From NCBI GenBank assembly GCA_026388715.1, contig JAPLJF010000006.1, forward strand, positions 1-64,000: 64,000 nt of DNA, written 5' to 3'. Positions 1 through 64,000 of this stretch are shown piece by piece. Numbering within the stretch: position 1 is the first letter of the stretch; each line of letters starts with the position of its first letter. A model generated the notes under the pieces. The model was given only the letters and a program-made list of their open reading frames with translations, was not told the DNA's origin and made no database searches. This stretch comes from Deltaproteobacteria bacterium. Lineage in GTDB: Bacteria > Desulfobacterota > Desulfobulbia > Desulfobulbales > Desulfocapsaceae. The translations under genes were made by a program, and so were the position numbers.

Positions 1-61
1 AAGATTCTTCGTTACCAAATCGACGCTGCCATTCTATAAGAGAGAGTTCTGGCATCTTCAT
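1..61 (-). CDS. Transposase N-terminus, IS1595/ISXO2-like (cut by window edge)
   Basis: Reading leftward from an ATG at 61, preceded by a strong GGAGG site (68-72), the frame encodes about 20 residues that begin MKMPELSLIEWQRRFGNEES before the window ends. The pattern of a hydrophobic residue, a Q-R-R-F core and then acidic residues resembles the start of IS1595-family (ISXO2-like) transposases, which continue into a zinc-ribbon. Only this N-terminal fragment is visible, so completeness of the element cannot be judged. The family assignment is from recall of the motif, not a search. Confidence 0.5.
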   Translation of the reverse strand, partial: MKMPELSLIEWQRRFGNEES

Positions 62-135
62 AACGAAACCTCCTTTATTTGCTTGGTTTCTTGGTCTTGT
101 TAAGAAGATAATCACTTAACTGAAAATAGGGCAGA

Positions 136-153
136 GCCATAAATAGTTATGGC
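136..153. repeat. Short perfect inverted repeat between transposase and pyrG
   Basis: The 7-base arm GCCATAA and its complement TTATGGC are separated by four bases. It lies in the 178-base gap between the transposase start and pyrG and could be a small hairpin or part of the insertion-sequence end. No T-tract follows, so it is not a convincing terminator. Confidence 0.4.
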
Positions 154-239
154 ATGCACAAAAAACAAGCTGGGTAATTTCCGTTAAAATCTCTCTTTTT
201 TTATTCCAAAAAAGATTTCTCATTGCTATAGTGATTTTC

Positions 240-1898
240 ATGAAAAATCAAAATACCACCAAACAAACCAAGTTTATTTTCGTGACCGGCGGTGTGCTTT
301 CCTCACTCGGCAAGGGGCTTGCGGCGGCAGCCATCGGCGCTCTCCTTGAAAGCCGGGGATTGACGGTCACCTTCCAGAAGCTTGACCCCTATATCAATGT
401 TGATCCGGGTACTATGAACCCCTTTCAACATGGAGAGGTATTTGTCACCGATGACGGGGCCGAGACCGATCTGGACATGGGTCATTATGAACGCTATACA
501 AACGCAGTCATGGCCCAGAAGAACAACTACACCTCGGGACGGATCTACTATTCGGTCATCACCAAGGAACGTCGTGGTGAATATCTGGGCGGCACCGTCC
601 AGGTCATCCCTCATATTACCAACGAGATCAAGGCAGCAATCCTCCAACTTGACGGCAGCGTCGATGTGGCCATCATTGAGATTGGCGGCACCGTCGGCGA
701 CATTGAAGGACTTCCCTTCATTGAAGCCATCCGGCAGTTGCGCGGCGATCTCGGGCGCGAAAACACCCTCTACATCCACCTCACATACGTACCCTATATC
801 AAGACCGCAGGCGAGGTCAAGACCAAGCCTACCCAACACTCGGTGCGTGAACTACGTGCCGATGGCATCCAACCCGACATCCTGGTCTGCCGCACCGAAG
901 TGCCCCTGACCGATGAGCTGAAGGCCAAGATCGGACTTTTCTGCAGTCTGCCCAAAGACGCTGTGATCACTGGCATTGACGTCGATTCCATTTACGAAGT
1001 GCCGCTCCGGTTCCACAAAGAAGGCTTAGACTCCAAGATCCTCGAGCTGCTCAACATCTGGACCGGAAAACCCAATATCAAACCCTGGGAAGATCTGGTT
1101 CACAAGATCAAAAATCCCAAACAAACCGTCACCATTGCCATTACCGGTAAATATGTTGACCTGACCGAATCCTACAAGAGTCTGCATGAGGCCCTGGTGC
1201 ATGGCGGACTGGCTAATGATGCCAAGGTCGAACTGCGCTATATCAGCGCCGAGGATATGGAGGGACAGGACCCTGCTGAGCTGCTTGCCGGGTGCCATGG
1301 AATCCTGGTTCCAGGCGGTTTTGGCAAACGAGGCGTGGCCGGCAAGATCAACGCGATCACCTATGCTCGGGAGCAGAAGATTCCCTTCTTCGGCATCTGT
1401 CTGGGCATGCAACTGGCAGTTATTGAATATGCCCGTAATATGGCAGGATTACCCGAGGCTGATTCCACAGAACTTGAGCCCACCACCCCTGATCCGGTTA
1501 TCTACCTCATCAAGGAATGGTTTGACTATCGTACCGGCAAGATGCAGGTACGCGACGAAAGCTCAGAGATGGGTGGAACACTGCGCCTTGGTGCCTATCC
1601 CTGTAAATTACAGGAAAACACCCTGGCCAGAACCGCTTATGACATGGATGAAATATCCGAGCGGCATCGGCATCGCTACGAGTTCAACAATGATTATCGG
1701 CAGCGGCTGGAAGAAAAAGGCATGGTGATCTCCGGGACATCTCCTGACAACAATCTGGTGGAGATTGTTGAACTGGGCGGCGAACATCCCTGGTTTCTCG
1801 GCTGCCAGTTTCATCCGGAATTCAAATCTAAACCGATGCGACCGCATCCCCTGTTCCGTGATTTTATCGCCGCGGCCATAAAACATAAAGGCCAATGA
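240..1898 (+). CDS. pyrG: CTP synthase
   Basis: Converts UTP to CTP using ATP and glutamine in the cytoplasm, supplying CTP for RNA, lipids and, fittingly here, CMP-Kdo. The N-terminal synthase domain opens with the family's [13 protein letters not shown] loop; the C-terminal class I glutamine amidotransferase domain carries the nucleophile in GICLGMQ (about residue 386) and the His-Glu of FHPEF near residue 524. Length (552 aa) is usual for the family. An in-frame GTG at 231 is also possible; ATG at 240 matches homologues better, but neither has a clear Shine-Dalgarno site. The stop overlaps the kdsA start by four bases (ATGA), so the two are translationally coupled. Confidence 0.97.
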
Positions 1899-2734
1899 TC
1901 TCCCCGGTCGCTATTGCCACGCCCACTGGTGATTTGATCCAGGTGGGCTCCGGCCAGCCCCTGCTCCTTATCGCCGGCCCCTGCGCCCTTGAATCAGAAG
2001 AACTGGCCCGCCGGGTGGCAGGCACTATGCAGGAGATCTGCGCTCGCCTCGGGCTTTCCTATGTCTTCAAGGCCTCCTTTGACAAGGCCAACCGCACCTC
2101 CCTCTCGTCATACCGTGGACCCGGCCTGGAAAAAGGACTGGCAATTCTCTCCCGAATCAGAGAAGAGATGCAGGTGCCGGTGATCTCCGATGTCCATGAA
2201 ATATCCCAGGTACAGGCTGCGGCTGAGGTATTGGACATCATCCAGATCCCAGCCTTTCTCTGTCGGCAGACCGATCTGCTGACCGCCGTGGCCCAGACAG
2301 GCAGACCCATTAACCTGAAAAAAGGCCAGTTTGTTTCTCCCTGGGACATGGAAAATGCCGTGAACAAGATCCGCGCGGCAGGCGGCAGAAAGATCATGCT
2401 GGTGGAACGGGGAGCAAGCTTTGGCTACAATAATCTGGTAGTGGATATGCGGGCACTTCCCATCATGCGCTCCTTTGACTGCCCGGTGATATTTGATGCC
2501 ACCCACTCGGTGCAACTGCCAGGAGGCGCCGGCGGCTCTTCCGGCGGCCAGAGAGAGTTCATCGCTCCACTCAGCCGGGCCGCAGTTGCAGCCGGTATTG
2601 ACGGCCTGTTCATGGAGGTCCATCCAGATCCCGACAAGGCCCTCTGCGACGGCCCTAATTCCATCGCCCTTGACCATATTGAAGCAATCCTGACCCAACT
2701 GGTGCAGATTCGTCAGGTATGTAAAGAATTTTAA
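1895..2734 (+). CDS. kdsA: 3-deoxy-D-manno-octulosonate 8-phosphate synthase
   Basis: Condenses phosphoenolpyruvate with arabinose 5-phosphate to give Kdo 8-phosphate, the first committed step of the Kdo sugar of lipopolysaccharide. The 279-residue TIM-barrel protein shows the family's GPCALES motif near residue 30, a KASFDKANR segment, and a late [11 protein letters not shown] motif. It overlaps pyrG by four bases and is followed by the phosphatase kdsC, the next enzyme of the pathway, then lptC. This order is common in Desulfobacterota and marks a Gram-negative outer membrane. Confidence 0.96.
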
Positions 2735-2898
2735 GTGTTCAAATCTTTAATTTTTTACCTTCAGCCCTTGGCCTTGAGATCCTGTCCTTCAAAATGGTAT
2801 TTTATTAGCCCCTGATTCCCATGTCCCCTGACTCCTGTCCTCCGACAAAGCTTGGCCACTACCCCTCAGACTGCGAGATCCTCGAAGGCTACCGCACC

Positions 2899-3468
2899 AT
2901 GGCCAGAAACCAGCCTGCCAGTCCTGCGCGCAGTGCGGCCTGGCAGGCAGCGCTTGCCAAGGCCAAACCCGTCAAGATCCTGCTCATGGATGTGGATGGC
3001 GTGCTCACCGACGGCAGTCTCATCTATTCCCATGAGGGGCAGGAATCGAAGGCATTCAGTACCCAGGATGGTTTTGGCCTGCGCCTATTGCAAGAGGCAG
3101 GCCTGGAGCTTGGGGTGATCACTGCCCGCAGCTCCGAAGCCGTGGCCCGGCGCTGCGCCAACCTGAAGATGCGCTATATCTATCAAGGGGCCGGCAACAA
3201 ACTGGAGGCCTATAAGGAGATTCTCCGACAATCAAGCTGTAAGCCCTTTGAAATAGCCTACATGGGGGACGACTGGCTTGATCTTGTTCTGCTCACCCGC
3301 GCCGGATTCAGCGCCGCCCCGGCCAATGGCGTGCGCGAGGCACAGAACGCCGCCCACTACACCACTGAACACTCAGGCGGCCATGGCGCAGTCCGGGAGA
3401 TCTGCAACCTGATCCTTGAGGCTAAAGGGCGGTACCAGGAACTTCTGCAAAGCTATATGAGTCGATGA
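2899..3468 (+). CDS. kdsC: 3-deoxy-D-manno-octulosonate 8-phosphate phosphatase (KdsC type)
   Basis: HAD-superfamily phosphatase that removes phosphate from Kdo 8-phosphate. Visible motifs are the nucleophile loop LLMDVDGVLTDG near the N-terminus, GVITARSS (motif II), and YMGDDWLDL (motif IV). From ATG 2899 the protein is 189 residues, close to the compact cap-less KdsC family. An in-frame ATG at 2821 would add 26 residues that look unlike coding sequence, so I prefer 2899, although neither start has an ideal ribosome-binding site. It sits 164 bases after kdsA and is followed by a PRE repeat that overlaps the start of lptC. Confidence 0.92.
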   Translation: MARNQPASPARSAAWQAALAKAKPVKILLMDVDGVLTDGSLIYSHEGQESKAFSTQDGFGLRLLQEAGLELGVITARSSEAVARRCANLKMRYIYQGAGNKLEAYKEILRQSSCKPFEIAYMGDDWLDLVLLTRAGFSAAPANGVREAQNAAHYTTEHSGGHGAVREICNLILEAKGRYQELLQSYMSR

Positions 3469-3529
3469 ATATGGATATAAACCGTTTTAAAAAAATAATG
3501 ACGCCATCTGAATGGAAAAAACGGCACAG

Positions 3530-3581
3530 GGAGCCGTAACGAAATGATTAAAAATACACTGATTATTTCGCAACGGCTCCT
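3530..3581 (+). repeat. PRE palindromic repeat copy 1 (right half clear), overlapping lptC start
   Basis: The left arm GGAGCCGTAACGAAAT (3530-3545) pairs with ATTTCGCAACGGCTCC (3565-3580) with one mismatch. The sequence before it (about 3475-3529, including AAACCGTTTTAAA and AAACGGCACA) resembles a degraded left half of the same element. The ATG of lptC begins inside the left arm, and the GGAG of that arm lies ten bases before it. Confidence 0.85.
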
Positions 3582-4155
3582 CAATAGCAGAAACATCATC
3601 TGGCTGGTGCCCTTCGCCCTGCTGCTCACCTTTCCTCTGTGGCGAATACCACTGGCCGCCTTTCTCGCTCCCCGTGGCGGGTATGACCCTGCCTTAGCCC
3701 AGAATCGACCGGATGCCCATGATTTTACCATGAATACCGTTCATATCACCCAGAGCCATAATGGAAAGATGACCCTTGATCTCATTGCCACACGGGCCAT
3801 GACCGGTAAAACGACCAATGAATTCAAGATGGAAGATGTCAACGCCACCATCATCACCGAACAAGGCGAACGCACTTACGTCACCGCCAAGAAGGGTATA
3901 TTCGACAAGGGCTCCAGCCAGCTCACCCTCATTGATGATGTGGTGATCAAAAAGCCCAAGGATAAATACGAAATTTACACCGACCTGCTTCACTATAACG
4001 ACAAAACCAAAATCGCCCACTGCCCCGGGCCCACCAGACTCATTGGCGACAAAGTATCCATTAAAGGCGGCAGCCTCAAGTATAACACTCTCACCAGCAG
4101 CTACGATATTGGCGGCCGGGTCTATTGCAAACTCTCTGAATTTGTCCACCCCTGA
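3544..4155 (+). CDS. lptC: LPS export periplasmic protein LptC
   Basis: LptC is the bitopic inner-membrane component that passes LPS from LptBFG to LptA. The protein (203 aa) has one N-terminal membrane segment (about residues 20-42, WLVPFALLLTFPLW) and a periplasmic beta-jellyroll-like domain typical of the LptC/OstA superfamily (repeated pattern around TNEFKMEDVNATI and VTAKKGIFDKGSSQLTL). Its first 13 or so codons are read from a PRE repeat, giving an unusual polar leader MIKNTLIISQRLL. lptA and lptB, often adjacent, are absent: the next gene is trmO on the opposite strand. Confidence 0.85.
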   Translation: MIKNTLIISQRLLNSRNIIWLVPFALLLTFPLWRIPLAAFLAPRGGYDPALAQNRPDAHDFTMNTVHITQSHNGKMTLDLIATRAMTGKTTNEFKMEDVNATIITEQGERTYVTAKKGIFDKGSSQLTLIDDVVIKKPKDKYEIYTDLLHYNDKTKIAHCPGPTRLIGDKVSIKGGSLKYNTLTSSYDIGGRVYCKLSEFVHP

Positions 4156-4175
4156 TCGATCATCCCTCTCCGGCC

Positions 4176-4898
4176 TCACTCTTCCCCGATCAACAGCACC
4201 AGAAAACGCTCCCCAAGGGCCTGCCAGCGGACATTTACATCCCAAAGCGTCATCCCGTACTCGCGCGTCTGATGACGCTGACTTGCTGGCCTTGGATCCT
4301 GCCCCAGGGTCTCGGCAATCAATGACCTGAGCCTGCGGCCGGTACGCTGTTCATACTCGCTGCAAGATTGCGCCGCCGCCTCGGCAAACACCACCTCCCG
4401 CCGCACAGACTCAGGTGGGGGAATAAAACCATCACTGGCCCCGGGTACACTGTCACTGTAAGGGATATAAGGCTTGATATCAACAACCGGTGTTTTATCG
4501 AGCAGATCGATCTCAGCAATCTCGAGAAACAGCCCCTTTTTTTCTTTCCTGATTCCAGTGAGCCGGACCACAGAAAGCCCCAGATGATTAGGCCGGTGAG
4601 GACTGCGACTGGCAAAAATCCCTACCCGCTTCTGCCCGCCCAGCCAAGGAGGCCGGACCGTGGGACGCCACCCCTCTGCCACCGCCTCATGGAACAGAAA
4701 CTGGATCCAGATATGCGAAAAGACATCCAGCCCCTTGATCATCTCTTCCCGGTTCCACGGCGGAAACAACTCAAGACGGCCACTGCTGCTTTTGACCAGA
4801 CCCGGCTGCCGGGGAATGCCGAATTTCTCCGGATAACAGGAATGAATGATGCCAATCGAAGATATTGGAGATATGATTTGCGAAGAGAATTCAATCAT
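4176..4898 (-). CDS. trmO: tRNA (N6-threonylcarbamoyladenosine-37-N6)-methyltransferase, TrmO/TsaA family
   Basis: TrmO uses S-adenosylmethionine to methylate t6A at position 37 of some tRNAs. The N-terminal TsaA domain shows IGIIHSCYPEKFGIPRQPGL, GLDVFSHIWIQFLFHE and the strongly conserved VGIFASRSPHRPNHLGLS and DLLDKTPVVDIKPYIPYSD blocks. At 240 residues it matches two-domain YaeB-like members. It converges with lptC (20 bases between stops) and stands alone on the minus strand. No clear Shine-Dalgarno site precedes the start. Confidence 0.9.
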   Translation of the reverse strand: MIEFSSQIISPISSIGIIHSCYPEKFGIPRQPGLVKSSSGRLELFPPWNREEMIKGLDVFSHIWIQFLFHEAVAEGWRPTVRPPWLGGQKRVGIFASRSPHRPNHLGLSVVRLTGIRKEKKGLFLEIAEIDLLDKTPVVDIKPYIPYSDSVPGASDGFIPPPESVRREVVFAEAAAQSCSEYEQRTGRRLRSLIAETLGQDPRPASQRHQTREYGMTLWDVNVRWQALGERFLVLLIGEE

Positions 4899-5002
4899 TG
4901 AAACAAAGACAGGAAACAGGGTATTCTGATTAAGGAGCTTTCGAGCAAGGGATCATCTTTCATGAACACCTCAAAAAATAACCGCTTTTACGGGACTTCA
5001 CC

Positions 5003-5815
5003 ATGGATTTTCTCAATCTTACTGATAAATGTTTTGTCATCTTCGGGCTGGCCAATAAAAAATCCATCGCCTGCGCCATTGCCAAGACCCTGCTTGCCAA
5101 TGGCGCGCGGGTGATCCATGTGGTCCGCTCCCCGGCCCGCCAGGAGACAGCGCGCAGCCTGTTTCCGGGATGCCCGGTTTTTATCTGCGATGTGGCAGAT
5201 GAGGACAATATTATCCGCGTCCGGGATGAGATTGCCGCGGAAATTCAGGCCGAGACGGGCAGGCGCATTGACGGCCTGGTGCACTCCATTGCCTATGCCA
5301 ATTACTCTGAGGGCATGCAACCCTTTCATGCCACCTTGAAAAAGGATTTTCTCCAGGCCATGGACATCTCCTGTTTTTCCCTGATTTCCATCTGCAACCA
5401 TTTTCAGGGACTGCTGACCGCCAATGCCTCAGTGGTCACTATCTCCATCTCAACCACCCGGATGGCGGCCGAAAACTATGGCTACATGGCGCCGATCAAG
5501 GCCGCACTCGACTCCTCTCTCTGCTTTTTGGCCAAGAGCTTTTCCGCTTTTTCAAACGTCCGCTTCAACGCCATTGCCCCAGGGTTGCTCAAGACCTCCG
5601 CCTCAGCCGGGATTCCTGGCTATGTGGACAGTTATCTCTTTGCCGAAAAGGCCACCCTGAGAAAAAAGGCGCTGACCACCCAAGAGGCCGCAGATACCGC
5701 CGTCTTTCTTCTCTCGGAACGTTCCTCAGGCATCACCGCCCAAACCCTGGTGATTGACGCGGGCATGGCCATAAACTATTTTGACCGGGAAATAGTCACC
5801 AAGGCCATCAGCTGA
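5003..5815 (+). CDS. fabI: Enoyl-[acyl-carrier-protein] reductase, FabI-type SDR
   Basis: Probably reduces enoyl-ACP with NAD(P)H in fatty-acid elongation. The 270-residue protein has the FabI-style cofactor loop [16 protein letters not shown] rather than the TGxxxGIG of classical SDRs, the LVHSIAYAN segment, and a Tyr-X6-Lys catalytic pair (YGYMAPIK) as in FabI. The end, DAGMAINYF, also fits. It is somewhat divergent and could act on another acyl carrier substrate. It is monocistronic between trmO and an FAD oxidoreductase. A second enoyl reductase of the FabK/nitronate monooxygenase superfamily may be encoded at 55993-56979. Confidence 0.82.
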
Positions 5816-6003
5816 TTCCTGGCATTCGATTTTTCAAGACACCCATCTATCAAAGAAAGTAACTGCACAGGTGATAGACAAAATGCCGGGATTTTTGATA
5901 TGCTGACTTGATCCGAACGTTGAGTGATGATTGATCGATTTCAGTCTTCAAGCTAAAAACCTGAGTAACTACCAAAGAAAAACCAGAGAGGAAAAACCGG
6001 CAA

Positions 6004-7110
6004 ATGGGAAAGCATCTAATTCTGGCAGGCGGCGGACATGCCCACATGGTTACCCTGGCCAACATCAGGCTGTTGTGCGATCTGGGACATACCGTAACAG
6101 TCATCGGCCCTTCAGACTATCATTACTATTCCGGCATGGGCCCCGGTATGCTGGGTGCGACCTACGAACCCAATGATATTCGTTTTGCCACCAGGCAGAC
6201 CGTTGAGGAACAGGGCGGCACCTTTATCCGCGACTCCATTGCCGGTATCGACCCTGCCGGCCGCCGCCTGCACCTGGCATCCGGCCGCAGCGTCGGGTAT
6301 GATGTGGTCTCCTTCAATACCGGCAGCAGCATCGAACTCCCGGAGATTGTCGGCGACGCCTCCACCATCTATACCGTGAAACCCATTGAACGCCTGTATG
6401 AGGCCCGGCAGCAGATCAAGAAAAAGGCGGAACAGCAATCAGTGACTATTGCCGTTATCGGTGGGGGGCCAGCCGGGGCCGAGGTGGCGGGCAATATCCG
6501 GCAGCTAGTCAGCGGAACCGGGCACAAAACAAAGGTATCGCTCTTTGCCGGCCACCGGTTCATGGCCAGATCTCCGGAAAATGTGCACCGCAAGAGCCGA
6601 CAACTGCTGGAGGAAAATGGGGTGGTCATCCATGAATATGGCTATCTGAAGAGCATCCAGGACAACATCCTCATCTTTGATTGCGGGATCACGCAACATG
6701 CCGATTTTATTATCCTGGCAACTGGGGTCCACCCCTCTTCCTTTTTTCGTCAGGCCGGGATCGCTGTTGGCCCGGATGGCGGCCTGCTGGTCAATCGCTA
6801 TCTGCAAAGCCCTGACTATCCGGAGATCTTTGGCGGCGGAGACTGCATCTCTTTTCAACCGCAGCACCTGGACAAGGTCGGTGTCTATGCAGTCAGAGAA
6901 AATCCCATCCTTTTTCATAACCTGAAGGCATATCTTCAGGGTGAGGAGCTCATGCCCTTTGATCCCGGCGGCGACTACCTTCTGATTTTTAATCTGGGAA
7001 ACGGCCAAGGGGTGTTATGTAAAAAATGGCTATTCTTTACCGGAAAGCTGGCCTTCTTGATCAAGGACTGGATTGATAAAAAGTTTATGGCAAAATTTCA
7101 GAAGGGATAA
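6004..7110 (+). CDS. FAD-dependent pyridine nucleotide-disulfide oxidoreductase family protein (NDH-2-like)
   Basis: A 368-residue flavoprotein with two dinucleotide folds: the N-terminal FAD motif LILAGGGHAHMVTL and the second NAD(P)H motif VIGGGPAGAEVAG near residue 153, followed by a C-terminal FAD contact GGGDCISF. The GGGHAH start and the lack of a CxxC redox pair resemble type II NADH dehydrogenases and the oxidoreductase module found fused to, or next to, SelD in some bacteria. No selD gene is nearby. The natural electron acceptor is unknown; a quinone is a reasonable inference. The C-terminus (WLFFTGKLAFLIKDWIDKKF) is amphipathic and could touch the membrane. Confidence 0.78.
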   Translation: MGKHLILAGGGHAHMVTLANIRLLCDLGHTVTVIGPSDYHYYSGMGPGMLGATYEPNDIRFATRQTVEEQGGTFIRDSIAGIDPAGRRLHLASGRSVGYDVVSFNTGSSIELPEIVGDASTIYTVKPIERLYEARQQIKKKAEQQSVTIAVIGGGPAGAEVAGNIRQLVSGTGHKTKVSLFAGHRFMARSPENVHRKSRQLLEENGVVIHEYGYLKSIQDNILIFDCGITQHADFIILATGVHPSSFFRQAGIAVGPDGGLLVNRYLQSPDYPEIFGGGDCISFQPQHLDKVGVYAVRENPILFHNLKAYLQGEELMPFDPGGDYLLIFNLGNGQGVLCKKWLFFTGKLAFLIKDWIDKKFMAKFQKG

Positions 7111-7149
7111 CACCTCTATTGAGCCACGAGCTGCACGAGAAGACCCAGC

Positions 7150-7818
7150 TTAATCCTCAAAGACCTCCGGTGAATGGCGGATAATCTCGGCACTCACCAG
7201 GTAAATGACATCTTCCGCAATATTGGTGGCATGATCGGCAATCCGTTCCAGGTGCCGACTTATGGATAGATTGTGCAACAGAATATTGATGTGCTCGGGA
7301 TCTTTTGCCAGCTCCTCCCTCATCAAGGTGTAAATCTCCCGATTCATGGCGTCCACCCGATCATCCTCAGAGCGTACCCGATGCGCCTTTTGCACATCCA
7401 GATTGACCAGCGCCTCAATACTGCGGGTGAGCATGCTTTCCACGGTATGCATCATAGCGGTCATATCAAAGGCAATCGGTATTGCCGGGTGATCAATAAG
7501 AAAACTGCTGTGTTCGGCGATACCCACGGCCAGATCTCCCACCCGCTCCAGATCACTGTTGATCTTCAAGACGGCAATGATAAAACGCAGATCCGTGGCC
7601 ACGGGCTGATAAAGGGCAAGGATCTTCAGACAATCCTCTTCGATATTGACCTCCAGCTGATCAATTTCATGATCCCCGGTGAGCACGGCCTGCGCCATCT
7701 CCTGATTCCTGTTAATGAATGAAACCGTGGCCCGATAGACTCGATCCTCCACCTCAGTTCCCATATAGATGATTTTTTCCTTGAGCGCGGCGATTTCTTT
7801 CTGTAAATGCTGTGACAT
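7150..7818 (-). CDS. phoU: Phosphate signalling protein PhoU (island 1)
   Basis: PhoU couples the state of the Pst transporter to PhoR and limits phosphate uptake. The 222-residue all-helical protein contains two PhoU repeats, each with the typical DHEIDQLE / VATDLRFIIAVLKINSDLERVGD and HNLSISRHLERIADHATNIAEDVIYL metal-binding motifs. It is the last gene of the pstSCAB-phoU operon 1 and has a good AAGGGGG site before ATG 7818. A PRE repeat fills most of the gap to pstB. A paralogue lies at 38184-38861. Confidence 0.95.
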   Translation of the reverse strand: MSQHLQKEIAALKEKIIYMGTEVEDRVYRATVSFINRNQEMAQAVLTGDHEIDQLEVNIEEDCLKILALYQPVATDLRFIIAVLKINSDLERVGDLAVGIAEHSSFLIDHPAIPIAFDMTAMMHTVESMLTRSIEALVNLDVQKAHRVRSEDDRVDAMNREIYTLMREELAKDPEHINILLHNLSISRHLERIADHATNIAEDVIYLVSAEIIRHSPEVFED

Positions 7819-7840
7819 GATCTGCTTCCCCCTTAGGAGT

Positions 7841-7943
7841 TAGGAGCCGTTAGGAAATAACCATTGTTTTCTTGACCATTTCGTTACGGCTCCTTATGCC
7901 GTTTTTGACATCCAGACGACTATTTTAGGTTTACAGCGGCTCA
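7841..7943 (-). repeat. PRE palindromic repeat copy 2 (pstB1-phoU1 gap)
   Basis: Read on the minus strand the element starts with TGAGCCGCTGT, whose TGA is the stop codon of pstB1, passes through ACGGCATAAGGAGCCGTAAC and closes with TTTCCTAACGGCTCCTAA. The right-hand hairpin arms are 7841-7858 and 7879-7896. It lies between two cotranscribed genes and points with transcription. Confidence 0.88.
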
Positions 7944-8726
7944 ACCGAAACGACCGGTTATATAATCTTCCGTCTGTTTTTCCCGCGGCTTGGTAAATAT
8001 CTTCTTGGTGGCATTGAACTCCACCAGCCGCCCTTCATAAAAAAAGGCGGTATAATCGGAGATACGCGCGGCCTGCTGCATATTATGAGTGACGATAACA
8101 ATGGTATATTCATTGCGCAATTCGCCAATCAGATCTTCGATGCGAATGGTTGACTTCGGATCAAGGGCGGAGGCCGGTTCATCCATGAGCAGGATATCAG
8201 GCCCCACGGCCAGGGCCCTGGCAATACAGAGACGTTGCTGCTGACCGCCTGACAGTCCCAGAGCATTGGTCTCCAGCCGATCCTTCACCTCATTCCACAG
8301 GGCGGAACGGATCAGACTCTGCTCCACAATCTCGGCAAGTTGCTGCCGGTCATGGGTCCCATGGATACGGGGACCGTAGGCCACGTTGTCAAAAATGGAC
8401 TTGGGAAAGGGGTTTGATTTCTGAAAGACCATCCCCACCTTCCGGCGCAATCGCACAACATTACTGCCACTTTCATAGATATCCTCACCGTTTATAAGCA
8501 CCTCTCCTTCAATCCGGGTCCCGGTAATGGTATCATTCATCCGGTTGAAGATGCGCAGAAAGGTTGATTTGCCACAGCCGGAAGGGCCGATAAAGGCGGT
8601 GACCCGGCGGCCGGGAATATCCATGCTGATATCAAACAAGGCCTGAGTGGCCCCGTAAAAAAAGTTCACCCTGCTGGCAGTGATGACATGGTTAGTATCT
8701 GCGGGAAAAGGATAAGTTTCTACCAT
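7941..8726 (-). CDS. pstB: Phosphate ABC transporter ATP-binding protein PstB (island 1)
   Basis: ATPase that powers high-affinity phosphate import. The 261-residue protein has Walker [10 protein letters not shown] (about residue 52), the ABC signature LSGGQQQR, Walker [14 protein letters not shown] and the H-loop [14 protein letters not shown], all typical of PstB. It overlaps pstA by seven bases. The stop codon TGA is contributed by a PRE repeat. A second PstB lies at 38973-39761. Confidence 0.96.
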
Positions 8727-9568
8727 CGATATTTTTTCCTGAAATGAATGCGGATGAATATGGCCCCCAGACTGAGGCCGAGAACGAGGAGCAACAGGAC
8801 AAGGGCCGTTGCATATTGCAGGGGCAGGACCTTGTCAGCTTCCGGGTGCTGGGTGGCCAGGATATACAAATGATATGGCAGGGCCATAACCTGGTCAAAA
8901 ATTGATTTTGGCAGCTTCGGCAGATAAAAGGCGGCAACGGTCAGCAGGATGGGCGCTGTCTCGCCGGCGGCCCGGCCGATCCCCAGAATGGATCCGGTGA
9001 TGATGCCGGACAGGGAATAGGGCAGGACGTTGGTACGGATGGTCTCCCACTTGGTGGCGCCCAGGGCCAGACTCGCATCCCTGTATCCCAGGGGCACAGC
9101 CCGCAAGGCCTCTTCACTGGAGACAATAATGGTGGGCAGGACCATGCAGGCGAGCGTCAGACTGCCGGCGAGAATGGAGGTCCCGAAATTGAGAAACAGG
9201 ACAAAGAGACCCAGACCAAAAAGACCAAAGACAATGGAGGGCACCCCGGCCAGGGTGATAATGGCCAGGCGGATAATGGTGGTAAAACGGGTCTGTTCCG
9301 CATATTCAGAGAGGTAGATGGCGCTGCAGATGCCAAGGGGTAAGGCCACTATAATAGTTCCCGCTAGCAGCGACAGGGTACCGACAATGGCCGGCAGAAT
9401 CCCCCCCTCTGACCCGCTCTTCCGGGGATACTCGGAAATAAACTCCCAGTTCAGGGCCGGCAGCCCATGGCGGACAATATCAAAGAGGATATAGCCAATC
9501 ACCAGGACAATGCTATACATGACCATCCTGATCAAAAGATAGATTATCTGCTCTCTGCGGGTGCTCAT
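8720..9568 (-). CDS. pstA: Phosphate ABC transporter permease PstA (island 1)
   Basis: Inner-membrane permease of 282 residues with six predicted membrane segments. The EAA-type cytoplasmic loop that contacts PstB is visible as [24 protein letters not shown], followed by [23 protein letters not shown]. This is the short, standard PstA form, unlike the 532-residue PstA of island 2. It overlaps pstC by four bases and pstB by seven, indicating a single translationally coupled operon. Confidence 0.95.
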
Positions 9569-10431
9569 TTCATCATCCCGTATCGAACCAGGACCCGCTG
9601 GGCAATGATATTGAGAATAAAGGTCACTGCCAGCAGAACAAGGCCAATCCAGAACAAGGCCTGATAATGGATACTGCCAAAGGAGACCTCGCCCATTTCT
9701 GCGGCAATGGTCGCGGTCATGGTCCGCACCGGGGCCAAGGGTGACCAGGACATAAGGGCGGAGTTTCCGGTAACCATGAGTACCGCCATGGTCTCGCCGA
9801 TAACCCGACCCACGCCCAGCATGATCGCGGCGATAATGCCGGGCAAAGCGGCCGGGATAATCACCCGAAAGATGGTCTGCAAATCACTGGCCCCGAGTGC
9901 CTGAGAGGCATCTTTATAGGCGCGCGGTACACTCATGATGGCATCTTCAGACAGGGTGATCACAGTAGGAATAGCCATCAGGGTCAGAAGAAAGGCGCCG
10001 GTCAGGGCGGTCAGCCCGGTGCCGAGCCCAAAGAGGGCTTTGATCAGCGGCGCCAGAACCACCAGGCCGAAAAAACCAAGAACCACCGAAGGAATACTGG
10101 CCAGCAACTCAATAAAGGGTTTCAGGATCTCACGCTCCACAGGATTGGCAATCTCGGCAATATAGATGGCACCCAACACGGACAAGGGGATGGTAAAGAG
10201 CATGGACAGCCCGGTGACCAAGGCAGAGCCGGTCACCAGGGGCAGGATGCCAAAATGTTCCTGGACAAAGGAAACAGGAATCCACTGCCGATCAAGCAGG
10301 GCCCTAAGCCCCGGCGTCAGGACAAAAGGAGCAGCCTCCTTCACCAGAAAGATAAAGATGAGCGCAACAAGAAAAATACTGGTTGAGGCCGCGCTGACCA
10401 TCAAAAGACGCATGGCCTTGTCTTTCCACAT
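9565..10431 (-). CDS. pstC: Phosphate ABC transporter permease PstC (island 1)
   Basis: Permease partner of PstA, 288 residues with six predicted membrane helices starting at about residue 8. The EAA loop reads AIMSVPRAYKDASQALGASDLQTI, followed by AALPGIIAAIMLGVGRVIGETMAVLMVTGN, the family signature. It starts five bases after the pstS stop codon. It is the normal short PstC and lacks the large periplasmic insertion of its paralogue at 41389-43626. Confidence 0.95.
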   Translation of the reverse strand: MWKDKAMRLLMVSAASTSIFLVALIFIFLVKEAAPFVLTPGLRALLDRQWIPVSFVQEHFGILPLVTGSALVTGLSMLFTIPLSVLGAIYIAEIANPVEREILKPFIELLASIPSVVLGFFGLVVLAPLIKALFGLGTGLTALTGAFLLTLMAIPTVITLSEDAIMSVPRAYKDASQALGASDLQTIFRVIIPAALPGIIAAIMLGVGRVIGETMAVLMVTGNSALMSWSPLAPVRTMTATIAAEMGEVSFGSIHYQALFWIGLVLLAVTFILNIIAQRVLVRYGMMK

Positions 10432-10436
10432 AAGCG

Positions 10437-11333
10437 TTACTTCACTGATATATAACCGGTTTCTGTCACAATCTTCTGGCCGGCATCACTGAGACAGAAG
10501 TCGACAAAGGCCTTCACCTCTGGAGAGGAACTGCCATTGGTGTACAGATAGAGAGGCCGGGCGATCGGGTATTTTCCGGCACGCACCGTTTCATCACCGG
10601 GAAGCACGGCCGGAGCGCCATCTGTTGATTTAACCGGCAACATTTTCACCGTCGCCTTCGCATCGAGTGCAAAGGCCAGACCGACATAGGCAATGGCCCC
10701 CTGGTCCGCGGCCACTGACTGTACCAGGGCCGAGGTTCCTGCCAACAGTCTGGCCTTAGGGGTATAATCCGCCTTATTGAGCACAAACTCCTGAAAAAAG
10801 ACAAAGGTGCCGGAGCTTGATTCCCGGGACAGCACGATAATAGGCAGGTCCGGGCCACCTACATCCTTCCAGTTCGCGTATTCGCCGGTAAAAATCTTGC
10901 GGATCTGCTCCAGGGAAAGCTCAGCGACCGGGTTGGCCGGATTGACAATAATCGCTAACCCGTCACGGGCCACAGCATGTTCCACAAGATCAATTTTTTT
11001 CTGGAGCGCAAGCTCTTTTTCTTTTCCTTGAATCTCCCGCGATGAGGCGCAGATATCCGTCGTTCCATTGAGCAGGGCGGCAATACCGGTACCTGATCCG
11101 CCACCGGTCACCGAGACCTGGGTGCCTGGATAGTGGCCCATAAACTGCTCCGCCCAGGAGCTGGTCAGATGGACCATGGTGTCAGAACCCTTAACGCTGA
11201 TCGCCTTCTGGGAACCGGCCTTACTCACAGGCTGTGATTTTGAGGATTCCTTCGGGCCGGAATCACATGAGACCTGCAACAGCAGAAGAAGAACAGCAAC
11301 CCCTGTAACTAACCGCTTGATTTTCATAATCAT
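10437..11333 (-). CDS. pstS: Phosphate-binding lipoprotein PstS (island 1)
   Basis: Periplasmic phosphate receptor of the first Pst system. From ATG 11333 (or 11327) it has a lipoprotein signal (residues about 1-22, LLLLLQVSCDSG, with lipobox Cys), so it is likely membrane anchored. Phosphate-binding motifs KGSDTMVHLTSSWAEQF, GGGSGTGIAALLNGT and SRESSSGTFVFF are clear. AGAGGGG lies just upstream of the paired ATGs, whereas an upstream in-frame ATG at 11489 would add 52 implausible residues. No PhoB-like 11-bp repeat is seen upstream, in contrast to pstS2. Confidence 0.94.
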   Translation of the reverse strand: MIMKIKRLVTGVAVLLLLLQVSCDSGPKESSKSQPVSKAGSQKAISVKGSDTMVHLTSSWAEQFMGHYPGTQVSVTGGGSGTGIAALLNGTTDICASSREIQGKEKELALQKKIDLVEHAVARDGLAIIVNPANPVAELSLEQIRKIFTGEYANWKDVGGPDLPIIVLSRESSSGTFVFFQEFVLNKADYTPKARLLAGTSALVQSVAADQGAIAYVGLAFALDAKATVKMLPVKSTDGAPAVLPGDETVRAGKYPIARPLYLYTNGSSSPEVKAFVDFCLSDAGQKIVTETGYISVK

Positions 11334-11501
11334 TTTACCCCTCTTGCAACCTGCGTTATAGTATATTATCGTCCGGCCAAATTCCGGCTCGGACTGAGAG
11401 TTTCCCCTCTGCCGCCATACCCGCAGGGGAAAAGCGGACAGATTATTATTCTGAGGGAATTTGCCATGGCAACGTCTTCCTGATCTCAACAGGAACGTGT
11501 T

Positions 11502-12866
11502 CTATCCGCCAAGACCGAGAAGCATGAACAGCTTATAGGCAAGTGCGGCGACAATTCCAGCGGCGGGGAGAGTCAGAACCCAGGCCACGACCATGGTCTG
11601 GGCCACTCCCCAGCGCACGGCAGACAAGCGTTTGCTGGCACCCACACCGAAGATACTGCCCGAGATGGTATGGGTGGTGCTCACCGGCATCCCGAAATGG
11701 CTGGTCACAAAAAGGACGATGGCAGACGTGGTTTCGGCGGCAAAGCCGTGAACCGGCTCCAATCGAATGATCTTGTGGCCCATGGTCTTGATGATCCGCC
11801 AGCCGCCAATGGAAGTCCCCAGAGCCATGACTGTGGAACAGGACAGCACCACCCAGGTCGGTACGACAGGTTCAGAAAGCAGGCGAGCACTGACTAAGGC
11901 CATAGTGATGATACCCATGCTTTTCTGGGCATCATTGAGACCGTGGGTAAAGGCCATGGCGGCAGCCGAAACAATCTGCAGATGACGAAAGACCGCACTC
12001 ACCCGGCCCGGGTGCACATGGGACAGGGTTTTATAGATGACGCTCATAATCAGAAAACCAAGGAGAAAGCCCATGACAGGAGAACCCACCAGCGGGATCA
12101 GTACCTTGCTAACAATTCCGCCCCAGAGGACGGCGCACAGACCACCGTGGATAATGGCCGCACCGCACAAACCGCCGATCAGGGCATGGGAGGAACTACT
12201 GGGGATGCCGAAGTACCAGGTAAGCAGGTTCCAGACAATGGCACCGACGATGGCGGCCAGAATCACCACTTGAAAGCCGTGCTGATTTGAACCGAGTTCT
12301 GCGGCATAGGCCATTTCCAGGAGGGCGCGGTTGGTGTTAGCCCGTTCCGCCGGTTTCAGTTTGGCAATTTTCAGGGCCTTTTCTACTGTTTTCTCGGGCA
12401 GGGTTATCCCTGTGAACCGCTCTGCCGAGTAGAAATCAGTACGGGTGATAGTGCGGTTCAGGTCATCGACCAGAGCTGCCTGCAACTCAGGTGTGGGAGT
12501 GGAATCTGCGGCATAGCCTGCAAGGAGCTTCCGGGTTTCCGGCGAGCTTTGCTCTGCCAGAAAACGCGAGACCGGATCAGCCTGATTTTTCAGTTTAGTA
12601 GCAAACACTGCCGGCTGGTGGAGATCAGCCGCTTGAAAACGGGCCGTATCGACGAGGCCGCTGGCCACTGTGACTGCGACTTGGGTAGAGAACAGTGCGC
12701 CCAGGAAGTTCAGACACGCCGCCATGATAATGGCATTGCGCGGGGAAAGCACCCTGGTGGAAACCACGGTGGCGATGGCGTTGGCCGTATCGTGAAAGCC
12801 GTTAATGTAATCGAAGAGTAAGGCGCACACCACCACCAGCACAAGCAGAATTGTCAGGCTATGCAT
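11502..12866 (-). CDS. pit: Inorganic phosphate transporter, PiT family
   Basis: Low-affinity phosphate permease driven by ion gradient. The 454-residue membrane protein shows both PiT signatures: FDYINGFHDTANAIATVVST near the N-terminus and FTHGLNDAQKSMGIITMALV in the second half, with a hydrophilic stretch (about residues 75-180) between the two halves. It overlaps the upstream DUF47 gene by eight bases; such a DUF47-PiT pair is a well-known arrangement in which the DUF47 protein modulates the transporter. Downstream is pstS1 on the same strand. Confidence 0.95.
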   Translation of the reverse strand: MHSLTILLVLVVVCALLFDYINGFHDTANAIATVVSTRVLSPRNAIIMAACLNFLGALFSTQVAVTVASGLVDTARFQAADLHQPAVFATKLKNQADPVSRFLAEQSSPETRKLLAGYAADSTPTPELQAALVDDLNRTITRTDFYSAERFTGITLPEKTVEKALKIAKLKPAERANTNRALLEMAYAAELGSNQHGFQVVILAAIVGAIVWNLLTWYFGIPSSSSHALIGGLCGAAIIHGGLCAVLWGGIVSKVLIPLVGSPVMGFLLGFLIMSVIYKTLSHVHPGRVSAVFRHLQIVSAAAMAFTHGLNDAQKSMGIITMALVSARLLSEPVVPTWVVLSCSTVMALGTSIGGWRIIKTMGHKIIRLEPVHGFAAETTSAIVLFVTSHFGMPVSTTHTISGSIFGVGASKRLSAVRWGVAQTMVVAWVLTLPAAGIVAALAYKLFMLLGLGG

Positions 12867-13488
12867 ATTTCACGACCACGCTTTCGATGGTATAGGCAAC
12901 ATCCTCGCATTTATCCACGGCTGCTTCGATGCGGTCATAAATCTCCTTCCACTTGATCACCTTGATCGGGTCTGCATCCGGGGCGTTGATCAGGTTGGCC
13001 AATGCCCTGCGGAAGGCTCCGTCGTGTTCTGTTTCGATGTCGTGAATATGTTTATAGATACCCTGAATGTTTTCCAGACTTGGACAGGTGCGCAAGACCT
13101 TGACCGCATCCAGCGTGGCCTCGGTAATCCGCACCAGCTGGCTCACTAATAATTCCAGGTCCGGCCGGAGCTCGACGAATTGATACAGCGCCATACGCCC
13201 GGTGCAGGCCTCTATGGAATCGGTGACATCATCCAGCTGACTGGACAGGGCATGCAGATCTTCCTTGTCCAGCGGGGTGACAAAGGTAGAGTCGATCAAG
13301 TTAGCAAGACTATGAGTAATAAGGTCGGCCTCATTCTCGATCTCCTTGATCCTGGCTGCATGTTGGATGCGATTGTCGAAATCGTTTATCAATACCTGAA
13401 ATGCCTGTGCCGCACGCATCGCAGCATCAGCCTGTTTTTCCAATAGTTCGTAAAAAGCATTTTTCTTGCTTGATCCTGGTAAACGCAC
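12859..13488 (-). CDS. DUF47 / PhoU-like accessory protein of PiT
   Basis: A 209-residue, nearly all-helical protein of the TIGR00153/DUF47 family, distantly related to PhoU. Typical stretches are KKNAFYELLEKQADAAMRAAQAF and VTPLDKEDLHALSSQLDDVTDSIEACTGRM. It starts at GTG 13488 with a strong GGAGG seven bases upstream and overlaps pit by eight bases. By analogy with characterised pairs it regulates or stabilises the PiT transporter; the mechanism is not deducible here. Confidence 0.92.
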   Translation of the reverse strand: MRLPGSSKKNAFYELLEKQADAAMRAAQAFQVLINDFDNRIQHAARIKEIENEADLITHSLANLIDSTFVTPLDKEDLHALSSQLDDVTDSIEACTGRMALYQFVELRPDLELLVSQLVRITEATLDAVKVLRTCPSLENIQGIYKHIHDIETEHDGAFRRALANLINAPDADPIKVIKWKEIYDRIEAAVDKCEDVAYTIESVVVKYA

Positions 13489-13540
13489 AACTGTACCTCC
13501 TTTGACACAATGAACAGAGATATAATCTCCGCTGAAATGA

Positions 13541-13644
13541 TTAGGGGCCGTTAAGAAATGACCACTCTCTTTTTCTATTTCTTTACGGCCCCTTATGCCG
13601 TTAACGATATTGAAATGTAGTAATTATTTTTGAACGACGGCTTA
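13541..13644 (-). repeat. PRE palindromic repeat copy 3 (between corA and DUF47 gene)
   Basis: On the minus strand it runs from TTAAGCCGTCGTTCAAAAAT, through TAACGGCATAAGGGGCCGTA, to TCTTAACGGCCCCTAA. The right-hand hairpin arms (13541-13555 and 13581-13595) carry compensating changes: GGGGCC opposite GGCCCC where other copies have GGAGCC/GGCTCC. That preserves pairing and suggests a selected or recently copied hairpin. The rest of the gap (13645-13810) shows nothing I recognise. Confidence 0.87.
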
Positions 13645-13810
13645 ATGTGTGTATCTGCTCAATTTACCCATCTTCATTCTCCATAGATATTTTTCTGGAG
13701 CATCTCTGCACATTTTCTTGCCCATCATCTGACAACTCTCCTCTTGCAAAAAGCTTACATCAGCGCACTATACCCAAGACCTGTCGGCCGTGTCAATGCC
13801 ATCAAGGGAC

Positions 13811-14875
13811 TTATAACCAACCACGCCTCTTGAAAAATCTGACCATAACCAAGACCACCAGCAGCAGGACCGCCCAGAAGATAAAGTAACTGTATCGATA
13901 ATGAAGTTCAGGAAAATATTCAAAATTGGTCCCATAAACCCCGGCAATAAACGTCAAAGGGATGAAAATGGCGGCAAAGATGGTCAACACCTTCATGATT
14001 TCATTTAACTTTATGCTCACCCCGGTATTATAGATATTCAGGTGGTCAAAAAGCATCTCGCGATAGGTGTCAATAATCTCAACCGACTGCAGGGCCAGGC
14101 CCTGCATATCCCGGAGAAAAGGAGTGGTCTTATCGCTTATCAGATCCGAATCCAGAGAATTCAACTGCAGGATAAGTTCCCTGAACGGCCTGACCGATTT
14201 ACGGATATAGTTCATCTCCTTTTTATAGCGGGTGATCTTTTCCAGCACCGCCTGACTGGGAGCAAAAAGGACCTCTTCCTCCAGATCCTCCACCTTCTCT
14301 CCCAATCGCTCTATGATAAAGATATAGTTGTCAACGACGGTGTCGAGCAGGGCATAGGCAAGATAATCAATCCCTAACCCCCTGACCCGTCCTTTCTGCC
14401 GGCGGATTCTCTCCCGCACCGGTTCAAAGGACTCACTGGGCTGCTCCTGAAAGGTCAGAAGAAAGGTCCGGCCCAGCACCATGCTCAACTGCTCGCCAAT
14501 AACCTGCTCCTGATCCTTGTCAAAACGTAGCATCTTGACCACCAGAAAGAGATAGTCATCATACTCCTCCATCTTCGGCCGTTGTCCGGTATGGACAATA
14601 TCCTCAAGAATCAGGGGATGGAGATCAAAACTCCTGCCGATCTCCGTGATCAGATCGGTGTCATGCACCCCGTCAACATTGATCCAGGTGACGCTGTCTG
14701 TCTTCTTGAATCGTTCACTATCCGCAACCTTTTTCAGATCAAGTTCCTGCAGATTACCCTGATCATAATCCATAATGCTGACCCTGGCCTGCTTCACCTT
14801 CTGACTGCCAACAAAAATAACAGAACCCGGCGGCCGATGCAGGCTTGCCTTGTTCTTTTTCAGAAATCGTGCCAT
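13811..14875 (-). CDS. corA: CorA-family magnesium/cobalt transporter
   Basis: Pentameric divalent-cation channel of the inner membrane. The 354-residue protein has the long N-terminal cytoplasmic domain (with VTWINVDGVHDTDLI and HPLILEDIVHTGQRPKMEEYDDYLFL), a long stalk helix, and two C-terminal membrane helices separated by the diagnostic YGTNFEYFPEL loop: the core GMN motif is replaced by GTN, a change seen in some CorA relatives. It ends with a basic tail FFKRRGWL. It stands alone between the phosphate island and the DUF486 gene. Confidence 0.93.
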   Translation of the reverse strand: MARFLKKNKASLHRPPGSVIFVGSQKVKQARVSIMDYDQGNLQELDLKKVADSERFKKTDSVTWINVDGVHDTDLITEIGRSFDLHPLILEDIVHTGQRPKMEEYDDYLFLVVKMLRFDKDQEQVIGEQLSMVLGRTFLLTFQEQPSESFEPVRERIRRQKGRVRGLGIDYLAYALLDTVVDNYIFIIERLGEKVEDLEEEVLFAPSQAVLEKITRYKKEMNYIRKSVRPFRELILQLNSLDSDLISDKTTPFLRDMQGLALQSVEIIDTYREMLFDHLNIYNTGVSIKLNEIMKVLTIFAAIFIPLTFIAGVYGTNFEYFPELHYRYSYFIFWAVLLLVVLVMVRFFKRRGWL

Positions 14876-14941
14876 ACCGCCCTACCCTTAGAGTCTTGCA
14901 CCCCGCGACTCACGTTTAATTTACCTTGCACAACGGACCTT

Positions 14942-15298
14942 TTACGCCCCCATAATCTTGGAACGAAATAGAAAAAAAACCGCGCCCAGCAGACAAAACC
15001 CGGCCCACAGATAATCAAGGGAAAGTCTTTCTTTCACATAAAACAGAGAAAAAGGGACAAAAACTGACAGGGTCACGACCTCCTGCAAGATCTTTAACTG
15101 GCCCACATTCATGACCTGATGGCCAATGCGGTTAGCGGGAACCTGAAGCAGATATTCAAACAAGGCTATCCCCCAGCTCACCAGGGCCGCAAAGATCCAT
15201 GTTCGATGCGCCATATTGGTCAAATGACCATACCACGCAAATGTCATAAACACGTTACTGCAACAGAGCAAAACCAAAGTGACAATATAGGGATTCAT
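14942..15298 (-). CDS. DMT-superfamily DUF486 membrane protein
   Basis: A small integral membrane protein (about 118 residues from ATG 15298) with four predicted helices, matching the DUF486 family of the drug/metabolite transporter superfamily. Recognisable pieces are NVFMTFAWYGHLTN and an AALVSWGIALFEYLLQVPANRIG block. A start three codons earlier (ATG 15307) is also possible. Function is unknown for the family. It is monocistronic. Confidence 0.85.
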   Translation of the reverse strand: MNPYIVTLVLLCCSNVFMTFAWYGHLTNMAHRTWIFAALVSWGIALFEYLLQVPANRIGHQVMNVGQLKILQEVVTLSVFVPFSLFYVKERLSLDYLWAGFCLLGAVFFLFRSKIMGA

Positions 15299-15663
15299 CT
15301 TCTCCATGCACCTCATCCATTCATAAGCAGTGAACAAAAACAACTAACGGGTATTTTTAACGATCAGGATTTGTGTTGAATGAGACGGTTTGACTTAAAA
15401 AAAGGCTATGACAGCAAGAACTGTGTCCACTTTTTCTGTACCACCTCAAATCTCAAATCATGGTGGCAAACATGAAAGGGACAGAGGCAATCGCCATTAA
15501 TAAATCCTCGGCCCCCATGTGCTGTAATGATGCACGGGAAAGACGCTTTACTTCTAGGGAATTTTTATCTTCCTGCCGAAATCGTGCTGAAGTAGTAACT
15601 TTTTATTGTTTTTTCAAATGATTACAACAGGACCGCACATATCAAACCCATAAAAATATCCTG
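15299..15663. other. Gene-free stretch, no recognised content
   Basis: This 365-base interval between the DUF486 gene start and the SPFH gene end contains no open frame with a plausible start, no PRE repeat and no strong hairpin that I can see. It is AT-rich near 15590-15660. It must hold the DUF486 promoter and perhaps a terminator for the nfeD-SPFH operon, but I cannot place them. Confidence 0.4.
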
Positions 15664-16557
15664 CTATTTCGAAATCTTAAGACCAAACATCCCCTGAATC
15701 GCCGCTGGCAGATCCGCAGGCAGGATTACGGTCTTGGCATTAGCGGAAGCGCCCAGATACTGTAACGCGGCGATATATTTCTCGCCCAGCAGGTAAAGAG
15801 CTGGCAACTGCTCGGCCCCAATCCCCTGTTGCACAAGTCCCAAGGCATCTTTGGTGGCAGTAGCCAGGACGATGCGGGCTTCGGCTTCCCGTCTCGAGGC
15901 CTCAAGACTCCCCTCCGCCTCGAGGATGGCCTTCTGCTTCTGACCTTCTGCTGTCAGGATAGCGGCCTGTTTTTCTCCTTCGGCCTCGGTGATGGCCGCC
16001 CTGCGAATCCGCTCAGCCGCAGCCTGCCGCTCCATGGAGGCCTGCATGGTGGTCGATGGTTTGATGTCCTGGATCTCGATACTCTTGACCGTCAACCCCC
16101 AATCCTCAAGATCATTGGCAATGGCCTGAATCAATTTAATCTTGATCTGCTCCCGGGAACTGAGGGCGTCATCCAGGTCCATTTGACCGACAATGGCCCG
16201 CAGGTTCGTCATAATCAGGTTCCTGGTGGCATGTTCATAAAAATCGATGCCGAAAATGGCCTTGTGCGGGGTATGAATATTGATAAAGGCAATGGCATTA
16301 GTGATGATCACCGCATTATCACGGGTGATAACCTCCTGGCTCGGGATATCAAGCGAGATATCCTTTCTCGTTACCTTGGCGGCAATGGTATCCATATATG
16401 GGATAATCAGATTCAAACCCGGCGTCAGCGTCACATGATACTTACCAAGCCGCATGATAACATACTCATAGCCTTGCGGAACGATCTTGATCCCGTTGGC
16501 AATGGTCACCACTACAAGAACCAGAATAGCTCCAATAATAATAAGACCTACATTCAT
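15664..16557 (-). CDS. SPFH/band 7 membrane protein (stomatin/QmcA-like)
   Basis: A 297-residue SPFH protein with one N-terminal membrane helix (residues 3-22), the band 7 domain (IVPQGYEYVIMRLGKYHVTLTPGLN, then DIPSQEVITRDNA) and a long Ala/Glu-rich coiled coil (AAITEAEGEKQAAILTAEGQ and on). Such proteins form ring-like oligomeric scaffolds in the membrane. It follows nfeD by 32 bases on the same strand, a conserved pair thought to work together in membrane microdomain or protease-linked quality control. Confidence 0.92.
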   Translation of the reverse strand: MNVGLIIIGAILVLVVVTIANGIKIVPQGYEYVIMRLGKYHVTLTPGLNLIIPYMDTIAAKVTRKDISLDIPSQEVITRDNAVIITNAIAFINIHTPHKAIFGIDFYEHATRNLIMTNLRAIVGQMDLDDALSSREQIKIKLIQAIANDLEDWGLTVKSIEIQDIKPSTTMQASMERQAAAERIRRAAITEAEGEKQAAILTAEGQKQKAILEAEGSLEASRREAEARIVLATATKDALGLVQQGIGAEQLPALYLLGEKYIAALQYLGASANAKTVILPADLPAAIQGMFGLKISK

Positions 16558-16589
16558 ATTTTCTTCCTCCTATCAAAAATTAAACAGCA

Positions 16590-17060
16590 TTACCGTACTT
16601 TTTCTATCTTAAGGATCCGGTCTTTGTGATCTGCTGGAGAAAGAACAGCTATCACCCGAACCCGGTCACCGGTTTCTATTGGCTCATCGGCCAGATACAT
16701 CCAGGATTCATCATCCAGCACCGGGACAGAAAAAACGACCCGGCCAATCTCCCCCGGGACCCTGGCCCGCGTGGCAGCGATCCCGGTCTGGCCAATAGCA
16801 GCCTGTTCATCAACCAACAGAGTTTTGTTTTTTTTTCGTGGCACAAAAAGACGAAACCAGAAAATGGTAAATCCGATACTGGATACGGAAAATACCAGTA
16901 ATTGCCACTTCAGCGAGATCTCGGGGAGTATGGCCAGCAACAGTCCCGTCACAAGAGCCCCCAGGCCAAACCAGAAAATGGTGAATGACGGCACCACCAA
17001 TTCCATAAGAACCAGGATGATTCCCAAGACAATCCAGTGCCACCAAAGGATATTTTCCAT
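16590..17060 (-). CDS. NfeD-family membrane protein
   Basis: A 156-residue short NfeD protein: three to four hydrophobic segments (residues 5-75) followed by a C-terminal OB-fold domain (TGIAATRARVPGEIGRVVFSVPVLDDESWMYLADE) that protrudes into the cytoplasm or periplasm. It lacks the ClpP-like protease half found in long NfeD forms. It is the first gene of a two-gene operon with the SPFH protein. An AGGAGGGAC site precedes the start. Confidence 0.88.
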   Translation of the reverse strand: MENILWWHWIVLGIILVLMELVVPSFTIFWFGLGALVTGLLLAILPEISLKWQLLVFSVSSIGFTIFWFRLFVPRKKNKTLLVDEQAAIGQTGIAATRARVPGEIGRVVFSVPVLDDESWMYLADEPIETGDRVRVIAVLSPADHKDRILKIEKVR

Positions 17061-17078
17061 CGTCCCTCCTTACCTTTG

Positions 17079-17234
17079 ACCGTTGTTCAGAAATAACCGT
17101 AACATTAAAATACCGTGATCGGCATAAAGAGCGGGTCGCTCTTTATCCGTCCAGAAGCGAGTGACACCAAGCCATCCTTGGCTGTCGTAACGAAATGGCG
17201 AAAAAGGGAATGGTTATTTCATAACGGCTCCTAA
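17079..17234 (+). repeat. PRE palindromic repeat copy 4, extended form
   Basis: The left end ACCGTTGTTCAGAAATAACC and the right end GGTTATTTCATAACGGCTCC are inverted partners. Between the internal GGCATAAAGAGC and CGTAACGAAATGG this copy carries about 55 extra bases (17133-17187) that begin GGTCGCTC and contain their own hairpin (CCAAGCCATCCTTGG). Copy 7 has a related insert at the same place. It lies between the divergent nfeD and cysC genes. Confidence 0.85.
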
Positions 17235-17370
17235 ATTTTGGAGCAACAATCGCGTCCAGTTACCAGGACCCCCTTAGGCAATCCCGACCCCATAGAGGTT
17301 ATCATCTGTATCCGGACAATCCCTTGAACACAGGGCAATATCATGTCCTGTTGTCTCTTGGCCTGATATA

Positions 17371-17418
17371 TTGACAACAGACAGACAGTATCATATGTTA
17401 CTTTTTTATGTAAAGTAA
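17371..17418 (+). promoter_or_regulatory. Predicted sigma-70 promoter and possible operator for cysC
   Basis: TTGACA (17371-17376) and TATGTT (17394-17399) are separated by 17 bases, with the transcription start expected near 17406. A perfect 7-base inverted repeat, TTACTTT (17398-17404) and AAAGTAA (17412-17418), straddles the predicted start and is well placed for a repressor. This is sequence inference only. Confidence 0.55.
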
Positions 17419-17463
17419 TTGTAACTCCCCGCGTGAACAAATCCAAGCAAGAGAGTTTGACCA

Positions 17464-18105
17464 ATGACTGAAAAGCAAAAAAATATAGTCTGGCATCATG
17501 CCACAGTAACCCAATCCCGTCGAGAGGCACTAAACAAACACAAAGCGGTGAATCTCTGGTTCACGGGGCTTTCTGGCTCCGGCAAATCCACCATTGCCCA
17601 TGCCGTGGAAGAACGGCTCCACACTATGGGCTGCCGAACCTTTGTCTTTGATGGCGACAATGTCCGTCATGGCCTCTGCTCCGATTTGGGTTTTAGCGTG
17701 GAAGACCGCAGCGAGAACATTCGGCGTATCGGCGAGATGACAAACCTCTTCCTGCAGGCCGGGGTTATTGCCTTTACCGCCTTTATTTCCCCCCTGGCAA
17801 AGGATAGGCAGAAGGTACGGGATATTGTTGGCGCAGACCACTTTCTGGAAATTTACTGCGCCTGTCCACTTGCAATCTGTGAGCAGCGAGATGTCAAGGG
17901 TCTCTACAAAAAGGCCAGGGCCGGCCTCATCCAGAACTACACCGGCATCTCCTCGCCGTATGAAATTCCAGAAGCCCCAGATCTCCGTCTGGAGAGCGGC
18001 TCAACATCTCTTGAAGAGTGCGCGGAGAAGGTGATCTCTCTCCTGAGAGACAAAGGGATCATTCCTTCGTTGATGCCCTTTGCATCAAACAAAAAAAACG
18101 ACTGA
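17464..18105 (+). CDS. cysC: Adenylylsulfate (APS) kinase
   Basis: Phosphorylates adenosine 5'-phosphosulfate to PAPS, the sulfuryl donor for assimilation or sulfation. The 213-residue protein has the P-loop GLSGSGKST (residues 35-43), FDGDNVRHGL, the lid motif RRIGEMTNLF, and AFISPLAKDR with the conserved FISP serine. No sulfate adenylyltransferase is fused or adjacent, so APS must come from elsewhere. It appears monocistronic with its own promoter. Confidence 0.94.
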   Translation: MTEKQKNIVWHHATVTQSRREALNKHKAVNLWFTGLSGSGKSTIAHAVEERLHTMGCRTFVFDGDNVRHGLCSDLGFSVEDRSENIRRIGEMTNLFLQAGVIAFTAFISPLAKDRQKVRDIVGADHFLEIYCACPLAICEQRDVKGLYKKARAGLIQNYTGISSPYEIPEAPDLRLESGSTSLEECAEKVISLLRDKGIIPSLMPFASNKKND

Positions 18106-18113
18106 AGAGACCT

Positions 18114-18323
18114 TTAATACAAACGGGAATGGGTCTTTAAAGAGGAAGACACCTTCTTGTCATCAAGCATCTTGCGTAACTGCCGCAATTCTGCCTGGGC
18201 CTGACGCAACTCCTCACGCACGACATCTAATGCGTTCAAGGGTGTGACCTCAAGTTGCGCTTCAATGTGACCAACATTCTGCTGGGCGCGATACAATTCA
18301 ACAGCCAGTAACTTGATTGACAT
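18114..18323 (-). CDS. Small coiled-coil protein of unknown function
   Basis: A 69-residue frame converging with cysC (eight bases apart). The product is almost entirely helical, with heptad-like spacing in VREELRQAQAELRQLRKML and a basic C-terminus. It lacks a signal peptide and cysteine. I do not recognise the family. The start has no clear Shine-Dalgarno site, so a different start is possible. The coherent amphipathic composition argues that it is a real gene. Confidence 0.55.
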   Translation of the reverse strand: MSIKLLAVELYRAQQNVGHIEAQLEVTPLNALDVVREELRQAQAELRQLRKMLDDKKVSSSLKTHSRLY

Positions 18324-18401
18324 TATGCCGAAGTTTTCAAATCAAAAAGATGTCTGAAAAAGATAGGGACAAATTGGAGGGGAGGGAAATGGGACTTCCT
18401 G

Positions 18402-18554
18402 TTATTTTTTATTATTATCCGAATCATTCTGCTGCACTGCAATTATATTAAAAAAATCACAATATTCCTGCACCAATTTTTTCCGGTCAGCGGGGGGCAT
18501 TTTGAAATAAAATGGACTCAGTATAAGGATGCCGATGGCTTCCTGACTCGTCAT
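18402..18554 (-). CDS. Small conserved-looking protein (50 aa), function unknown
   Basis: From ATG 18554, preceded by a strong AAAGGAGAGTC site (about ten bases upstream), the frame encodes 50 residues ending at TAA 18402. It begins MTSQEAIGILILSPFYFKM, continues with an acidic/basic helix (PPADRKKLVQEYCDFF) and ends in a polar tail QQNDSDNNKK. There is one cysteine and a possible short hydrophobic segment. It lies between a terminator-like hairpin downstream of yajC and the coiled-coil gene. The ribosome-binding site is the main reason for calling it. Confidence 0.6.
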   Translation of the reverse strand: MTSQEAIGILILSPFYFKMPPADRKKLVQEYCDFFNIIAVQQNDSDNNKK

Positions 18555-18706
18555 GAGTTGACTCTCCTTTCTTTAATTACACAAGCAAAAGAAAAATAAT
18601 ACCATCCATTACACATCTTTTCTTTATCAAAAAAAGAAAGTCTTGTAAAGATTTTCTAAGCTTAGCTACCCCTTGCAGCCCTGTCATGGAACATACAACA
18701 AAATGC

Positions 18707-18742
18707 CACAAGGGTTGAACCTGAACAACATCAACCCTTGTG
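18707..18742 (-). terminator. Hairpin downstream of yajC
   Basis: A perfect 12-base stem, CACAAGGGTTGA (18707-18718) and TCAACCCTTGTG (18731-18742), with a 12-base loop lies 48 bases after the yajC stop. On the minus strand the stem is followed by a weak T-run (GCATTTTGTTG), so it may act as an intrinsic terminator of the tgt-yajC operon or as an mRNA-stabilising hairpin. Confidence 0.55.
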
Positions 18743-18789
18743 TTGGAGCGTCCTCTACAACCTGCAGAGTATCAGCAACCGCCGATCCC

Positions 18790-19107
18790 TCAACCGCCAG
18801 CCTTAGCTGGAGCTGCTACATTCGCGCTTTCTGGACTGGCAATAGCAGAACGGGAGACTTTGACGCGGACATCCTGGGCGATCTCCAAGGTAACAACAGT
18901 ATCCGTCAACCCAGTAATCGTTCCATGAATACCACCTTTGGTGATAACCTTATTCCCATTCTTCAAATCATTTAAAAATTGCTGCTGCTCCTTGGCCTGT
19001 TTCTGTTGGGGCCTGATCAACAAAAAATAAAAAACCACAAAAATAAGAATAAGAGGGATGAAAGAGGCAATTCCTCCCCCTGCTCCCCCTGCTCCGAATG
19101 ATGGCAT
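18790..19107 (-). CDS. yajC: Sec translocase accessory subunit YajC
   Basis: YajC associates with SecDF in the inner membrane. The start at ATG 19107 is chosen because GGAGGA lies six bases upstream. The product (105 aa) has a glycine-rich N-terminus, one membrane helix (FIPLILIFVVFYFLLI), the invariant RPQQKQAKEQQQFLNDLKNGNKV segment, and a beta-rich domain GGIHGTITGLTDTVVTLEIA. It follows tgt on the same strand, as in the tgt-yajC-secD-secF order of many bacteria, but secD and secF are not here. Confidence 0.93.
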   Translation of the reverse strand: MPSFGAGGAGGGIASFIPLILIFVVFYFLLIRPQQKQAKEQQQFLNDLKNGNKVITKGGIHGTITGLTDTVVTLEIAQDVRVKVSRSAIASPESANVAAPAKAGG

Positions 19108-19193
19108 AATGGTTCCTCCAAAAAATTGTAATATAAACGGCAACGTTCTCTTCTATCAGGGACATTTCCCTTTCGTAAATGGATTTATGTTAA

Positions 19194-20462
<1,269 letters not shown>

Positions 20463-20611
20463 CTATATTCTTGTTCGCACAATTTTTCAACTACCATATA
20501 ATAAACCCCCTCCCAGACTACTTTTTGTACACAGAGAAAGGGGGAGGATAAAAATTTGAACTTCCTCGCAGAGCCACAAGAACAGTGCAAATAAAAAAAA
20601 CAGATAATTTG

Positions 20612-20640
20612 TTGACATGGAAATAAAAATGCGGTAGTAT
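20612..20640 (+). promoter_or_regulatory. Predicted strong sigma-70 promoter of the DUF3373-like porin gene
   Basis: A consensus TTGACA (20612-20617) is followed after 17 bases by TAGTAT (20635-20640). The predicted transcript would have a leader of about 175 bases before the ATG at 20824. Strong promoters are expected for major outer-membrane proteins. The rest of the 20313-20823 gap shows no other recognised element and no PhoB-type array. Confidence 0.65.
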
Positions 20641-20823
20641 AAATTATTGTAGTTGATTATTTTTCTATCTGGTTCTGACTCTATTCGATTCATATCTAGA
20701 GAAAAGATAGAACTGTTTGACTCTCCAGTCCATTTAACCGGGCGGGATGGGTCTTGGATGCGACCTGGGATCTCAGGAGGATTCTGGAATCGTAACAATT
20801 CAATAAAAGTAGGAGGAAAGAAG

Positions 20824-22386
20824 ATGGTTAAAAAATTTTCCATGCTGGCCCTTGCCGGCCTGATCGCCCTGCCTGTACTTGCATCTGCAGGTGTTGGTCC
20901 CCAAGCCAGCGATCTTGATCGCAAAATCCAGGATCTGAGCTCACAACTTGACCAGCTGAAGGCACAAATGGCTGCCCAGGCAGAAGCCAACGCTGCAACC
21001 AAAGCCAAAGTAGGCGCTCTGGACAATACCGTTGCCGGTTTCAGTGATCGTGCCTCGGATTGGGATCTGGCAGCTCGCGTTAAACTGTACGGCGATTACC
21101 GTGCGCGGTTGGATTACTATAGCGCCAAAGGTGTTGACAGGGCATGGCTGAACACTCCTTTTGGACTGATGCCGGGATTCAATGGAACAAAGTACGAAAA
21201 TGATACTGAATGGACCAATCGTTTTCGTCTGAACATGCGGGTGGGCATCACTGAGAACGTAGAATTCAAGGGCCGTCTTGCCATGTACAAGGTTTGGGGC
21301 ATGGAGTCGGCAGCAACTGATGCTACTAACACCGCCTTCCCTCAGTTTGACGGCAACAGTACCCGTACCCCTTCTGACAATGCCCTGCGCGTTGATCGTG
21401 CCTATGTCAACTTTAACAATATCGGTGGCGCCCCCATATGGTTCTCCATTGGTCGTCGTCCGACCACCGATGGTAATCCTGGCAATCTGCGCATGAACCT
21501 TAGTGAGCGTGGTGGCACCCCACTGATCATGGATTATGCCTTTGACGGAATTTCCATGGGCTATGCCTATAAATGGGGTGGAGATCTGGGAGCCGGTCGC
21601 GTTCGTGTCTGTTACGGACGTGGTTTTGAAGATGGCCTCCAGGTAGATGGCGCTCCAATGAATGATACGGATTTCATAGGGATGAGCTGGGATATCCTGC
21701 AGAAGGGAGATCGTTTCCTCTATGCTCAGTCTTTCATAGCGGCTAATGTCTTTAATTATCCCAACTTCCAGGATCCTATTATTGATGCAAATTTCGGCAC
21801 AATGTCCGGAATGGGAACCAGACAGAATGTGGGTAACATCGATCTTAGCGGCGCCATGTATATGGACAAGATCGCCGGCCTGAACTACTTCATTGCCGGT
21901 GGCTGGAGCCGTACCGATCCTAACGAAATAGGTATGCTCAATGACTATGCTGGCATGGCTATGGGTCTGGTGGGTACGAATCAAGACAGCGAAAACGGCT
22001 ACATGGCCCATGTTGGTGTCCGTTATGATATCGATCCAATCGGCCTCAAACTGGGAGCTGAGTGGAACCACGGTTCCGAGAACTGGATCGCCTTCACTCC
22101 AGGACATGATGATCTCTATCAGTCCAAGATTGCCGCTCGCGGTAATGTCTACGAGGTCTATGGCATCTATGACCTGCCCACGGGCAAGGCCATATCTAAA
22201 TATGCCAAGACCTTTATGCGTCTCGGTTATCAGCGTTACGAGTACGATTATGCCGGTTCCGGCGATTGGAACATGAAGCCCTACGACCTGAGTAATGACA
22301 TGGATCTGTTCAAGCTGAAGATGATGGGACAGAATCCCGTCGAGAGTGCTGATCAGGTTTATATGACCCTTGAGGCAACATTCTAA
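20824..22386 (+). CDS. Outer-membrane porin-like protein, DUF3373 type
   Basis: A 520-residue exported protein: signal peptide (residues 1-21, cleaved after LPVLASA), a short coiled coil (DLDRKIQDLSSQLDQLKAQMAAQ) such as anchors porins to peptidoglycan, then a long beta-rich region ending in the outer-membrane-type terminal TLEATF. The blocks RFRLNMRVGITENVEFKGRLAMYKVWG and SIGRRPTTDGNPGNLR recall the DUF3373 family seen in Desulfobacterota and Geobacter relatives. The start at 20824 has AGGAGGAAAG just upstream. Followed by a PRE repeat and a strong terminator, so monocistronic. Confidence 0.78.
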   Translation: MVKKFSMLALAGLIALPVLASAGVGPQASDLDRKIQDLSSQLDQLKAQMAAQAEANAATKAKVGALDNTVAGFSDRASDWDLAARVKLYGDYRARLDYYSAKGVDRAWLNTPFGLMPGFNGTKYENDTEWTNRFRLNMRVGITENVEFKGRLAMYKVWGMESAATDATNTAFPQFDGNSTRTPSDNALRVDRAYVNFNNIGGAPIWFSIGRRPTTDGNPGNLRMNLSERGGTPLIMDYAFDGISMGYAYKWGGDLGAGRVRVCYGRGFEDGLQVDGAPMNDTDFIGMSWDILQKGDRFLYAQSFIAANVFNYPNFQDPIIDANFGTMSGMGTRQNVGNIDLSGAMYMDKIAGLNYFIAGGWSRTDPNEIGMLNDYAGMAMGLVGTNQDSENGYMAHVGVRYDIDPIGLKLGAEWNHGSENWIAFTPGHDDLYQSKIAARGNVYEVYGIYDLPTGKAISKYAKTFMRLGYQRYEYDYAGSGDWNMKPYDLSNDMDLFKLKMMGQNPVESADQVYMTLEATF

Positions 22387-22387
22387 A

Positions 22388-22490
22388 TCGTTGTTCAAGG
22401 ATAACGGAAATTTTATAATGATGTGAACAACACATAAGGTGCCGTAAAAGAATAACCAGGCAAGACAGGTCATTCTCTAACGGCACCTAA
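22388..22490 (+). repeat. PRE palindromic repeat copy 5 (after DUF3373-like porin)
   Basis: It begins two bases after the porin stop codon with ATCGTTGTTCAAGGATAACG and closes with CTCTAACGGCACCTAA. The right-hand hairpin pairs AGGTGCCGT (22437-22445) with ACGGCACCT (22480-22488). The GGTGCC/GGCACC substitution keeps the pairing intact relative to other copies. Confidence 0.85.
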
Positions 22491-22516
22491 ATAATCCGTT
22501 ATGTTGTTGAGTATCT

Positions 22517-22555
22517 GGGGGAAGGTTCCTGTAATGGAACCTTCCCCCTTTTTTT
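22517..22555 (+). terminator. Strong intrinsic terminator after the porin gene
   Basis: A perfect 13-base stem (GGGGGAAGGTTCC at 22517-22529 and its complement at 22536-22548) with a six-base loop is followed by seven T residues. It ends the DUF3373-like porin transcript just after the PRE copy. Confidence 0.92.
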
Positions 22556-22643
22556 ATTTTTTATAACATGATGATCTCGTAAAATCTATTACCTGCAAGT
22601 TCATCCAACTCTCCACCATCACCCGTCAGATTGACAGAGACCA

Positions 22644-23408
22644 ATGTTTACACCCTCTACCTTCCTCACGTCCTCTGCTCCTGAACTCATCTTGGCCACC
22701 TTTGACCGCCATAATGGAGTGAGCGCCGCCCCTTTTACCTCACTCAACTGCAGTTTCAGCGTTGGTGACCAGGCAGAAAAGGTGCATAACAATCGCCAGA
22801 TAATAAAACACTCTCTGGAAATCAGCCGCCTGATTTCGGCCCGACAGGTGCATGGTGCTCAGATTCTCAGGATTAAGGAGACGCCTGATCGCGATCAGGA
22901 GAGAGATGGGGTTGATGCCTTGATGACCAATCGAAGAGATGTGGGATTGATGATCCAGCATGCCGACTGTCAGGCCATTCTTCTGCATGACCCGGTTCAA
23001 TCAGCTATAGCCGCCGTGCATTGCGGCTGGCGTGGCAGTGTTATCGGGATCATTGAGAAAACAGTGCAGATGATGAACACCTGTTATCAGTCCCGCCCTG
23101 AAGACATCCTGGCCAGCATCAGTCCCTCATTGGGACCCTGCTGCGCTGAATTCATCAATCATCGCCAGGAGCTTCCTGCCTCCTTCCTGGCCTTTCAAAC
23201 TCGCCGCAATCATTTCGACTTCTGGCAGATATCCCGATCACAACTCATGGAGGCGGGCCTGCAGCCAGAAAAAATCAGGATAGCAATGATCTGTACTTGC
23301 TGTAGAGCTGATTTTTTTTCCTACCGCCGCGCCACCCGTAAGGGAGATGGAATAACTGGGCGAAATTGTAGCATCATTGCCTTACGAAATAAGGCCATAA
23401 AACCGTAG
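22644..23408 (+). CDS. pgeF: Peptidoglycan editing factor / laccase-domain protein
   Basis: A 254-residue YfiH/PgeF family protein. Family motifs are the metal-ligand segments QVHGAQILRI, IQHADCQAILLHDP and AVHCGWRGSVIGIIEKTV, plus SPSLGPCCAEF and a late CTCCRADFFSYRR. In E. coli this family removes misincorporated L-Ser from peptidoglycan precursors; others act as purine nucleoside phosphorylases or polyphenol oxidases, so exact activity here is open. It appears monocistronic, starting after the porin terminator. Confidence 0.9.
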   Translation: MFTPSTFLTSSAPELILATFDRHNGVSAAPFTSLNCSFSVGDQAEKVHNNRQIIKHSLEISRLISARQVHGAQILRIKETPDRDQERDGVDALMTNRRDVGLMIQHADCQAILLHDPVQSAIAAVHCGWRGSVIGIIEKTVQMMNTCYQSRPEDILASISPSLGPCCAEFINHRQELPASFLAFQTRRNHFDFWQISRSQLMEAGLQPEKIRIAMICTCCRADFFSYRRATRKGDGITGRNCSIIALRNKAIKP

Positions 23409-23459
23409 ATATTCAGCATACAATCTCATTTTATGACTTAAAACCCCTGTGACTTTCCC

Positions 23460-23531
23460 CGCAGAGGCGCTGAAACGCAGAAGAAATTGATTGTTCCTGT
23501 CTCGCTTTATGTCATTCTCCGCGTCTCTACG
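23460..23531. repeat. GCAGAG-type intergenic inverted repeat
   Basis: Between pgeF and the aconitase 3' end, CGCAGAGGCGCTGAAACGCA on the left faces CCGCGTCTCTACGC on the right, forming an imperfect inverted repeat of CGCAGAG-like units about 40 bases apart. Such CGCAGAGACGC stretches are common dispersed sequences in many environmental genomes. It could serve as a bidirectional terminator. Confidence 0.5.
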
Positions 23532-23635
23532 CAAGACCAATCATCGATCCCAACAGGTAAATAGTCATCACATCAAACTATCTTTTATAGTCTCATGCAT
23601 TCATTGCTCCAGACGGAGCATACTGTGAGTCCTTG

Positions 23636-25912
23636 TTATCCCTGCAAGAAATTCAGGGCCGAACCCGCCTTAAACCAGGCAATCTGCTCGGCATTAAGGG
23701 AATGAGTCAGAGACAGCGCCGAATCTGAGCCATCAACATGATGAAATACGGCCGTTACCATGGAACCGGGCGCGAGTTCAGTCAGACCAAGAATATCCAC
23801 ACGATCAGTCTCCTGAATCAAATCATAGTCGGTGGCACTGACAAAAGTCAAAGGCAGCACCCCCTGTTTTTTTAAATTGGTTTCATGGATACGGGCAAAA
23901 GAACGGGTAATCACCACGCGCCCCCCCATATGACGAGGACTCATGGCCGCATGTTCCCGGGAAGAGCCCTCTCCATAATTGGCATCGCCCACCACCAGCC
24001 AGTTTTCGCCTGCAGCGGTATAAGCCCGGGCAACCTCATTATACGGCTGCCGCTCACCTGTCAACTGATTCAGGCCAATTCCGGTCTCAGCGGTAAAGGC
24101 ATTAGTGGCCCCACTGAACATATTCCCGGAGATGTTATCCAGGTGACCACGAAAACGCAACCAGGGACCGGCAGGCGAGATATGATCGGTGGTGCACTTG
24201 CCCTTGGCCTTCATCAGCAGCCGTAACCCACTAAAATCACGCCCATCCCAGGGAGTAAAGGGAGACAACAGGGCCAGACGTTGCGAATCCGGCGCCACCT
24301 GCACAGGGACAGCAATTCGTTCCATAATAGACCCAATGGGCGCCAGAAAACCAGCTTCATCACAAACAAGACCATGCAGAGGCACTTCCGGTACCTTGTC
24401 AGGAGGGGTCAGGATAAAAAAAGAGCCATCTGCCGCCTGCAATTTCTCGCTAAAAGGATTCACGTTAAAAGTGCCGAACATGGCATAGGCCAGACAGGTC
24501 TCCGGACTGGCAATAAAGCCGCAGGTGCCGACATTGCCGTCATTGCGCTTGGGGAAATTCCGGTTATACGACGTCACAATGGAATTCTTGAACCCTGGTT
24601 CAATCCCTGTTCTGGTCCATTGACCAATACAGGGGCCACAGGCATTAGCCAGCACCGTGACCCCAATGGCCTCAAGCTTGGCCAGCTGGCCGTCCCGCTG
24701 GAGAGTGGCGCGAACCTGTTCGGAACCTGGAGACAAAAGCAAAGGGATCTTCAGGTTCAGTCCCTTAGCCGCGATCTGTTCGGCCATGGCGGCAATACGC
24801 CCCATATCCTCATACGAGGAGTTGGTACAGGAACCAACCAGCGCGTAGGTCACGTTTGCTGGAAACCCACCCTTCTCAACATACTCTTTCATGGCCGAGA
24901 CCGGGGCGGCAAGATCAGGAGAGTGAGGCCCGACCAGATGCGGTTCTAGAGTGGAAAGATCAATCTCAATAATCTGGTCAAAATATTTCTCTGGACTGGC
25001 AAGGACCTCCCTGTCGGCCTGCAACAGATGGAGATATTTGCCGGCAAGGGATGCGGCCTCCCCGCGACCACAGGCATGAAGATAGGATGCCATATGTTCG
25101 TCATAGGGGAAAACAGAGGTGGTGGCGCCCAACTCCGCACCCATATTGCAAATAGTGGCCTTACCGGTGCAGGAAAGAGTGGCGGCGCCCGGGCCAAAAT
25201 ATTCAAAAACCCGATTGGTGCCGCCAGCGCAACTGAGCATACCCAGGAGCTTCAAGATCACATCCTTGGGCGCGGCCCACCCCTGCAACTGACCCGTAAG
25301 ACGGACACCCACAAAACGCGGATGCAGCACCTCCCAGGGCATGCCAACCATGACATCCACGGCATCAGCCCCGCCCACCCCTGAGGCAAAGGCCCCGATC
25401 CCGCCAGCATTCGGGGTATGGGAGTCGGTGCCCAGCATCATCAGTCCAGGAAAGCCATACTGCTCAAGCACCACCTGATGAATAATTCCGGCACCTGGCA
25501 GCCAGCAGCCAAAACCATAGCGCTGAGAGGCAGAGGCGAGGAAATCATACACCTCACGATTTTCCGTTCGCGCTGTCTGCAGATCCTCCTCAGCTCCGCG
25601 CTCGGCCCGGATCAGATGATCACAGTGAACAGTGACCGGAACGGCAGCCTCATCCTTGCCTGCCAGCATAAACTGCAAGATGGCCATCTGGGCTGTCGCG
25701 TCCTGCAGGGCAATCCGATCCGGGCAGGTCTTGACATAAGAAACACCAGCCACAAGATCGGCCTCCATTGCATTATCAAGATGACCATACAGGATCTTCT
25801 CACCATAGGTCAAAGGACGGCCCAGCCGTTTTTTGACCAAGGCAATATTGGTGTCCATTTTCTGATACACCGCTTCGATGAATTGGGGGGTAGAATCAAC
25901 CAAACTACTCAT
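23636..25912 (-). CDS. acn: Aconitate hydratase, mitochondrial-like AcnA form
   Basis: Interconverts citrate and isocitrate in the TCA cycle with a [4Fe-4S] cluster. The 758-residue protein has the aconitase domains in order: HPRFVGVRLTG and LGTDSHTPNAGGIGAFASGVGG in domain 1, the cluster cysteines in GSCTNSS and NACGPCIGQW, and the swivel domain with GRDFSGLRL, NYGEGSSREHAAMSPRHMGG and FARIHETNLKKQG. Sequence style resembles the mitochondrial/Bacteroidetes-type enzyme rather than E. coli AcnB. No other TCA gene is adjacent. Confidence 0.95.
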   Translation of the reverse strand: MSSLVDSTPQFIEAVYQKMDTNIALVKKRLGRPLTYGEKILYGHLDNAMEADLVAGVSYVKTCPDRIALQDATAQMAILQFMLAGKDEAAVPVTVHCDHLIRAERGAEEDLQTARTENREVYDFLASASQRYGFGCWLPGAGIIHQVVLEQYGFPGLMMLGTDSHTPNAGGIGAFASGVGGADAVDVMVGMPWEVLHPRFVGVRLTGQLQGWAAPKDVILKLLGMLSCAGGTNRVFEYFGPGAATLSCTGKATICNMGAELGATTSVFPYDEHMASYLHACGRGEAASLAGKYLHLLQADREVLASPEKYFDQIIEIDLSTLEPHLVGPHSPDLAAPVSAMKEYVEKGGFPANVTYALVGSCTNSSYEDMGRIAAMAEQIAAKGLNLKIPLLLSPGSEQVRATLQRDGQLAKLEAIGVTVLANACGPCIGQWTRTGIEPGFKNSIVTSYNRNFPKRNDGNVGTCGFIASPETCLAYAMFGTFNVNPFSEKLQAADGSFFILTPPDKVPEVPLHGLVCDEAGFLAPIGSIMERIAVPVQVAPDSQRLALLSPFTPWDGRDFSGLRLLMKAKGKCTTDHISPAGPWLRFRGHLDNISGNMFSGATNAFTAETGIGLNQLTGERQPYNEVARAYTAAGENWLVVGDANYGEGSSREHAAMSPRHMGGRVVITRSFARIHETNLKKQGVLPLTFVSATDYDLIQETDRVDILGLTELAPGSMVTAVFHHVDGSDSALSLTHSLNAEQIAWFKAGSALNFLQG

Positions 25913-25962
25913 ATTTCCTCCAACAAGGTTACAAACCTGATAATGTATAGATTAATTAAGAA

Positions 25963-26298
25963 TCAAGACCGAATAAGCTCTTCGTCCAGCATTTTATCCG
26001 CCAGATCAAGGATAAATTGACGCTGCGCAGGAGTTGCATGGGCAATACAATCACAATGCAGATTAGCATGACTGCGCACCAGCATCTCAAAACGGACTGC
26101 ATTTTTTTCCACCTCAACCCCGCAACAATAAGGACCGCATTTTTCCACATGCGCCCGTTGAGCCTCGGAAAGCATCTCGAACGGCAGGGCGATCCAGTAC
26201 AGGCCGATCATGGGCCCTCGCTGCAGGGTGCGTTTAAGATACGAATCTATATTGTCCCGCTCCATGGGGGACAGATCATCAATGACATATTGGCGCAT
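25963..26298 (-). CDS. Conserved-looking Cys/His-rich small protein, unknown function
   Basis: A 111-residue protein that lies 50 bases upstream of the aconitase gene on the same strand, so it may be cotranscribed. A central cluster CGPYCCGVEVEKN followed by HANLHCDC gives five cysteines and nearby histidines, suggestive of metal or cluster binding or of a redox role; the helical N-terminus reads DLSPMERDNIDSYLKR. No signal peptide or membrane segment is evident. I do not recognise the family with confidence. Confidence 0.65.
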   Translation of the reverse strand: MRQYVIDDLSPMERDNIDSYLKRTLQRGPMIGLYWIALPFEMLSEAQRAHVEKCGPYCCGVEVEKNAVRFEMLVRSHANLHCDCIAHATPAQRQFILDLADKMLDEELIRS

Positions 26299-26310
26299 TT
26301 TTTTAGGTAG

Positions 26311-26413
26311 ATAGACTGAAGGTTGAAGACTGAAGGTTAAATGCTGAAAAACTGATTACATGATGACGAACTATGGGTCACTTCAGCCTTCAGCCTTTTA
26401 CCTTCAGCCTTTA
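26311..26413. repeat. Heptamer inverted repeat, copy 1
   Basis: A left arm built of 7-base units (AGACTGA, AGGTTGA, AGACTGA, AGGTTAA) faces a right arm of CTTCAGC units across about 45 bases. Copies 2 and 3 lie at 36521-36622 and 43635-43736. Here it occupies the gap between the Cys-rich protein gene and phoH. Confidence 0.75.
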
Positions 26414-26422
26414 TTTATTTTA

Positions 26423-27745
26423 TTACAACAACTCTGCGGCAATGGCCGACAGTGGACTTCTTTCCGTCTTGCTCAAGGTCACATGACCATAGAGAGACTG
26501 CCCTTTCATCTTTTCCACGGCATAGGAAAGACCATTCGACGAGGAATCAAGATACGGGTTATCGATCTGCTGCGGATCACCGGTAAGCACCATTTTCGTG
26601 CCTTCACCAGCCCTGGAGATAATTGTTTTCACCTCATGCGGGGTCAGATTCTGGGCCTCATCGACGATGACAAACTGTTTGGGGATGGAACGGCCGCGAA
26701 TATAGGTCAGGGCCTCAAGCTCCACCAGTTGCTCCTTCAGCAGCATGCTCACCTTCTGCTGCACCGTGCCTTCCTCATTGCGATGATCTTTTTGCATCAG
26801 ATAGACAAGATTGTCAAAGATCGGCTGCATCCACAGCGACAGTTTTTCATCTTTTGTGCCCGGCAGATAGCCAATATCCTTGCCCATAGGGATAATTGGC
26901 CGGGAGACCAGCAGTTTCTCAAAAGCTCCCTGATGAAGGACACATTCAAGACCGGCAGCCAGAGCCAGCAAGGTCTTACCGGTGCCAGCCTGACCGATAA
27001 GTGTTACCATGCTGATCTTGGGATCCATAAGCAATTCAAGGGCCATCCGTTGCTCTTTGGAACGCGAGTGAACATTCCAGACACTCTCAGAGATGGCATT
27101 AAGATGGATCAGGCTATTTGGCCCAACCGCCCGACCCATTCCTGAGTGCTTGGGATTTGCGGCATCCTGCAACAGGACAAACTCGTTGAGCAGAAAATCA
27201 AACCCTTCCGTCTCCAGACTCTTCCCCTCATGAAAGCGATCTATCATCTCGGTTGCGACCTGGACCTCGGTCCAGCCCGTATAGAGTTCATCGAAGTTAC
27301 ACTTCTGCTTTTCAAAATCCATCACATCAATGCCAAGGGCATCAGCCTTCAGCCGGGCATTAATATCTTTGGAGACAAAGATCACCTTTTTCCCTTCCTG
27401 GTGCAGGACATGGGCCACCGCCAGGATCCGGTTATCGGGCACGGACATATCAATACAGATCCCCGGCATCTCCTTGTGCTCGACAATAATTTGTAGAATT
27501 CCACTGTTTGCCATGGTCACTCCATCCTTCAGAGAACCCTGGGAACGAAGCTGATCAATCTGCCTGATTACATGGCGGGCACTGCGCCCCAGTTCATCAT
27601 TATGGCGCTTGAAGCTGTCCAGTTCCTCAATAACGGTCATGGGCAGGATCACATAATTATCATCAAAAGAGGTGAGAGATTCGGCGTTGTGGAGCAGCAC
27701 ATTGGTATCAAGAACAAAATATTTACGTACGCCCATAGCGTTCAT
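26423..27745 (-). CDS. phoH: PIN-domain / PhoH-like ATPase fusion
   Basis: A 440-residue two-domain protein. The N-terminal PIN nuclease-like domain shows YFVLDTNVLLHNAES and acidic residues DELGRSARHVIRQID and PDNRILAVAH; the C-terminal PhoH P-loop domain has Walker A GQAGTGKTLLALAA (about residue 265), Walker B FVIVDEAQNLTPHEVKTII and MVLTGDPQQIDN. PhoH2-type proteins of this layout are RNA-linked ATPases and nucleases. Its start overlaps the Xaa-Pro peptidase stop by four bases. Despite the name, no Pho box is seen here. Confidence 0.92.
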   Translation of the reverse strand: MNAMGVRKYFVLDTNVLLHNAESLTSFDDNYVILPMTVIEELDSFKRHNDELGRSARHVIRQIDQLRSQGSLKDGVTMANSGILQIIVEHKEMPGICIDMSVPDNRILAVAHVLHQEGKKVIFVSKDINARLKADALGIDVMDFEKQKCNFDELYTGWTEVQVATEMIDRFHEGKSLETEGFDFLLNEFVLLQDAANPKHSGMGRAVGPNSLIHLNAISESVWNVHSRSKEQRMALELLMDPKISMVTLIGQAGTGKTLLALAAGLECVLHQGAFEKLLVSRPIIPMGKDIGYLPGTKDEKLSLWMQPIFDNLVYLMQKDHRNEEGTVQQKVSMLLKEQLVELEALTYIRGRSIPKQFVIVDEAQNLTPHEVKTIISRAGEGTKMVLTGDPQQIDNPYLDSSSNGLSYAVEKMKGQSLYGHVTLSKTERSPLSAIAAELL

Positions 27746-28842
27746 AGATTAAGCCAGGTAGAATTTTTATTGAGCAGTTCACAATCGTCGGCACGGACGA
27801 CTACCATATTTTCAAGCCGGACACCACCCCAACCGGGAAGGTAAATACCGGGCTCAACCGTCACCACCATCCCGGCCTGCAACTTCTTTCCATTCCGGGA
27901 AGAAAGGCGCGGTTCTTCATGGACGGCCAGCCCCACGCCATGCCCCAAAGAGTGACCGAAGGCCTGACCGTACCCGGCTGCAGTGATGATATCACGGGCG
28001 ACTCTATCGACCTTGGCCGCCGCGACTCCCTCCCGAATCGCCTCAATAGCTGCAAGCTGGGCCCGGCGCACCAGCCGGTGGATGGCAAGAAAACGATCGT
28101 CCGGCTCGCCAAGCACAAAGGTACGGGTCATATCAGAACAATAACCATCAAGGATCAACCCCATATCAATCATCACGGGCTGGTTGCCCTCGATAACCAC
28201 CGGGCCAGGAACCGCGTGCGGTAAGGCGCTGTTGCTGCCCGTTGCGACAATCGTGTCAAAGCTCGGGGACTGGGCACCCATCCGGCGCATGGTGGACTCA
28301 ACGACAAGGGCAATCTCTCGTTCAGTCTGGCCGGGACAGATGGAGCCGTACACCTCGTCAAAAACCTGTTCATTCAGGTCAACCGAGGCCCGCATCTTGG
28401 CTATCTCATCCTCATCCTTGATTGCCCGAAACTTTTCCACAAGATCTGTGGTCGGAACAACCCGCACACCTATCTTTCCGCCCAGGGTATTCAGCTTTTC
28501 GGCAAAAGAATGGAGGGTATAATGACTTTCAAAACCAAGAGTGCGGATCCCCAGATCCGGCAGCATCTCCCGCAATAAAAGCAACAGACCCTTGGGATAA
28601 AGTACGACATGAAGAAAACCGGCCTCAGCCTCGGCCTGCAGCTTGAAACGAAAGTCGGTCAGAAGCCAGAAATCACCCTTGGCCGGAATGAGCAACACCC
28701 CCGCGGTCTCAGCAATACTGTGATCGAGCGCCGAATAACCGCTCAGATACCGCCTGTTCTCCGGCTGACTGATCAGCAGGCCATCAAGCTTTTTCCGGCG
28801 CAATGCCGCCTGAATCTTATCTATTCGTTGCAGATAGCGCAT
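27742..28842 (-). CDS. pepP: Xaa-Pro aminopeptidase (M24 family)
   Basis: A 366-residue metallopeptidase with the creatinase-like N-terminal domain (LISQPENRRYLSGYSALDHSI) and the pita-bread catalytic domain. Metal ligands are visible in MIDMGLILDGYCSDMTRTF (two Asp), GHSLGHGVGLAVHEEP (His), VTVEPGIYLPGWGGVRLEN (two Glu). Its ATG starts on the very last base of a PRE repeat, so no normal Shine-Dalgarno site precedes it. It is the middle gene of an operon with the upstream DUF6657-like gene and downstream phoH. Confidence 0.92.
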   Translation of the reverse strand: MRYLQRIDKIQAALRRKKLDGLLISQPENRRYLSGYSALDHSIAETAGVLLIPAKGDFWLLTDFRFKLQAEAEAGFLHVVLYPKGLLLLLREMLPDLGIRTLGFESHYTLHSFAEKLNTLGGKIGVRVVPTTDLVEKFRAIKDEDEIAKMRASVDLNEQVFDEVYGSICPGQTEREIALVVESTMRRMGAQSPSFDTIVATGSNSALPHAVPGPVVIEGNQPVMIDMGLILDGYCSDMTRTFVLGEPDDRFLAIHRLVRRAQLAAIEAIREGVAAAKVDRVARDIITAAGYGQAFGHSLGHGVGLAVHEEPRLSSRNGKKLQAGMVVTVEPGIYLPGWGGVRLENMVVVRADDCELLNKNSTWLNL

Positions 28843-28962
28843 TAGGAGCCGTTACGAAATACCATCGCCGTTAAGACTGCTACATTTTTTCACCATTTCG
28901 TTATGGCTCCTTATGACGGTTACAATATTTCATTGTTATGGTTATTCTTGAACGACGGCTCA
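28842..28962 (-). repeat. PRE palindromic repeat copy 6, exactly filling an operon gap
   Basis: On the minus strand the copy starts TGAGCCGTCGTTCAAGAATA, where TGA is the stop codon of the upstream gene, and ends AACGGCTCCTAA, whose last A is the first base of the pepP ATG. The whole intergenic region is thus one 121-base element. Internal ATAAGGAGCCATAACGAAAT pairs with the right end. Confidence 0.92.
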
Positions 28963-29550
28963 GGCAAAACGCTGCAACAAGATCTCTTTTCGCTGATCAA
29001 GGGCCTGATTGTATTGCTGGTTCAGCTCCGCCTTCATCCTCGTCCACTCCTTCTGAAACATGGGATGCATCGACGGATCCATGGACATTCCGCCCCCGGC
29101 AAGAGCTCCTTGCTGGCCACCAAGTTTTTGATCAAGCTGGGCGCGCACGGCATCTTCAAGCTGTTTTCTGATCTGCTCTAGATGCTGATTATACTGTTCA
29201 AGGATCTGTTTCAACTCGGCGCAGATGGCAACCATATCCCCTGCCGATTGCTCCATCTCCACAAGACCATGCATGGCCCGAAGACTCGTGGCCATCAGGG
29301 CCTCATCACGCGGCAGGACAATATTGCGCAACAAGGCCTGGGCCATCCCCCTGCGCACCGCCATCTGCTCGGTGCCCTTCTGCCCGGCAAGTACCTGCCC
29401 GAGATCCTCCAAGGCAAGGCCGATATATTCAGCGGCCAGACGCATCCCTGTGCGTTCTGCTTCCTGAGAATCAGGCTGACCAACCGCGCGGGCGGCCATA
29501 CGGGCGGCCCGCTCCATAACCATATCCATGGTGCTTTTTATCTCTGCCAT
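28960..29550 (-). CDS. Conserved helical protein of unknown function (DUF6657-like)
   Basis: A 196-residue soluble, strongly helical protein. It begins MAEIKSTMDMVMERAARMAA and has a long Gln/Glu-rich coiled coil (CAELKQILEQYNQHLEQIRKQLEDAVRAQLDQK), a short Gly/Met linker, and a C-terminal helix. The N-terminal string matches my recollection of a DUF6657 family found in Desulfobacterota, though I cannot verify this. It heads an operon with pepP and phoH, from which it is separated by a PRE repeat supplying its stop codon. Confidence 0.75.
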   Translation of the reverse strand: MAEIKSTMDMVMERAARMAARAVGQPDSQEAERTGMRLAAEYIGLALEDLGQVLAGQKGTEQMAVRRGMAQALLRNIVLPRDEALMATSLRAMHGLVEMEQSAGDMVAICAELKQILEQYNQHLEQIRKQLEDAVRAQLDQKLGGQQGALAGGGMSMDPSMHPMFQKEWTRMKAELNQQYNQALDQRKEILLQRFA

Positions 29551-29614
29551 TTTTACAGGATGTTCAATTCTTTGAATTATTTCATAAACAAGAAACAGGA
29601 AAGAGAAAATACAT

Positions 29615-29680
29615 GGAGGAGAAAACGCTCCTCCCCCTACTCTCCTCTTTTCACTTTTTACTTTTCCCTATTTACTCCAG
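29615..29680. repeat. Hairpin and heptamer-phased low-complexity tract
   Basis: GGAGGAG (29615-29621) and CTCCTCC (29628-29634) form a short hairpin, followed by a 7-base-periodic pyrimidine tract (TTTTCAC, TTTTTAC, TTTTCCC, TATTTAC). It lies in the 539-base gap between the DUF6657-like gene and rpsA, which otherwise holds PRE copy 7 and the rpsA leader. Confidence 0.5.
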
Positions 29681-29760
29681 AGGATACTGAACCGTAAAGC
29701 AAAAATTATCCCCTTATCAAGTCAATTATTTCTATACATTTTTTTCTCTCAACGGGAACA

Positions 29761-29924
29761 AGCCGTTATTCAAAGATAACCGCAACATTGAAATACCGTG
29801 CCCAGCATAAGGAGCCGGTCGCTCCTCCAACCATCTCTTTGGAGCAAACGACACTATGCCATTCATCGCCATCATAACGAAAGAGTCAGGAATATAATGA
29901 TTATTTCGTAACGATTTCCAAGAA
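29761..29924 (+). repeat. PRE palindromic repeat copy 7, extended form
   Basis: The left half AGCCGTTATTCAAAGATAAC and the right end TGATTATTTCGTAACG are recognisable, but the last bases (ATTTCC) have diverged. After GCATAAGGAGCC it carries about 55 extra bases starting GGTCGCTCC with an inner CTCC/GGAG hairpin, comparable in place and content to the insert of copy 4. It lies upstream of rpsA, downstream of a divergent gene start. Confidence 0.82.
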
Positions 29925-30017
29925 GTGCTTGTCTTTCCATTTTTCTTTTGCTATATAGATCTCTTTCTCTTAAAAGATATACAAGGTTTATTCCTTTATC
30001 TTTCAGACATTATAGGC

Positions 30018-30038
30018 ATCGTTTCTTAAACAAACGAT
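30018..30038 (+). promoter_or_regulatory. Stem-loop in the rpsA leader
   Basis: ATCGTTT (30018-30024) and AAACGAT (30032-30038) can form a seven-pair stem 51 bases before the rpsA start. Genes for S1 usually have weak Shine-Dalgarno sites and structured leaders that allow autogenous repression; the weak GAG-only site here fits. The regulatory role is inference. Confidence 0.4.
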
Positions 30039-30089
30039 AAAGATCAACCCTTACAACCTGGCCCCTGCAGGCCGCACGAGCAAAAACCC

Positions 30090-31826
30090 ATGACCGAGGC
30101 ACTCACACAAACTACAAACAATGACGAAGAGTTGAGTTTTGCAGAACTCTTTGCAATGGAAGAAAACAGCAGCGTTGTCAATGTTGGCGATGTAACCATG
30201 GGCACCATCATCGGCGTCGTCGATGGCTATGTCCTTGTTGATGTCGGAGATAAGGCAGAGAGTTATGTTGCCAAATCCGAATTCCAACTGGAAAAAGGTA
30301 AAGAAATTCAAATCGGCGACACATTTGAGGTCTTTATTGAACGTCGTAAAGAAGAAGGCGGCCTCCTTCTATCACGGGAAAAAGCAATTGCCATAAAGGT
30401 TTGGGAAGATATTGCCAAGATTCAGGAAGAGGGCGGCACTATTGAAGGCAAGATCGAGAGCAGAGTCAAGGGCGGCATGTCTGTTAATGTTGGCGTCCCG
30501 GCCTTTCTTCCTTATTCGCAGATTGATCTGCGTCCGGTCAAAGACCTGGACGCGCTCATTGGCGAGACCTTTTCTTTCAAGGTACTCAAGTTTAACCGCA
30601 AACGCAATAACGTGGTTATCTCACGGCGAGCCATCCTTGAGGATGACCGCAACAAACTGCGCGAGAAGATGCGTTCCATTCTTCAGGAAGGACAGATCAT
30701 CAAGGGCGCCATCACCAACATCACCGACTATGGTCTCTTTATCGACATGGGCGGCATGGACGGTCTCTGCCATATCACCGATCTCTCCTGGGGACGCGTT
30801 TCCCATCCGGCAAAGCTCTACAAGGTCGGCGAAGAACTGGAGGTCAAGGTTCTCAAATACGACAAGGAGAATGATCGCGTCTCCCTCGGTGTCAAACAAC
30901 TGAAAGAAGACCCATGGGCAACCGTTACTACCCGTTACCCTGTTGGCGAAAAGGCAATGGGCAAGGTTGTCTCCATCACTGACTACGGTGTCTTTATTGA
31001 ACTGGAAGAAGGTGTTGAAGGGCTGATCCATGTCTCTGAAATGACCTGGTCCAAGAAACCTCGTCATCCATCCAAGATCGTGGCGGTAGGTGATGAGGTT
31101 GAGGTTATGGTTCTCAATATCGAACCTGAGACCAAACGGATCTCACTGGGCATGAAACAGTTGCAGCCCAATCCTTGGGATCTGGTCACAGACTCGTATC
31201 CGGTTGGCGCCATTATTGAAGGAAAAGTTAAGAATATCACAGACTTTGGTGTCTTTATCGGCATTGAAGACGGGATTGACGGCCTGATTCATGTCTCTGA
31301 TCTCTCCTGGACTGAGCGGATCAAGCATCCTTCGGAAAAATATGTCAAGGGCCAGACCATCCAGGCGGTTGTCCTGAAGATTGACAAGGAAAACGAGCGC
31401 TTCTCCATCGGCATCAAACAGCTTGAGCCCGATCCATGGCAGGCGGCCTATAACAAATATCCATCCGGCACCATCATTGAAGGCACCATCACCAACGTCA
31501 CTGATTTTGGTGTATTCGTTCAGCTTGAAGAAGGGATCGAAGGCCTGGTTCATGTCTCCGAGATCAGCAAAGAAAAGATCAAGACCCCGGTTGGCGTCTA
31601 TCAGGTTGGTGACACCCTGAAGGCCATTGTCATTAATGTATCCGCAAAAGACCGGAAGATTGGCCTCTCCATCAAGACTCTGGAAGGCGATGCTGAGGAA
31701 GCGGCCGAGGCCGGACAAACAGCGTCCAAGAAAGAAGAAGCTGCTTCTGCGGCCGCTGTTGTAGCTCCTGCTACCTTAGGCGACCTGATGAAGGCCGCCG
31801 CTAGTGGCCAGACCGAAGAAAGCTAG
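30090..31826 (+). CDS. rpsA: 30S ribosomal protein S1
   Basis: Binds mRNA and helps load it on the small subunit. The 578-residue protein shows six S1 repeats: GDVTMGTIIGVVDGYVLVDVG, GGTIEGKIESRVKGGMSVNV, then four close repeats of the form ITDYGLFIDMGGMDGLCHITDLSW (starting near residues 203, 288, 375 and 462). The acidic N-terminal helix (ELSFAELFAMEEN) is the usual uS2-contact element, and the C-terminal tail is Ala/Glu-rich. Length and repeat count are normal for full-length bacterial S1. A terminator follows. Confidence 0.96.
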   Translation: MTEALTQTTNNDEELSFAELFAMEENSSVVNVGDVTMGTIIGVVDGYVLVDVGDKAESYVAKSEFQLEKGKEIQIGDTFEVFIERRKEEGGLLLSREKAIAIKVWEDIAKIQEEGGTIEGKIESRVKGGMSVNVGVPAFLPYSQIDLRPVKDLDALIGETFSFKVLKFNRKRNNVVISRRAILEDDRNKLREKMRSILQEGQIIKGAITNITDYGLFIDMGGMDGLCHITDLSWGRVSHPAKLYKVGEELEVKVLKYDKENDRVSLGVKQLKEDPWATVTTRYPVGEKAMGKVVSITDYGVFIELEEGVEGLIHVSEMTWSKKPRHPSKIVAVGDEVEVMVLNIEPETKRISLGMKQLQPNPWDLVTDSYPVGAIIEGKVKNITDFGVFIGIEDGIDGLIHVSDLSWTERIKHPSEKYVKGQTIQAVVLKIDKENERFSIGIKQLEPDPWQAAYNKYPSGTIIEGTITNVTDFGVFVQLEEGIEGLVHVSEISKEKIKTPVGVYQVGDTLKAIVINVSAKDRKIGLSIKTLEGDAEEAAEAGQTASKKEEAASAAAVVAPATLGDLMKAAASGQTEES

Positions 31827-31891
31827 GCAGCTTCTCCACAGCCGACAAGTCGTGAGAAAGCGACCTGTCCATGCTTGTTTGAGCACATAAG

Positions 31892-31938
31892 AGGTTGTTT
31901 TGCCTTGAAAACTTATCATGGCAAAACAACCTTTTTTT
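31892..31938 (+). terminator. Intrinsic terminator after rpsA
   Basis: A perfect 13-base stem, AGGTTGTTTTGCC (31892-31904) and its complement (31920-31932), with a 15-base loop is followed by a run of T residues. It separates rpsA from the HU-like gene and shows that an in-frame ATG at 31918 within the stem is not the start of that gene. Confidence 0.9.
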
Positions 31939-31971
31939 ATAATCATCTTTTTGAATAAAAGACTATTGAAC

Positions 31972-32250
31972 ATGTTAAAAAAGGAACTTATCGATCAGGT
32001 CAGCATGGACCTCTCCCTCCCTAAACGGGATGTGACCGCCGCTCTTGAAATCATGCTAACGACAATGAGAAATGCCTTAACGGAAAAAAGACGGATAGAA
32101 CTTCGAGGCTTTGGCAGTTTTTCCCTCCGAAAACGCAAGGCACGAACAACTAAAAACCCAAAAACCGGGGCCATAATGGATATTCCAGAAAGGAAGACCA
32201 TTCACTTTACCATGAGCAGATCCTTGAAAGCTCCATTGATAAAAGATTAA
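31972..32250 (+). CDS. HU/IHF-family DNA-binding protein
   Basis: A 92-residue nucleoid protein. The N-terminal helices (LKKELIDQVSMDLSLPKRDVTAALEIML) lead to the beta-saddle with RIELRGFGSFSLRKRKARTTKNPKTG, where the usual arm signature and the intercalating Pro region (KNPKTGAIMDIPERKTIHF) are clear. The rpsA-ihfB-like order is familiar from E. coli, suggesting an IHF-beta-like role, but HU homodimer function is equally possible. The Shine-Dalgarno site is weak. A hairpin follows 95 bases downstream. Confidence 0.9.
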   Translation: MLKKELIDQVSMDLSLPKRDVTAALEIMLTTMRNALTEKRRIELRGFGSFSLRKRKARTTKNPKTGAIMDIPERKTIHFTMSRSLKAPLIKD

Positions 32251-32344
32251 AGACAGAGATCATTGCAGGCAAGCAAGCCTGCGAGAAGCCATCGGATGTC
32301 ATCGCGACTGCAGGCAGGTCAAATGGCCAAGTACCACACTCACA

Positions 32345-32386
32345 GAGTGGACGCCTCAAAGGAACTATTTTGAGGGCGTCCACCTC
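32345..32386 (+). terminator. Hairpin after the HU-like gene
   Basis: GTGGACGCC-TCAAA (32347-32360) pairs with TTTGAGGGCGTCCAC (32369-32383) around an eight-base loop, with one bulge. No good T-run follows on either strand, so the terminator label is tentative; it sits between converging genes (HU-like and the Sua5/YciO gene). Confidence 0.45.
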
Positions 32387-32418
32387 TTGACCACTCTTAT
32401 TTCCCGCTTGCAGAATAC

Positions 32419-32472
32419 TTAGAGACCGTTCTCGCCAATCATATGGCCATGTTATTTATTTACAACGGCTCA
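32419..32472 (-). repeat. PRE palindromic repeat copy 8, short degenerate form
   Basis: On the minus strand it begins TGAGCCGTTGTAAATAAATA, where TGA is the stop codon of the Sua5/YciO gene, and ends GAACGGTCTCTAA. The central part of the element is missing, leaving only the two terminal arms. It is the least certain copy. Confidence 0.55.
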
Positions 32473-33084
32473 TCGCAGAAATGGGGCAATATCACCCTTC
32501 CCTTCGCGCAATATCTCAGGATGATCTCCGGTCAGATCGATAAGTGAGGATGGATCTGGATAGACCGGTCCACCGTCGATAATGATCTCGACCCTGTTCC
32601 CCAGAATCATCTCGATTTCATAGGCCTCAGTCGGCACAGGATGTTCACTTTCCACCGGGATACTGGTGTTGACAATTGGATTGCCAAGGGTTTCAAGAAG
32701 CAACAGACAGATAGGATTGGCTGGAACCCGGATACCGACTGTTTTCTGCTTTGTCGCCATGATCCTGGGCACGATCTTACTTCCGGGCAGGACAAAGGTA
32801 TAGGCCCCCGGCAGATTTTTTTTCATCAGCCGATAGGCCGTATTTGACACATGGGCATATTCGCTGATATTTTTCAGACTGGGACACATGAAAGAAAAGG
32901 GCTTGCCCTCGGGTCTTTTCTTTATCTGCATCAATCGTTTAATCGCCTTTTGATGAAACAGATCACAACCGACACCATAACCGGTATCCGTTGGATAACA
33001 GATAATCGCCCCGGCTTGCAGGTGCTCAACAACCTGCTGGATCAGGCGCAGTTGGGGATTCTCGGGATTGATATTTATAAGCAT
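32470..33084 (-). CDS. Sua5/YciO/YrdC-family protein (YciO-like)
   Basis: A 204-residue YrdC-fold protein, starting at ATG 33084 with AAAGGAATCC immediately upstream. Motifs are IICYPTDTGYGVGCDLF, the KKRPEGKPFSFMCPSLKNISEYA block and TVGIRVPANPICLLLLETLGNPIVNTS. YrdC/Sua5 make threonylcarbamoyl-AMP for tRNA t6A, while the YciO branch is a close relative with uncertain or weak activity; the KPFS segment and length here look YciO-like. Its stop codon is shared with a degenerate PRE repeat. Confidence 0.85.
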   Translation of the reverse strand: MLININPENPQLRLIQQVVEHLQAGAIICYPTDTGYGVGCDLFHQKAIKRLMQIKKRPEGKPFSFMCPSLKNISEYAHVSNTAYRLMKKNLPGAYTFVLPGSKIVPRIMATKQKTVGIRVPANPICLLLLETLGNPIVNTSIPVESEHPVPTEAYEIEMILGNRVEIIIDGGPVYPDPSSLIDLTGDHPEILREGKGDIAPFLR

Positions 33085-33241
33085 GGATTCCTTTCTTCTC
33101 TTTCTACAAGGACAACACAAGACAAAAATGGGTCAGTCCCGAAAAAGGTTTAAGCTTTTATCTTGAAATGCTACACTGTTATTCAGGAGACAGAATGCTT
33201 TTTTAGCGGATACTCACTCCTGTCTCATTAATCCCCTGTAT

Positions 33242-33290
33242 TTAACACTGAAAAGTGAAAACTGAAAACTCTTAAATTCAGTATACATTC
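33242..33290. repeat. Heptamer-phased tract before guaB
   Basis: Seven-base units CTGAAAA, GTGAAAA, CTGAAAA and CTCTTAA run from about 33248, then ATTCAG recalls the inverted unit. It is a weaker relative of the heptamer inverted repeats elsewhere in the window. No promoter motif could be placed with confidence in this gap. Confidence 0.4.
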
Positions 33291-33322
33291 TGTTCATTTG
33301 AACCTTGTTCCAGGAGCCTTCC

Positions 33323-34786
33323 ATGTTACCAGACACCATAGAGTTAGCCCTTACCTTCGATGACCTGTTGCTTGTCCCCTCAGCCTCAGAGGTTCTTCCC
33401 AATGAAGTCTCCCTTGTCACCCGATTGACTGACACCATTACCCTGAACGCCCCGCTGGTCAGTGCGGCCATGGATACGGTAACTGAACACCGGACGGCCA
33501 TTGCCATGGCCCGGGAAGGAGGGATCGGCATTATCCATAAAAATATGGGAATCGCCAAACAGGCCAAAGAAGTGGAACAGGTCAAGAAATCGGAATCAGG
33601 GATGATTATTGACCCGATTACGGTCCGCGAGGATCAATCCGTGGCCGATGTCGAAAAGATTATGGCCAAATACAAGATCTCCGGCCTGCCGGTCTTGCGT
33701 GAGGGCAAACTGGTGGGCATTGTCACCAATCGTGATCTGCGCTTCGTCTCTGACAGTGACCTGCGGGTGGGCGATGTGATGACCAGCAAGAACCTGGTGA
33801 CCGCCAGGGTGGGCATTGACATGGAACACTCCAAGGCCCTGCTCCATGAGCACCGCATTGAGAAACTGCTGGTGGTTGATGACAACGGCAATCTGGCCGG
33901 CCTGATCACCATCAAGGATCTGGAAAAAATACGGAAATATCCCCAGGCCGCCAAGGATCATCTGGGCCGTCTCCTGGTGGGCGCGGCCTTAGGTGTCGGC
34001 CCTGGCATTGAGGCCAGCGCCCAAAAACTGGTGGATGCCGGTGTGGATGTGGTGGTCATGGACTCGGCCCATGGTCACTCCCGTGGGGTGCTGCGTGCGG
34101 TTGCAGCCATCAAAAGCGCCTTTCCTGATCTGCCGGTCATTGCCGGCAATGTGGCCAGCTACGAAGGCACTCTCGCCCTGATCAAGGCCGGCGCCAATGC
34201 GGTCAAGGTCGGTGTGGGGCCAGGCTCAATCTGTACCACCCGTATTGTGGCAGGTGTGGGTGTCCCCCAGATGAGCGCCCTGAAAAACTGTGTCGCCGCC
34301 GCTGCCGCGCATGGTATTCCCATCATCTCCGATGGCGGGATCAAACATTCTGGTGACTTGGCCAAGGCCATTGGCGCCGGGGCGCATGCGATCATGATCG
34401 GCTCTCTTTTTGCCGGCACCGATGAAACCCCTGGCGACACCTTTCTTTACCAAGGCCGAACCTATAAGGGTTACCGGGGCATGGGCTCAATTGGCGCCAT
34501 GCGCAAAGGTTCCTCAGACCGCTATTTCCAGTCCGAGGTAAGCAGCCAGTCCAAGCTTGTCCCCGAAGGCATTGAAGGGAAAGTCCCATACCGCGGGCCG
34601 CTTGCCGATGTTATCTACCAGCTTCTGGGCGGACTTCGTTCCGGTATGGGTTATGTCGGCGCCGCCACCATTGAGGAGCTTCGCGAAAGGGCCAAATTTG
34701 TTCGCATCTCTGCCGCCGGCCTGCGGGAATCCCATGTCCATGACGTGATCATCACCAAAGAGGCACCCAACTACCGGACGGCATGA
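33323..34786 (+). CDS. guaB: Inosine-5'-monophosphate dehydrogenase
   Basis: Oxidises IMP to XMP with NAD+, the committed step to GMP. From ATG 33323 (AGGAG six bases upstream) the protein is 487 residues. The barrel starts with [17 protein letters not shown]; two CBS domains follow (about residues 93-205, [24 protein letters not shown] and [22 protein letters not shown]); the catalytic loop [10 protein letters not shown] holds the active Cys near residue 303; and the flap includes [10 protein letters not shown]. guaA follows 183 bases later, with a repeat element between. Confidence 0.97.
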
Positions 34787-34796
34787 TTACCTGTTG

Positions 34797-34927
34797 GGTC
34801 TCGCAAAAAGTCGTCACACCGGTGGAAACCGACCGGTGTCCAGCATCTTCGCAACTGTTCGAAAAGACTGGATTCCGGCCTGCGCCGGAATGACGAAAAA
34901 AGCTAAATTTCGACTTTTTACAGGACC
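34797..34927. repeat. Terminal-inverted-repeat element between guaB and guaA
   Basis: The ends GGTCTCGCAAAAAGTCG (34797-34813) and CGACTTTTTACAGGACC (34911-34927) are imperfect inverted repeats of 17 bases. Inside are two hairpins: CACCGGT-GGAAACCG-ACCGGTGT and ATTCCGGCC-TG-CGCCGGAAT. The ATTCCGG...CCGGAATGACG core resembles a dispersed element familiar from other Desulfobacterota and Geobacter genomes. It may be a non-autonomous mobile element. Confidence 0.7.
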
Positions 34928-34969
34928 ATCAATACTTACTTAACTTTTAACTTTCAACTTTCCCTTATC

Positions 34970-36508
34970 ATGAAAAAAATCCTCATCCTTGATTTCGGCT
35001 CACAGACCACCCAACTCATTGCCAGACGTATCCGCGAACAGAAGGTGTACTGCGAGATCCACCCCTACTCCACCTCCCTTGACAAAATCAAGGCCCTGGC
35101 CCCGGCAGGCATTATCCTCTCCGGTGGACCGGCCTCAGTCTATGATAGCGATGCCCCTTTATCAGACCCCGCACTCTTTGAGCTGGGCCTGCCGATATTG
35201 GGCATCTGTTACGGGGCCCAACTCATGATACAGCAACTGGGTGGCAAGGTCGAAAAGGCGGAAAAACGGGAATTTGGCAAGGCTGATCTCTCCGTCCAAA
35301 ACACCTCCGGCCTCTTTGCCGGGCTGGAGACCAGCCCCGTGCATCATCAGGTGTGGATGAGCCATGGCGACCGAGTGGAAGTCGCGCCAGAGGGATTCGA
35401 GGCCACCGCCACCAGCAACCATTCTCCCTTTGCCGCCCTCAGACACAAGGAAAAGCCCTTTGTTGCGGTCCAGTTTCATCCTGAGGTCGCCCACACCCTG
35501 ATCGGTACCGATATCCTGCGCAATTTCATCTTTGGTCTCTGTAACTGCCAGCCGGACTGGACCATGCACTCCTTTATCGAATCCACGGTCCAAGCAATCC
35601 GCAACAAGGTTGGGACCAGCAAGGTCATCTGCGCCCTCTCCGGCGGCGTTGATTCCTCAGTCACCGCCGCCCTGATCCATCGCGCCATCGGCGATCAACT
35701 AACCTGCATCTATGTCAATAACGGCCTGATGCGCATCGGTGAGACCGAGTCCATCCTCCGTTTTTTCAAAGAAAAAACCAAGCTCAAGCTCATTGATGTC
35801 GAGGCAACCGACTTCTTTCTGGGTGAACTGGCAGGCGTTGTCGACCCTGAGATCAAACGCAAGCGGATTGGTCTGGGCTTTATCCAAATCTTTGAAGAAG
35901 AGGCCAGAAAACTGGGCGAGGTCAACTATCTGGCCCAGGGTACCCTCTATCCGGACGTGATTGAATCGGTCTCCTTTCGCGGTGAGGCCCCCATAAAATC
36001 CCATCACAATGTCGGCGGCCTGCCCGAGATCATGAAACTGGACCTGATCGAACCTCTGCGCGAGCTGTTCAAAGACGAGGTGCGCGAGCTTGGCCTGGAG
36101 CTGGGACTGCCGGAAGAAGCCATCTACCGCCAACCCTTTCCCGGCCCGGGACTGGGCATCCGCATTATGGGTGAGGTCAGCCGCGAACGACTGGAGATCC
36201 TGCGTCAGGCCGATGTCATCGTCCTGGAAGAGATGAAAAAAAGCGGCTGGTACCGTAAGGTCTGGCAATCTTTTGCCGTGCTCCTCCCCATCCAAACCGT
36301 GGGGGTCATGGGGGATGGCCGCACCTATGAGAATGTCATCGCCCTGCGGGCAGTAGACTCAAAAGACGCCATGACCGCCGACTGGTCAAAGCTTCCCTAT
36401 GAGCTGCTGGGGAGCATCTCCAGCCGGATCATCAATGAAGTACGCGGCGTCAACCGGGTGGTCTTTGATATCTCCTCCAAGCCGCCCGCCACCATTGAGT
36501 GGGAGTAA
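34970..36508 (+). CDS. guaA: GMP synthase (glutamine-hydrolysing)
   Basis: Aminates XMP to GMP. The 512-residue protein has an N-terminal class I amidotransferase ([18 protein letters not shown], nucleophile Cys in GICYGAQL near residue 80, and QFHPEV), an ATP-pyrophosphatase domain with PP-loop [15 protein letters not shown] near residue 222, and the C-terminal dimerisation domain with [15 protein letters not shown] and the terminal PPATIEWE. It is likely in one transcription unit with guaB. Confidence 0.97.
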
Positions 36509-36520
36509 TTTTACAGGTGG

Positions 36521-36622
36521 ATAGACTGAGAAGGTTGAAGACCGAAGGCTGAAGGGGTCAGGAACAAAGAGAGCATGAGCATAGAAGACTTCAGCCTTCA
36601 GTCAAAAAAGCCAGCCTTCATC
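36521..36622. repeat. Heptamer inverted repeat, copy 2
   Basis: The left arm has units AGACTGA, AAGGTTGA, AGACCGA and AGGCTGA; the right arm has TTCAGCC and TTCAGTC units, with about 40 unrelated bases between. It lies between guaA and the NYN-domain gene and has the same architecture as copies at 26311 and 43635. Confidence 0.72.
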
Positions 36623-36651
36623 CTAAAATTATAAACAGGAGTAAAGCTTAA

Positions 36652-37422
36652 ATGCTGAAAACGGGAATTTATGTCGATGCCGAAAATATCCGCCTGTGCG
36701 GCGGCTATGGCATGCGCTACGACATCCTGGTTGATCTGGCCAATCTGGGTAAATCTGTTCTTCTGCGGGCCAATTCCTATCTGGCCGAGGATCGGGCCCG
36801 CACCAAGGATGACCATGAATACCGCCAGAAACTGTACCGCTACCATGACATCCTGCGCCAATGCGGGTTCAAGGTCATCAAAAAATATGTACAGCATTAT
36901 GTCGATGACGAAGGGATCCTCACCACCAAGGCCAACGCGGATATGGACCTGGCCATTGACGCCCTGCTCCAGGCCCGCAATCTCGACCGCGTCATCCTGC
37001 TTACCGGCGACGGCGATTTCGTCCGTCTGGTGATCGCCCTGCAGAACATGGGCTGCCGGGTTGAGGTCATTGCCTTCAACAATGTCAGCAGCCAGCTCAA
37101 AGAGGTGGCCGACTCCTATCTCTCCGGCTTTCTTGTCCCCGGCCTCCTCCCCATCCAGACCGGCCACAATGAAAACTGGCAGCGAGGGGTCGCGGTCAAC
37201 TATAATCCGGATCGGGGGTTTGGCTTCATGCGGTACTACACCATGAAACCGGAAGGACTGCTGGCAGAGACGGTTTTTTTTCACTGTTCTAAATCGAACG
37301 TCACCAACGACGCCCTTTTTCTTGACCCTGCCAGTATCTTTGAATTCCGCATTGTCATCAACACCGACAATAATCGCACCGAGGCCTGGGATATCAGGGC
37401 ATTGGACGAACCTATATCCTGA
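36652..37422 (+). CDS. NYN-domain (LabA/DUF88-like) protein with C-terminal cold-shock-like domain
   Basis: A 256-residue protein. Residues about 4-160 form a NYN/PIN-like nuclease domain with conserved acids: GIYVDAENIRL, DMDLAIDALLQA and VILLTGDGDFVRLV, followed by VIAFNNVSSQLKEVADSYL. Residues about 178-245 look like a cold-shock/OB nucleic-acid-binding domain, with the RNP1-like RGFGFMRYY and a VFFHCSKSNV strand. The combination suggests an RNA-processing nuclease that carries its own RNA-binding module. AGGAG lies upstream of the start. It converges with phoB. Confidence 0.82.
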   Translation: MLKTGIYVDAENIRLCGGYGMRYDILVDLANLGKSVLLRANSYLAEDRARTKDDHEYRQKLYRYHDILRQCGFKVIKKYVQHYVDDEGILTTKANADMDLAIDALLQARNLDRVILLTGDGDFVRLVIALQNMGCRVEVIAFNNVSSQLKEVADSYLSGFLVPGLLPIQTGHNENWQRGVAVNYNPDRGFGFMRYYTMKPEGLLAETVFFHCSKSNVTNDALFLDPASIFEFRIVINTDNNRTEAWDIRALDEPIS

Positions 37423-37446
37423 TAAAACAGACAGGGAATCCCTCTG

Positions 37447-38148
37447 CTACCCTTTCATCCGGTAGCCAATACCCCGCACCGTCTCAATACATTCTCCAGA
37501 CGTCCCCAGCTTCTTCCTGAGCCCGAAGACCTGAACATCTACCGCCCTCGGAGTAATGACATAATCATAGCCCCGCACCCCGTCAATGATCTGCTGACGG
37601 CTGAAGACCCAGCCTGGCCGCCGCGCCAGAAGATCGAGGATACTGAACTCGGTGACAGTCAGAGCAACAAGGCTGCCTGCCACCACCACTTCATAGCGTT
37701 TCGGATCAATGACAATATCATGCACCTTGACCAGACCCTTTTTTGCTTCACTTCCGTCTTCACCAGATAATTCCTCCCGTCGGCGCAGGGCCGCTTTAAT
37801 CCGGGAAATCAGAATTTTCGGGCTGAAAGGCTTGGTGATATAATCATCAGCGCCCAGATCAAGACCAGCAGTCACATCACTTTCCTCACCCTTGGCCGTC
37901 AACATGATAATGGGCAGGGCCTTGGTTTGCGGATCCTTACGCAGAATCTTACACACCTCAAAACCATTGAGGCTGGGCAGCATGATATCCAGCACCATCA
38001 AGTCCGGGAGCTCGCGTTTGACGCTCGCCAGGGCCTGCTCACCATTCTCGGCATAGAGTACCTGAAACCCAGCCTTTGCCAGGTTATAGCCAACGAGTTG
38101 CTGGATATTTTCGTCATCTTCCACAATAAGGATGGTTGCTCTGGCCAC
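37447..38148 (-). CDS. phoB: Phosphate regulon response regulator PhoB
   Basis: OmpR/PhoB-class regulator of 233 residues. The receiver domain has the acid pair VEDDEN, phospho-acceptor Asp in LMVLDIMLPSLNG (about residue 54) and Lys in DYITKPFSPKIL; the winged-helix domain ends LRKKLGTSGECIETVRGIGYRMKG. It starts at GTG 38148 with AAGGAG upstream. It follows phoU2 by 35 bases and is therefore probably the last gene of the island 2 operon; its cognate kinase PhoR is 12.5 kb away at 50704-52488. Confidence 0.94.
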   Translation of the reverse strand: MARATILIVEDDENIQQLVGYNLAKAGFQVLYAENGEQALASVKRELPDLMVLDIMLPSLNGFEVCKILRKDPQTKALPIIMLTAKGEESDVTAGLDLGADDYITKPFSPKILISRIKAALRRREELSGEDGSEAKKGLVKVHDIVIDPKRYEVVVAGSLVALTVTEFSILDLLARRPGWVFSRQQIIDGVRGYDYVITPRAVDVQVFGLRKKLGTSGECIETVRGIGYRMKG

Positions 38149-38183
38149 TCTTAACTCCTTGTTTGATAGTAATTATCCCACTG

Positions 38184-38861
38184 CTAATGATTATGGCGGA
38201 CGATCCTGCCTTGTGCCATATAAATAATGTCTTCGCAGATATTGGTACAGTGATCAGCAATACGTTCCGTGCTTCTGGCCACACTGAGCAGCTTGGCCAG
38301 ATACACATGCTGGGCCGGATCACTCATGATACTCTCTTCCAGCTCACTATAAATGGTGCGCTTGGCCTGGTCCACTTCATCATCAGCCAGGCAGACCTTG
38401 TAGGCAAGATCCGTATCCTCGTTGACAAAGGCCTCCATAGCCTGTTTGAACATCCACACTGTTTTATCAAACATCCCATTGAACATTTCCGGAATCTGCA
38501 TTGAATCGGATAGAAATTTTACTGGATCGGCCTTATAGAGTAAAAGCACCTTATCGGCAATTTTTGCCACCAGATCGCCAATGCGCTCAAGATCACTATT
38601 GACCTTCAAGGCCGTAACCAGAAAACGCAGATCACTGGCAACCGGCTGATGCAAGGCCATAATCCGCAGACATTCCTGCTCCACATCGGTCTCGATATGA
38701 TCAACCTCACACCTGTCAGTCTGCATGACCTGATAGGCCAGGTCGGAATTTTTCTCAATCAATGCCTTGATGGCACATTGCATGTTCTCCTCAACAACGG
38801 TGCTGAGATATACAATATGACCTTTCAGGGTTTCAATTTCAGTCTGGATATTATGTGCCAT
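38184..38861 (-). CDS. phoU: Phosphate signalling protein PhoU (island 2)
   Basis: A 225-residue PhoU with two three-helix repeats: QTDRCEVDHIETDVEQECLRIM and SDLRFLVTALKVNSDLERIGDLVAKIAD, then HVYLAKLLSVARSTERIADHCTNICEDIIYM. It starts at ATG 38861 with AAGGAG upstream. Located between pstB2 and phoB, it is the member most likely to be in the PhoR signalling complex. Compared with the island 1 PhoU it is of similar length but clearly divergent. Confidence 0.94.
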   Translation of the reverse strand: MAHNIQTEIETLKGHIVYLSTVVEENMQCAIKALIEKNSDLAYQVMQTDRCEVDHIETDVEQECLRIMALHQPVASDLRFLVTALKVNSDLERIGDLVAKIADKVLLLYKADPVKFLSDSMQIPEMFNGMFDKTVWMFKQAMEAFVNEDTDLAYKVCLADDEVDQAKRTIYSELEESIMSDPAQHVYLAKLLSVARSTERIADHCTNICEDIIYMAQGRIVRHNH

Positions 38862-38972
38862 CAGGGTACTCCTTCTTCCCTTGCAAAAACTTTATCAATG
38901 AATAAAAAAACACACAGCCAACACATCACTTCTTACACCCCAAAAGTACTTCCTTCAGAGCGTCCAATCTTT

Positions 38973-39761
38973 TCAACCAAAACGGCCAGTGATGTAGTCC
39001 TCAGTTTCCTTGCGCTCGGGAACAGTAAACAGTTTCTGGGTCGGTCCATATTCAATCAGTTCACCCAGATACATATAGGCGGTGTAATCAGAAATCCGCG
39101 CTGCCTGTTGCATATTATGGGTGACAATAATGATCGTATATTCCCCGCGCAATTCCCGAATGAGATCCTCAATCCGTGACGTTGACCGTGGATCAAGGGC
39201 AGAACAGGGTTCATCCATGAGGATAATCTCAGGATTGACGGCCACCGCCCGGGCAATACAGAGCCGTTGCATCTGACCCCCGGAAAGGCCCATGGCCGAT
39301 TGTTGCAAACGATCCTTAACTTCATCCCACAAGGCGGCTCGTTTCAGACTTTGCTCCACGGCCTGATCGAGCACCCGTCGCTCTTTGATCCCGGCAATAC
39401 GCAGGCCATAGATGACATTTTCATAGATGGATTTAGGAAATGGATTCCACTTCTGGAACACCATACCGACCTTGCGTCGGAGTTCAATAACGTCAAGGGA
39501 AGTGTCATTAATATTCTCACCATCAATGGTAATCAGGCCTTCGATCCGTAACCCCTCAACCAGATCATTCATCCTGTTGATACAACGAAGGAAGGTCGAT
39601 TTCCCGCAACCGGAAGGACCAATCAAGGCCGTCACCTGACTTTGAGGAATCCCAAAGCTCACATCCTTGAGCGCCTGGCTGGAACCGTAAAAGAAATTCA
39701 GGTTCTCGACCACAACCTGCGGGTTTTCAATAGACATTATGGCAGTATTGGAATGTGACAT
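38973..39761 (-). CDS. pstB: Phosphate ABC transporter ATP-binding protein PstB (island 2)
   Basis: A 262-residue ATPase with Walker [10 protein letters not shown], signature [14 protein letters not shown], Walker [16 protein letters not shown] and H-loop [14 protein letters not shown]. It is very similar to the island 1 PstB in the core and ends with the same EDYITGRFG. An AAGGATATACT site precedes ATG 39761, 12 bases after the pstA stop. It serves the long PstA/PstC pair. Confidence 0.96.
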
Positions 39762-39773
39762 AGTATATCCTTA

Positions 39774-41372
39774 TTAGAGGTCGGCCACGGAAAAACGCTC
39801 TCGCATTCTATTGCGGAGATAGATTGCCGTGCTTGTCATAATGAGTACGATCAGGATCAACAACAGAGTGGTGACATAGACCATGGGCTTTGCCGCCTCG
39901 ACATTGGGCGATTGGAAGCCGATGTCATAGATATGAAAACCCAGGTGCATAAACTTGCGGTCCAGGTGCAGATACGGAAAGCTGCCATCAAGCGGCAGCG
40001 CTGGCGCCAGCTTGACCACACCGGTGATCATCAGAGGGGCCACCTCGCCTGCGGCCCGGGCCATGGCCAGAATAAACCCGGTCAAGATACCGGGGGAGGC
40101 CATGGGCAACAAGATCCTGGTGAGGGTCTGAAATTTGGTGGCAGCCAGAGCCTGAGATCCTTCCCGGATACCCGGCGGGATTGCGCCCAGCGCCTCTTCG
40201 GTGGCAACAATGACCACAGGCACGGTCAGCAGCCCCAGGGTCAGGCTGGCCCAGAGAATCCCGCCCGTGCCAAAGGTGGGAGTGGGCAAATTTTCCGGGA
40301 AAAAAAGCTGATCGATCTGACCGCCAACACCGTAAACAAAAAAGCCTAGACCAAAGATCCCGTAAACAATAGACGGGATACCAGCCAGATTATTGACGGC
40401 AATACGCACCATTTGCACCAGATATCCTTCTCTGGCATATTCACGCAGATAAATCCCGGCAATGACACCGAGGGGAAAGGAGAGGATACTCATCAAAAAA
40501 ATAAGCATGATCGTGCCGAATATCGCCGGGAATAACCCCCCTTCGGTATTGGATTCCCGCGGTTCAGCAAACAGCAACTCTCTCAATCGTTTCCCATAAT
40601 AACTCCATTTAGCCAACCATGACATGGAATTGGGTTGATAACAGCGGACAATATTGGCCAAGGCAATGGTTTTTTCCTGGCCATTAGCGTCCACCAGGAC
40701 TGCCTCGTTGGCCAATACTATCGCTCGTTTGCCGTCAAGAAGCGCAACCAGCCGATCAAACTCTCCTTTAATGTTTTTTGCCTCCACTTGCATGGCAACG
40801 GCAGCAGGCGTGTTCTCTTTCTTGTGATACCGCAACCGGGCAAGCTTGTTATTGTTCTCTTCGACCTGGCGATTGAGGATGGCAATCTTCCTTTCAATTT
40901 TTTTCACCTCGCCTCGTTGTGGCTCGATGGTGTCAAGAGCTGCCTGCAAACTCTCTTTCTTATCTACGGGTAAGAAAAGGCCGGGAGTTTTCAATTCCTT
41001 CAAGGAACCGTAAAAATTACCATGCTCCTGTCGCTCCAAAACATAGACATCTGCCGGCAGGCTGAAGTTACTGACGCTCGCAGCGTCGACCCACTTAAAA
41101 TCAAGACCATAGAGATCACGGTTACCAATCTTGAATTGCAGTCTTTTTTTACCGGTGGCCGGATTTTTCTCGTCCTGAACAATTTCGCCAAGCAGATATC
41201 CACCACTGGTCAAGGTAGCCAGAGTTACCTCCTTTGGCCAGAAGACCATTATCCCGTTGGCCAGCACCACATAGAAGAGAAGAAAGGTCATAAAAAGGAT
41301 CAGCGAAAGCGCCAGACTCGTGGCCCATACAAACGGTTCACCCTGTCGCCAGAATTTTTTGGTCACCATCAT
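39774..41372 (-). CDS. pstA: Phosphate ABC transporter permease PstA, long form (island 2)
   Basis: At 532 residues (from ATG 41372, chosen because GGAG lies just before it; an ATG at 41402 would overlap pstC) it is nearly twice the length of the island 1 PstA. One N-terminal membrane helix (about residues 15-40) is followed by a periplasmic insertion of about 220 residues with a helical coiled-coil stretch (QAALDTIEPQRGEVKKIERKI), then the standard permease from about residue 280 with EEALGAIPPGIREGSQALAATKFQTL. Long PstA proteins of this kind are known in other proteobacteria such as Pseudomonas. Confidence 0.92.
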   Translation of the reverse strand: MMVTKKFWRQGEPFVWATSLALSLILFMTFLLFYVVLANGIMVFWPKEVTLATLTSGGYLLGEIVQDEKNPATGKKRLQFKIGNRDLYGLDFKWVDAASVSNFSLPADVYVLERQEHGNFYGSLKELKTPGLFLPVDKKESLQAALDTIEPQRGEVKKIERKIAILNRQVEENNNKLARLRYHKKENTPAAVAMQVEAKNIKGEFDRLVALLDGKRAIVLANEAVLVDANGQEKTIALANIVRCYQPNSMSWLAKWSYYGKRLRELLFAEPRESNTEGGLFPAIFGTIMLIFLMSILSFPLGVIAGIYLREYAREGYLVQMVRIAVNNLAGIPSIVYGIFGLGFFVYGVGGQIDQLFFPENLPTPTFGTGGILWASLTLGLLTVPVVIVATEEALGAIPPGIREGSQALAATKFQTLTRILLPMASPGILTGFILAMARAAGEVAPLMITGVVKLAPALPLDGSFPYLHLDRKFMHLGFHIYDIGFQSPNVEAAKPMVYVTTLLLILIVLIMTSTAIYLRNRMRERFSVADL

Positions 41373-41388
41373 TTCTCTTTTTTCTCCT

Positions 41389-43626
41389 CTAATAACGGCC
41401 ATATTTTTTACGCAACCGCTCCCGTATCACTTCCGCCCCGGTATTGAGAATAAAAGTCAGGGCAAACAGGAGAGTGGCACAGAGAAAAAGTATCCGATAC
41501 AAGGTTCCATTAAAAGGCGCCTCGGGAATTTCCACCGCAATGTTGGCTGACAAGGTCCGCATCCCGTTAAAGAGTGACCAGTCCATAATGGGAGTATTGC
41601 CGGTGGCCATGAGGACAATCATGGTCTCTCCCACTGCCCGGCCAAAACCAATCATGATGGCAGCAAAAATCCCGGGACTGGCCGAGGGCAGCACCACGCG
41701 CCAGATGGTCTGCCAGCGACTGGCGCCAAGGGCAAGGGAGGCACCAGTCAAACTGTTTGGGATATTGGAAATGGCATCTTCGGTAATGGAAAAAATAATA
41801 GGAATTACGGCAATACCAAGACCAAAGGCGATGATAATACTGTTGCGCTGATCATACCGAACTCCAAGGTCGCTGTAGAGCCATTGCAAAAAATTACCAC
41901 CAAAAACCATTTTTTCCATGCCAGGGGCCATCCATACCGCCAGGGCTGCCGTCAAGAGAATGACCGGCACCAGCAACAGAAATTCATAGCCATTACAGCG
42001 ATTTTGCAAGGTGGGCGTTTTGTAATAAGGCTGCATGAGCATCATCATACTCACCAGAACCAGTGGCAGAAGCATGCAAAAGAAGATAAACGCCAGGATA
42101 TACTTTTCAATGATGGGTCCCAGCCACAAGGCAATAAGAAAGCCAATGACCACCGATGGCACGGAGGCCATGATCTCAATCATCGGTTTGATATTTTTCT
42201 TGAAGATATAACTGGTAAACTGGCTGGTATAGACTGCGCCAAAGATGGACAGGGGTATCGCAAAAATCATGGCATACAAGGTACCCTTGATAGTGCCAAA
42301 GAGCAGAGGGACAAGACTGAATTTTGCCTCAAAGTCATCGTTGCCGGAAGAGGATTGCCAGACATACTCCGGTTGATCATAACCTTCGTACCACACCTTG
42401 CCAAAAAGGGTCTTCACACTCACCTCCGGATGCGGATCATCAATGTTCCAGACAACAAGATTTTTGTCACGATCAAGACCAATCAGGCTGTTATCACTCC
42501 CGGAAATGGCAAAGTTGGTCAAATGATGGTCAATATCAATCAGGTGATTTTCACTGGTCATATGGTCATAATGGACCTTTCCCTCAACATCAAAGCTGAC
42601 AATCATTTTGGTACGGCGTGAGGCCACAAGAGTTGCAACAGCAGCCGTATGCGTGGCAAGTTGGTGAATTTTACGAAGTTTTCGTACCTTATTGGTTTCA
42701 TCACCACTCCTGACTAAACTCCAGGTGGCAAGCCCACCCGTGGCATCACCAACCGCTATCGACATATCACCAAAGACCATGGTCAAGGCGGTAATGGCCT
42801 GACTACCCGAGGTCGCCACCACATTATCGGTGAGGCTGGCCCCATCACTCTGACTTACATCCCAACGCAGCAGACTCCCGTAATCTGTGCCGATGAAAAG
42901 GGTATCCCCCTTTTCATCCACAGTAAAAGCAGTAATTTTCCCGGGAATATCATGGCGGACAGGAAAAGAAAAAGTCTCTTTTTTCTCATTGCCAAAGAGA
43001 TCGGTCTTGGTCACCTGCTGGGTTACCAGAAAACTGTTGTCATCAAGAAGCACAACTTTGGTCAGACGTCCATCCTCGGTCTTGCGGACAGCGGCATGCA
43101 GGACTTTCGCCGCTCCCGTCTTCCCTGGTTCAGGAGGAAATTCAGCAAGAGTCTGAATCTCAGGTTTGACCGTTCGTTTTCCTTCCTTGTCAAAAAGAAA
43201 CCGGAACGAAACCTCGGTCATGCTGGTACTCTTATCCGCCCACAAAAGGGTGTACTGATTATTTTTATGCAACTCGATGGATTGCAGCGGAACTTTCTTA
43301 TCCGCGCCAGCCGCCAAGCTCAAAAACGACGTACCCTTGACGAGGTTGTAAAAGGTAAAGATACCCCGGTCATTCAAGGTATAGGCGATCTCCTGGTAAT
43401 CATCAACCCCCATGGCCAGCACGGATTCTGTTGGGGAAGAGAGCGGAAACTGAAAGACGATATTGGTCCGGGCAGACTGAAAAAGAGGAATGGTCACGCG
43501 GACGATCAGGACCAGAATGGCAATCACACTGACAATAACCAGCAGCCCGCCCAAGGTAATGATCCGGGTGGCAATACGATCCTGAAGGCGGACTTTTTTT
43601 ATGAACTGTTTATCAAGTTTCTGCAT
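41389..43626 (-). CDS. pstC: Phosphate ABC transporter permease PstC, long form (island 2)
   Basis: A 745-residue permease. After an N-terminal membrane helix (about residues 20-48) comes a large periplasmic domain (about 50-430) with repeated beta-strand patterns such as VDEKGDTLFIGTDYGSLLRWDVS and GDATGGLATWSLVRSG, suggestive of a WD40-like beta-propeller. The membrane permease half starts near residue 440 and has the EAA loop ISNIPNSLTGASLALGASRWQTI and GRAVGETMIVLMATGN. Similar large PstC forms occur in Pseudomonas and relatives; the role of the insertion is not known to me. Confidence 0.9.
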   Translation of the reverse strand: MQKLDKQFIKKVRLQDRIATRIITLGGLLVIVSVIAILVLIVRVTIPLFQSARTNIVFQFPLSSPTESVLAMGVDDYQEIAYTLNDRGIFTFYNLVKGTSFLSLAAGADKKVPLQSIELHKNNQYTLLWADKSTSMTEVSFRFLFDKEGKRTVKPEIQTLAEFPPEPGKTGAAKVLHAAVRKTEDGRLTKVVLLDDNSFLVTQQVTKTDLFGNEKKETFSFPVRHDIPGKITAFTVDEKGDTLFIGTDYGSLLRWDVSQSDGASLTDNVVATSGSQAITALTMVFGDMSIAVGDATGGLATWSLVRSGDETNKVRKLRKIHQLATHTAAVATLVASRRTKMIVSFDVEGKVHYDHMTSENHLIDIDHHLTNFAISGSDNSLIGLDRDKNLVVWNIDDPHPEVSVKTLFGKVWYEGYDQPEYVWQSSSGNDDFEAKFSLVPLLFGTIKGTLYAMIFAIPLSIFGAVYTSQFTSYIFKKNIKPMIEIMASVPSVVIGFLIALWLGPIIEKYILAFIFFCMLLPLVLVSMMMLMQPYYKTPTLQNRCNGYEFLLLVPVILLTAALAVWMAPGMEKMVFGGNFLQWLYSDLGVRYDQRNSIIIAFGLGIAVIPIIFSITEDAISNIPNSLTGASLALGASRWQTIWRVVLPSASPGIFAAIMIGFGRAVGETMIVLMATGNTPIMDWSLFNGMRTLSANIAVEIPEAPFNGTLYRILFLCATLLFALTFILNTGAEVIRERLRKKYGRY

Positions 43627-43634
43627 GGAGTTCT

Positions 43635-43736
43635 GGAAGGTTGAAGATTAAAGGCTGAAGACTGAAGGCTATAAAACTGTCGGGCGCATCGCATATTTCA
43701 TAATGCTTTTCCTTCAGCCTTCAGCCTTCAGCCTAT
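43635..43736. repeat. Heptamer inverted repeat, copy 3
   Basis: Left arm units AAGGTTG, AAGATTA, AAGGCTG, AAGACTG, AAGGCTA face right arm TTCAGCC units repeated four times, about 40 bases apart. It fills the gap between pstS2 and pstC2, inside the operon. In mRNA the arms could form a hairpin and tune expression of the binding protein relative to the permease. Confidence 0.78.
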
Positions 43737-43744
43737 CTGTTTAC

Positions 43745-44743
43745 CTAATTCAACTTCGCCAATTCCTTTTCTACGACTTCAGCAGGTAGCGGCAGAAACC
43801 CGTCTTTCACCACAATCTCCTGACCCTCTTTGGAGAGAATATACTTCAAAAATTCAGCAGCCACAGGTGACAATGGTTTGTTTGGTTCCTTGCCCACATA
43901 GATAAGAAGGGTCCGGGACAAGGGATATTTCCCGGAAAGAACATTGGCATAATTAGGCTCAGCGGCAGGCGCACCCTGTTTAGCACTCAAGGCGATGGCC
44001 TTCACCCCAGAGGTTTTATAGCCAATGCCGGAGTAGCCGATACCCGAACGATCCTCGGTAACGCCCATAACCACAGAAGCTGATCCCGGCTGTTCTTTAA
44101 CGGTATCCTTATAATCACCCTTTGCCAGGGCATGTTCCTTGAAAAATCCGTAGGTGCCGGAGGCAGAGTTACGACCAAACAGACTGAGGGGCAGGTTCGC
44201 CCATTCACCGGTCAGGCCAACCTGCCCCCAGGTCTTATAATCTTCAGCAATCCCGCCTTTATGGGTCTTGGAAAAAATGGCGTCAACCTGAGGCAGGGAA
44301 AGAGACTTGATCGGGTTGTCCTTATTGACAAAGACAGCCAGGGAATCCAGGGCTACACCAATACCGGTTACCTTGTATCCATACTTGCTGACGAAAGCAT
44401 CTTCCTCATCTTTCTTCATGGGCCGGGACATGGGGCCTAACTGAGCGGTTCCCGCAACCAGGGCCGGCGGCGCAGTTGTTGACCCTTTGCCTTCGATCTG
44501 GATACGGACATTGGGATACTCCTTACGGAATCCTTCCGCCCAGTAGGCCATCAGATTGTTCAAGGTATCAGAACCGATACTGTCCAGATTGCCGGACACC
44601 CCGCTGACCTTCTTGTATGGGGCAATTTTGGGATCAACTTCCACAGCGGCCAAAGCGCCAGTGGTGGTCACTGCCACCAGACAGCCTGCCACTATTGCCT
44701 TCTTCACTGCCTTTCCTATCAAACTTTTCTGCATTTTCATCAT
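43745..44743 (-). CDS. pstS: Phosphate-binding periplasmic protein PstS (island 2)
   Basis: From ATG 44743 (AAGGAGATTC just upstream) the protein is 332 residues, with a signal peptide ending near ALAAVEV and no lipobox, so it is a soluble periplasmic receptor in contrast to lipoprotein PstS1. Phosphate-binding segments include SIGSDTLNNLMAYWAEGF, GKGSTTAPPALVAGTAQL and GRNSASGTYGFFKEH. Upstream lies a three-half-site PhoB array facing this gene. It heads the operon pstS-C-A-B-phoU-phoB. Confidence 0.95.
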   Translation of the reverse strand: MMKMQKSLIGKAVKKAIVAGCLVAVTTTGALAAVEVDPKIAPYKKVSGVSGNLDSIGSDTLNNLMAYWAEGFRKEYPNVRIQIEGKGSTTAPPALVAGTAQLGPMSRPMKKDEEDAFVSKYGYKVTGIGVALDSLAVFVNKDNPIKSLSLPQVDAIFSKTHKGGIAEDYKTWGQVGLTGEWANLPLSLFGRNSASGTYGFFKEHALAKGDYKDTVKEQPGSASVVMGVTEDRSGIGYSGIGYKTSGVKAIALSAKQGAPAAEPNYANVLSGKYPLSRTLLIYVGKEPNKPLSPVAAEFLKYILSKEGQEIVVKDGFLPLPAEVVEKELAKLN

Positions 44744-44826
44744 GAATCTCCTTAACAAGAGTTTTTGTGGCTAATACCCAGAGGGTCTTTGGCCGGTAAG
44801 TGATGCCCCCTACAATGCCCCCCTGT

Positions 44827-44855
44827 TGTTAGGATTTGATTAGGATTGCATTAAG
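44827..44855 (-). promoter_or_regulatory. PhoB box array for pstS2 (three half-sites)
   Basis: On the minus strand three 7-base half-sites CTTAATG, CCTAATC and CCTAACA lie at exact 11-base spacing with 4-base AT-rich spacers (CAAT, AAAT), the architecture of a PhoB box. A CATTGT at 44812-44817 is placed as an extended -10 about ten bases downstream, giving a leader of roughly 65 bases to pstS2. Matches the PhoB architecture by eye; binding is not proven. Confidence 0.72.
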
Positions 44856-44908
44856 AGACGAACAGGGTTTCGGCGGACATCCTCGCCCCCGTCTTCAAGG
44901 CGATCACC

Positions 44909-44973
44909 TTAATAAACAATTAACGATTTTCTAACATCACGGTAACCATATCCTAAAAATTTCCGGCTATTGT
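44909..44973 (+). promoter_or_regulatory. PhoB box array facing the porin gene (five half-sites) with -10
   Basis: Five half-sites start at 44909, 44920, 44931, 44942 and 44953, exactly 11 bases apart: TTAATAA, TTAACGA, CTAACAT, GTAACCA and CTAAAAA. TATTGT at 44968-44973 is well placed as the -10, so transcription would begin near 44980 with a leader of about 225 bases to the porin ATG. The array is back-to-back with the pstS2 array, making this a divergent Pho control region. Confidence 0.75.
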
Positions 44974-45077
44974 CACGTCATCATTCAGATGGAAAAAAAT
45001 GAATGAGTATCGATGAGTTAAAAAACGCCCAATGGGGGCAAGCAGGTAAGTGAGCAGAATGAAGGAAGAAAACAGTA

Positions 45078-45180
45078 AGCCGTTGGAAAAATTAATGCCG
45101 TCATCGGGATGGCAAAAACGGAAAAAGATGCTGTAACGAAAGAGTCAAAGACGCAATAGTTACTTCATAATAGCATCTAA
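45078..45180 (+). repeat. PRE palindromic repeat copy 9 (porin leader)
   Basis: It begins AGCCGTTGGAAAAATTAATG, contains AGATGCTGTAACGAAAGAGT and ends TTCATAATAGCATCTAA. The right-hand hairpin uses AGATGCT/AGCATCT in place of GGAGCC/GGCTCC, again with paired changes. It lies inside the predicted 5' leader of the Pho-controlled porin, 25 bases before the start codon. Confidence 0.78.
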
Positions 45181-45205
45181 ATCTTTTGGGAGAAAGGAGA
45201 AAAAA

Positions 45206-46549
45206 ATGAAAAAAGTATTATCAACGGCAGCCGCCCTCGGCTTCTGTCTGTACCTGCCCGCGGCCGCTCTGGCCGGTGGAAGCACGTCTAATGATGCAAT
45301 TTTACGGGAGCTTCAGGAACTGCGGGCCCAGGTTTCCAACCAGCAGGCGGAAATCGACATGCTCAAAGGACAGAAAGCCACTGCGCCGGCAGACATGGAA
45401 TACGTGAAGACCAAGGTCGCCGCCCAAGGTGAACATATTGAGGCCCTTGAGGCAAAAAAAGGCTTTGCGGTTTCCGGCAATGAGTTTATTGACGGCATTA
45501 AACTGAAGGGCGATCTGCGCGTTCGTTACGAGATGCGCGACAAGAATTATAAAGTTGGAGATGATACTTCCCGTGAGCGATTCCGTAGCCGTTTTCGTCT
45601 GGGCGGTGTCTGGGACAATAAGGAAGAAAACTGGCAGGTGGGAGCAGGCATTGCCAGCGGTGACTATACTAATCCAACCAGTACCAATGATACCTGGGGT
45701 GATACCTCTCCCTTTCAACACACCCGTATCAATATTGACTATGCCTATGCCAAACATAAATGGAATGATTTCAACATGACCCTGGGTCAATCCGAAAATC
45801 CTTATAAAAGCTCATGGGTTCTCTGGGATACCGACGTGCGGCTTACCGGTTTAACTCTGGCCTATGGCCAGAAAGAAGGCGTTTTTGCTACGGCCGGCGG
45901 TTATGGGGCCAAACTCGTCCATGATGATAACACCTCCATGCTCTATATGGGACAGGTTGGTTACAATGGCAAGTTCAGCGAAAAAGGCAAGTTCACGGTT
46001 GCCACCGGATATCATACCTATACCAATGGCATAATCAACGAAGACTCTGCCCTGGGCAAAGACGCATTGTTCGGTTTTGGCAGTGTTGATCCCAACAACT
46101 ATAAACTGAATATCGGTGATCTCTATGGTGATGTCAGTTTTCCTGCCGGCCCGGTTAAACTCAAGCTGTATGGCCAGATGTGGAAAAACTTCGGCGCCGA
46201 TGGCAAGATTGGCCAGAGCCAGGCCGGCAGCAAATTTCCACAAACTCCTGGCGATAATGACCTGGGTTGGGTTATGGGCGTCGACACCAGGTTTAATAAC
46301 TTCAAACTGGGCTATGCCTACTCCATGGTCGAGGCCGACTCCCTGTTTGGTTACCTCTCAGACTCTGATTTTGGCGACGGTCTCTCCAGAACCAATAAAA
46401 AGGGACACCGGGTCCAGCTTGGCTACAATCTGACCAAAAACTGGTCAACCGATTTTACCTTTTTCAACGTCAAGCGTATTGAAGACTTTGCCAGCGCCAA
46501 GGAAGATCATGTCAACCTCTGCCAGTTTGACGTAAACTATAAGTTTTAG
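45206..46549 (+). CDS. Outer-membrane porin, probably phosphate-starvation inducible
   Basis: A 447-residue exported protein with a signal peptide (cleaved near AAALAGG), an N-terminal coiled coil (ILRELQELRAQVSNQQAEIDML) and a beta-barrel ending in the terminal aromatic NYKF, of the Porin_5-like putative porin type. A GGAG/AAGGAG double site precedes ATG 45206. Divergence from pstS2 over a shared PhoB-box region suggests a role like OprP/OprO, phosphate or polyphosphate entry, although no sequence similarity to those is claimed. A terminator follows. Confidence 0.82.
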   Translation: MKKVLSTAAALGFCLYLPAAALAGGSTSNDAILRELQELRAQVSNQQAEIDMLKGQKATAPADMEYVKTKVAAQGEHIEALEAKKGFAVSGNEFIDGIKLKGDLRVRYEMRDKNYKVGDDTSRERFRSRFRLGGVWDNKEENWQVGAGIASGDYTNPTSTNDTWGDTSPFQHTRINIDYAYAKHKWNDFNMTLGQSENPYKSSWVLWDTDVRLTGLTLAYGQKEGVFATAGGYGAKLVHDDNTSMLYMGQVGYNGKFSEKGKFTVATGYHTYTNGIINEDSALGKDALFGFGSVDPNNYKLNIGDLYGDVSFPAGPVKLKLYGQMWKNFGADGKIGQSQAGSKFPQTPGDNDLGWVMGVDTRFNNFKLGYAYSMVEADSLFGYLSDSDFGDGLSRTNKKGHRVQLGYNLTKNWSTDFTFFNVKRIEDFASAKEDHVNLCQFDVNYKF

Positions 46550-46575
46550 TCAGTACTGCTTCTCTTGAAGCACCA

Positions 46576-46620
46576 AGAGCCAGCCCTGCCTGAAAGCAGA
46601 CAGGGCTGGCTCTCTTTATT
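46576..46620 (+). terminator. Intrinsic terminator after the porin gene
   Basis: A perfect 13-base GC-rich stem AGAGCCAGCCCTG (46576-46588) and its complement (46601-46613) closes a 12-base loop and is followed by CTTTATT. It separates the porin transcript from the zinc-binding protein gene. Confidence 0.88.
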
Positions 46621-46791
46621 GCTCGCCTCATTATCTTTTCTTCAAGGTTTTTCACCCTCTCTGAAAAATCCTCCCCCACGACCTTGCCCCCTTCGCACGC
46701 CACAACTCTGGCACCAAAGTTACAATCTGCTTGCTTTTTCCTTTACAGGTATTACACAGAAGGATGTCAATTCATCCTCAGGAGGCAACGA

Positions 46792-47706
46792 ATGCATAAA
46801 AAAATTGTAATGGCTTCAACACTGCTCTCATTCTTATGGTTCGCCGCAATGGCCTTTGCTGCCCCTCCTCCCCCTCTGAAGATCTTTGTCTCCGTCCCCC
46901 CGCAAAAATGGCTCAGTGACAAAATAGGCGGGACACTCGTAACCACTGATGTTCTGGTCAACAAAGGACAGGATCCGCACACCTATGAACCTACGCCAAA
47001 GCAACTGACAACCCTTTCCCAGGCGAAGATCTATTTCACTCTTGATCTCGAATTTGAAAGGCAAATCATTCCTAAACTGGAACAGACAGTTCCCACCCTG
47101 CATATAATCGACACGGCGGCTTCCATTCCCAAGATTGCCATGACCGAACATGAACATGATGAACCCGAGCCGAACGATCAGGTTCATACCAACAAGGAAC
47201 ACCAGCACCAGGAAGGCCTTGACCCCCATGTCTGGCTCTCACCCCTGAACCTGAAGATCATGGCCGCGGATATGGCCAGAGCCATGATTGCGAGCGACCC
47301 AGTAAACAAAACAACCTATGAAAAAAATCTGCTGGAGGTAAACAAAATCCTTGACCAGGTGCATCAGAAGATCGTACAGGAACTGGCCCCTTATCAAGGC
47401 GCATCCTTTTATGTCTTTCACCCGGCCTTTGGCTACTTTGCCCATACCTATCACCTGCAGCAACAGGCCATAGAAACTGGCGGCAAATCGCCAAGCCCCA
47501 GACAACTCTCTTCCCTGATTACACAGGCCAAAGCGAGCAAGGCCCGGGTGATTTTTGTCCAGCCCCAGTTTGACCCCAAGAGTGCGCAGGCCATAGCCAA
47601 TGCCATTCATGGTGAAGTCGTGCCTCTTGACCCGCTGGCCGAAGATGTGGCAGCCAACCTGGAGACCATGGCCACAAAGATTAAAGCGGCGTTCTCCGCT
47701 CAATAA
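46792..47706 (+). CDS. znuA: Zinc/metal ABC transporter substrate-binding protein (ZnuA-like)
   Basis: From ATG 46792 (AGGAGGCAACGA upstream) the protein is 304 residues with a signal peptide (cleaved near AMAFAAPP). It belongs to the cluster A-I metal-binding SBPs: VSVPPQKWLSDKIGG, a ligand His in QDPHTYEPTPKQL, a His/Asp/Glu-rich loop (HEHDEPEPNDQVHTNKEHQHQ), and ligands in LDPHVWLSP and FHPAFGYFAHTY. The His-rich loop points to zinc. No permease or ATPase gene is adjacent, so partners must be elsewhere. Confidence 0.9.
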   Translation: MHKKIVMASTLLSFLWFAAMAFAAPPPPLKIFVSVPPQKWLSDKIGGTLVTTDVLVNKGQDPHTYEPTPKQLTTLSQAKIYFTLDLEFERQIIPKLEQTVPTLHIIDTAASIPKIAMTEHEHDEPEPNDQVHTNKEHQHQEGLDPHVWLSPLNLKIMAADMARAMIASDPVNKTTYEKNLLEVNKILDQVHQKIVQELAPYQGASFYVFHPAFGYFAHTYHLQQQAIETGGKSPSPRQLSSLITQAKASKARVIFVQPQFDPKSAQAIANAIHGEVVPLDPLAEDVAANLETMATKIKAAFSAQ

Positions 47707-47850
47707 ACTCTCTCTGGAGGCCTGACGGAGAGGTACCCTAAGGGGTTCATCCCCATGGCCTGGGTGGAGAGGTATCTTTTTTCACTTGTTTACCCAATAA
47801 ATACCAAGTTCCGGGTACTCAGAACCAAGAGACTGCCAGGACAACCAATA

Positions 47851-49299
47851 ATGATTTTCTCCTCCATCACCTTTCTTTTTTTCTTCCTGCCCGGGGTACT
47901 ACTCCTTATCTTTTCAACCCCCCGACGCCTGCAGAACTCCCTTCTGCTCATCGCCAGTCTGCTCTTCTATGCCTGGGGAGAAGGTATCTACCTCCTGGCC
48001 CTCCTCGCCTCCATCCTCACCAACTTTCTTTGCGGACAGATGCTCGAAAGCCATGAGGGTCGCGGGTCCTCCCGTGCCATTCTCATCTTCGGGGTAGTGC
48101 TCAATATCGCCATGCTCGCTTTTTTCAAATATGCAAATTTTATTGCCGACAACCTCAACCCCTTCCTGTTGTCTCTCCATGTCCCGAAACTGACCCTTGA
48201 TCCCATTCACCGGCCGATCGGCATCTCCTTTTTCACCTTCCAGGCCATCTCCTACCTGGTTGACATTTCCCGGCGCCAGGTGAAGCCTGCCAGGAATCCG
48301 CTTGATTTCGCCCTCTATCTCTCCTTTTTCCCGGTAATCCTTGCCGGCCCCATTCTGCGCTACCCACAACTGGCCAAGGAACTGCGCTCTCGCCACAGCA
48401 GCATTGATGGGCTTGCCGAAGGAGCCCAGCGTTTTATCCTGGGGCTTGCCAAAAAGGTGCTGCTGGCCAACCCCCTGGCGCTGATCGCCGACCAGATCTT
48501 TGCCCTGCCCGGCCCGGAGCTCTCCCCCTCTCTGGCCTGGCTTGCCGCACTCTGCTACACCCTGCAGATCTACTTTGATTTCTCCGGCTATTCAGACATG
48601 GCCATCGGCCTGGCCAGACTCTTCGGTTTTCATCTTCCGGAAAACTTCAATTATCCCTATATCTCCCGATCAATCCGGGAATTCTGGAGGAGATGGCATA
48701 TTACCCTGTCCAGCTGGCTCCGGGACTATCTCTACATCCCGCTTGGCGGCAGCAGGCAAGGAACGCTCAGGACTTTTTTGAATCTGCTCATCGTCTTTCT
48801 CCTCTGCGGCCTTTGGCATGGAGCAAGCTGGACCTTCATCCTTTGGGGCCTCTATCACGGCTTTTTTCTCGTTGTCGAACGCTCAAGACTGGAAAAATGG
48901 CGGCAGAGACTCTGGCCGCCCCTCCAGCAGGCCCAGACCTTTCTTGTCATCATGGTCGGCTGGGTCCTTTTCCGCAGCGAGACCCTGGCCGAAGCCTTCC
49001 GTTTTTTCTCCCTCATGGCCGGAGTGAAGACCCTACCCGGCGGCCATTCTGCACCCGCCCAGTTCCTCGACAGCAAGGCCCAACTGGAACTGGCCATGGC
49101 CCTGCTTTTTTCCCTGCCCATCCTGCCCGCCCTGGGACGATGGAAGGCCACAATCCTGGCCAAACCCGGCCAACTCCACCACTGGCTCGATGCCATTATC
49201 CATCTCACCCAGCTGGCGGTCCTGGCCGGTCTGCTCTACTTCGCCACCATCAGCCTGGCTGCCGGCGCCTACAGCCCCTTCATCTACCTAAAATTCTGA
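47851..49299 (+). CDS. MBOAT-family membrane O-acyltransferase (AlgI/PatA-like)
   Basis: A 482-residue polytopic membrane protein that moves acyl, usually acetyl, groups across the inner membrane for polymer O-acetylation. MBOAT motifs are SYLVDISRRQVKPARNPLDFALYLSFFPVILAGPILRY, SIREFWRRWHITLSSWLRDYLYIPLGG and the catalytic His region LLCGLWHGASWTFILWGLYHG. ATG 47851 (AGGACAACCAATA upstream) is preferred over 47755. It is followed by an AlgX/AlgJ-like gene six bases later; the polymer acetylated is unknown. Confidence 0.92.
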   Translation: MIFSSITFLFFFLPGVLLLIFSTPRRLQNSLLLIASLLFYAWGEGIYLLALLASILTNFLCGQMLESHEGRGSSRAILIFGVVLNIAMLAFFKYANFIADNLNPFLLSLHVPKLTLDPIHRPIGISFFTFQAISYLVDISRRQVKPARNPLDFALYLSFFPVILAGPILRYPQLAKELRSRHSSIDGLAEGAQRFILGLAKKVLLANPLALIADQIFALPGPELSPSLAWLAALCYTLQIYFDFSGYSDMAIGLARLFGFHLPENFNYPYISRSIREFWRRWHITLSSWLRDYLYIPLGGSRQGTLRTFLNLLIVFLLCGLWHGASWTFILWGLYHGFFLVVERSRLEKWRQRLWPPLQQAQTFLVIMVGWVLFRSETLAEAFRFFSLMAGVKTLPGGHSAPAQFLDSKAQLELAMALLFSLPILPALGRWKATILAKPGQLHHWLDAIIHLTQLAVLAGLLYFATISLAAGAYSPFIYLKF

Positions 49300-49305
49300 G
49301 ACAAA

Positions 49306-50487
49306 ATGAATGCCCATTTCACCTTCCACCCCGTCTATAACCGGATACTGATCCTCCTGTTCCTTGGGGTCCTTTTTCTTCCACCCCTGAAAATGATCCT
49401 CTCCCCCGAGGCGCGTTGGTCCACCGCCGAACAACGGGTGCTGACACCCCGACCAACCCCACCGGCAGACATCAAGCAGCTGGGAACCTTCTTTTCCCAA
49501 ACCGACAACTACCTTAAAGACCACTTTGGCTTCCGGGATGTCTTTATTCACAGTTATCAGCAGGAGATGGAAAGACACTTCAACCAGATCGGAGTCAATG
49601 CCCCGGTCCTCAAAGGACTCGATGGCTGGTATTTCTTTACTGGCGATAAGGTCCTTGAAGATTTTCGGGGAGAAACCCCGCTCAGCCATGAGCAATTGGA
49701 ACAGTGGCTGGCCGCCCAGGAGAAAAAAGCCAGCTGGTTACAACAACAGGGAATCCGCTACATCCTGGCAGCAGGGCCGGACAAACAGTCCATCTACCCG
49801 GAATACCTGACTGAAAACGCGATGGAGGTCAAAGGAATCAGCCGCTTTGAACAGATGCTGACCGCCCTCGACCAGCATTTACCTCCTTATCTGGTCAACC
49901 TTCATAGTGTCCTCCGCCAGGCCAAAGGAGAAAAGAACCTCTACTACAAAAATGACACCCACTGGAACATACTGGGCGGCTACCTGGCCTTCCAGGCGAT
50001 CTTCAAGCGGATCACCGAGATGTTCCCAGCCAAGACCTTCAAGACCAATTTCGCCTTTACCGAGGATGTTCCCGGTATCAACGGCAATACCGGCCATTAT
50101 GGGGACCTGGCCAGGATGCTGATGAAGGAAAAAGAACTGGCCGAGCCCTCGCCGAAACTCCAGAAATTCCAACCCTGCGGCCACTTCCTGCCCTTCACCT
50201 ACCATCTCAGCAACATCACGTCGGATCCAGGCCGACCCTCCTTTGCCAAGGGCTGCAATCAGGCTGAACTCACGGCTGTTGTCTTCCGGGATTCCTTTCT
50301 GGTCGCACTGGAGCCCTTCTTCTCAGAGAATTTCAAACAGGTGGTCTATCTGTGGAAGGAGTATGACCAGAAAAATATCGAGGAGATTATGACCTCCTTC
50401 AAACCGGACATCGTCATTGAACTCACAGTGGAAAGATTCTTCTTCAACTCGGTAACATCGCAGCCCGAAAGCCAACCGGGAAGATAA
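49306..50487 (+). CDS. AlgX/AlgJ-like SGNH-fold O-acetyltransferase partner
   Basis: A 393-residue protein anchored by an N-terminal membrane helix (ILILLFLGVLFLPPL), with the globular domain in the periplasm. Features of the AlgX/AlgJ (DHHW/SGNH) family are DHFGFRDVFI, GLDGWYFFTGD, the DxxH catalytic pair in KNDTHWNILGGYLAF and the serine block VVFRDSFLVALEP. The six-base spacing after the MBOAT gene indicates translational coupling: the MBOAT protein would export acetyl groups and this one would transfer them to a periplasmic or extracellular glycan. Confidence 0.85.
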   Translation: MNAHFTFHPVYNRILILLFLGVLFLPPLKMILSPEARWSTAEQRVLTPRPTPPADIKQLGTFFSQTDNYLKDHFGFRDVFIHSYQQEMERHFNQIGVNAPVLKGLDGWYFFTGDKVLEDFRGETPLSHEQLEQWLAAQEKKASWLQQQGIRYILAAGPDKQSIYPEYLTENAMEVKGISRFEQMLTALDQHLPPYLVNLHSVLRQAKGEKNLYYKNDTHWNILGGYLAFQAIFKRITEMFPAKTFKTNFAFTEDVPGINGNTGHYGDLARMLMKEKELAEPSPKLQKFQPCGHFLPFTYHLSNITSDPGRPSFAKGCNQAELTAVVFRDSFLVALEPFFSENFKQVVYLWKEYDQKNIEEIMTSFKPDIVIELTVERFFFNSVTSQPESQPGR

Positions 50488-50703
50488 AACCCCATGACAT
50501 GTCCGCCGTTTGATCGATCGTGAAAAAGCGGTCTGTCCCATTATTGATGTTTCACGTATTGGTGGAATGTATAAAAGCATGGACCCGATTGTCTGATGTG
50601 ACCGACTGCGCGCACCCACACCACAAAGCCCACCACGCAATCATAATGACATGACGCAAGTCCTTTTCCGCAGCCCTCTTCTTATGCCATTCCTTACCGA
50701 CCT

Positions 50704-52488
50704 CTAACTCCTGACCGGAAGATGGATGGTAAAGATGCTGCCCTTCCCTGGACTGCTCTCCACTGAAACACGCCCATGATGGGCCTGTACGATATGTTTG
50801 ACAATGGAAAGCCCCAGACCAGTGCCGCCCAGTTTAGCGCTGCGTGCCTTATCAACACGATAAAAACGCTCAAAGATCCTGAAGATATCCTGTGAGGCAA
50901 TCCCGACCCCATTATCACAGACCCGGATCAACACCTCACCCGCCTTTATTTCCGCCTCAACCTTGATCTCGCTGCCTTTGCCGCTGTATTTCACGGCATT
51001 ATCCAGCAGATTGACTACGGCCTGTTCAAATAAGGCTGGGTTAATCCCGGCAGTGATCGTTGGCGCACAGGCCAGGCTGATCGACACATTTTCCTTTTCG
51101 GCTCTCGAACTGCAGGTCTGAATCGCTGATTGCAATACCTCCGCTATCGGCAGCTCCTGCAGGACAATTTCCTCCCGCTTGGCCTCCTGTTCAACCCGGG
51201 AAAGGGCCAGCAGGTCTTCAACAATGGCGTGCAGACGTGCGGCCTGTTTGCCAATAATCTCAACAAAACGCCGGGCATCCTCCGGTTCGTCGAGCGCGCC
51301 ATCAAGCAGAGTTTCCGCAAAGCCCTCAATGGAGGTTATCGGCGTTTTCAGTTCATGCGAGACATTAGCCACAAAATCACGCCGCATGGACTCCAGGCGG
51401 CGCAAGCTCGTCACGTCATTGATAACGATCAAGGCCCCGGTAATATGACCTTGACTGTCCTGCAATCTGGCACCATGGGCATAAAAATATTTTTCCTGGC
51501 CATCAGCGCCCATCCGGCTGCTGAATTCACCCTCCATGGGAGAGGCGCTGGCCAAGGCGTTTTTTACAAAATTCTGCAAATGGGTATTGCGCACGGCCAG
51601 CAGGATACTTTTACCTCTGATTTTTTCAGGATCAACATTGAGCAGTTGCGCTCCGGACTGATTCACATCGAGAACCCGCTCCTCGGTATCCACCGTGATC
51701 ACGCCCTCAACCATACTGGCAAAAACCGCCTGTAATTGACTGTGCTGACGGACAATGGTCTGAATGCGGCCATCAAGCTGGACAGCCATTTCATTCAGGG
51801 CCCGGGCAAGACCTGCCACCTCTTCCGCGCCTTCCGCCTGCATTCTTCCGGCAAAATCACCCATAGCGAAACGTTCTGCCCCCAATTTCATCTGCTCCAA
51901 CGGTTTGCTGATCCGGCGGGCAATAAACCAGGCGGCAAGGGCCGCAATCACCGCCACAACAAGACATCCCCAGAGAATCTTCTGATAAATGGCTGAAAGT
52001 GCCTTGTCTATGGTGGTCACCGGGATGGCTACGCGAAGCACATCTTTCCTGTTTCCGTGACCATCAAGGGGAATTGCCATATACATGAGATTTTGCTGAA
52101 GGGTCTGGCTGAAACGCAACGTGGGAACAATCTTCCCGGCAAACGCCGCGATGATCTCAGGCCGGTCGTTGTGATTTTCCATCCGGGCCGGATCTTCATC
52201 CGAATCGGCAAGGATCTTGCCATCCGGGGCAATCACCGTCAGCCGGGTCAGGGATTTTTTTCCTGCCTCCCGACAAAAGGCCTCAAGACCCTTCAGATCA
52301 TCGTGTTCCAGATACCCAAGAACACTGCTGGCCACGAGATGGGCCCGCGCCTCAAGACCTATCGCTGTCTCACTCAATTGAAATGAACGGATGGAAGATG
52401 TTCCGTACCAAGTAAAGGCCAGCAGGGCTGCGAGGGTAATGAGAAGCTGACTTGGATACAGTTGCCAGATAAGACGCTTGTGATGCAT
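50704..52488 (-). CDS. phoR: Phosphate regulon sensor histidine kinase PhoR
   Basis: Membrane kinase of 594 residues (ATG 52488, GGGGGATTCCC upstream). Order: membrane helix (about 8-30), periplasmic sensor domain, second helix (about 165-190), HAMP, a PAS domain (MVEGVITVDTEERVLDVNQSGAQLL), HisKA with phospho-His in NVSHELKTPITSIEGF (about residue 379), and a HATPase_c with N box NLLDNAVKYSG and G boxes CDNGVGI and GGTGLGLSIVKHIV. The large periplasmic domain makes it a long PhoR. A two-half-site PhoB box lies just upstream, suggesting autoregulation. Confidence 0.93.
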   Translation of the reverse strand: MHHKRLIWQLYPSQLLITLAALLAFTWYGTSSIRSFQLSETAIGLEARAHLVASSVLGYLEHDDLKGLEAFCREAGKKSLTRLTVIAPDGKILADSDEDPARMENHNDRPEIIAAFAGKIVPTLRFSQTLQQNLMYMAIPLDGHGNRKDVLRVAIPVTTIDKALSAIYQKILWGCLVVAVIAALAAWFIARRISKPLEQMKLGAERFAMGDFAGRMQAEGAEEVAGLARALNEMAVQLDGRIQTIVRQHSQLQAVFASMVEGVITVDTEERVLDVNQSGAQLLNVDPEKIRGKSILLAVRNTHLQNFVKNALASASPMEGEFSSRMGADGQEKYFYAHGARLQDSQGHITGALIVINDVTSLRRLESMRRDFVANVSHELKTPITSIEGFAETLLDGALDEPEDARRFVEIIGKQAARLHAIVEDLLALSRVEQEAKREEIVLQELPIAEVLQSAIQTCSSRAEKENVSISLACAPTITAGINPALFEQAVVNLLDNAVKYSGKGSEIKVEAEIKAGEVLIRVCDNGVGIASQDIFRIFERFYRVDKARSAKLGGTGLGLSIVKHIVQAHHGRVSVESSPGKGSIFTIHLPVRS

Positions 52489-52546
52489 GGGAATCCCCCT
52501 TCTTTGGTTGAAGTCAAAAAACAAGCTACAACACAATACCACGGGA

Positions 52547-52564
52547 TTGTTAGGATAGGGTTAG
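52547..52564 (-). promoter_or_regulatory. PhoB box upstream of phoR (two half-sites)
   Basis: On the minus strand CTAACCC and CTAACAA lie 11 bases apart, about 60 bases before the phoR start. It matches the half-site (CTAACNN) and spacing of the arrays at 44827-44855 and 44909-44973. No further half-site flanks it, so it is weaker. Confidence 0.58.
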
Positions 52565-52654
52565 CAAAGGAAAATAAATTTTCTCCGCTTTTTCTGAAAC
52601 TGCTCAGCGCGGCAATCGGAGGCCCGGTTACCGCGCTGGCAGATACATCTTTGC

Positions 52655-54439
52655 TTATTCTTTCCAGTCCGGACGGAGATGGAGTTCTGTAAGCTGCTTT
52701 CTGGCAACGGAAGCCGGGGCGTCAGTGAGCGGACAGGTTGCCTTCTGGGTCTTGGGAAAGGCGATAACGTCGCGGATGGATTCGCTGCCGGTGATCAGCA
52801 TCATCAACCGGTCCAACCCAAAGGCTAAGCCCCCATGGGGCGGGGCCCCCAGTTCCAGGGCCCGGAGCAGGAAGCCGAATTTGTCCATGGCCTCTTCTTC
52901 GGCAATGCCCAAAACCGAAAGCACCCGACTCTGCATGGCCCGCTGATGGATACGGATGGAGCCGCCGCCGATTTCCGTGCCATTCAAGACCAGATCATAG
53001 GCCCGGCTGTAGACGGAACCCGGATCGGTCTCCAGTTTAGCCTCGTCCTCTTCTTTGGGCGCGGTAAAGGGATGATGCAGGGCCTGATACCTCTTTTCCC
53101 GTTCATCATACTCAACCAGGGGAAAATCTGTGACCCAGACAAAGTTGAAGCCACCAGTCTTCAAGAGACCAAAACGCCTGGCCAACTCCAGCCGCAGTTC
53201 TGACAGCACCTGCAGGACCACCGGTCGTTTATCGGCACCGAAGAAGAGGAGATCGCCTTCTTGGGCATCAAGGGCTCGACTCATGGTCGCCCGTTCCTCG
53301 TCACTGAAGAACTTGGCAATGGGCGACTGCCATTCGCCATCGGCCTTCATCTTCACCCAGGCCAGCCCCTTGGCCCCGAACTGGGCCACGTATTCGGTCA
53401 GGTCATCGAGGTCCTTACGGGACATGGTAGCACAGCCCTTGGCATTAATGGCCCGTACGGTTCCGCCCTCATCGGCAATGGCGCGGAAGACCTTGAAGCC
53501 ACAGGTGCGGGCGATTTCAGTCAGATCAGTCAGCTCAAAACCAAACCGGGTATCAGGGCGATCCGTGCCAAAACGGCTGATCGCCTCGTCATAGGTCATC
53601 CGGCCAAAGGGCGGGGCCACATCCAGGTCCAGGGTCTCCTTGAAGAGCTTGTCGATCATCCCCTCGGTGATTTTAATGATCTGCTCCTCATCGACAAAGG
53701 AGAGCTCCATATCGATCTGGGTGAATTCCGGCTGGCGGTCAGCCCGCAGGTCTTCATCACGGAAACACTTGACGATCTGATAATAGCGATCCATACCCGC
53801 CACCATCAGCAACTGTTTGAAGAGCTGCGGTGACTGGGGCAGGGCATAAAACTTGCCAGCATTGACCCGGCTGGGCACCAGATAATCCCGCGCCCCCTCC
53901 GGGGTAGAGCGGGTGAGCATCGGGGTCTCAACCTCAAGGAAGGCATTATCATTGAGATAGGTGCGGATGGACTGCACCGCCTTATGACGCATGACCAACT
54001 TGGCCGCCATGGCCGGACGCCTCAGATCCAGATAGCGGTATTGCAGACGCAGGGCCTCGGAAATCTCAGCCTCCTCATCGAGCGGGAAAGGCGGGGTCTC
54101 GCTGGTGTTCAGAATCCGCAGCTCATCGACGATGATCTCGATCGCGCCGGTCGCAAGCTTGGGATTTTCCATCCCGGCCAACCGGGCCGTAACCCTGCCC
54201 CGCAGGGCCAGCACCCACTCACTGCGTACCTGATGCGCCTTGGCATGGACTTCCGGGTTGATCTCAGGATTAAAGACCACCTGGGTCAAACCATGACGGT
54301 CACGCAGATCAATAAAGATGACGCCGCCATGATCGCGCCGGCGCAAAACCCAGCCCATGAGCACAACTTCCTCACCGATATTTCCCTTGCCAAGATCGTT
54401 GCAGAAGTGGGTCCTGCATAAATTTCCCATTGATTCCAT
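52655..54439 (-). CDS. aspS: Aspartyl-tRNA synthetase (bacterial type)
   Basis: Class II synthetase of 594 residues: OB-fold anticodon domain ([31 protein letters not shown]), catalytic motifs 1 ([25 protein letters not shown]), 2 ([23 protein letters not shown]) and 3 ([15 protein letters not shown]), and the bacterial GAD insertion (residues about 290-420). Whether it is discriminating or also charges tRNA-Asn cannot be read from the sequence. It is separated from the upstream hisS by 26 bases on the same strand. Confidence 0.96.
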
Positions 54440-54465
54440 GAGGTTCTCAAATATAAGTAAAAGTT

Positions 54466-55728
54466 TTATGAAGATTTAAGCTGAAGGATCAGGGTCTGCA
54501 CCGTTGTTGCCTCGTCCTGCAACACGATCTCCTGCTGTTCCTGGGTGACCATGTTCCTGAGCACAGCCTTGCCGGCGGCAAGTTCATTCTCTCCCAGAAT
54601 CAGGACATGGGCCGCGCCAAGCTTGCCTGCCTGTTTCATCTGACTCTTCAGGCTTCGACCCTCCAGGTCCATGGCTACCCGCATCCCGCTCGCACGCATG
54701 GCATGGGTCAGACCAAAGGCATGGCGTGACGACTGCTCACCAATGCCGGCCACATAAAAATCTGTCCCGGAAACCGGAGCCTCCGCCTCTTTCTGCTGCA
54801 GCAAGAGGACAAGACGTTCCATGCCGAGGGCAAAACCAATACCGGGCACCGAAGGCCCGCCCAGTTGTTCAACCAGGCCATCATAGCGGCCACCGGCCCC
54901 AACCGCGGCCTGGGCGCCGAGATCACCGGTGATGAATTCAAAGGTGGTGCGGGTATAATAATCAAGGCCGCGCACCATGAATTTATTCAGGGTGTAGTGC
55001 ACGCCAAGCTGGTCAAGGCCCGCCTGCACCCCGCTGAAATGATCGGCACAATCAGCACAGAGATGGTCCTGCAGAGATGGTGCTTCAAGCACCTGCTCCC
55101 GGCACCTGGGTTTTTTACAGTCAAGAACCCGCAAGGGGTTGGTGGCGCTCCGTCTCTTGCAGTCATCACAAAGCGCCTCATGACGGTCATCAAGAAAAGC
55201 GAGAAGGCTGGCGCGGAACCCGGGACGGCAGACCGGACAGCCAAGAGAATTCAGCTCGAGGGAAACAGAAAGGCCCAACTCATTCAACAGCATGGCGCCC
55301 ATGGCCATCATCTCGGCATCAACCCGTGGGCTGATTGAACCCAGCACCTCGACATCCATCTGATGAAACTGGCGAAGCCTGCCCTTCTGCGGCCGCTCAT
55401 GGCGGAACATGGGGCCGATGGTAAAAAGCCGCTGCACCGGTTTCTGTACATGCAACCCATGCTCGATATAGGCCCGCAGCAGCGAGGCCGTTGCCTCCGG
55501 CCGCATGGTCACCTGCTTGTCAACAAAGGTGTACATCTCTTTTTCCACGATATCCGTTGCCTCACCAATGGCGCGGGCAAAAAGATCGGTCTTTTCGAGA
55601 ATGGGCAACCGGATCTCAGAGAAATTGAACCGGGCAAAGATATCACGGGCCACAGCCTCCAGCCGCTGCCACAATTCCACCTCTCCGGGTAATATGTCTT
55701 TAAAGCCATTTAAGGCTTTTATATTCAC
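54466..55728 (-). CDS. hisS: Histidyl-tRNA synthetase
   Basis: Class II synthetase of 420 residues. The start is GTG 55728, with GGAGGA seven bases upstream; an in-frame ATG at 55878 would add 50 residues that look non-coding. Motifs include [17 protein letters not shown] at the N-terminus, motif 2 [20 protein letters not shown], the HisA loop [11 protein letters not shown] and motif 3 [15 protein letters not shown], and a C-terminal anticodon domain. It probably forms a transcription unit with aspS. Confidence 0.95.
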
Positions 55729-55992
55729 AGGCTGATCCTCCACATAAAAAAAGCTGAAATTAACCGCTGAAATTAACAGTAATTGCAGGAAAAAGTCAAG
55801 GATAGTGCGGCCGGCGCTGGAAGATTCAGCCCTTTTCCCGGCAATCAGAAGAGAATAATGTGTTTTTACTCCATTCACATCGCTCTTTCCTGCACTTTCC
55901 AGCGGCGATGCTTGACAAAATATGGTAAGCAGGGCATTATCTTTTTTTGTTCATCAGACCATTTCATTTGGCACAGGAGTTTTTTTACGAAC

Positions 55993-56979
55993 ATGAAGTT
56001 ACCACCACTGAAAATTGCAAATCTCACCGCCACAGTTCCCCTGATCCAGGGCGGTATGTCTATCCGTGTTTCCACCGCCGCCCTGGCCGCACCTGTTGCC
56101 AATTGTGGCGGCATCGGGGTTATCGGCGGCTCCGGCATCCCCACCGAAGAACTGAAGGCTGATATCCTCAAGGCCAAGGCCAATACTGATGGCATTGTGG
56201 CGGTCAACATCATGTATGCCATGAAGAATTTTTATAATCTGGTGATGAGCTCCATCGAGGTCGGTGTTGACATGATCATCACCGGCGCCGGATTTTCCCG
56301 CGATATCTTCAAGATTGGCCGCGACCACAATACCCCTATTGTCATGATCGTCTCTTCACCTGGTATCGCCAAACTTGCTGAAAAACTGGGCGCGGCAGCA
56401 ATTATTGTCGAGGCCTGCGAGGCAGGCGGACATCTGGGCACCGACCGCCCTTTGCGTGAGATCTTTCCCCCGATCCGGGACGTGATCACCAAGGTTCCCC
56501 TCATTGCCGCGGGTGGCATCACCAATGGCTACGAAATGGCGGAGATGATGGACAAATATGGCGCTGACGGCATCCAGATCGCCTCCCGTTTTGTTTTGAG
56601 CGAGGAGTGCGATGTAGCGGACAGCTTCAAGCAGACCTTTCTCAATGCCAACAAAGAGGACATTGTCCTCGTCTCATCACCCGTTGGCATGCCCGGCCGG
56701 GCGATCAATACCCCCTTTATTCAGGCCATGGCCAGAGGTGAAGACGTCTCCACCAAAAGATGCGATTACAAATGCCTGAAAAAATGCGACCACCATTACT
56801 GCATCAGCGAACGTCTCATGATGGCCAGAAACGGAAACGTCAAAGAAGGACTGGTTTTTTCCGGGGCCAATACCTACAAGATGAAAGAGATCCTGCCTGT
56901 TGCCGAAATATTTCGGCAATTTGTGACCCAGGCCGAATCCGTGTATAAAGAAGGGCGCGGCTTCGCCCCTGTGGCCTGA
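55993..56979 (+). CDS. Nitronate monooxygenase / 2-nitropropane dioxygenase-family flavoprotein
   Basis: A 328-residue FMN TIM-barrel enzyme: PLIQGGMSIRVSTAALAAPVANCGGIGVIGGSG, an EACEAGGHLG motif, LIAAGGITNGYEMAEM and GADGIQIASRFVLS. The C-terminal segment has a cysteine cluster (CDYKCLKKCDHHYC) not needed for classical NMO, maybe metal binding. The superfamily also contains FabK enoyl-ACP reductases, so it could act in fatty-acid synthesis alongside the FabI-type protein. The start at ATG 55993 has AGGAG 13 bases upstream, a little far. It sits just before pcnB. Confidence 0.82.
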   Translation: MKLPPLKIANLTATVPLIQGGMSIRVSTAALAAPVANCGGIGVIGGSGIPTEELKADILKAKANTDGIVAVNIMYAMKNFYNLVMSSIEVGVDMIITGAGFSRDIFKIGRDHNTPIVMIVSSPGIAKLAEKLGAAAIIVEACEAGGHLGTDRPLREIFPPIRDVITKVPLIAAGGITNGYEMAEMMDKYGADGIQIASRFVLSEECDVADSFKQTFLNANKEDIVLVSSPVGMPGRAINTPFIQAMARGEDVSTKRCDYKCLKKCDHHYCISERLMMARNGNVKEGLVFSGANTYKMKEILPVAEIFRQFVTQAESVYKEGRGFAPVA

Positions 56980-56998
56980 GGAAACTCTACAATATTCT

Positions 56999-58417
56999 AT
57001 GTCCAGTCGGCAGAACAAACCCAAGCAAAGAGAAGAGACATTATTTCTTGCGCCCCCCCGCATCCTTTCACCCGATGAACATCCCATCACCCCGGGGATG
57101 ATTGACGCGGACGCCCTCCTGGTGCTGCGCAAACTGCATGACGCCGGATTTCACGGTTATCTGGTTGGCGGCGGGGTTCGGGATCTCTACCTTGGCAAGA
57201 CCCCTAAAGATTTCGATATCAGTACCGATGCCCACCCCGGACAGATCCGCAAGATCTTCCGTAACAGCATGACCATCGGCCGTCGTTTCCGGCTGGTTCA
57301 AATCTTCTTTCGCAATGGAAAGATCATCGAGGTCTCCACCCTGCGCTCTCTCGATGAACATGATCTGGATGGTCCGGAGACCGTGCTGGCCCCTAATAAT
57401 ACCTTTGGCAACCTGGAAGAAGATGCCCAACGCCGGGATCTGACCATCAACTCGCTGTTCTACGAGATAGAACAGAACACCATCCTTGATTACGTGGGCG
57501 GCATTGAAGACCTGAACCACGCAATCGTCCGCATCGTAGGCGATCCCGACAAGCGAATCAGCCGCGATCCGGTGCGCATGCTGCGCGCCATTCGCCATGC
57601 CGCCCGCATTAACTTCACCATCGAGCCACAAAGCTGGCAGGCAATCTGCAGACACCACCACGAGCTTACCCTCTGCCCCCCATCCCGTCTGCGGGACGAG
57701 CTTTACAAAGATCTGCACAGCGGTTCGCTCCTGGACTGGTTTCATCTCGCTGCTGATTCAGGTCTGTTTGGCAGTATCCTGGTTCTCTATAAGGAAATCC
57801 TGGGCAAGGGATCGAACTCTGGCCCCGGCTGCAAAGAACAACTGACCAGGCTGTTTACCGTCATTGACCGCGTCACCACAAAAATGACAGAAGAACAGAT
57901 AGGGCAACGACTGCCCAACGAATTTCTCCTCGCCCTGCTGCTGCTTCCCTGGGCCAACACCCAGTTTGACTTCATCAGACAGGAACTGCAAGGCTCTGCC
58001 GCCTATCAATTCAGCAAACAACTGCGGGCCAGTCTGGATCTGGAAATCGGCACTCAACTCAATCTGCCCCGTACCACCCGTCAGGAAATCGTCACCCTCA
58101 TTGGCAACCTTCCCCTCTTCCTCCAACACGAGGGAAAAGGCTCATGGCCGCAGTGGCTGACCCGGAAAAGCTACTTTAAAAACTGTCTGCTCTTTTATCG
58201 TTTCTACCTGGAATCCACCGGTGGTCTGCCTGTGCCGGAAGGCCTGCTTGACATTGCACCCCCACCCATCCCAGTGGCAAAGCCACGTTCCGGATCCAGC
58301 GGCAAACGTCCTTCCCGTCCAGGCATTATCGGGACTGCCTTTTCCTCGGACGCCCCCGGCGGCATTTTCGGCTTCAAAAAAAAATCTTCTTCCAAGGCCA
58401 ATAACAGCAAGTCATAA
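56999..58417 (+). CDS. pcnB: Poly(A) polymerase I-type nucleotidyltransferase
   Basis: A 472-residue class II nucleotidyltransferase. The catalytic motif GGGVRDLYLGKTPKDFDIST (about residues 57-77) and the next block RRFRLVQIFFRNGKIIEVSTLR fit PcnB/CCA-adding enzymes; RRDLTINSLFY and DPDKRISRDPVRMLRAIRHAARINF are the shared helical blocks. Length and the basic, Ser/Pro/Lys-rich C-terminal tail suggest PcnB rather than a CCA-adding enzyme. It follows the NMO gene by 19 bases. Confidence 0.9.
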   Translation: MSSRQNKPKQREETLFLAPPRILSPDEHPITPGMIDADALLVLRKLHDAGFHGYLVGGGVRDLYLGKTPKDFDISTDAHPGQIRKIFRNSMTIGRRFRLVQIFFRNGKIIEVSTLRSLDEHDLDGPETVLAPNNTFGNLEEDAQRRDLTINSLFYEIEQNTILDYVGGIEDLNHAIVRIVGDPDKRISRDPVRMLRAIRHAARINFTIEPQSWQAICRHHHELTLCPPSRLRDELYKDLHSGSLLDWFHLAADSGLFGSILVLYKEILGKGSNSGPGCKEQLTRLFTVIDRVTTKMTEEQIGQRLPNEFLLALLLLPWANTQFDFIRQELQGSAAYQFSKQLRASLDLEIGTQLNLPRTTRQEIVTLIGNLPLFLQHEGKGSWPQWLTRKSYFKNCLLFYRFYLESTGGLPVPEGLLDIAPPPIPVAKPRSGSSGKRPSRPGIIGTAFSSDAPGGIFGFKKKSSSKANNSKS

Positions 58418-58518
58418 TAATCCCCCTCCTCTCTTCCTCTCCCCTCCCTTAGCAATCTATTCGAACACATTGATCAACATTAGTGATCGGCAAACACCAA
58501 AAAAAACACAACAGTCCC

Positions 58519-58548
58519 TTGACAAAGCCATCCACGAACCGCTACCAT
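58519..58548 (+). promoter_or_regulatory. Candidate promoter of the hydrogenase operon
   Basis: TTGACA (58519-58524) and TACCAT (58543-58548) are separated by 18 bases, 51 bases before the hydA ATG. The -10 is weak, so control by an activator is possible. No sigma-54 element is visible. Confidence 0.4.
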
Positions 58549-58599
58549 CAACAATATTGATTGTATCCTGTTTTCCCGTTTCAATAAGAGGAGGATGAT

Positions 58600-59694
58600 A
58601 TGACAGACACAGCACACAGCACCGATCTGGACCTACAAGTCAACCGGCGCGGTTTCCTCAAGGGCTGTACCATAGTGGCGGCAGCGCTTGGCATCTCTGA
58701 AGCCATGATCCCCAAACTGGTAGAAGCGGCCACCTCTGCACAAAGGCCGCCGGTGATCTGGCTGCATTTTCAGGAATGCACCGGCTGTACCGAAAGTCTG
58801 CTGCGGGCCTCTCATCCCGATATTGGCCGCCTGATCCTGGAGATCATCTCCCTTGATTACCATGAAACGGTGATGGCGGCAGCCGGTCACCAGGCGGAAA
58901 AAAGCCTCCATGACACCCTTGACAAATATGCGGGGAAATTCCTCTGCGTGGTTGAGGGCGGCATCCCCACCAAGGACAAGGGCATCTACTGCAAGATCGC
59001 GGGCCGCACCGCCGTTGACATCCTGGCGGAGGTCGCCCCCAAGGCCGCGGCCATTATTGCCATCGGCTCCTGCGCCACCTTCGGGGGCATTCAGGCCGCA
59101 GCCCCCAATCCCACCGGGTCCAAAGGGGTGCGGGATCTGGTCTCGGGGACACCGGTGATCAACATCCCTGGCTGTCCACCAAATCCCATTTCATTCCTCG
59201 GCACCGTCCTCCACTACCTGACCTTCAATCGCCTGCCGGTAACCGACAATCTTGGCCGGCCTCTTTTTGCATACGGCCGCCGGATTCATGACCATTGCGA
59301 ACGCCGGGCTCACTTTGATGAAGGCCGATTTGCCGAACAGTTTGGTGATTTTGGCCACCGAAACGGCTATTGCCTCTACAAGCTTGGCTGCAAGGGGCCG
59401 GAAACCTTTTCCAACTGCCCATCAGCCCGCTTTAATGATGTCGATGTCTGGCCGGTCAGCGTCGGCCATGGCTGCATAGGCTGCACCGAACCCAATTTTT
59501 GGGACACCATGACCCCCTTCTATGAACGACTGCCAAATGTCAAGATCCCTGGAATCGGCGGGACTACCGTTGACACCGCCGGCAAAACGATCCTTGGCGT
59601 GGCCGCTGCGGCCGTTGGCATCCATGCCGCCATCGGTATCGGTAAGAAAGTAATCAAAGGCTGCGGCTGCAAGGGCGAAAAGAAAGAAAGCTGA
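58600..59694 (+). CDS. hydA: [NiFe] hydrogenase small subunit (membrane-bound, Tat exported)
   Basis: Electron-transfer subunit of 364 residues with a Tat signal (RRGFLK, residues 16-21) that exports the folded heterodimer. The proximal cluster ligands C60 and C63 lie in ECTGCTES; GSCATFGG and GCPPNP supply the others. Gly at the positions where O2-tolerant enzymes have extra cysteines indicates the standard four-Cys cluster. The medial/distal ligands are in DHCERRAHF, YCLYKLGCKG, NCPSARFNDVDVW and HGCIGCTEP. A C-terminal helix (ILGVAAAAVGIHAAIGI) anchors it in the membrane. The stop TGA belongs to a PRE repeat. Confidence 0.95.
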   Translation: MTDTAHSTDLDLQVNRRGFLKGCTIVAAALGISEAMIPKLVEAATSAQRPPVIWLHFQECTGCTESLLRASHPDIGRLILEIISLDYHETVMAAAGHQAEKSLHDTLDKYAGKFLCVVEGGIPTKDKGIYCKIAGRTAVDILAEVAPKAAAIIAIGSCATFGGIQAAAPNPTGSKGVRDLVSGTPVINIPGCPPNPISFLGTVLHYLTFNRLPVTDNLGRPLFAYGRRIHDHCERRAHFDEGRFAEQFGDFGHRNGYCLYKLGCKGPETFSNCPSARFNDVDVWPVSVGHGCIGCTEPNFWDTMTPFYERLPNVKIPGIGGTTVDTAGKTILGVAAAAVGIHAAIGIGKKVIKGCGCKGEKKES

Positions 59695-59796
59695 GCCGTT
59701 GTCAAAAGATAACTGGAACATTGCCGTACTATAACGGCATAAGGGACCGTAAAGAAATAGATAAAAATATACTGGTTATATCTTAACGGTCCCTAA
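59692..59796 (+). repeat. PRE palindromic repeat copy 10 (hydA-hydB gap)
   Basis: It starts TGAGCCGTTGTCAAAAGATA, with TGA as the hydA stop, includes TAACGGCATAAGGGACCGTA and ends TCTTAACGGTCCCTAA. The right hairpin has GGGACC/GGTCCC, again compensated. It occupies most of the 143-base gap between the two subunits; the hydB ribosome-binding site follows 30 bases after it. Confidence 0.92.
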
Positions 59797-59837
59797 TCAG
59801 CTTCAATGCTGAAATCGCATAAAAGGAGGCTAAATCC

Positions 59838-61538
59838 ATGACCGAACGAATCACCATTGACCCCATTACCAGAATCGAGGGTCACTTACGCATAGATGCC
59901 GAAGTTGATGGCGGGAAAGTCACCAAGGCCTGGTCTTCAGGTCAGATGTGGCGCGGCATTGAAGTCATTCTTCAGGGACGCGACCCTCGGGATGCCTGGC
60001 TCTTTACCCAGCGCATCTGCGGGGTATGCACCACCGTTCATGCCCTGGCCTCGGTGCGGGCCGTTGAAAATGCCCTGCAACTGGAAATCCCCTTGAACGC
60101 CCAGTATATCCGTAATATTGTCATGTCGGTCCATGCCCTGCAGGATCACATTGTCCACTTTTATGTCCTCTCCGCCCTGGACTGGGTGGACGTGGTCTCG
60201 GCGCTGTCTGCCGACCCGGTTAAGACCGCATCCCTGGCCGGAAGCATCTCGTCCTGGTCAAACAACAGCGTCAAACGCTTCAAGGCGGTCCAGGAAAAGT
60301 TGCAGGGGATTGTGGACAGCGGTCAGCTTGGCCCCTTTGCCAACGGCTACTGGGGACATCCGGCCATGAAACTGCCGCCGGAGGCCAATCTGATGGCCGT
60401 GGCCCACTACCTTGAGGCCCTTGATTATCAGCGCAAGGCAACCCAGGCCCTTGGCATCATCTCCGGTAAAAACCCGCACATCCAGAATCTGTCTGTCGGC
60501 GGCGTGACCACCGCCCTCAACCCGGACAGTGATTCCGCCCTCAACATGGAGCGGCTCTATTGGGTCAAACAACTGATCGGTGAGGTACGGGGATTCATCC
60601 AGCAGGTATATCTGCCTGATGTGGCGGCCATCGGCGCCCTGTACAAAGACTGGCTTCCTTACGGCGCCGGGGTCACCAACTACCTGGCCATGCCCGACAT
60701 GGTGCTCGATACCAAGTCAACCAAATTTGACCTGCCCGGCGGCACCATCATGAATGGGGATCTTGGCACCGTAAAACCGATCAGCAGCTTTAACGATCCT
60801 TATCTCCGGGACAACGTGGTCGAAAACATCTCCCATGCCTGGTACAAAGGCGACTGGACCAAACACCCCTACGAAGAAGAGACCGTCCCCGAATATACCG
60901 ACTTCCAGGATGACGGCAAATATACCTGGCTCAAGGCCCCGCGCTTTGCGGGCCAACCGATGCAGGTCGGACCCCTGGCCCAGATGCTGGTCGGCTACGC
61001 TCAGGGACACCAGGAGATTATCAAAAATGTGAATAATGCCCTGGGCCTGGTCAGCTCCATAGCCGGGGTCACCGTTGGCCCTGAGGTCCTGCACTCCACC
61101 CTGGGCAGGCATGTGGCCAGGGCGGTACGGGCCTCCATGCTTGCCGATCTGTCCCTGAAACACTGGGAACTGCTGGTGGATAATATTGGCAAGGGTGATC
61201 TTACCATCTTCAACAAACCTACCTTCCCCAAAGGTGAGCAACGAGGTTTTGGAATACACGAAGCGCCGCGCGGCGCGCTCTCGCACTGGATTGTGATCCA
61301 GGATGGCAAGATCAAGAACTATCAGTGTGTGGTGCCATCTACCTGGAACGCCGGGCCTCGTGACAAAGAAGGGCTGCCCGGCCCCTATGAGGCATCGCTT
61401 GTCGGCAACCCCATTGCCGACGCCAAACAACCGCTGGAGGTCTTGCGCACCATCCACTCCTTTGATCCCTGTATTGCCTGCGCCGTTCACATGCTTGACC
61501 CGGAAGGCCGGGAAACGATCAAGGTAAAGGCATTATAA
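59838..61538 (+). CDS. hydB: [NiFe] hydrogenase large subunit
   Basis: Catalytic subunit of 566 residues that binds the Ni-Fe site. N-terminal motif RICGVCTTVH (C61, C64) and C-terminal DPCIACAVH (C545, C548) provide the four ligands, all cysteine with no selenocysteine codon. The protein should be matured by an endopeptidase that cuts after His551, removing the last 15 residues (MLDPEGRETIKVKAL). It is the respiratory, uptake-type group 1 enzyme and is preceded by AGGAGGC. It follows hydA and a PRE repeat and precedes hydC. Confidence 0.96.
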   Translation: MTERITIDPITRIEGHLRIDAEVDGGKVTKAWSSGQMWRGIEVILQGRDPRDAWLFTQRICGVCTTVHALASVRAVENALQLEIPLNAQYIRNIVMSVHALQDHIVHFYVLSALDWVDVVSALSADPVKTASLAGSISSWSNNSVKRFKAVQEKLQGIVDSGQLGPFANGYWGHPAMKLPPEANLMAVAHYLEALDYQRKATQALGIISGKNPHIQNLSVGGVTTALNPDSDSALNMERLYWVKQLIGEVRGFIQQVYLPDVAAIGALYKDWLPYGAGVTNYLAMPDMVLDTKSTKFDLPGGTIMNGDLGTVKPISSFNDPYLRDNVVENISHAWYKGDWTKHPYEEETVPEYTDFQDDGKYTWLKAPRFAGQPMQVGPLAQMLVGYAQGHQEIIKNVNNALGLVSSIAGVTVGPEVLHSTLGRHVARAVRASMLADLSLKHWELLVDNIGKGDLTIFNKPTFPKGEQRGFGIHEAPRGALSHWIVIQDGKIKNYQCVVPSTWNAGPRDKEGLPGPYEASLVGNPIADAKQPLEVLRTIHSFDPCIACAVHMLDPEGRETIKVKAL

Positions 61539-61558
61539 TTCAGGGAGAGGAGGCAATC

Positions 61559-62209
61559 ATGATCTATGAGAAACACTACGTCTGGAGTATTCTGCTGCGT
61601 CTGTATCACTGGTCTCTTGTCATCTCCATTGTCACACTTGCAGTCACCGGATTCTACATCAACTCGCCGTGGACCCAGACTACACTGGAAGGCACAGGCC
61701 TTTATCCCATACTGGCCATGCGTAATATCCACGGACTGGCGGGCTATCTGTTCACTGCAGCCATCATGGTCAGACTGTTCCTCCTGCTTTTTGGCAATCG
61801 TCATGAACGCATCCTGGACATGCTGCCCGTCACCTCGCGCAATATCAAAAATGTATCTACTACTCTCTGTTCTTACAGCTACCAGCACGACTGTCACGAT
61901 GAAGAACGGTTGGGCCACAACGTCGTGGCCGGCATAATCTATATCCTGACCATCGTTATTGCCCTGTTCCAGATGGCCAGCGGTTTTTACCTGCGTCTAC
62001 CTGAAAACGTTTTCTGGCAAAAATGGGGCGTGACACTCTTTGGCACGCAACAACATGCCCGATTTATCCATCATAGCCTGATGTGGTATTTCATCATCTT
62101 TGCCTTTATCCATATTTATCTGGTGATATGGAATGACCTGAGGAACCCGGACGGAATCACCTCCTCCATCTTTACCGGCAACAAATTCAGACCACGCAGT
62201 ATTAAATGA
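61559..62209 (+). CDS. hydC: Hydrogenase b-type cytochrome subunit
   Basis: A 216-residue membrane cytochrome b with four hydrophobic segments, homologous to HyaC/HydC. Candidate haem ligands are His in YVWSILLRLYHWSLVIS, RNIHGLAGYLFTAAIM, and HHSLMWYFIIFAFIHIYLVIW. It would take electrons from the small subunit to the quinone pool, so the complex oxidises periplasmic H2 into menaquinone, as in Wolinella HydABC. GGGAGAGGAGG precedes ATG 61559. Its TGA overlaps the hypF ATG (ATGA). Confidence 0.92.
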   Translation: MIYEKHYVWSILLRLYHWSLVISIVTLAVTGFYINSPWTQTTLEGTGLYPILAMRNIHGLAGYLFTAAIMVRLFLLLFGNRHERILDMLPVTSRNIKNVSTTLCSYSYQHDCHDEERLGHNVVAGIIYILTIVIALFQMASGFYLRLPENVFWQKWGVTLFGTQQHARFIHHSLMWYFIIFAFIHIYLVIWNDLRNPDGITSSIFTGNKFRPRSIK

Positions 62210-64000
62210 CGGCTTTGTCCTGCCTCGGGACAGAGCCGCATTCTCTTCCACAAGAAAAAAAAGGAGTGGAGCTCACCATCCAGGGCACAGTTCAGGGCGT
62301 AGGATTCCGCCCTTTTGTTTATCGTCTGGCCAGAAACTTCAAGATAGGCGGAACCATTGCCAACACCGGCCAGGGCGTCGTAATTCAGGCCGAGGGATTG
62401 GCCGCCGATCTTGACAGTTTTCTGCAAGCCCTGACCGAGGAGGCCCCGCCTCTGGCCCGCATCTCCTCTATCAGCCAAAAAAGGCTCCCGGCAGTTACAG
62501 ACAGACAAACCTTCACTATTCTTGAAAGCAGCAGCAAACACGCTACCCAGACAATGATCCCGGCTGACATCGCCCTCTGTGACGATTGTCTGCAGGAACT
62601 CCTGGACCCGGCAGACCGGCGCTATCGATACCCCTTTATCAACTGCACCAACTGCGGCCCTCGTTTTACCATCGTCAGCTCCATCCCCTATGATCGCCCC
62701 TGTACCTCCATGCACTCCTTCCCCATGTGCAAGAGCTGTCAGGCCGAATATGACGATCCTGACAACCGGCGTTTTCATGCCCAGCCCAATGCCTGCCCCC
62801 AATGCGGACCGCAGATCAGCTGGCACGCAGCCAGTGGTGAACAGCTTCCCTGCTATGACCCCATAACTGAAACGATCCAAGCCCTTAACGATGGCCGTAT
62901 TGTCGCCATCCGGGGAATGGGTGGTTTTCACCTGGTCGTTGATGCCGGCTCCGAATCGGCAGTGGCGCTCCTCAGAAAGCGAAAACAACGTCGGAGCAAG
63001 CCCCTGGCCATCATGGTGGCCGACCTTGAGGCCGCAGCCTTGATCTGTCACCTTTCTCCCGTTGCCAGCCAGGCCCTGACCAGCCTGGCTCACCCCATTG
63101 TCCTGCTGTCCAGAAAAGAGACGGCATCTCTTGCCGCCAATCTGGCGCCGGGCATGGGAGAGATCGGGATCATGCTGCCCTACACCCCGCTGCACCACCT
63201 GCTGTTCGCCACCTCCGGCTGCCCGCAGGCCCTGGTCATGACCAGCGGCAACCGCAACGGTGAGCCCCTGTGCACCGGCAATGATGAGGCAGTATCCCGC
63301 CTTGGCGATATCACCGATTTCTTTCTCCTCCATAATCGTGAGATTGTGACCCGAATTGATGACTCCGTTATCCGCATCATGCAGGGCCGCCCCAGAGTCC
63401 TGCGCCGGGCCCGGGGCTATGTGCCAAACCCCATCCCGCTCACCCAATCCCTGCCGCCTCTCATTGCCTGCGGCAGTGGCCTGAAAAATACCTTCTGTCT
63501 GGTGCGGGACAATATGGCCTTTATCAGCCAGCATATTGGCGATCTTGCCAATATGGAATCATTGGCTTTTTTCAAAGAAAGCATCTATCATTTCCAGGAG
63601 CTTCTGGAGACCCGGCCACAACTCGTGGTCTGCGACCTCCATCCTGATTATCTGAGCAGCCGACATGGGCTGGAGCTGGAACGGACGCTGGGACTGCCGC
63701 GAGTCCTGGTCCAACATCACCACGCCCATGCCGTGGCCGTGATGGCCGAACATGGGTTGCAGGGAAAAGCACTGGCCATTATCCTTGACGGCACAGGTCT
63801 TGGCCCCGATGGCACCATCTGGGGCGGCGAGATCCTGGAGGTGACGCGCACCGATTTTATCCGGCGCGGCTGTCTGGCACCCCTGCCCCTGCCGGGTGGA
63901 GATGCCGCCGCCGAGCAACCATGGCGCATGGGGCTTGCGGCCTTGTATCACACCTATGGCAAAAAAGGGTTAGAAGAGTCACAACTGCCGGCCGCACTTC
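62206..64000 (+). CDS. hypF: Hydrogenase maturation carbamoyltransferase HypF (cut by window end)
   Basis: HypF makes carbamoyl-adenylate and transfers it to HypE as precursor of the CN ligands of the Ni-Fe site. The visible 598 codons include the acylphosphatase domain (IQGTVQGVGFRPFVYRLAR, residues about 25-110), two zinc-finger pairs (LCDDCLQELL, INCTNCGPRF, CKSCQAEY, CPQCGPQ), a YrdC domain (LRKRKQRRSKPLAIMVADLE) and the start of the Kae1-like domain (QHHHAHAVAVMAEHG). The gene is truncated by the window end; the family is usually about 750-800 residues. It overlaps hydC by four bases. Confidence 0.95.
   Translation, partial: MTALSCLGTEPHSLPQEKKGVELTIQGTVQGVGFRPFVYRLARNFKIGGTIANTGQGVVIQAEGLAADLDSFLQALTEEAPPLARISSISQKRLPAVTDRQTFTILESSSKHATQTMIPADIALCDDCLQELLDPADRRYRYPFINCTNCGPRFTIVSSIPYDRPCTSMHSFPMCKSCQAEYDDPDNRRFHAQPNACPQCGPQISWHAASGEQLPCYDPITETIQALNDGRIVAIRGMGGFHLVVDAGSESAVALLRKRKQRRSKPLAIMVADLEAAALICHLSPVASQALTSLAHPIVLLSRKETASLAANLAPGMGEIGIMLPYTPLHHLLFATSGCPQALVMTSGNRNGEPLCTGNDEAVSRLGDITDFFLLHNREIVTRIDDSVIRIMQGRPRVLRRARGYVPNPIPLTQSLPPLIACGSGLKNTFCLVRDNMAFISQHIGDLANMESLAFFKESIYHFQELLETRPQLVVCDLHPDYLSSRHGLELERTLGLPRVLVQHHHAHAVAVMAEHGLQGKALAIILDGTGLGPDGTIWGGEILEVTRTDFIRRGCLAPLPLPGGDAAAEQPWRMGLAALYHTYGKKGLEESQLPAAL

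What the first reader, a model, noticed from the sequence alone, without database searches (positions are those of the whole stretch)
3475..59796. A dispersed palindromic intergenic repeat family (PRE) with nine clear copies and one degenerate copy
Copies at 3530-3581, 7841-7943, 13541-13644, 17079-17234, 22388-22490, 28842-28962, 29761-29924, 45078-45180, 59692-59796, plus a short degenerate one at 32419-32472, share terminal inverted arms (GAGCCGTT...AAATAACC and its complement) and a second internal GAGCCGT motif that pairs with the right end. Density is about one per 7 kb and all are intergenic or touch gene ends. Right-hand hairpins differ in sequence but keep pairing (GGAGCC/GGCTCC, GGGGCC/GGCCCC, GGTGCC/GGCACC, GGGACC/GGTCCC), which points to RNA structure or recent copying of paired arms. 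Resembles ERIC, RUP or Nemis elements in style, but I cannot name it.
Basis: seen in the sequence. Interest (0 to 1): 0.8.

Follow-up and report, generated by a model that had tools for sequence, protein, structure and literature searches.

The report
Hitchhiking mini-transposons of Desulfobacterota
The repeat is a family of roughly 100-base transposon remnants, present in well over a hundred copies in this genome and scattered through many related bacteria, whose ends match a little-studied transposon family (ISAzo13) that probably moves them.

Summary
The nine clear copies and the remnant are real, and a covariance model of the shared right-hand hairpin finds at least 148 copies in the 2.97-Mb genome. 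It also hits 17 of 17 genus genomes and 81 of 257 class genomes. Paired arms covary beyond shuffles. The element is a MITE: a body of about 100 nt with inverted ends (20 of 27 in register) and no transposase gene, usually flanked by TAA. Seven clean insertions have empty sites in relatives. A 1.2-kb IS with a PF07592 (ISAzo13) transposase carries ends identical over their first 18 nt. Four more ISAzo13-type IS of the class match at 20-22 of 27, and four match less well. IS right flanks are TWA in 18 of 18 readable copies. The own genome shows no such transposase, so its copies look like orphans; IS and repeat do not co-occur significantly over the class (p 0.12). Left ends sit on gene stop codons more often than control stops do (16 of 58 against 6%). 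In 15 orthologous pairs stems diverge nearly as fast as loops, so a conserved RNA function is not supported. The kind is known; an ISAzo13-type MITE was not found in the papers searched.

The parts
3481..3580 (+). MITE copy, 100 nt; left flank TAA 3478-3480, right flank TCA
7843..7940 (-). MITE copy, 98 nt; left flank TGA 7941-7943 is the stop codon of the ABC-transporter ORF 7941-8726(-), right flank TAA
13544..13641 (-). MITE copy, 98 nt; TAA on both sides; orthologous copy in G008 (L108)
17079..17231 (+). long MITE copy (153 nt) with ~52-nt segment inside the right hairpin; left flank TTG, right TAA
22387..22487 (+). MITE copy, 101 nt; left TAA 22384-22386 is the stop codon of the DUF3373 ORF 20653-22386(+)
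28845..28959 (-). MITE copy, 115 nt (16-nt insertion); left TGA 28960-28962 is the stop codon of ORF 28960-29550(-); empty site in several relatives
29762..29918 (+). long MITE copy (157 nt); flanked by CAA on both sides; empty site with a single CAA in three relatives
32419..32472 (-). remnant: left module only, TGA (stop codon of Sua5 ORF 32470-33120(-)) to TAA
   Evidence: sequence inspection
45079..45177 (+). MITE copy, 99 nt; TAA on both sides; orthologous long-form copy in G009 (L107)
59695..59793 (+). MITE copy, 99 nt; left TGA 59692-59694 is the stop codon of the hydrogenase small-subunit ORF 58600-59694(+); empty site in G002

Best explanation
The repeats are a family of MITEs (non-autonomous transposons). 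A typical unit is a ~100-nt body flanked by TAA. Its left end (GCCGTTGTAAAAAAATAAC...) and right end (...GTTATTTCGTAACGGCTCC) are inverted repeats in the same register as the ends of ISAzo13-type insertion sequences. Shown here: copy number, empty sites, end identity with some ISAzo13 IS, no detectable transposase of that type in the own genome, and enrichment at stop codons. Inferred: an ISAzo13-type DDE transposase, resident earlier or supplied in trans, binds the ends and inserts the unit at TWA/TNA targets, duplicating 3 bp. Insertion into a stop codon leaves a stop in place, so such insertions survive. The copies then decay almost neutrally. Arm covariation mainly reflects subfamilies whose two ends must match each other, plus perhaps arm-to-arm correction in hairpins.
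For: At least 148 copies in the own genome and hits in 17 of 17 genus genomes. Seven clean distinct insertions with empty sites: 4 TAA/TAA from TAA, 1 CAA/CAA from CAA, 2 TGA/TAA from TAA or TGA. 47 of 81 distinct full-length copies found by regex are 106 nt including both triplets. L130:189-1397 is a 1.2-kb IS bounded by the repeat's end at both sides (one was the search key; inverted repeat of 32 nt with 3 mismatches, 5 of the 32 being flank) and holds PF07592 at E 4.8e-80. In-register end identity: L130 24 and 22, G244 22, G027 21 and 21, G051 20, G248 20 of 27; 14-15 is the 99.9% level for one random 27-mer, which does not allow for choosing the place. With the place searched over whole loci, shuffles reach at most 17-19 of 26, while L130 (24, 22), G051 (20) and G244 (21) exceed that and G027 (18 against 17) barely, each just outside the transposase frame. 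G129, in the window genome's family, has IS ending ...TTAACGGCTCC|TWA. IS right flanks are TWA in 18 of 18 (10 TAA, 8 TTA). Minimal palindromes of the two ends alone exist (L147, L152, L162).
Against: No ISAzo13 transposase in the own genome (94% complete), and in only 2 of 17 genus genomes, where no end within 5 mismatches was found. Only one IS (L130, in a MAG labelled Elusimicrobia) has near-exact ends; G129 (19), G067 (18 and 16) and G166 (18) match less well, and L281, L259, L268 and L270 show no end above shuffles. 21 of 25 named repeat-bearing genomes have no PF07592. Over the class, the repeat is in 12 of 26 genomes with PF07592 and 69 of 231 without: not significant, p 0.12 (genomes are not independent). 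G067, rich in ISAzo13, has no repeat. The flanks are no clean duplication: right TAA 79 of 100, left TAA 44 of 100; of 56 copies with left not TAA, 43 have right TAA and 3 are concordant. Right TTA is rare (3 of 100) although the IS uses TTA about as often as TAA. Complete IS show unlike flanks in 3 of 4.
Confidence: 0.73

Rival explanations
1. A REP/REPIN-like or IS200/IS605-type element: hairpins moved as single strands by a Y1 (RAYT) transposase, inserted 3' of a TNA target, the right TAA being the element's own cleavage site rather than a duplicated target.
For: Right TAA is much more constant than left (79 against 44 of 100) and fixed in orientation; at 59692 the empty target is TGA, the left flank TGA and the right TAA. 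Each hairpin is followed by TAA. Y1 genes occur in 17 of 17 genus genomes.
Against: No repeat hairpin in any of 20 Y1 loci read (a loose 15-base motif with 3 mismatches was met in two, L244 and L257); the own genome holds only a 65-aa Y1 fragment; the ends match ISAzo13 IS ends; the 29762 copy has CAA at left, right and empty site.
Confidence: 0.14
2. A selected structured RNA or DNA element (3'-UTR hairpin, RNA stabiliser or protein-binding palindrome) kept by the host.
For: Strong covariation in the right hairpin and in the extra hairpin of the C variant (13 double-change cells against a shuffle mean of 2.0, maximum 7 of 2000, with 19 cells changed otherwise); enrichment at stop codons.
Against: In 15 orthologous pairs stems changed at 45 of 508, loops 37 of 283 (p 0.07), left module 76 of 628, flanks 1054 of 11356 sites, although the relatives' copies were picked for high hairpin scores; presence varies between close relatives; no Rfam family in the window.
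Confidence: 0.08
3. A MITE of an IS5-type (ISL2/IS1031, TNA target) or IS630-type element rather than ISAzo13.
For: A TNA target is recalled for some IS5 groups; the style is that of ERIC and RUP.
Against: The only long element found with these ends carries PF07592, and ends of several ISAzo13 IS match in register. IS5 and IS630 transposases were not searched for.
Confidence: 0.05

Closest known systems
ISAzo13-family insertion sequences (PF07592, Rhodopirellula-type DDE transposase)
   Same: Terminal inverted repeats (20-24 of 27 in register in five of nine IS compared) and TWA flanks
   Different: The repeat has no transposase and is ~100 nt long; its ends are asymmetric (left GCCGTTG, right GGAGCCG) and its right flank is mostly TAA, hardly ever TTA
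Chunjie MITE of Geobacter uraniireducens (passages of PMC10969869 seen)
   Same: MITE with conserved inverted ends and direct repeats, mostly intergenic, dozens of copies
   Different: 178-235 bp against ~100 nt; its sequence was not compared here
ERIC, RUP, Correia/Nemis repeats
   Same: Small palindromic intergenic MITEs with size variants (recalled)
   Different: Recalled as IS630-type with TA duplication; here TAA/TNA flanks and ISAzo13-type ends
REP/REPIN with RAYT (Y1) transposases
   Same: Intergenic hairpins, doublets and compound forms (recalled)
   Different: No link to Y1 genes found here

Membership tests
MITE | short multi-copy element without transposase gene | tested here: met
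   ~100 nt body, at least 148 copies
MITE | terminal inverted repeats | tested here: met
   left and right ends 20 of 27 identical in register (subtype B), 18 of 27 (subtype A); inner bases covary in 47 full-length copies
MITE | mobility: filled and empty orthologous sites | tested here: met
   seven clean distinct insertions
MITE | identical target duplication on both sides | tested here: inconclusive
   TAA/TAA in 36 of 100 own copies, CAA/CAA, TCA/TCA and TTG/TTG once each; the rest differ
ISAzo13-derived MITE | autonomous-type element with the same ends | tested here: met
   L130 189-1397, PF07592 E 4.8e-80, reading frame in two pieces
ISAzo13-derived MITE | such an element in the same genome or genus | tested here: not met
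   0 in own genome; 2 of 17 genus genomes have PF07592 pieces, ends not matching; G129 of the same family shares the terminal 9 nt
ISAzo13-derived MITE | IS and MITE co-occur across genomes | tested here: inconclusive
   12 of 26 against 69 of 231, p 0.12
ISAzo13-derived MITE | transposase acts on the repeat's ends | not testable with these tools
   needs an in vitro or in vivo assay
REP/REPIN (RAYT) | repeat lies near a Y1/RAYT gene | tested here: not met
   0 R1 hits in 20 Y1 loci
ERIC/RUP/Nemis (IS630-type) | TA target duplication (recalled) | tested here: not met
   empty sites show TAA, CAA or TGA
Rfam structured RNA | match to a curated family | tested here: not met
   0 matches in the window at gathering scores

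The most novel reading that the evidence does not exclude
The family is a structure-preserving mobile element: its hairpins are actively kept paired, by selection on a folded single strand during transposition or by arm-to-arm correction. Its orientation-fixed TAA makes it a stop-codon-docking module that adds a 3'-end hairpin to transcripts across Desulfobacterota.
Probability: 0.12. Interest if true: 0.65.

Novelty: new member of a known kind. Interest (0 to 1): 0.42.

Why it matters
It names a repeat hit in 81 of 257 genomes of its class and probably ties it to ISAzo13, a family named in only 10 papers of the library searched. One paper holds both ISAzo13 and MITE, and its two MITE mentions are a general remark and a reference. 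It gives a ready test case for whether ISAzo13 transposases mobilise short elements in trans, and for how a mobile element can land harmlessly on stop codons.

Tried and rejected
Y1/RAYT link: tested, none found. The genus's own ISAzo13 pieces as parents: ends do not match. Plasmid and phage records: no match to one 106-nt copy; viral contigs 0 for the exact right-end pattern. Rfam: no family in the window. Conserved RNA function: 15 orthologous pairs, weak or no constraint. Short C-terminal transposase pieces in G067, G129 and G248 looked like deletion derivatives, but all except L437 end at or near contig ends, so they are read as collapsed IS copies and used only for right flanks. Of 31 right-end motif hits (of 237 in all loci then held, some overlapping) lacking the internal arm, most are long or minimal forms or unclear; I followed three: L130 is an IS; L176 and L189 showed no obvious transposase in their ORF lists, judged by eye; the others were not followed. 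Literature searches: ISAzo13 (45), MITE with Desulfobacterota (46), Chunjie (69), bacterial MITEs (70), Zator (76), ISAzo13 with MITE (77), Desulfocapsaceae with intergenic repeat (78). Seen: passages of PMC9208149, PMC5718144 and PMC10969869 (74, outline 75); other papers only as listings.
Full report
What was checked. A plain pattern with up to 3 mismatches gave 78 matches in the own genome against 0 for the pattern read backwards. R1 gave 148 places at E <= 0.01, a lower bound because only 150 of 1247 candidates were scored. The tenth copy (32419-32472) is a left-half remnant.

Kin. A genus relative (G009) has a contig of 80,685 bases with a repeat at 4814-4881; a public contig of that length with a match at 4815-4836 is titled Desulfocapsaceae bacterium (JAUSAB010000048.1). 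So the genus is probably one of Desulfocapsaceae; the own genome's name is not known.

Anatomy. Of the 148 places, 140 could be read with flanks from stretches held; eight were missed. By simple rules 93 are ordinary, 7 are long forms, 22 have an extra hairpin (type C; 24 by the looser rule), 15 have no recognisable left end and 3 no clear right end. The ordinary body is close to 100 nt. Among 81 distinct full-length copies found by a regex that demands T[AG]A ends in the loci held then, 47 are 106 nt including both triplets. Left end GCCGTTGTAAAAAAATAACATGGCCAT and right end (read inward) GGAGCCGTTACGAAATAACATGGCCAT agree at 20 of 27 positions in register; in subtype A, with other inner bases, at 18. 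The long form (window 17079 and 29762) has about 52 nt inserted there; its core also occurs in genus relatives and in loci of the KA05, UBA2276 and UBA2213 MAGs.

Movement. All-against-all comparison of the window with 19 stretches from 10 genus genomes gave 69 gap events, 39 with repeat motifs in the gap. Some of these are partial deletions or unclear; seven distinct insertions are clean. They are window 28845, 29762 and 59695; L112 14186 with its ortholog in L116; L106 4815; L116 15520 with L119 889; and L124 11690 (details). Four have TAA on both sides and TAA at the empty site, one has CAA in all three, and two have TGA left and TAA right with TAA or TGA at the empty site. So the element is mobile and targets TAA-like triplets. 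Against a simple 3-bp duplication: in 100 own copies with a readable left end, the right triplet is TAA in 79 and the left in only 44 (p 6e-7); TTA is rare on the right (3). R1 includes the right TAA and so favours it somewhat, but of the 30 copies fetched by the pattern, which does not include it, 25 also have right TAA.

The parent. One stretch, L130 (a MAG labelled Elusimicrobia), carries two such ends facing each other 1.2 kb apart, identical to the repeat's right end over 18 nt. Between them lies a transposase in two pieces, PF07592 DDE_Tnp_ISAZ013, E 4.8e-80 and 6.3e-26.

Other ISAzo13 elements. PF07592 is met in 26 of 257 class genomes. Ends of nine IS were compared in register with the repeat's ends. 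Five reach 20 or more of 27 (L130 24 and 22, G244 22, G027 21 and 21, G051 20, G248 20); four reach less (G129 19, G067 18 and 16 for two IS, G166 18). One random 27-mer reaches 14-15 at the 99.9% level, but the places were chosen, so this flatters. When the best place is searched over the whole locus, shuffles reach at most 17-19 of 26; L130 (24 and 22), G051 (20) and G244 (21) exceed this, G027 (18 against 17) barely, and L263 (17), L266, L281, L259, L268 and L270 do not (12 loci examined). In L130, G051, G244 and G027 the end lies just outside the transposase frame or its stop. The nine terminal bases of the G129 IS equal the repeat's right end. Eighteen IS right ends with a readable flank are all followed by TWA: 6 in G244, 7 in G067, 3 in G129, 2 in G248; 10 TAA, 8 TTA. 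G263 and G244 are the same genome by contig coordinates and are counted once. Four complete IS have flanks TAA/TAA (G027), TTA/TAA (L130), TTA/TGA (G067) and, less surely, CTA/TTA (G166).

Orphans. The own genome has no PF07592 match, 15 of 17 genus genomes (own included) have none, and the pieces in G009 and G008 do not have these ends. Of 25 named repeat-bearing genomes, 4 have PF07592. Over the class, repeat-positive genomes are 12 of 26 with PF07592 and 69 of 231 without, p 0.12, not significant. That is compatible with elements that outlive their mobiliser but gives no support. In the class-wide R1 search only 19 candidates per genome were scored.

Stop codons. Of 100 own copies, 58 have a stop triplet at the left end, and in 16 of these 58 it closes a frame open for at least 80 codons; 1586 of 25893 control stops in the same loci do (p 3e-7). 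In the window five of ten copies sit so, after an ABC transporter, DUF3373, DUF6657, Sua5 and a hydrogenase small subunit. Because a TAA target regenerates a stop, such insertions should be harmless. This explains survival; it does not show targeting.

Structure. The right hairpin covaries (7 of 16 pairs with double changes, 24 cells, shuffle mean 4.8), and so does the extra hairpin of type C (13 double-change cells in 24 copies, 19 changed otherwise, shuffle mean 2.0, maximum 7 of 2000). Of three window copies folded as DNA, two lie more than 6 standard deviations below shuffles and one 2.8. But orthologous copies (15 pairs over 13 own copies, G000 against G004/G008/G009) changed at 45 of 508 stem sites, 37 of 283 loop sites (p 0.07), 76 of 628 left-module sites and 1054 of 11356 flank sites, the flanks including coding sequence. 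Post-insertion constraint is weak at most. Covariation is best read as subfamilies with matched arms; hairpin-templated correction is possible and untested.

Verdict. A MITE family, probably of ISAzo13 type, not described as such in the papers searched. Ordinary in kind, useful in identity.

Noticed in passing
own genome, 24 copies, e.g. L029 1420-1550, L044, L046: Compound variant (type C): TTGTATGTTATCTGCCAGACGCC, a hairpin with copy-specific but complementary arms, then GGCATAAGGTGCCG and the right hairpin; it often follows a truncated ordinary copy.
   Followed up: partly
window 17079-17231, 29762-29918; L129, L136, L149, L159 and others of the KA05 MAG; L141; L189: A ~52-nt segment (GGTCGCTC...GACACTGGGCCATCCCTGGCC) recurs at the same place in the hairpin in the genus, and its core occurs in MAGs of other groups.
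   Followed up: partly
own copies against IS copies: The repeat's right flank is TAA and hardly ever TTA, while the IS uses TAA and TTA about equally; unexplained orientation preference.
   Followed up: partly
L292 587-615 (Rhodococcus opacus plasmid, ISRop2): Upstream of the ISRop2 transposase lies GTGACTGTAAGGTAATAACATGG, resembling the same end design far outside Desulfobacterota; its second end was not sought.
   Followed up: no
window 26304-26348, 36530-36560, 43636-43666: Another short dispersed repeat, GAAGGTTGAAGACTGAAGG (family D5).
   Followed up: no
window ~34790-34945: Intergenic block with palindrome GGATTCCGGCCTGCGCCGGAATGACG, different in G004.
   Followed up: no
window 5855-5977: A ~123-bp stretch absent from G008 that is not this repeat.
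   Followed up: no
genus genomes; L251: Y1/RAYT-like genes in 17 of 17 genus genomes; L251 holds two similar ones in a row; their own repeat partners were not sought.
   Followed up: no
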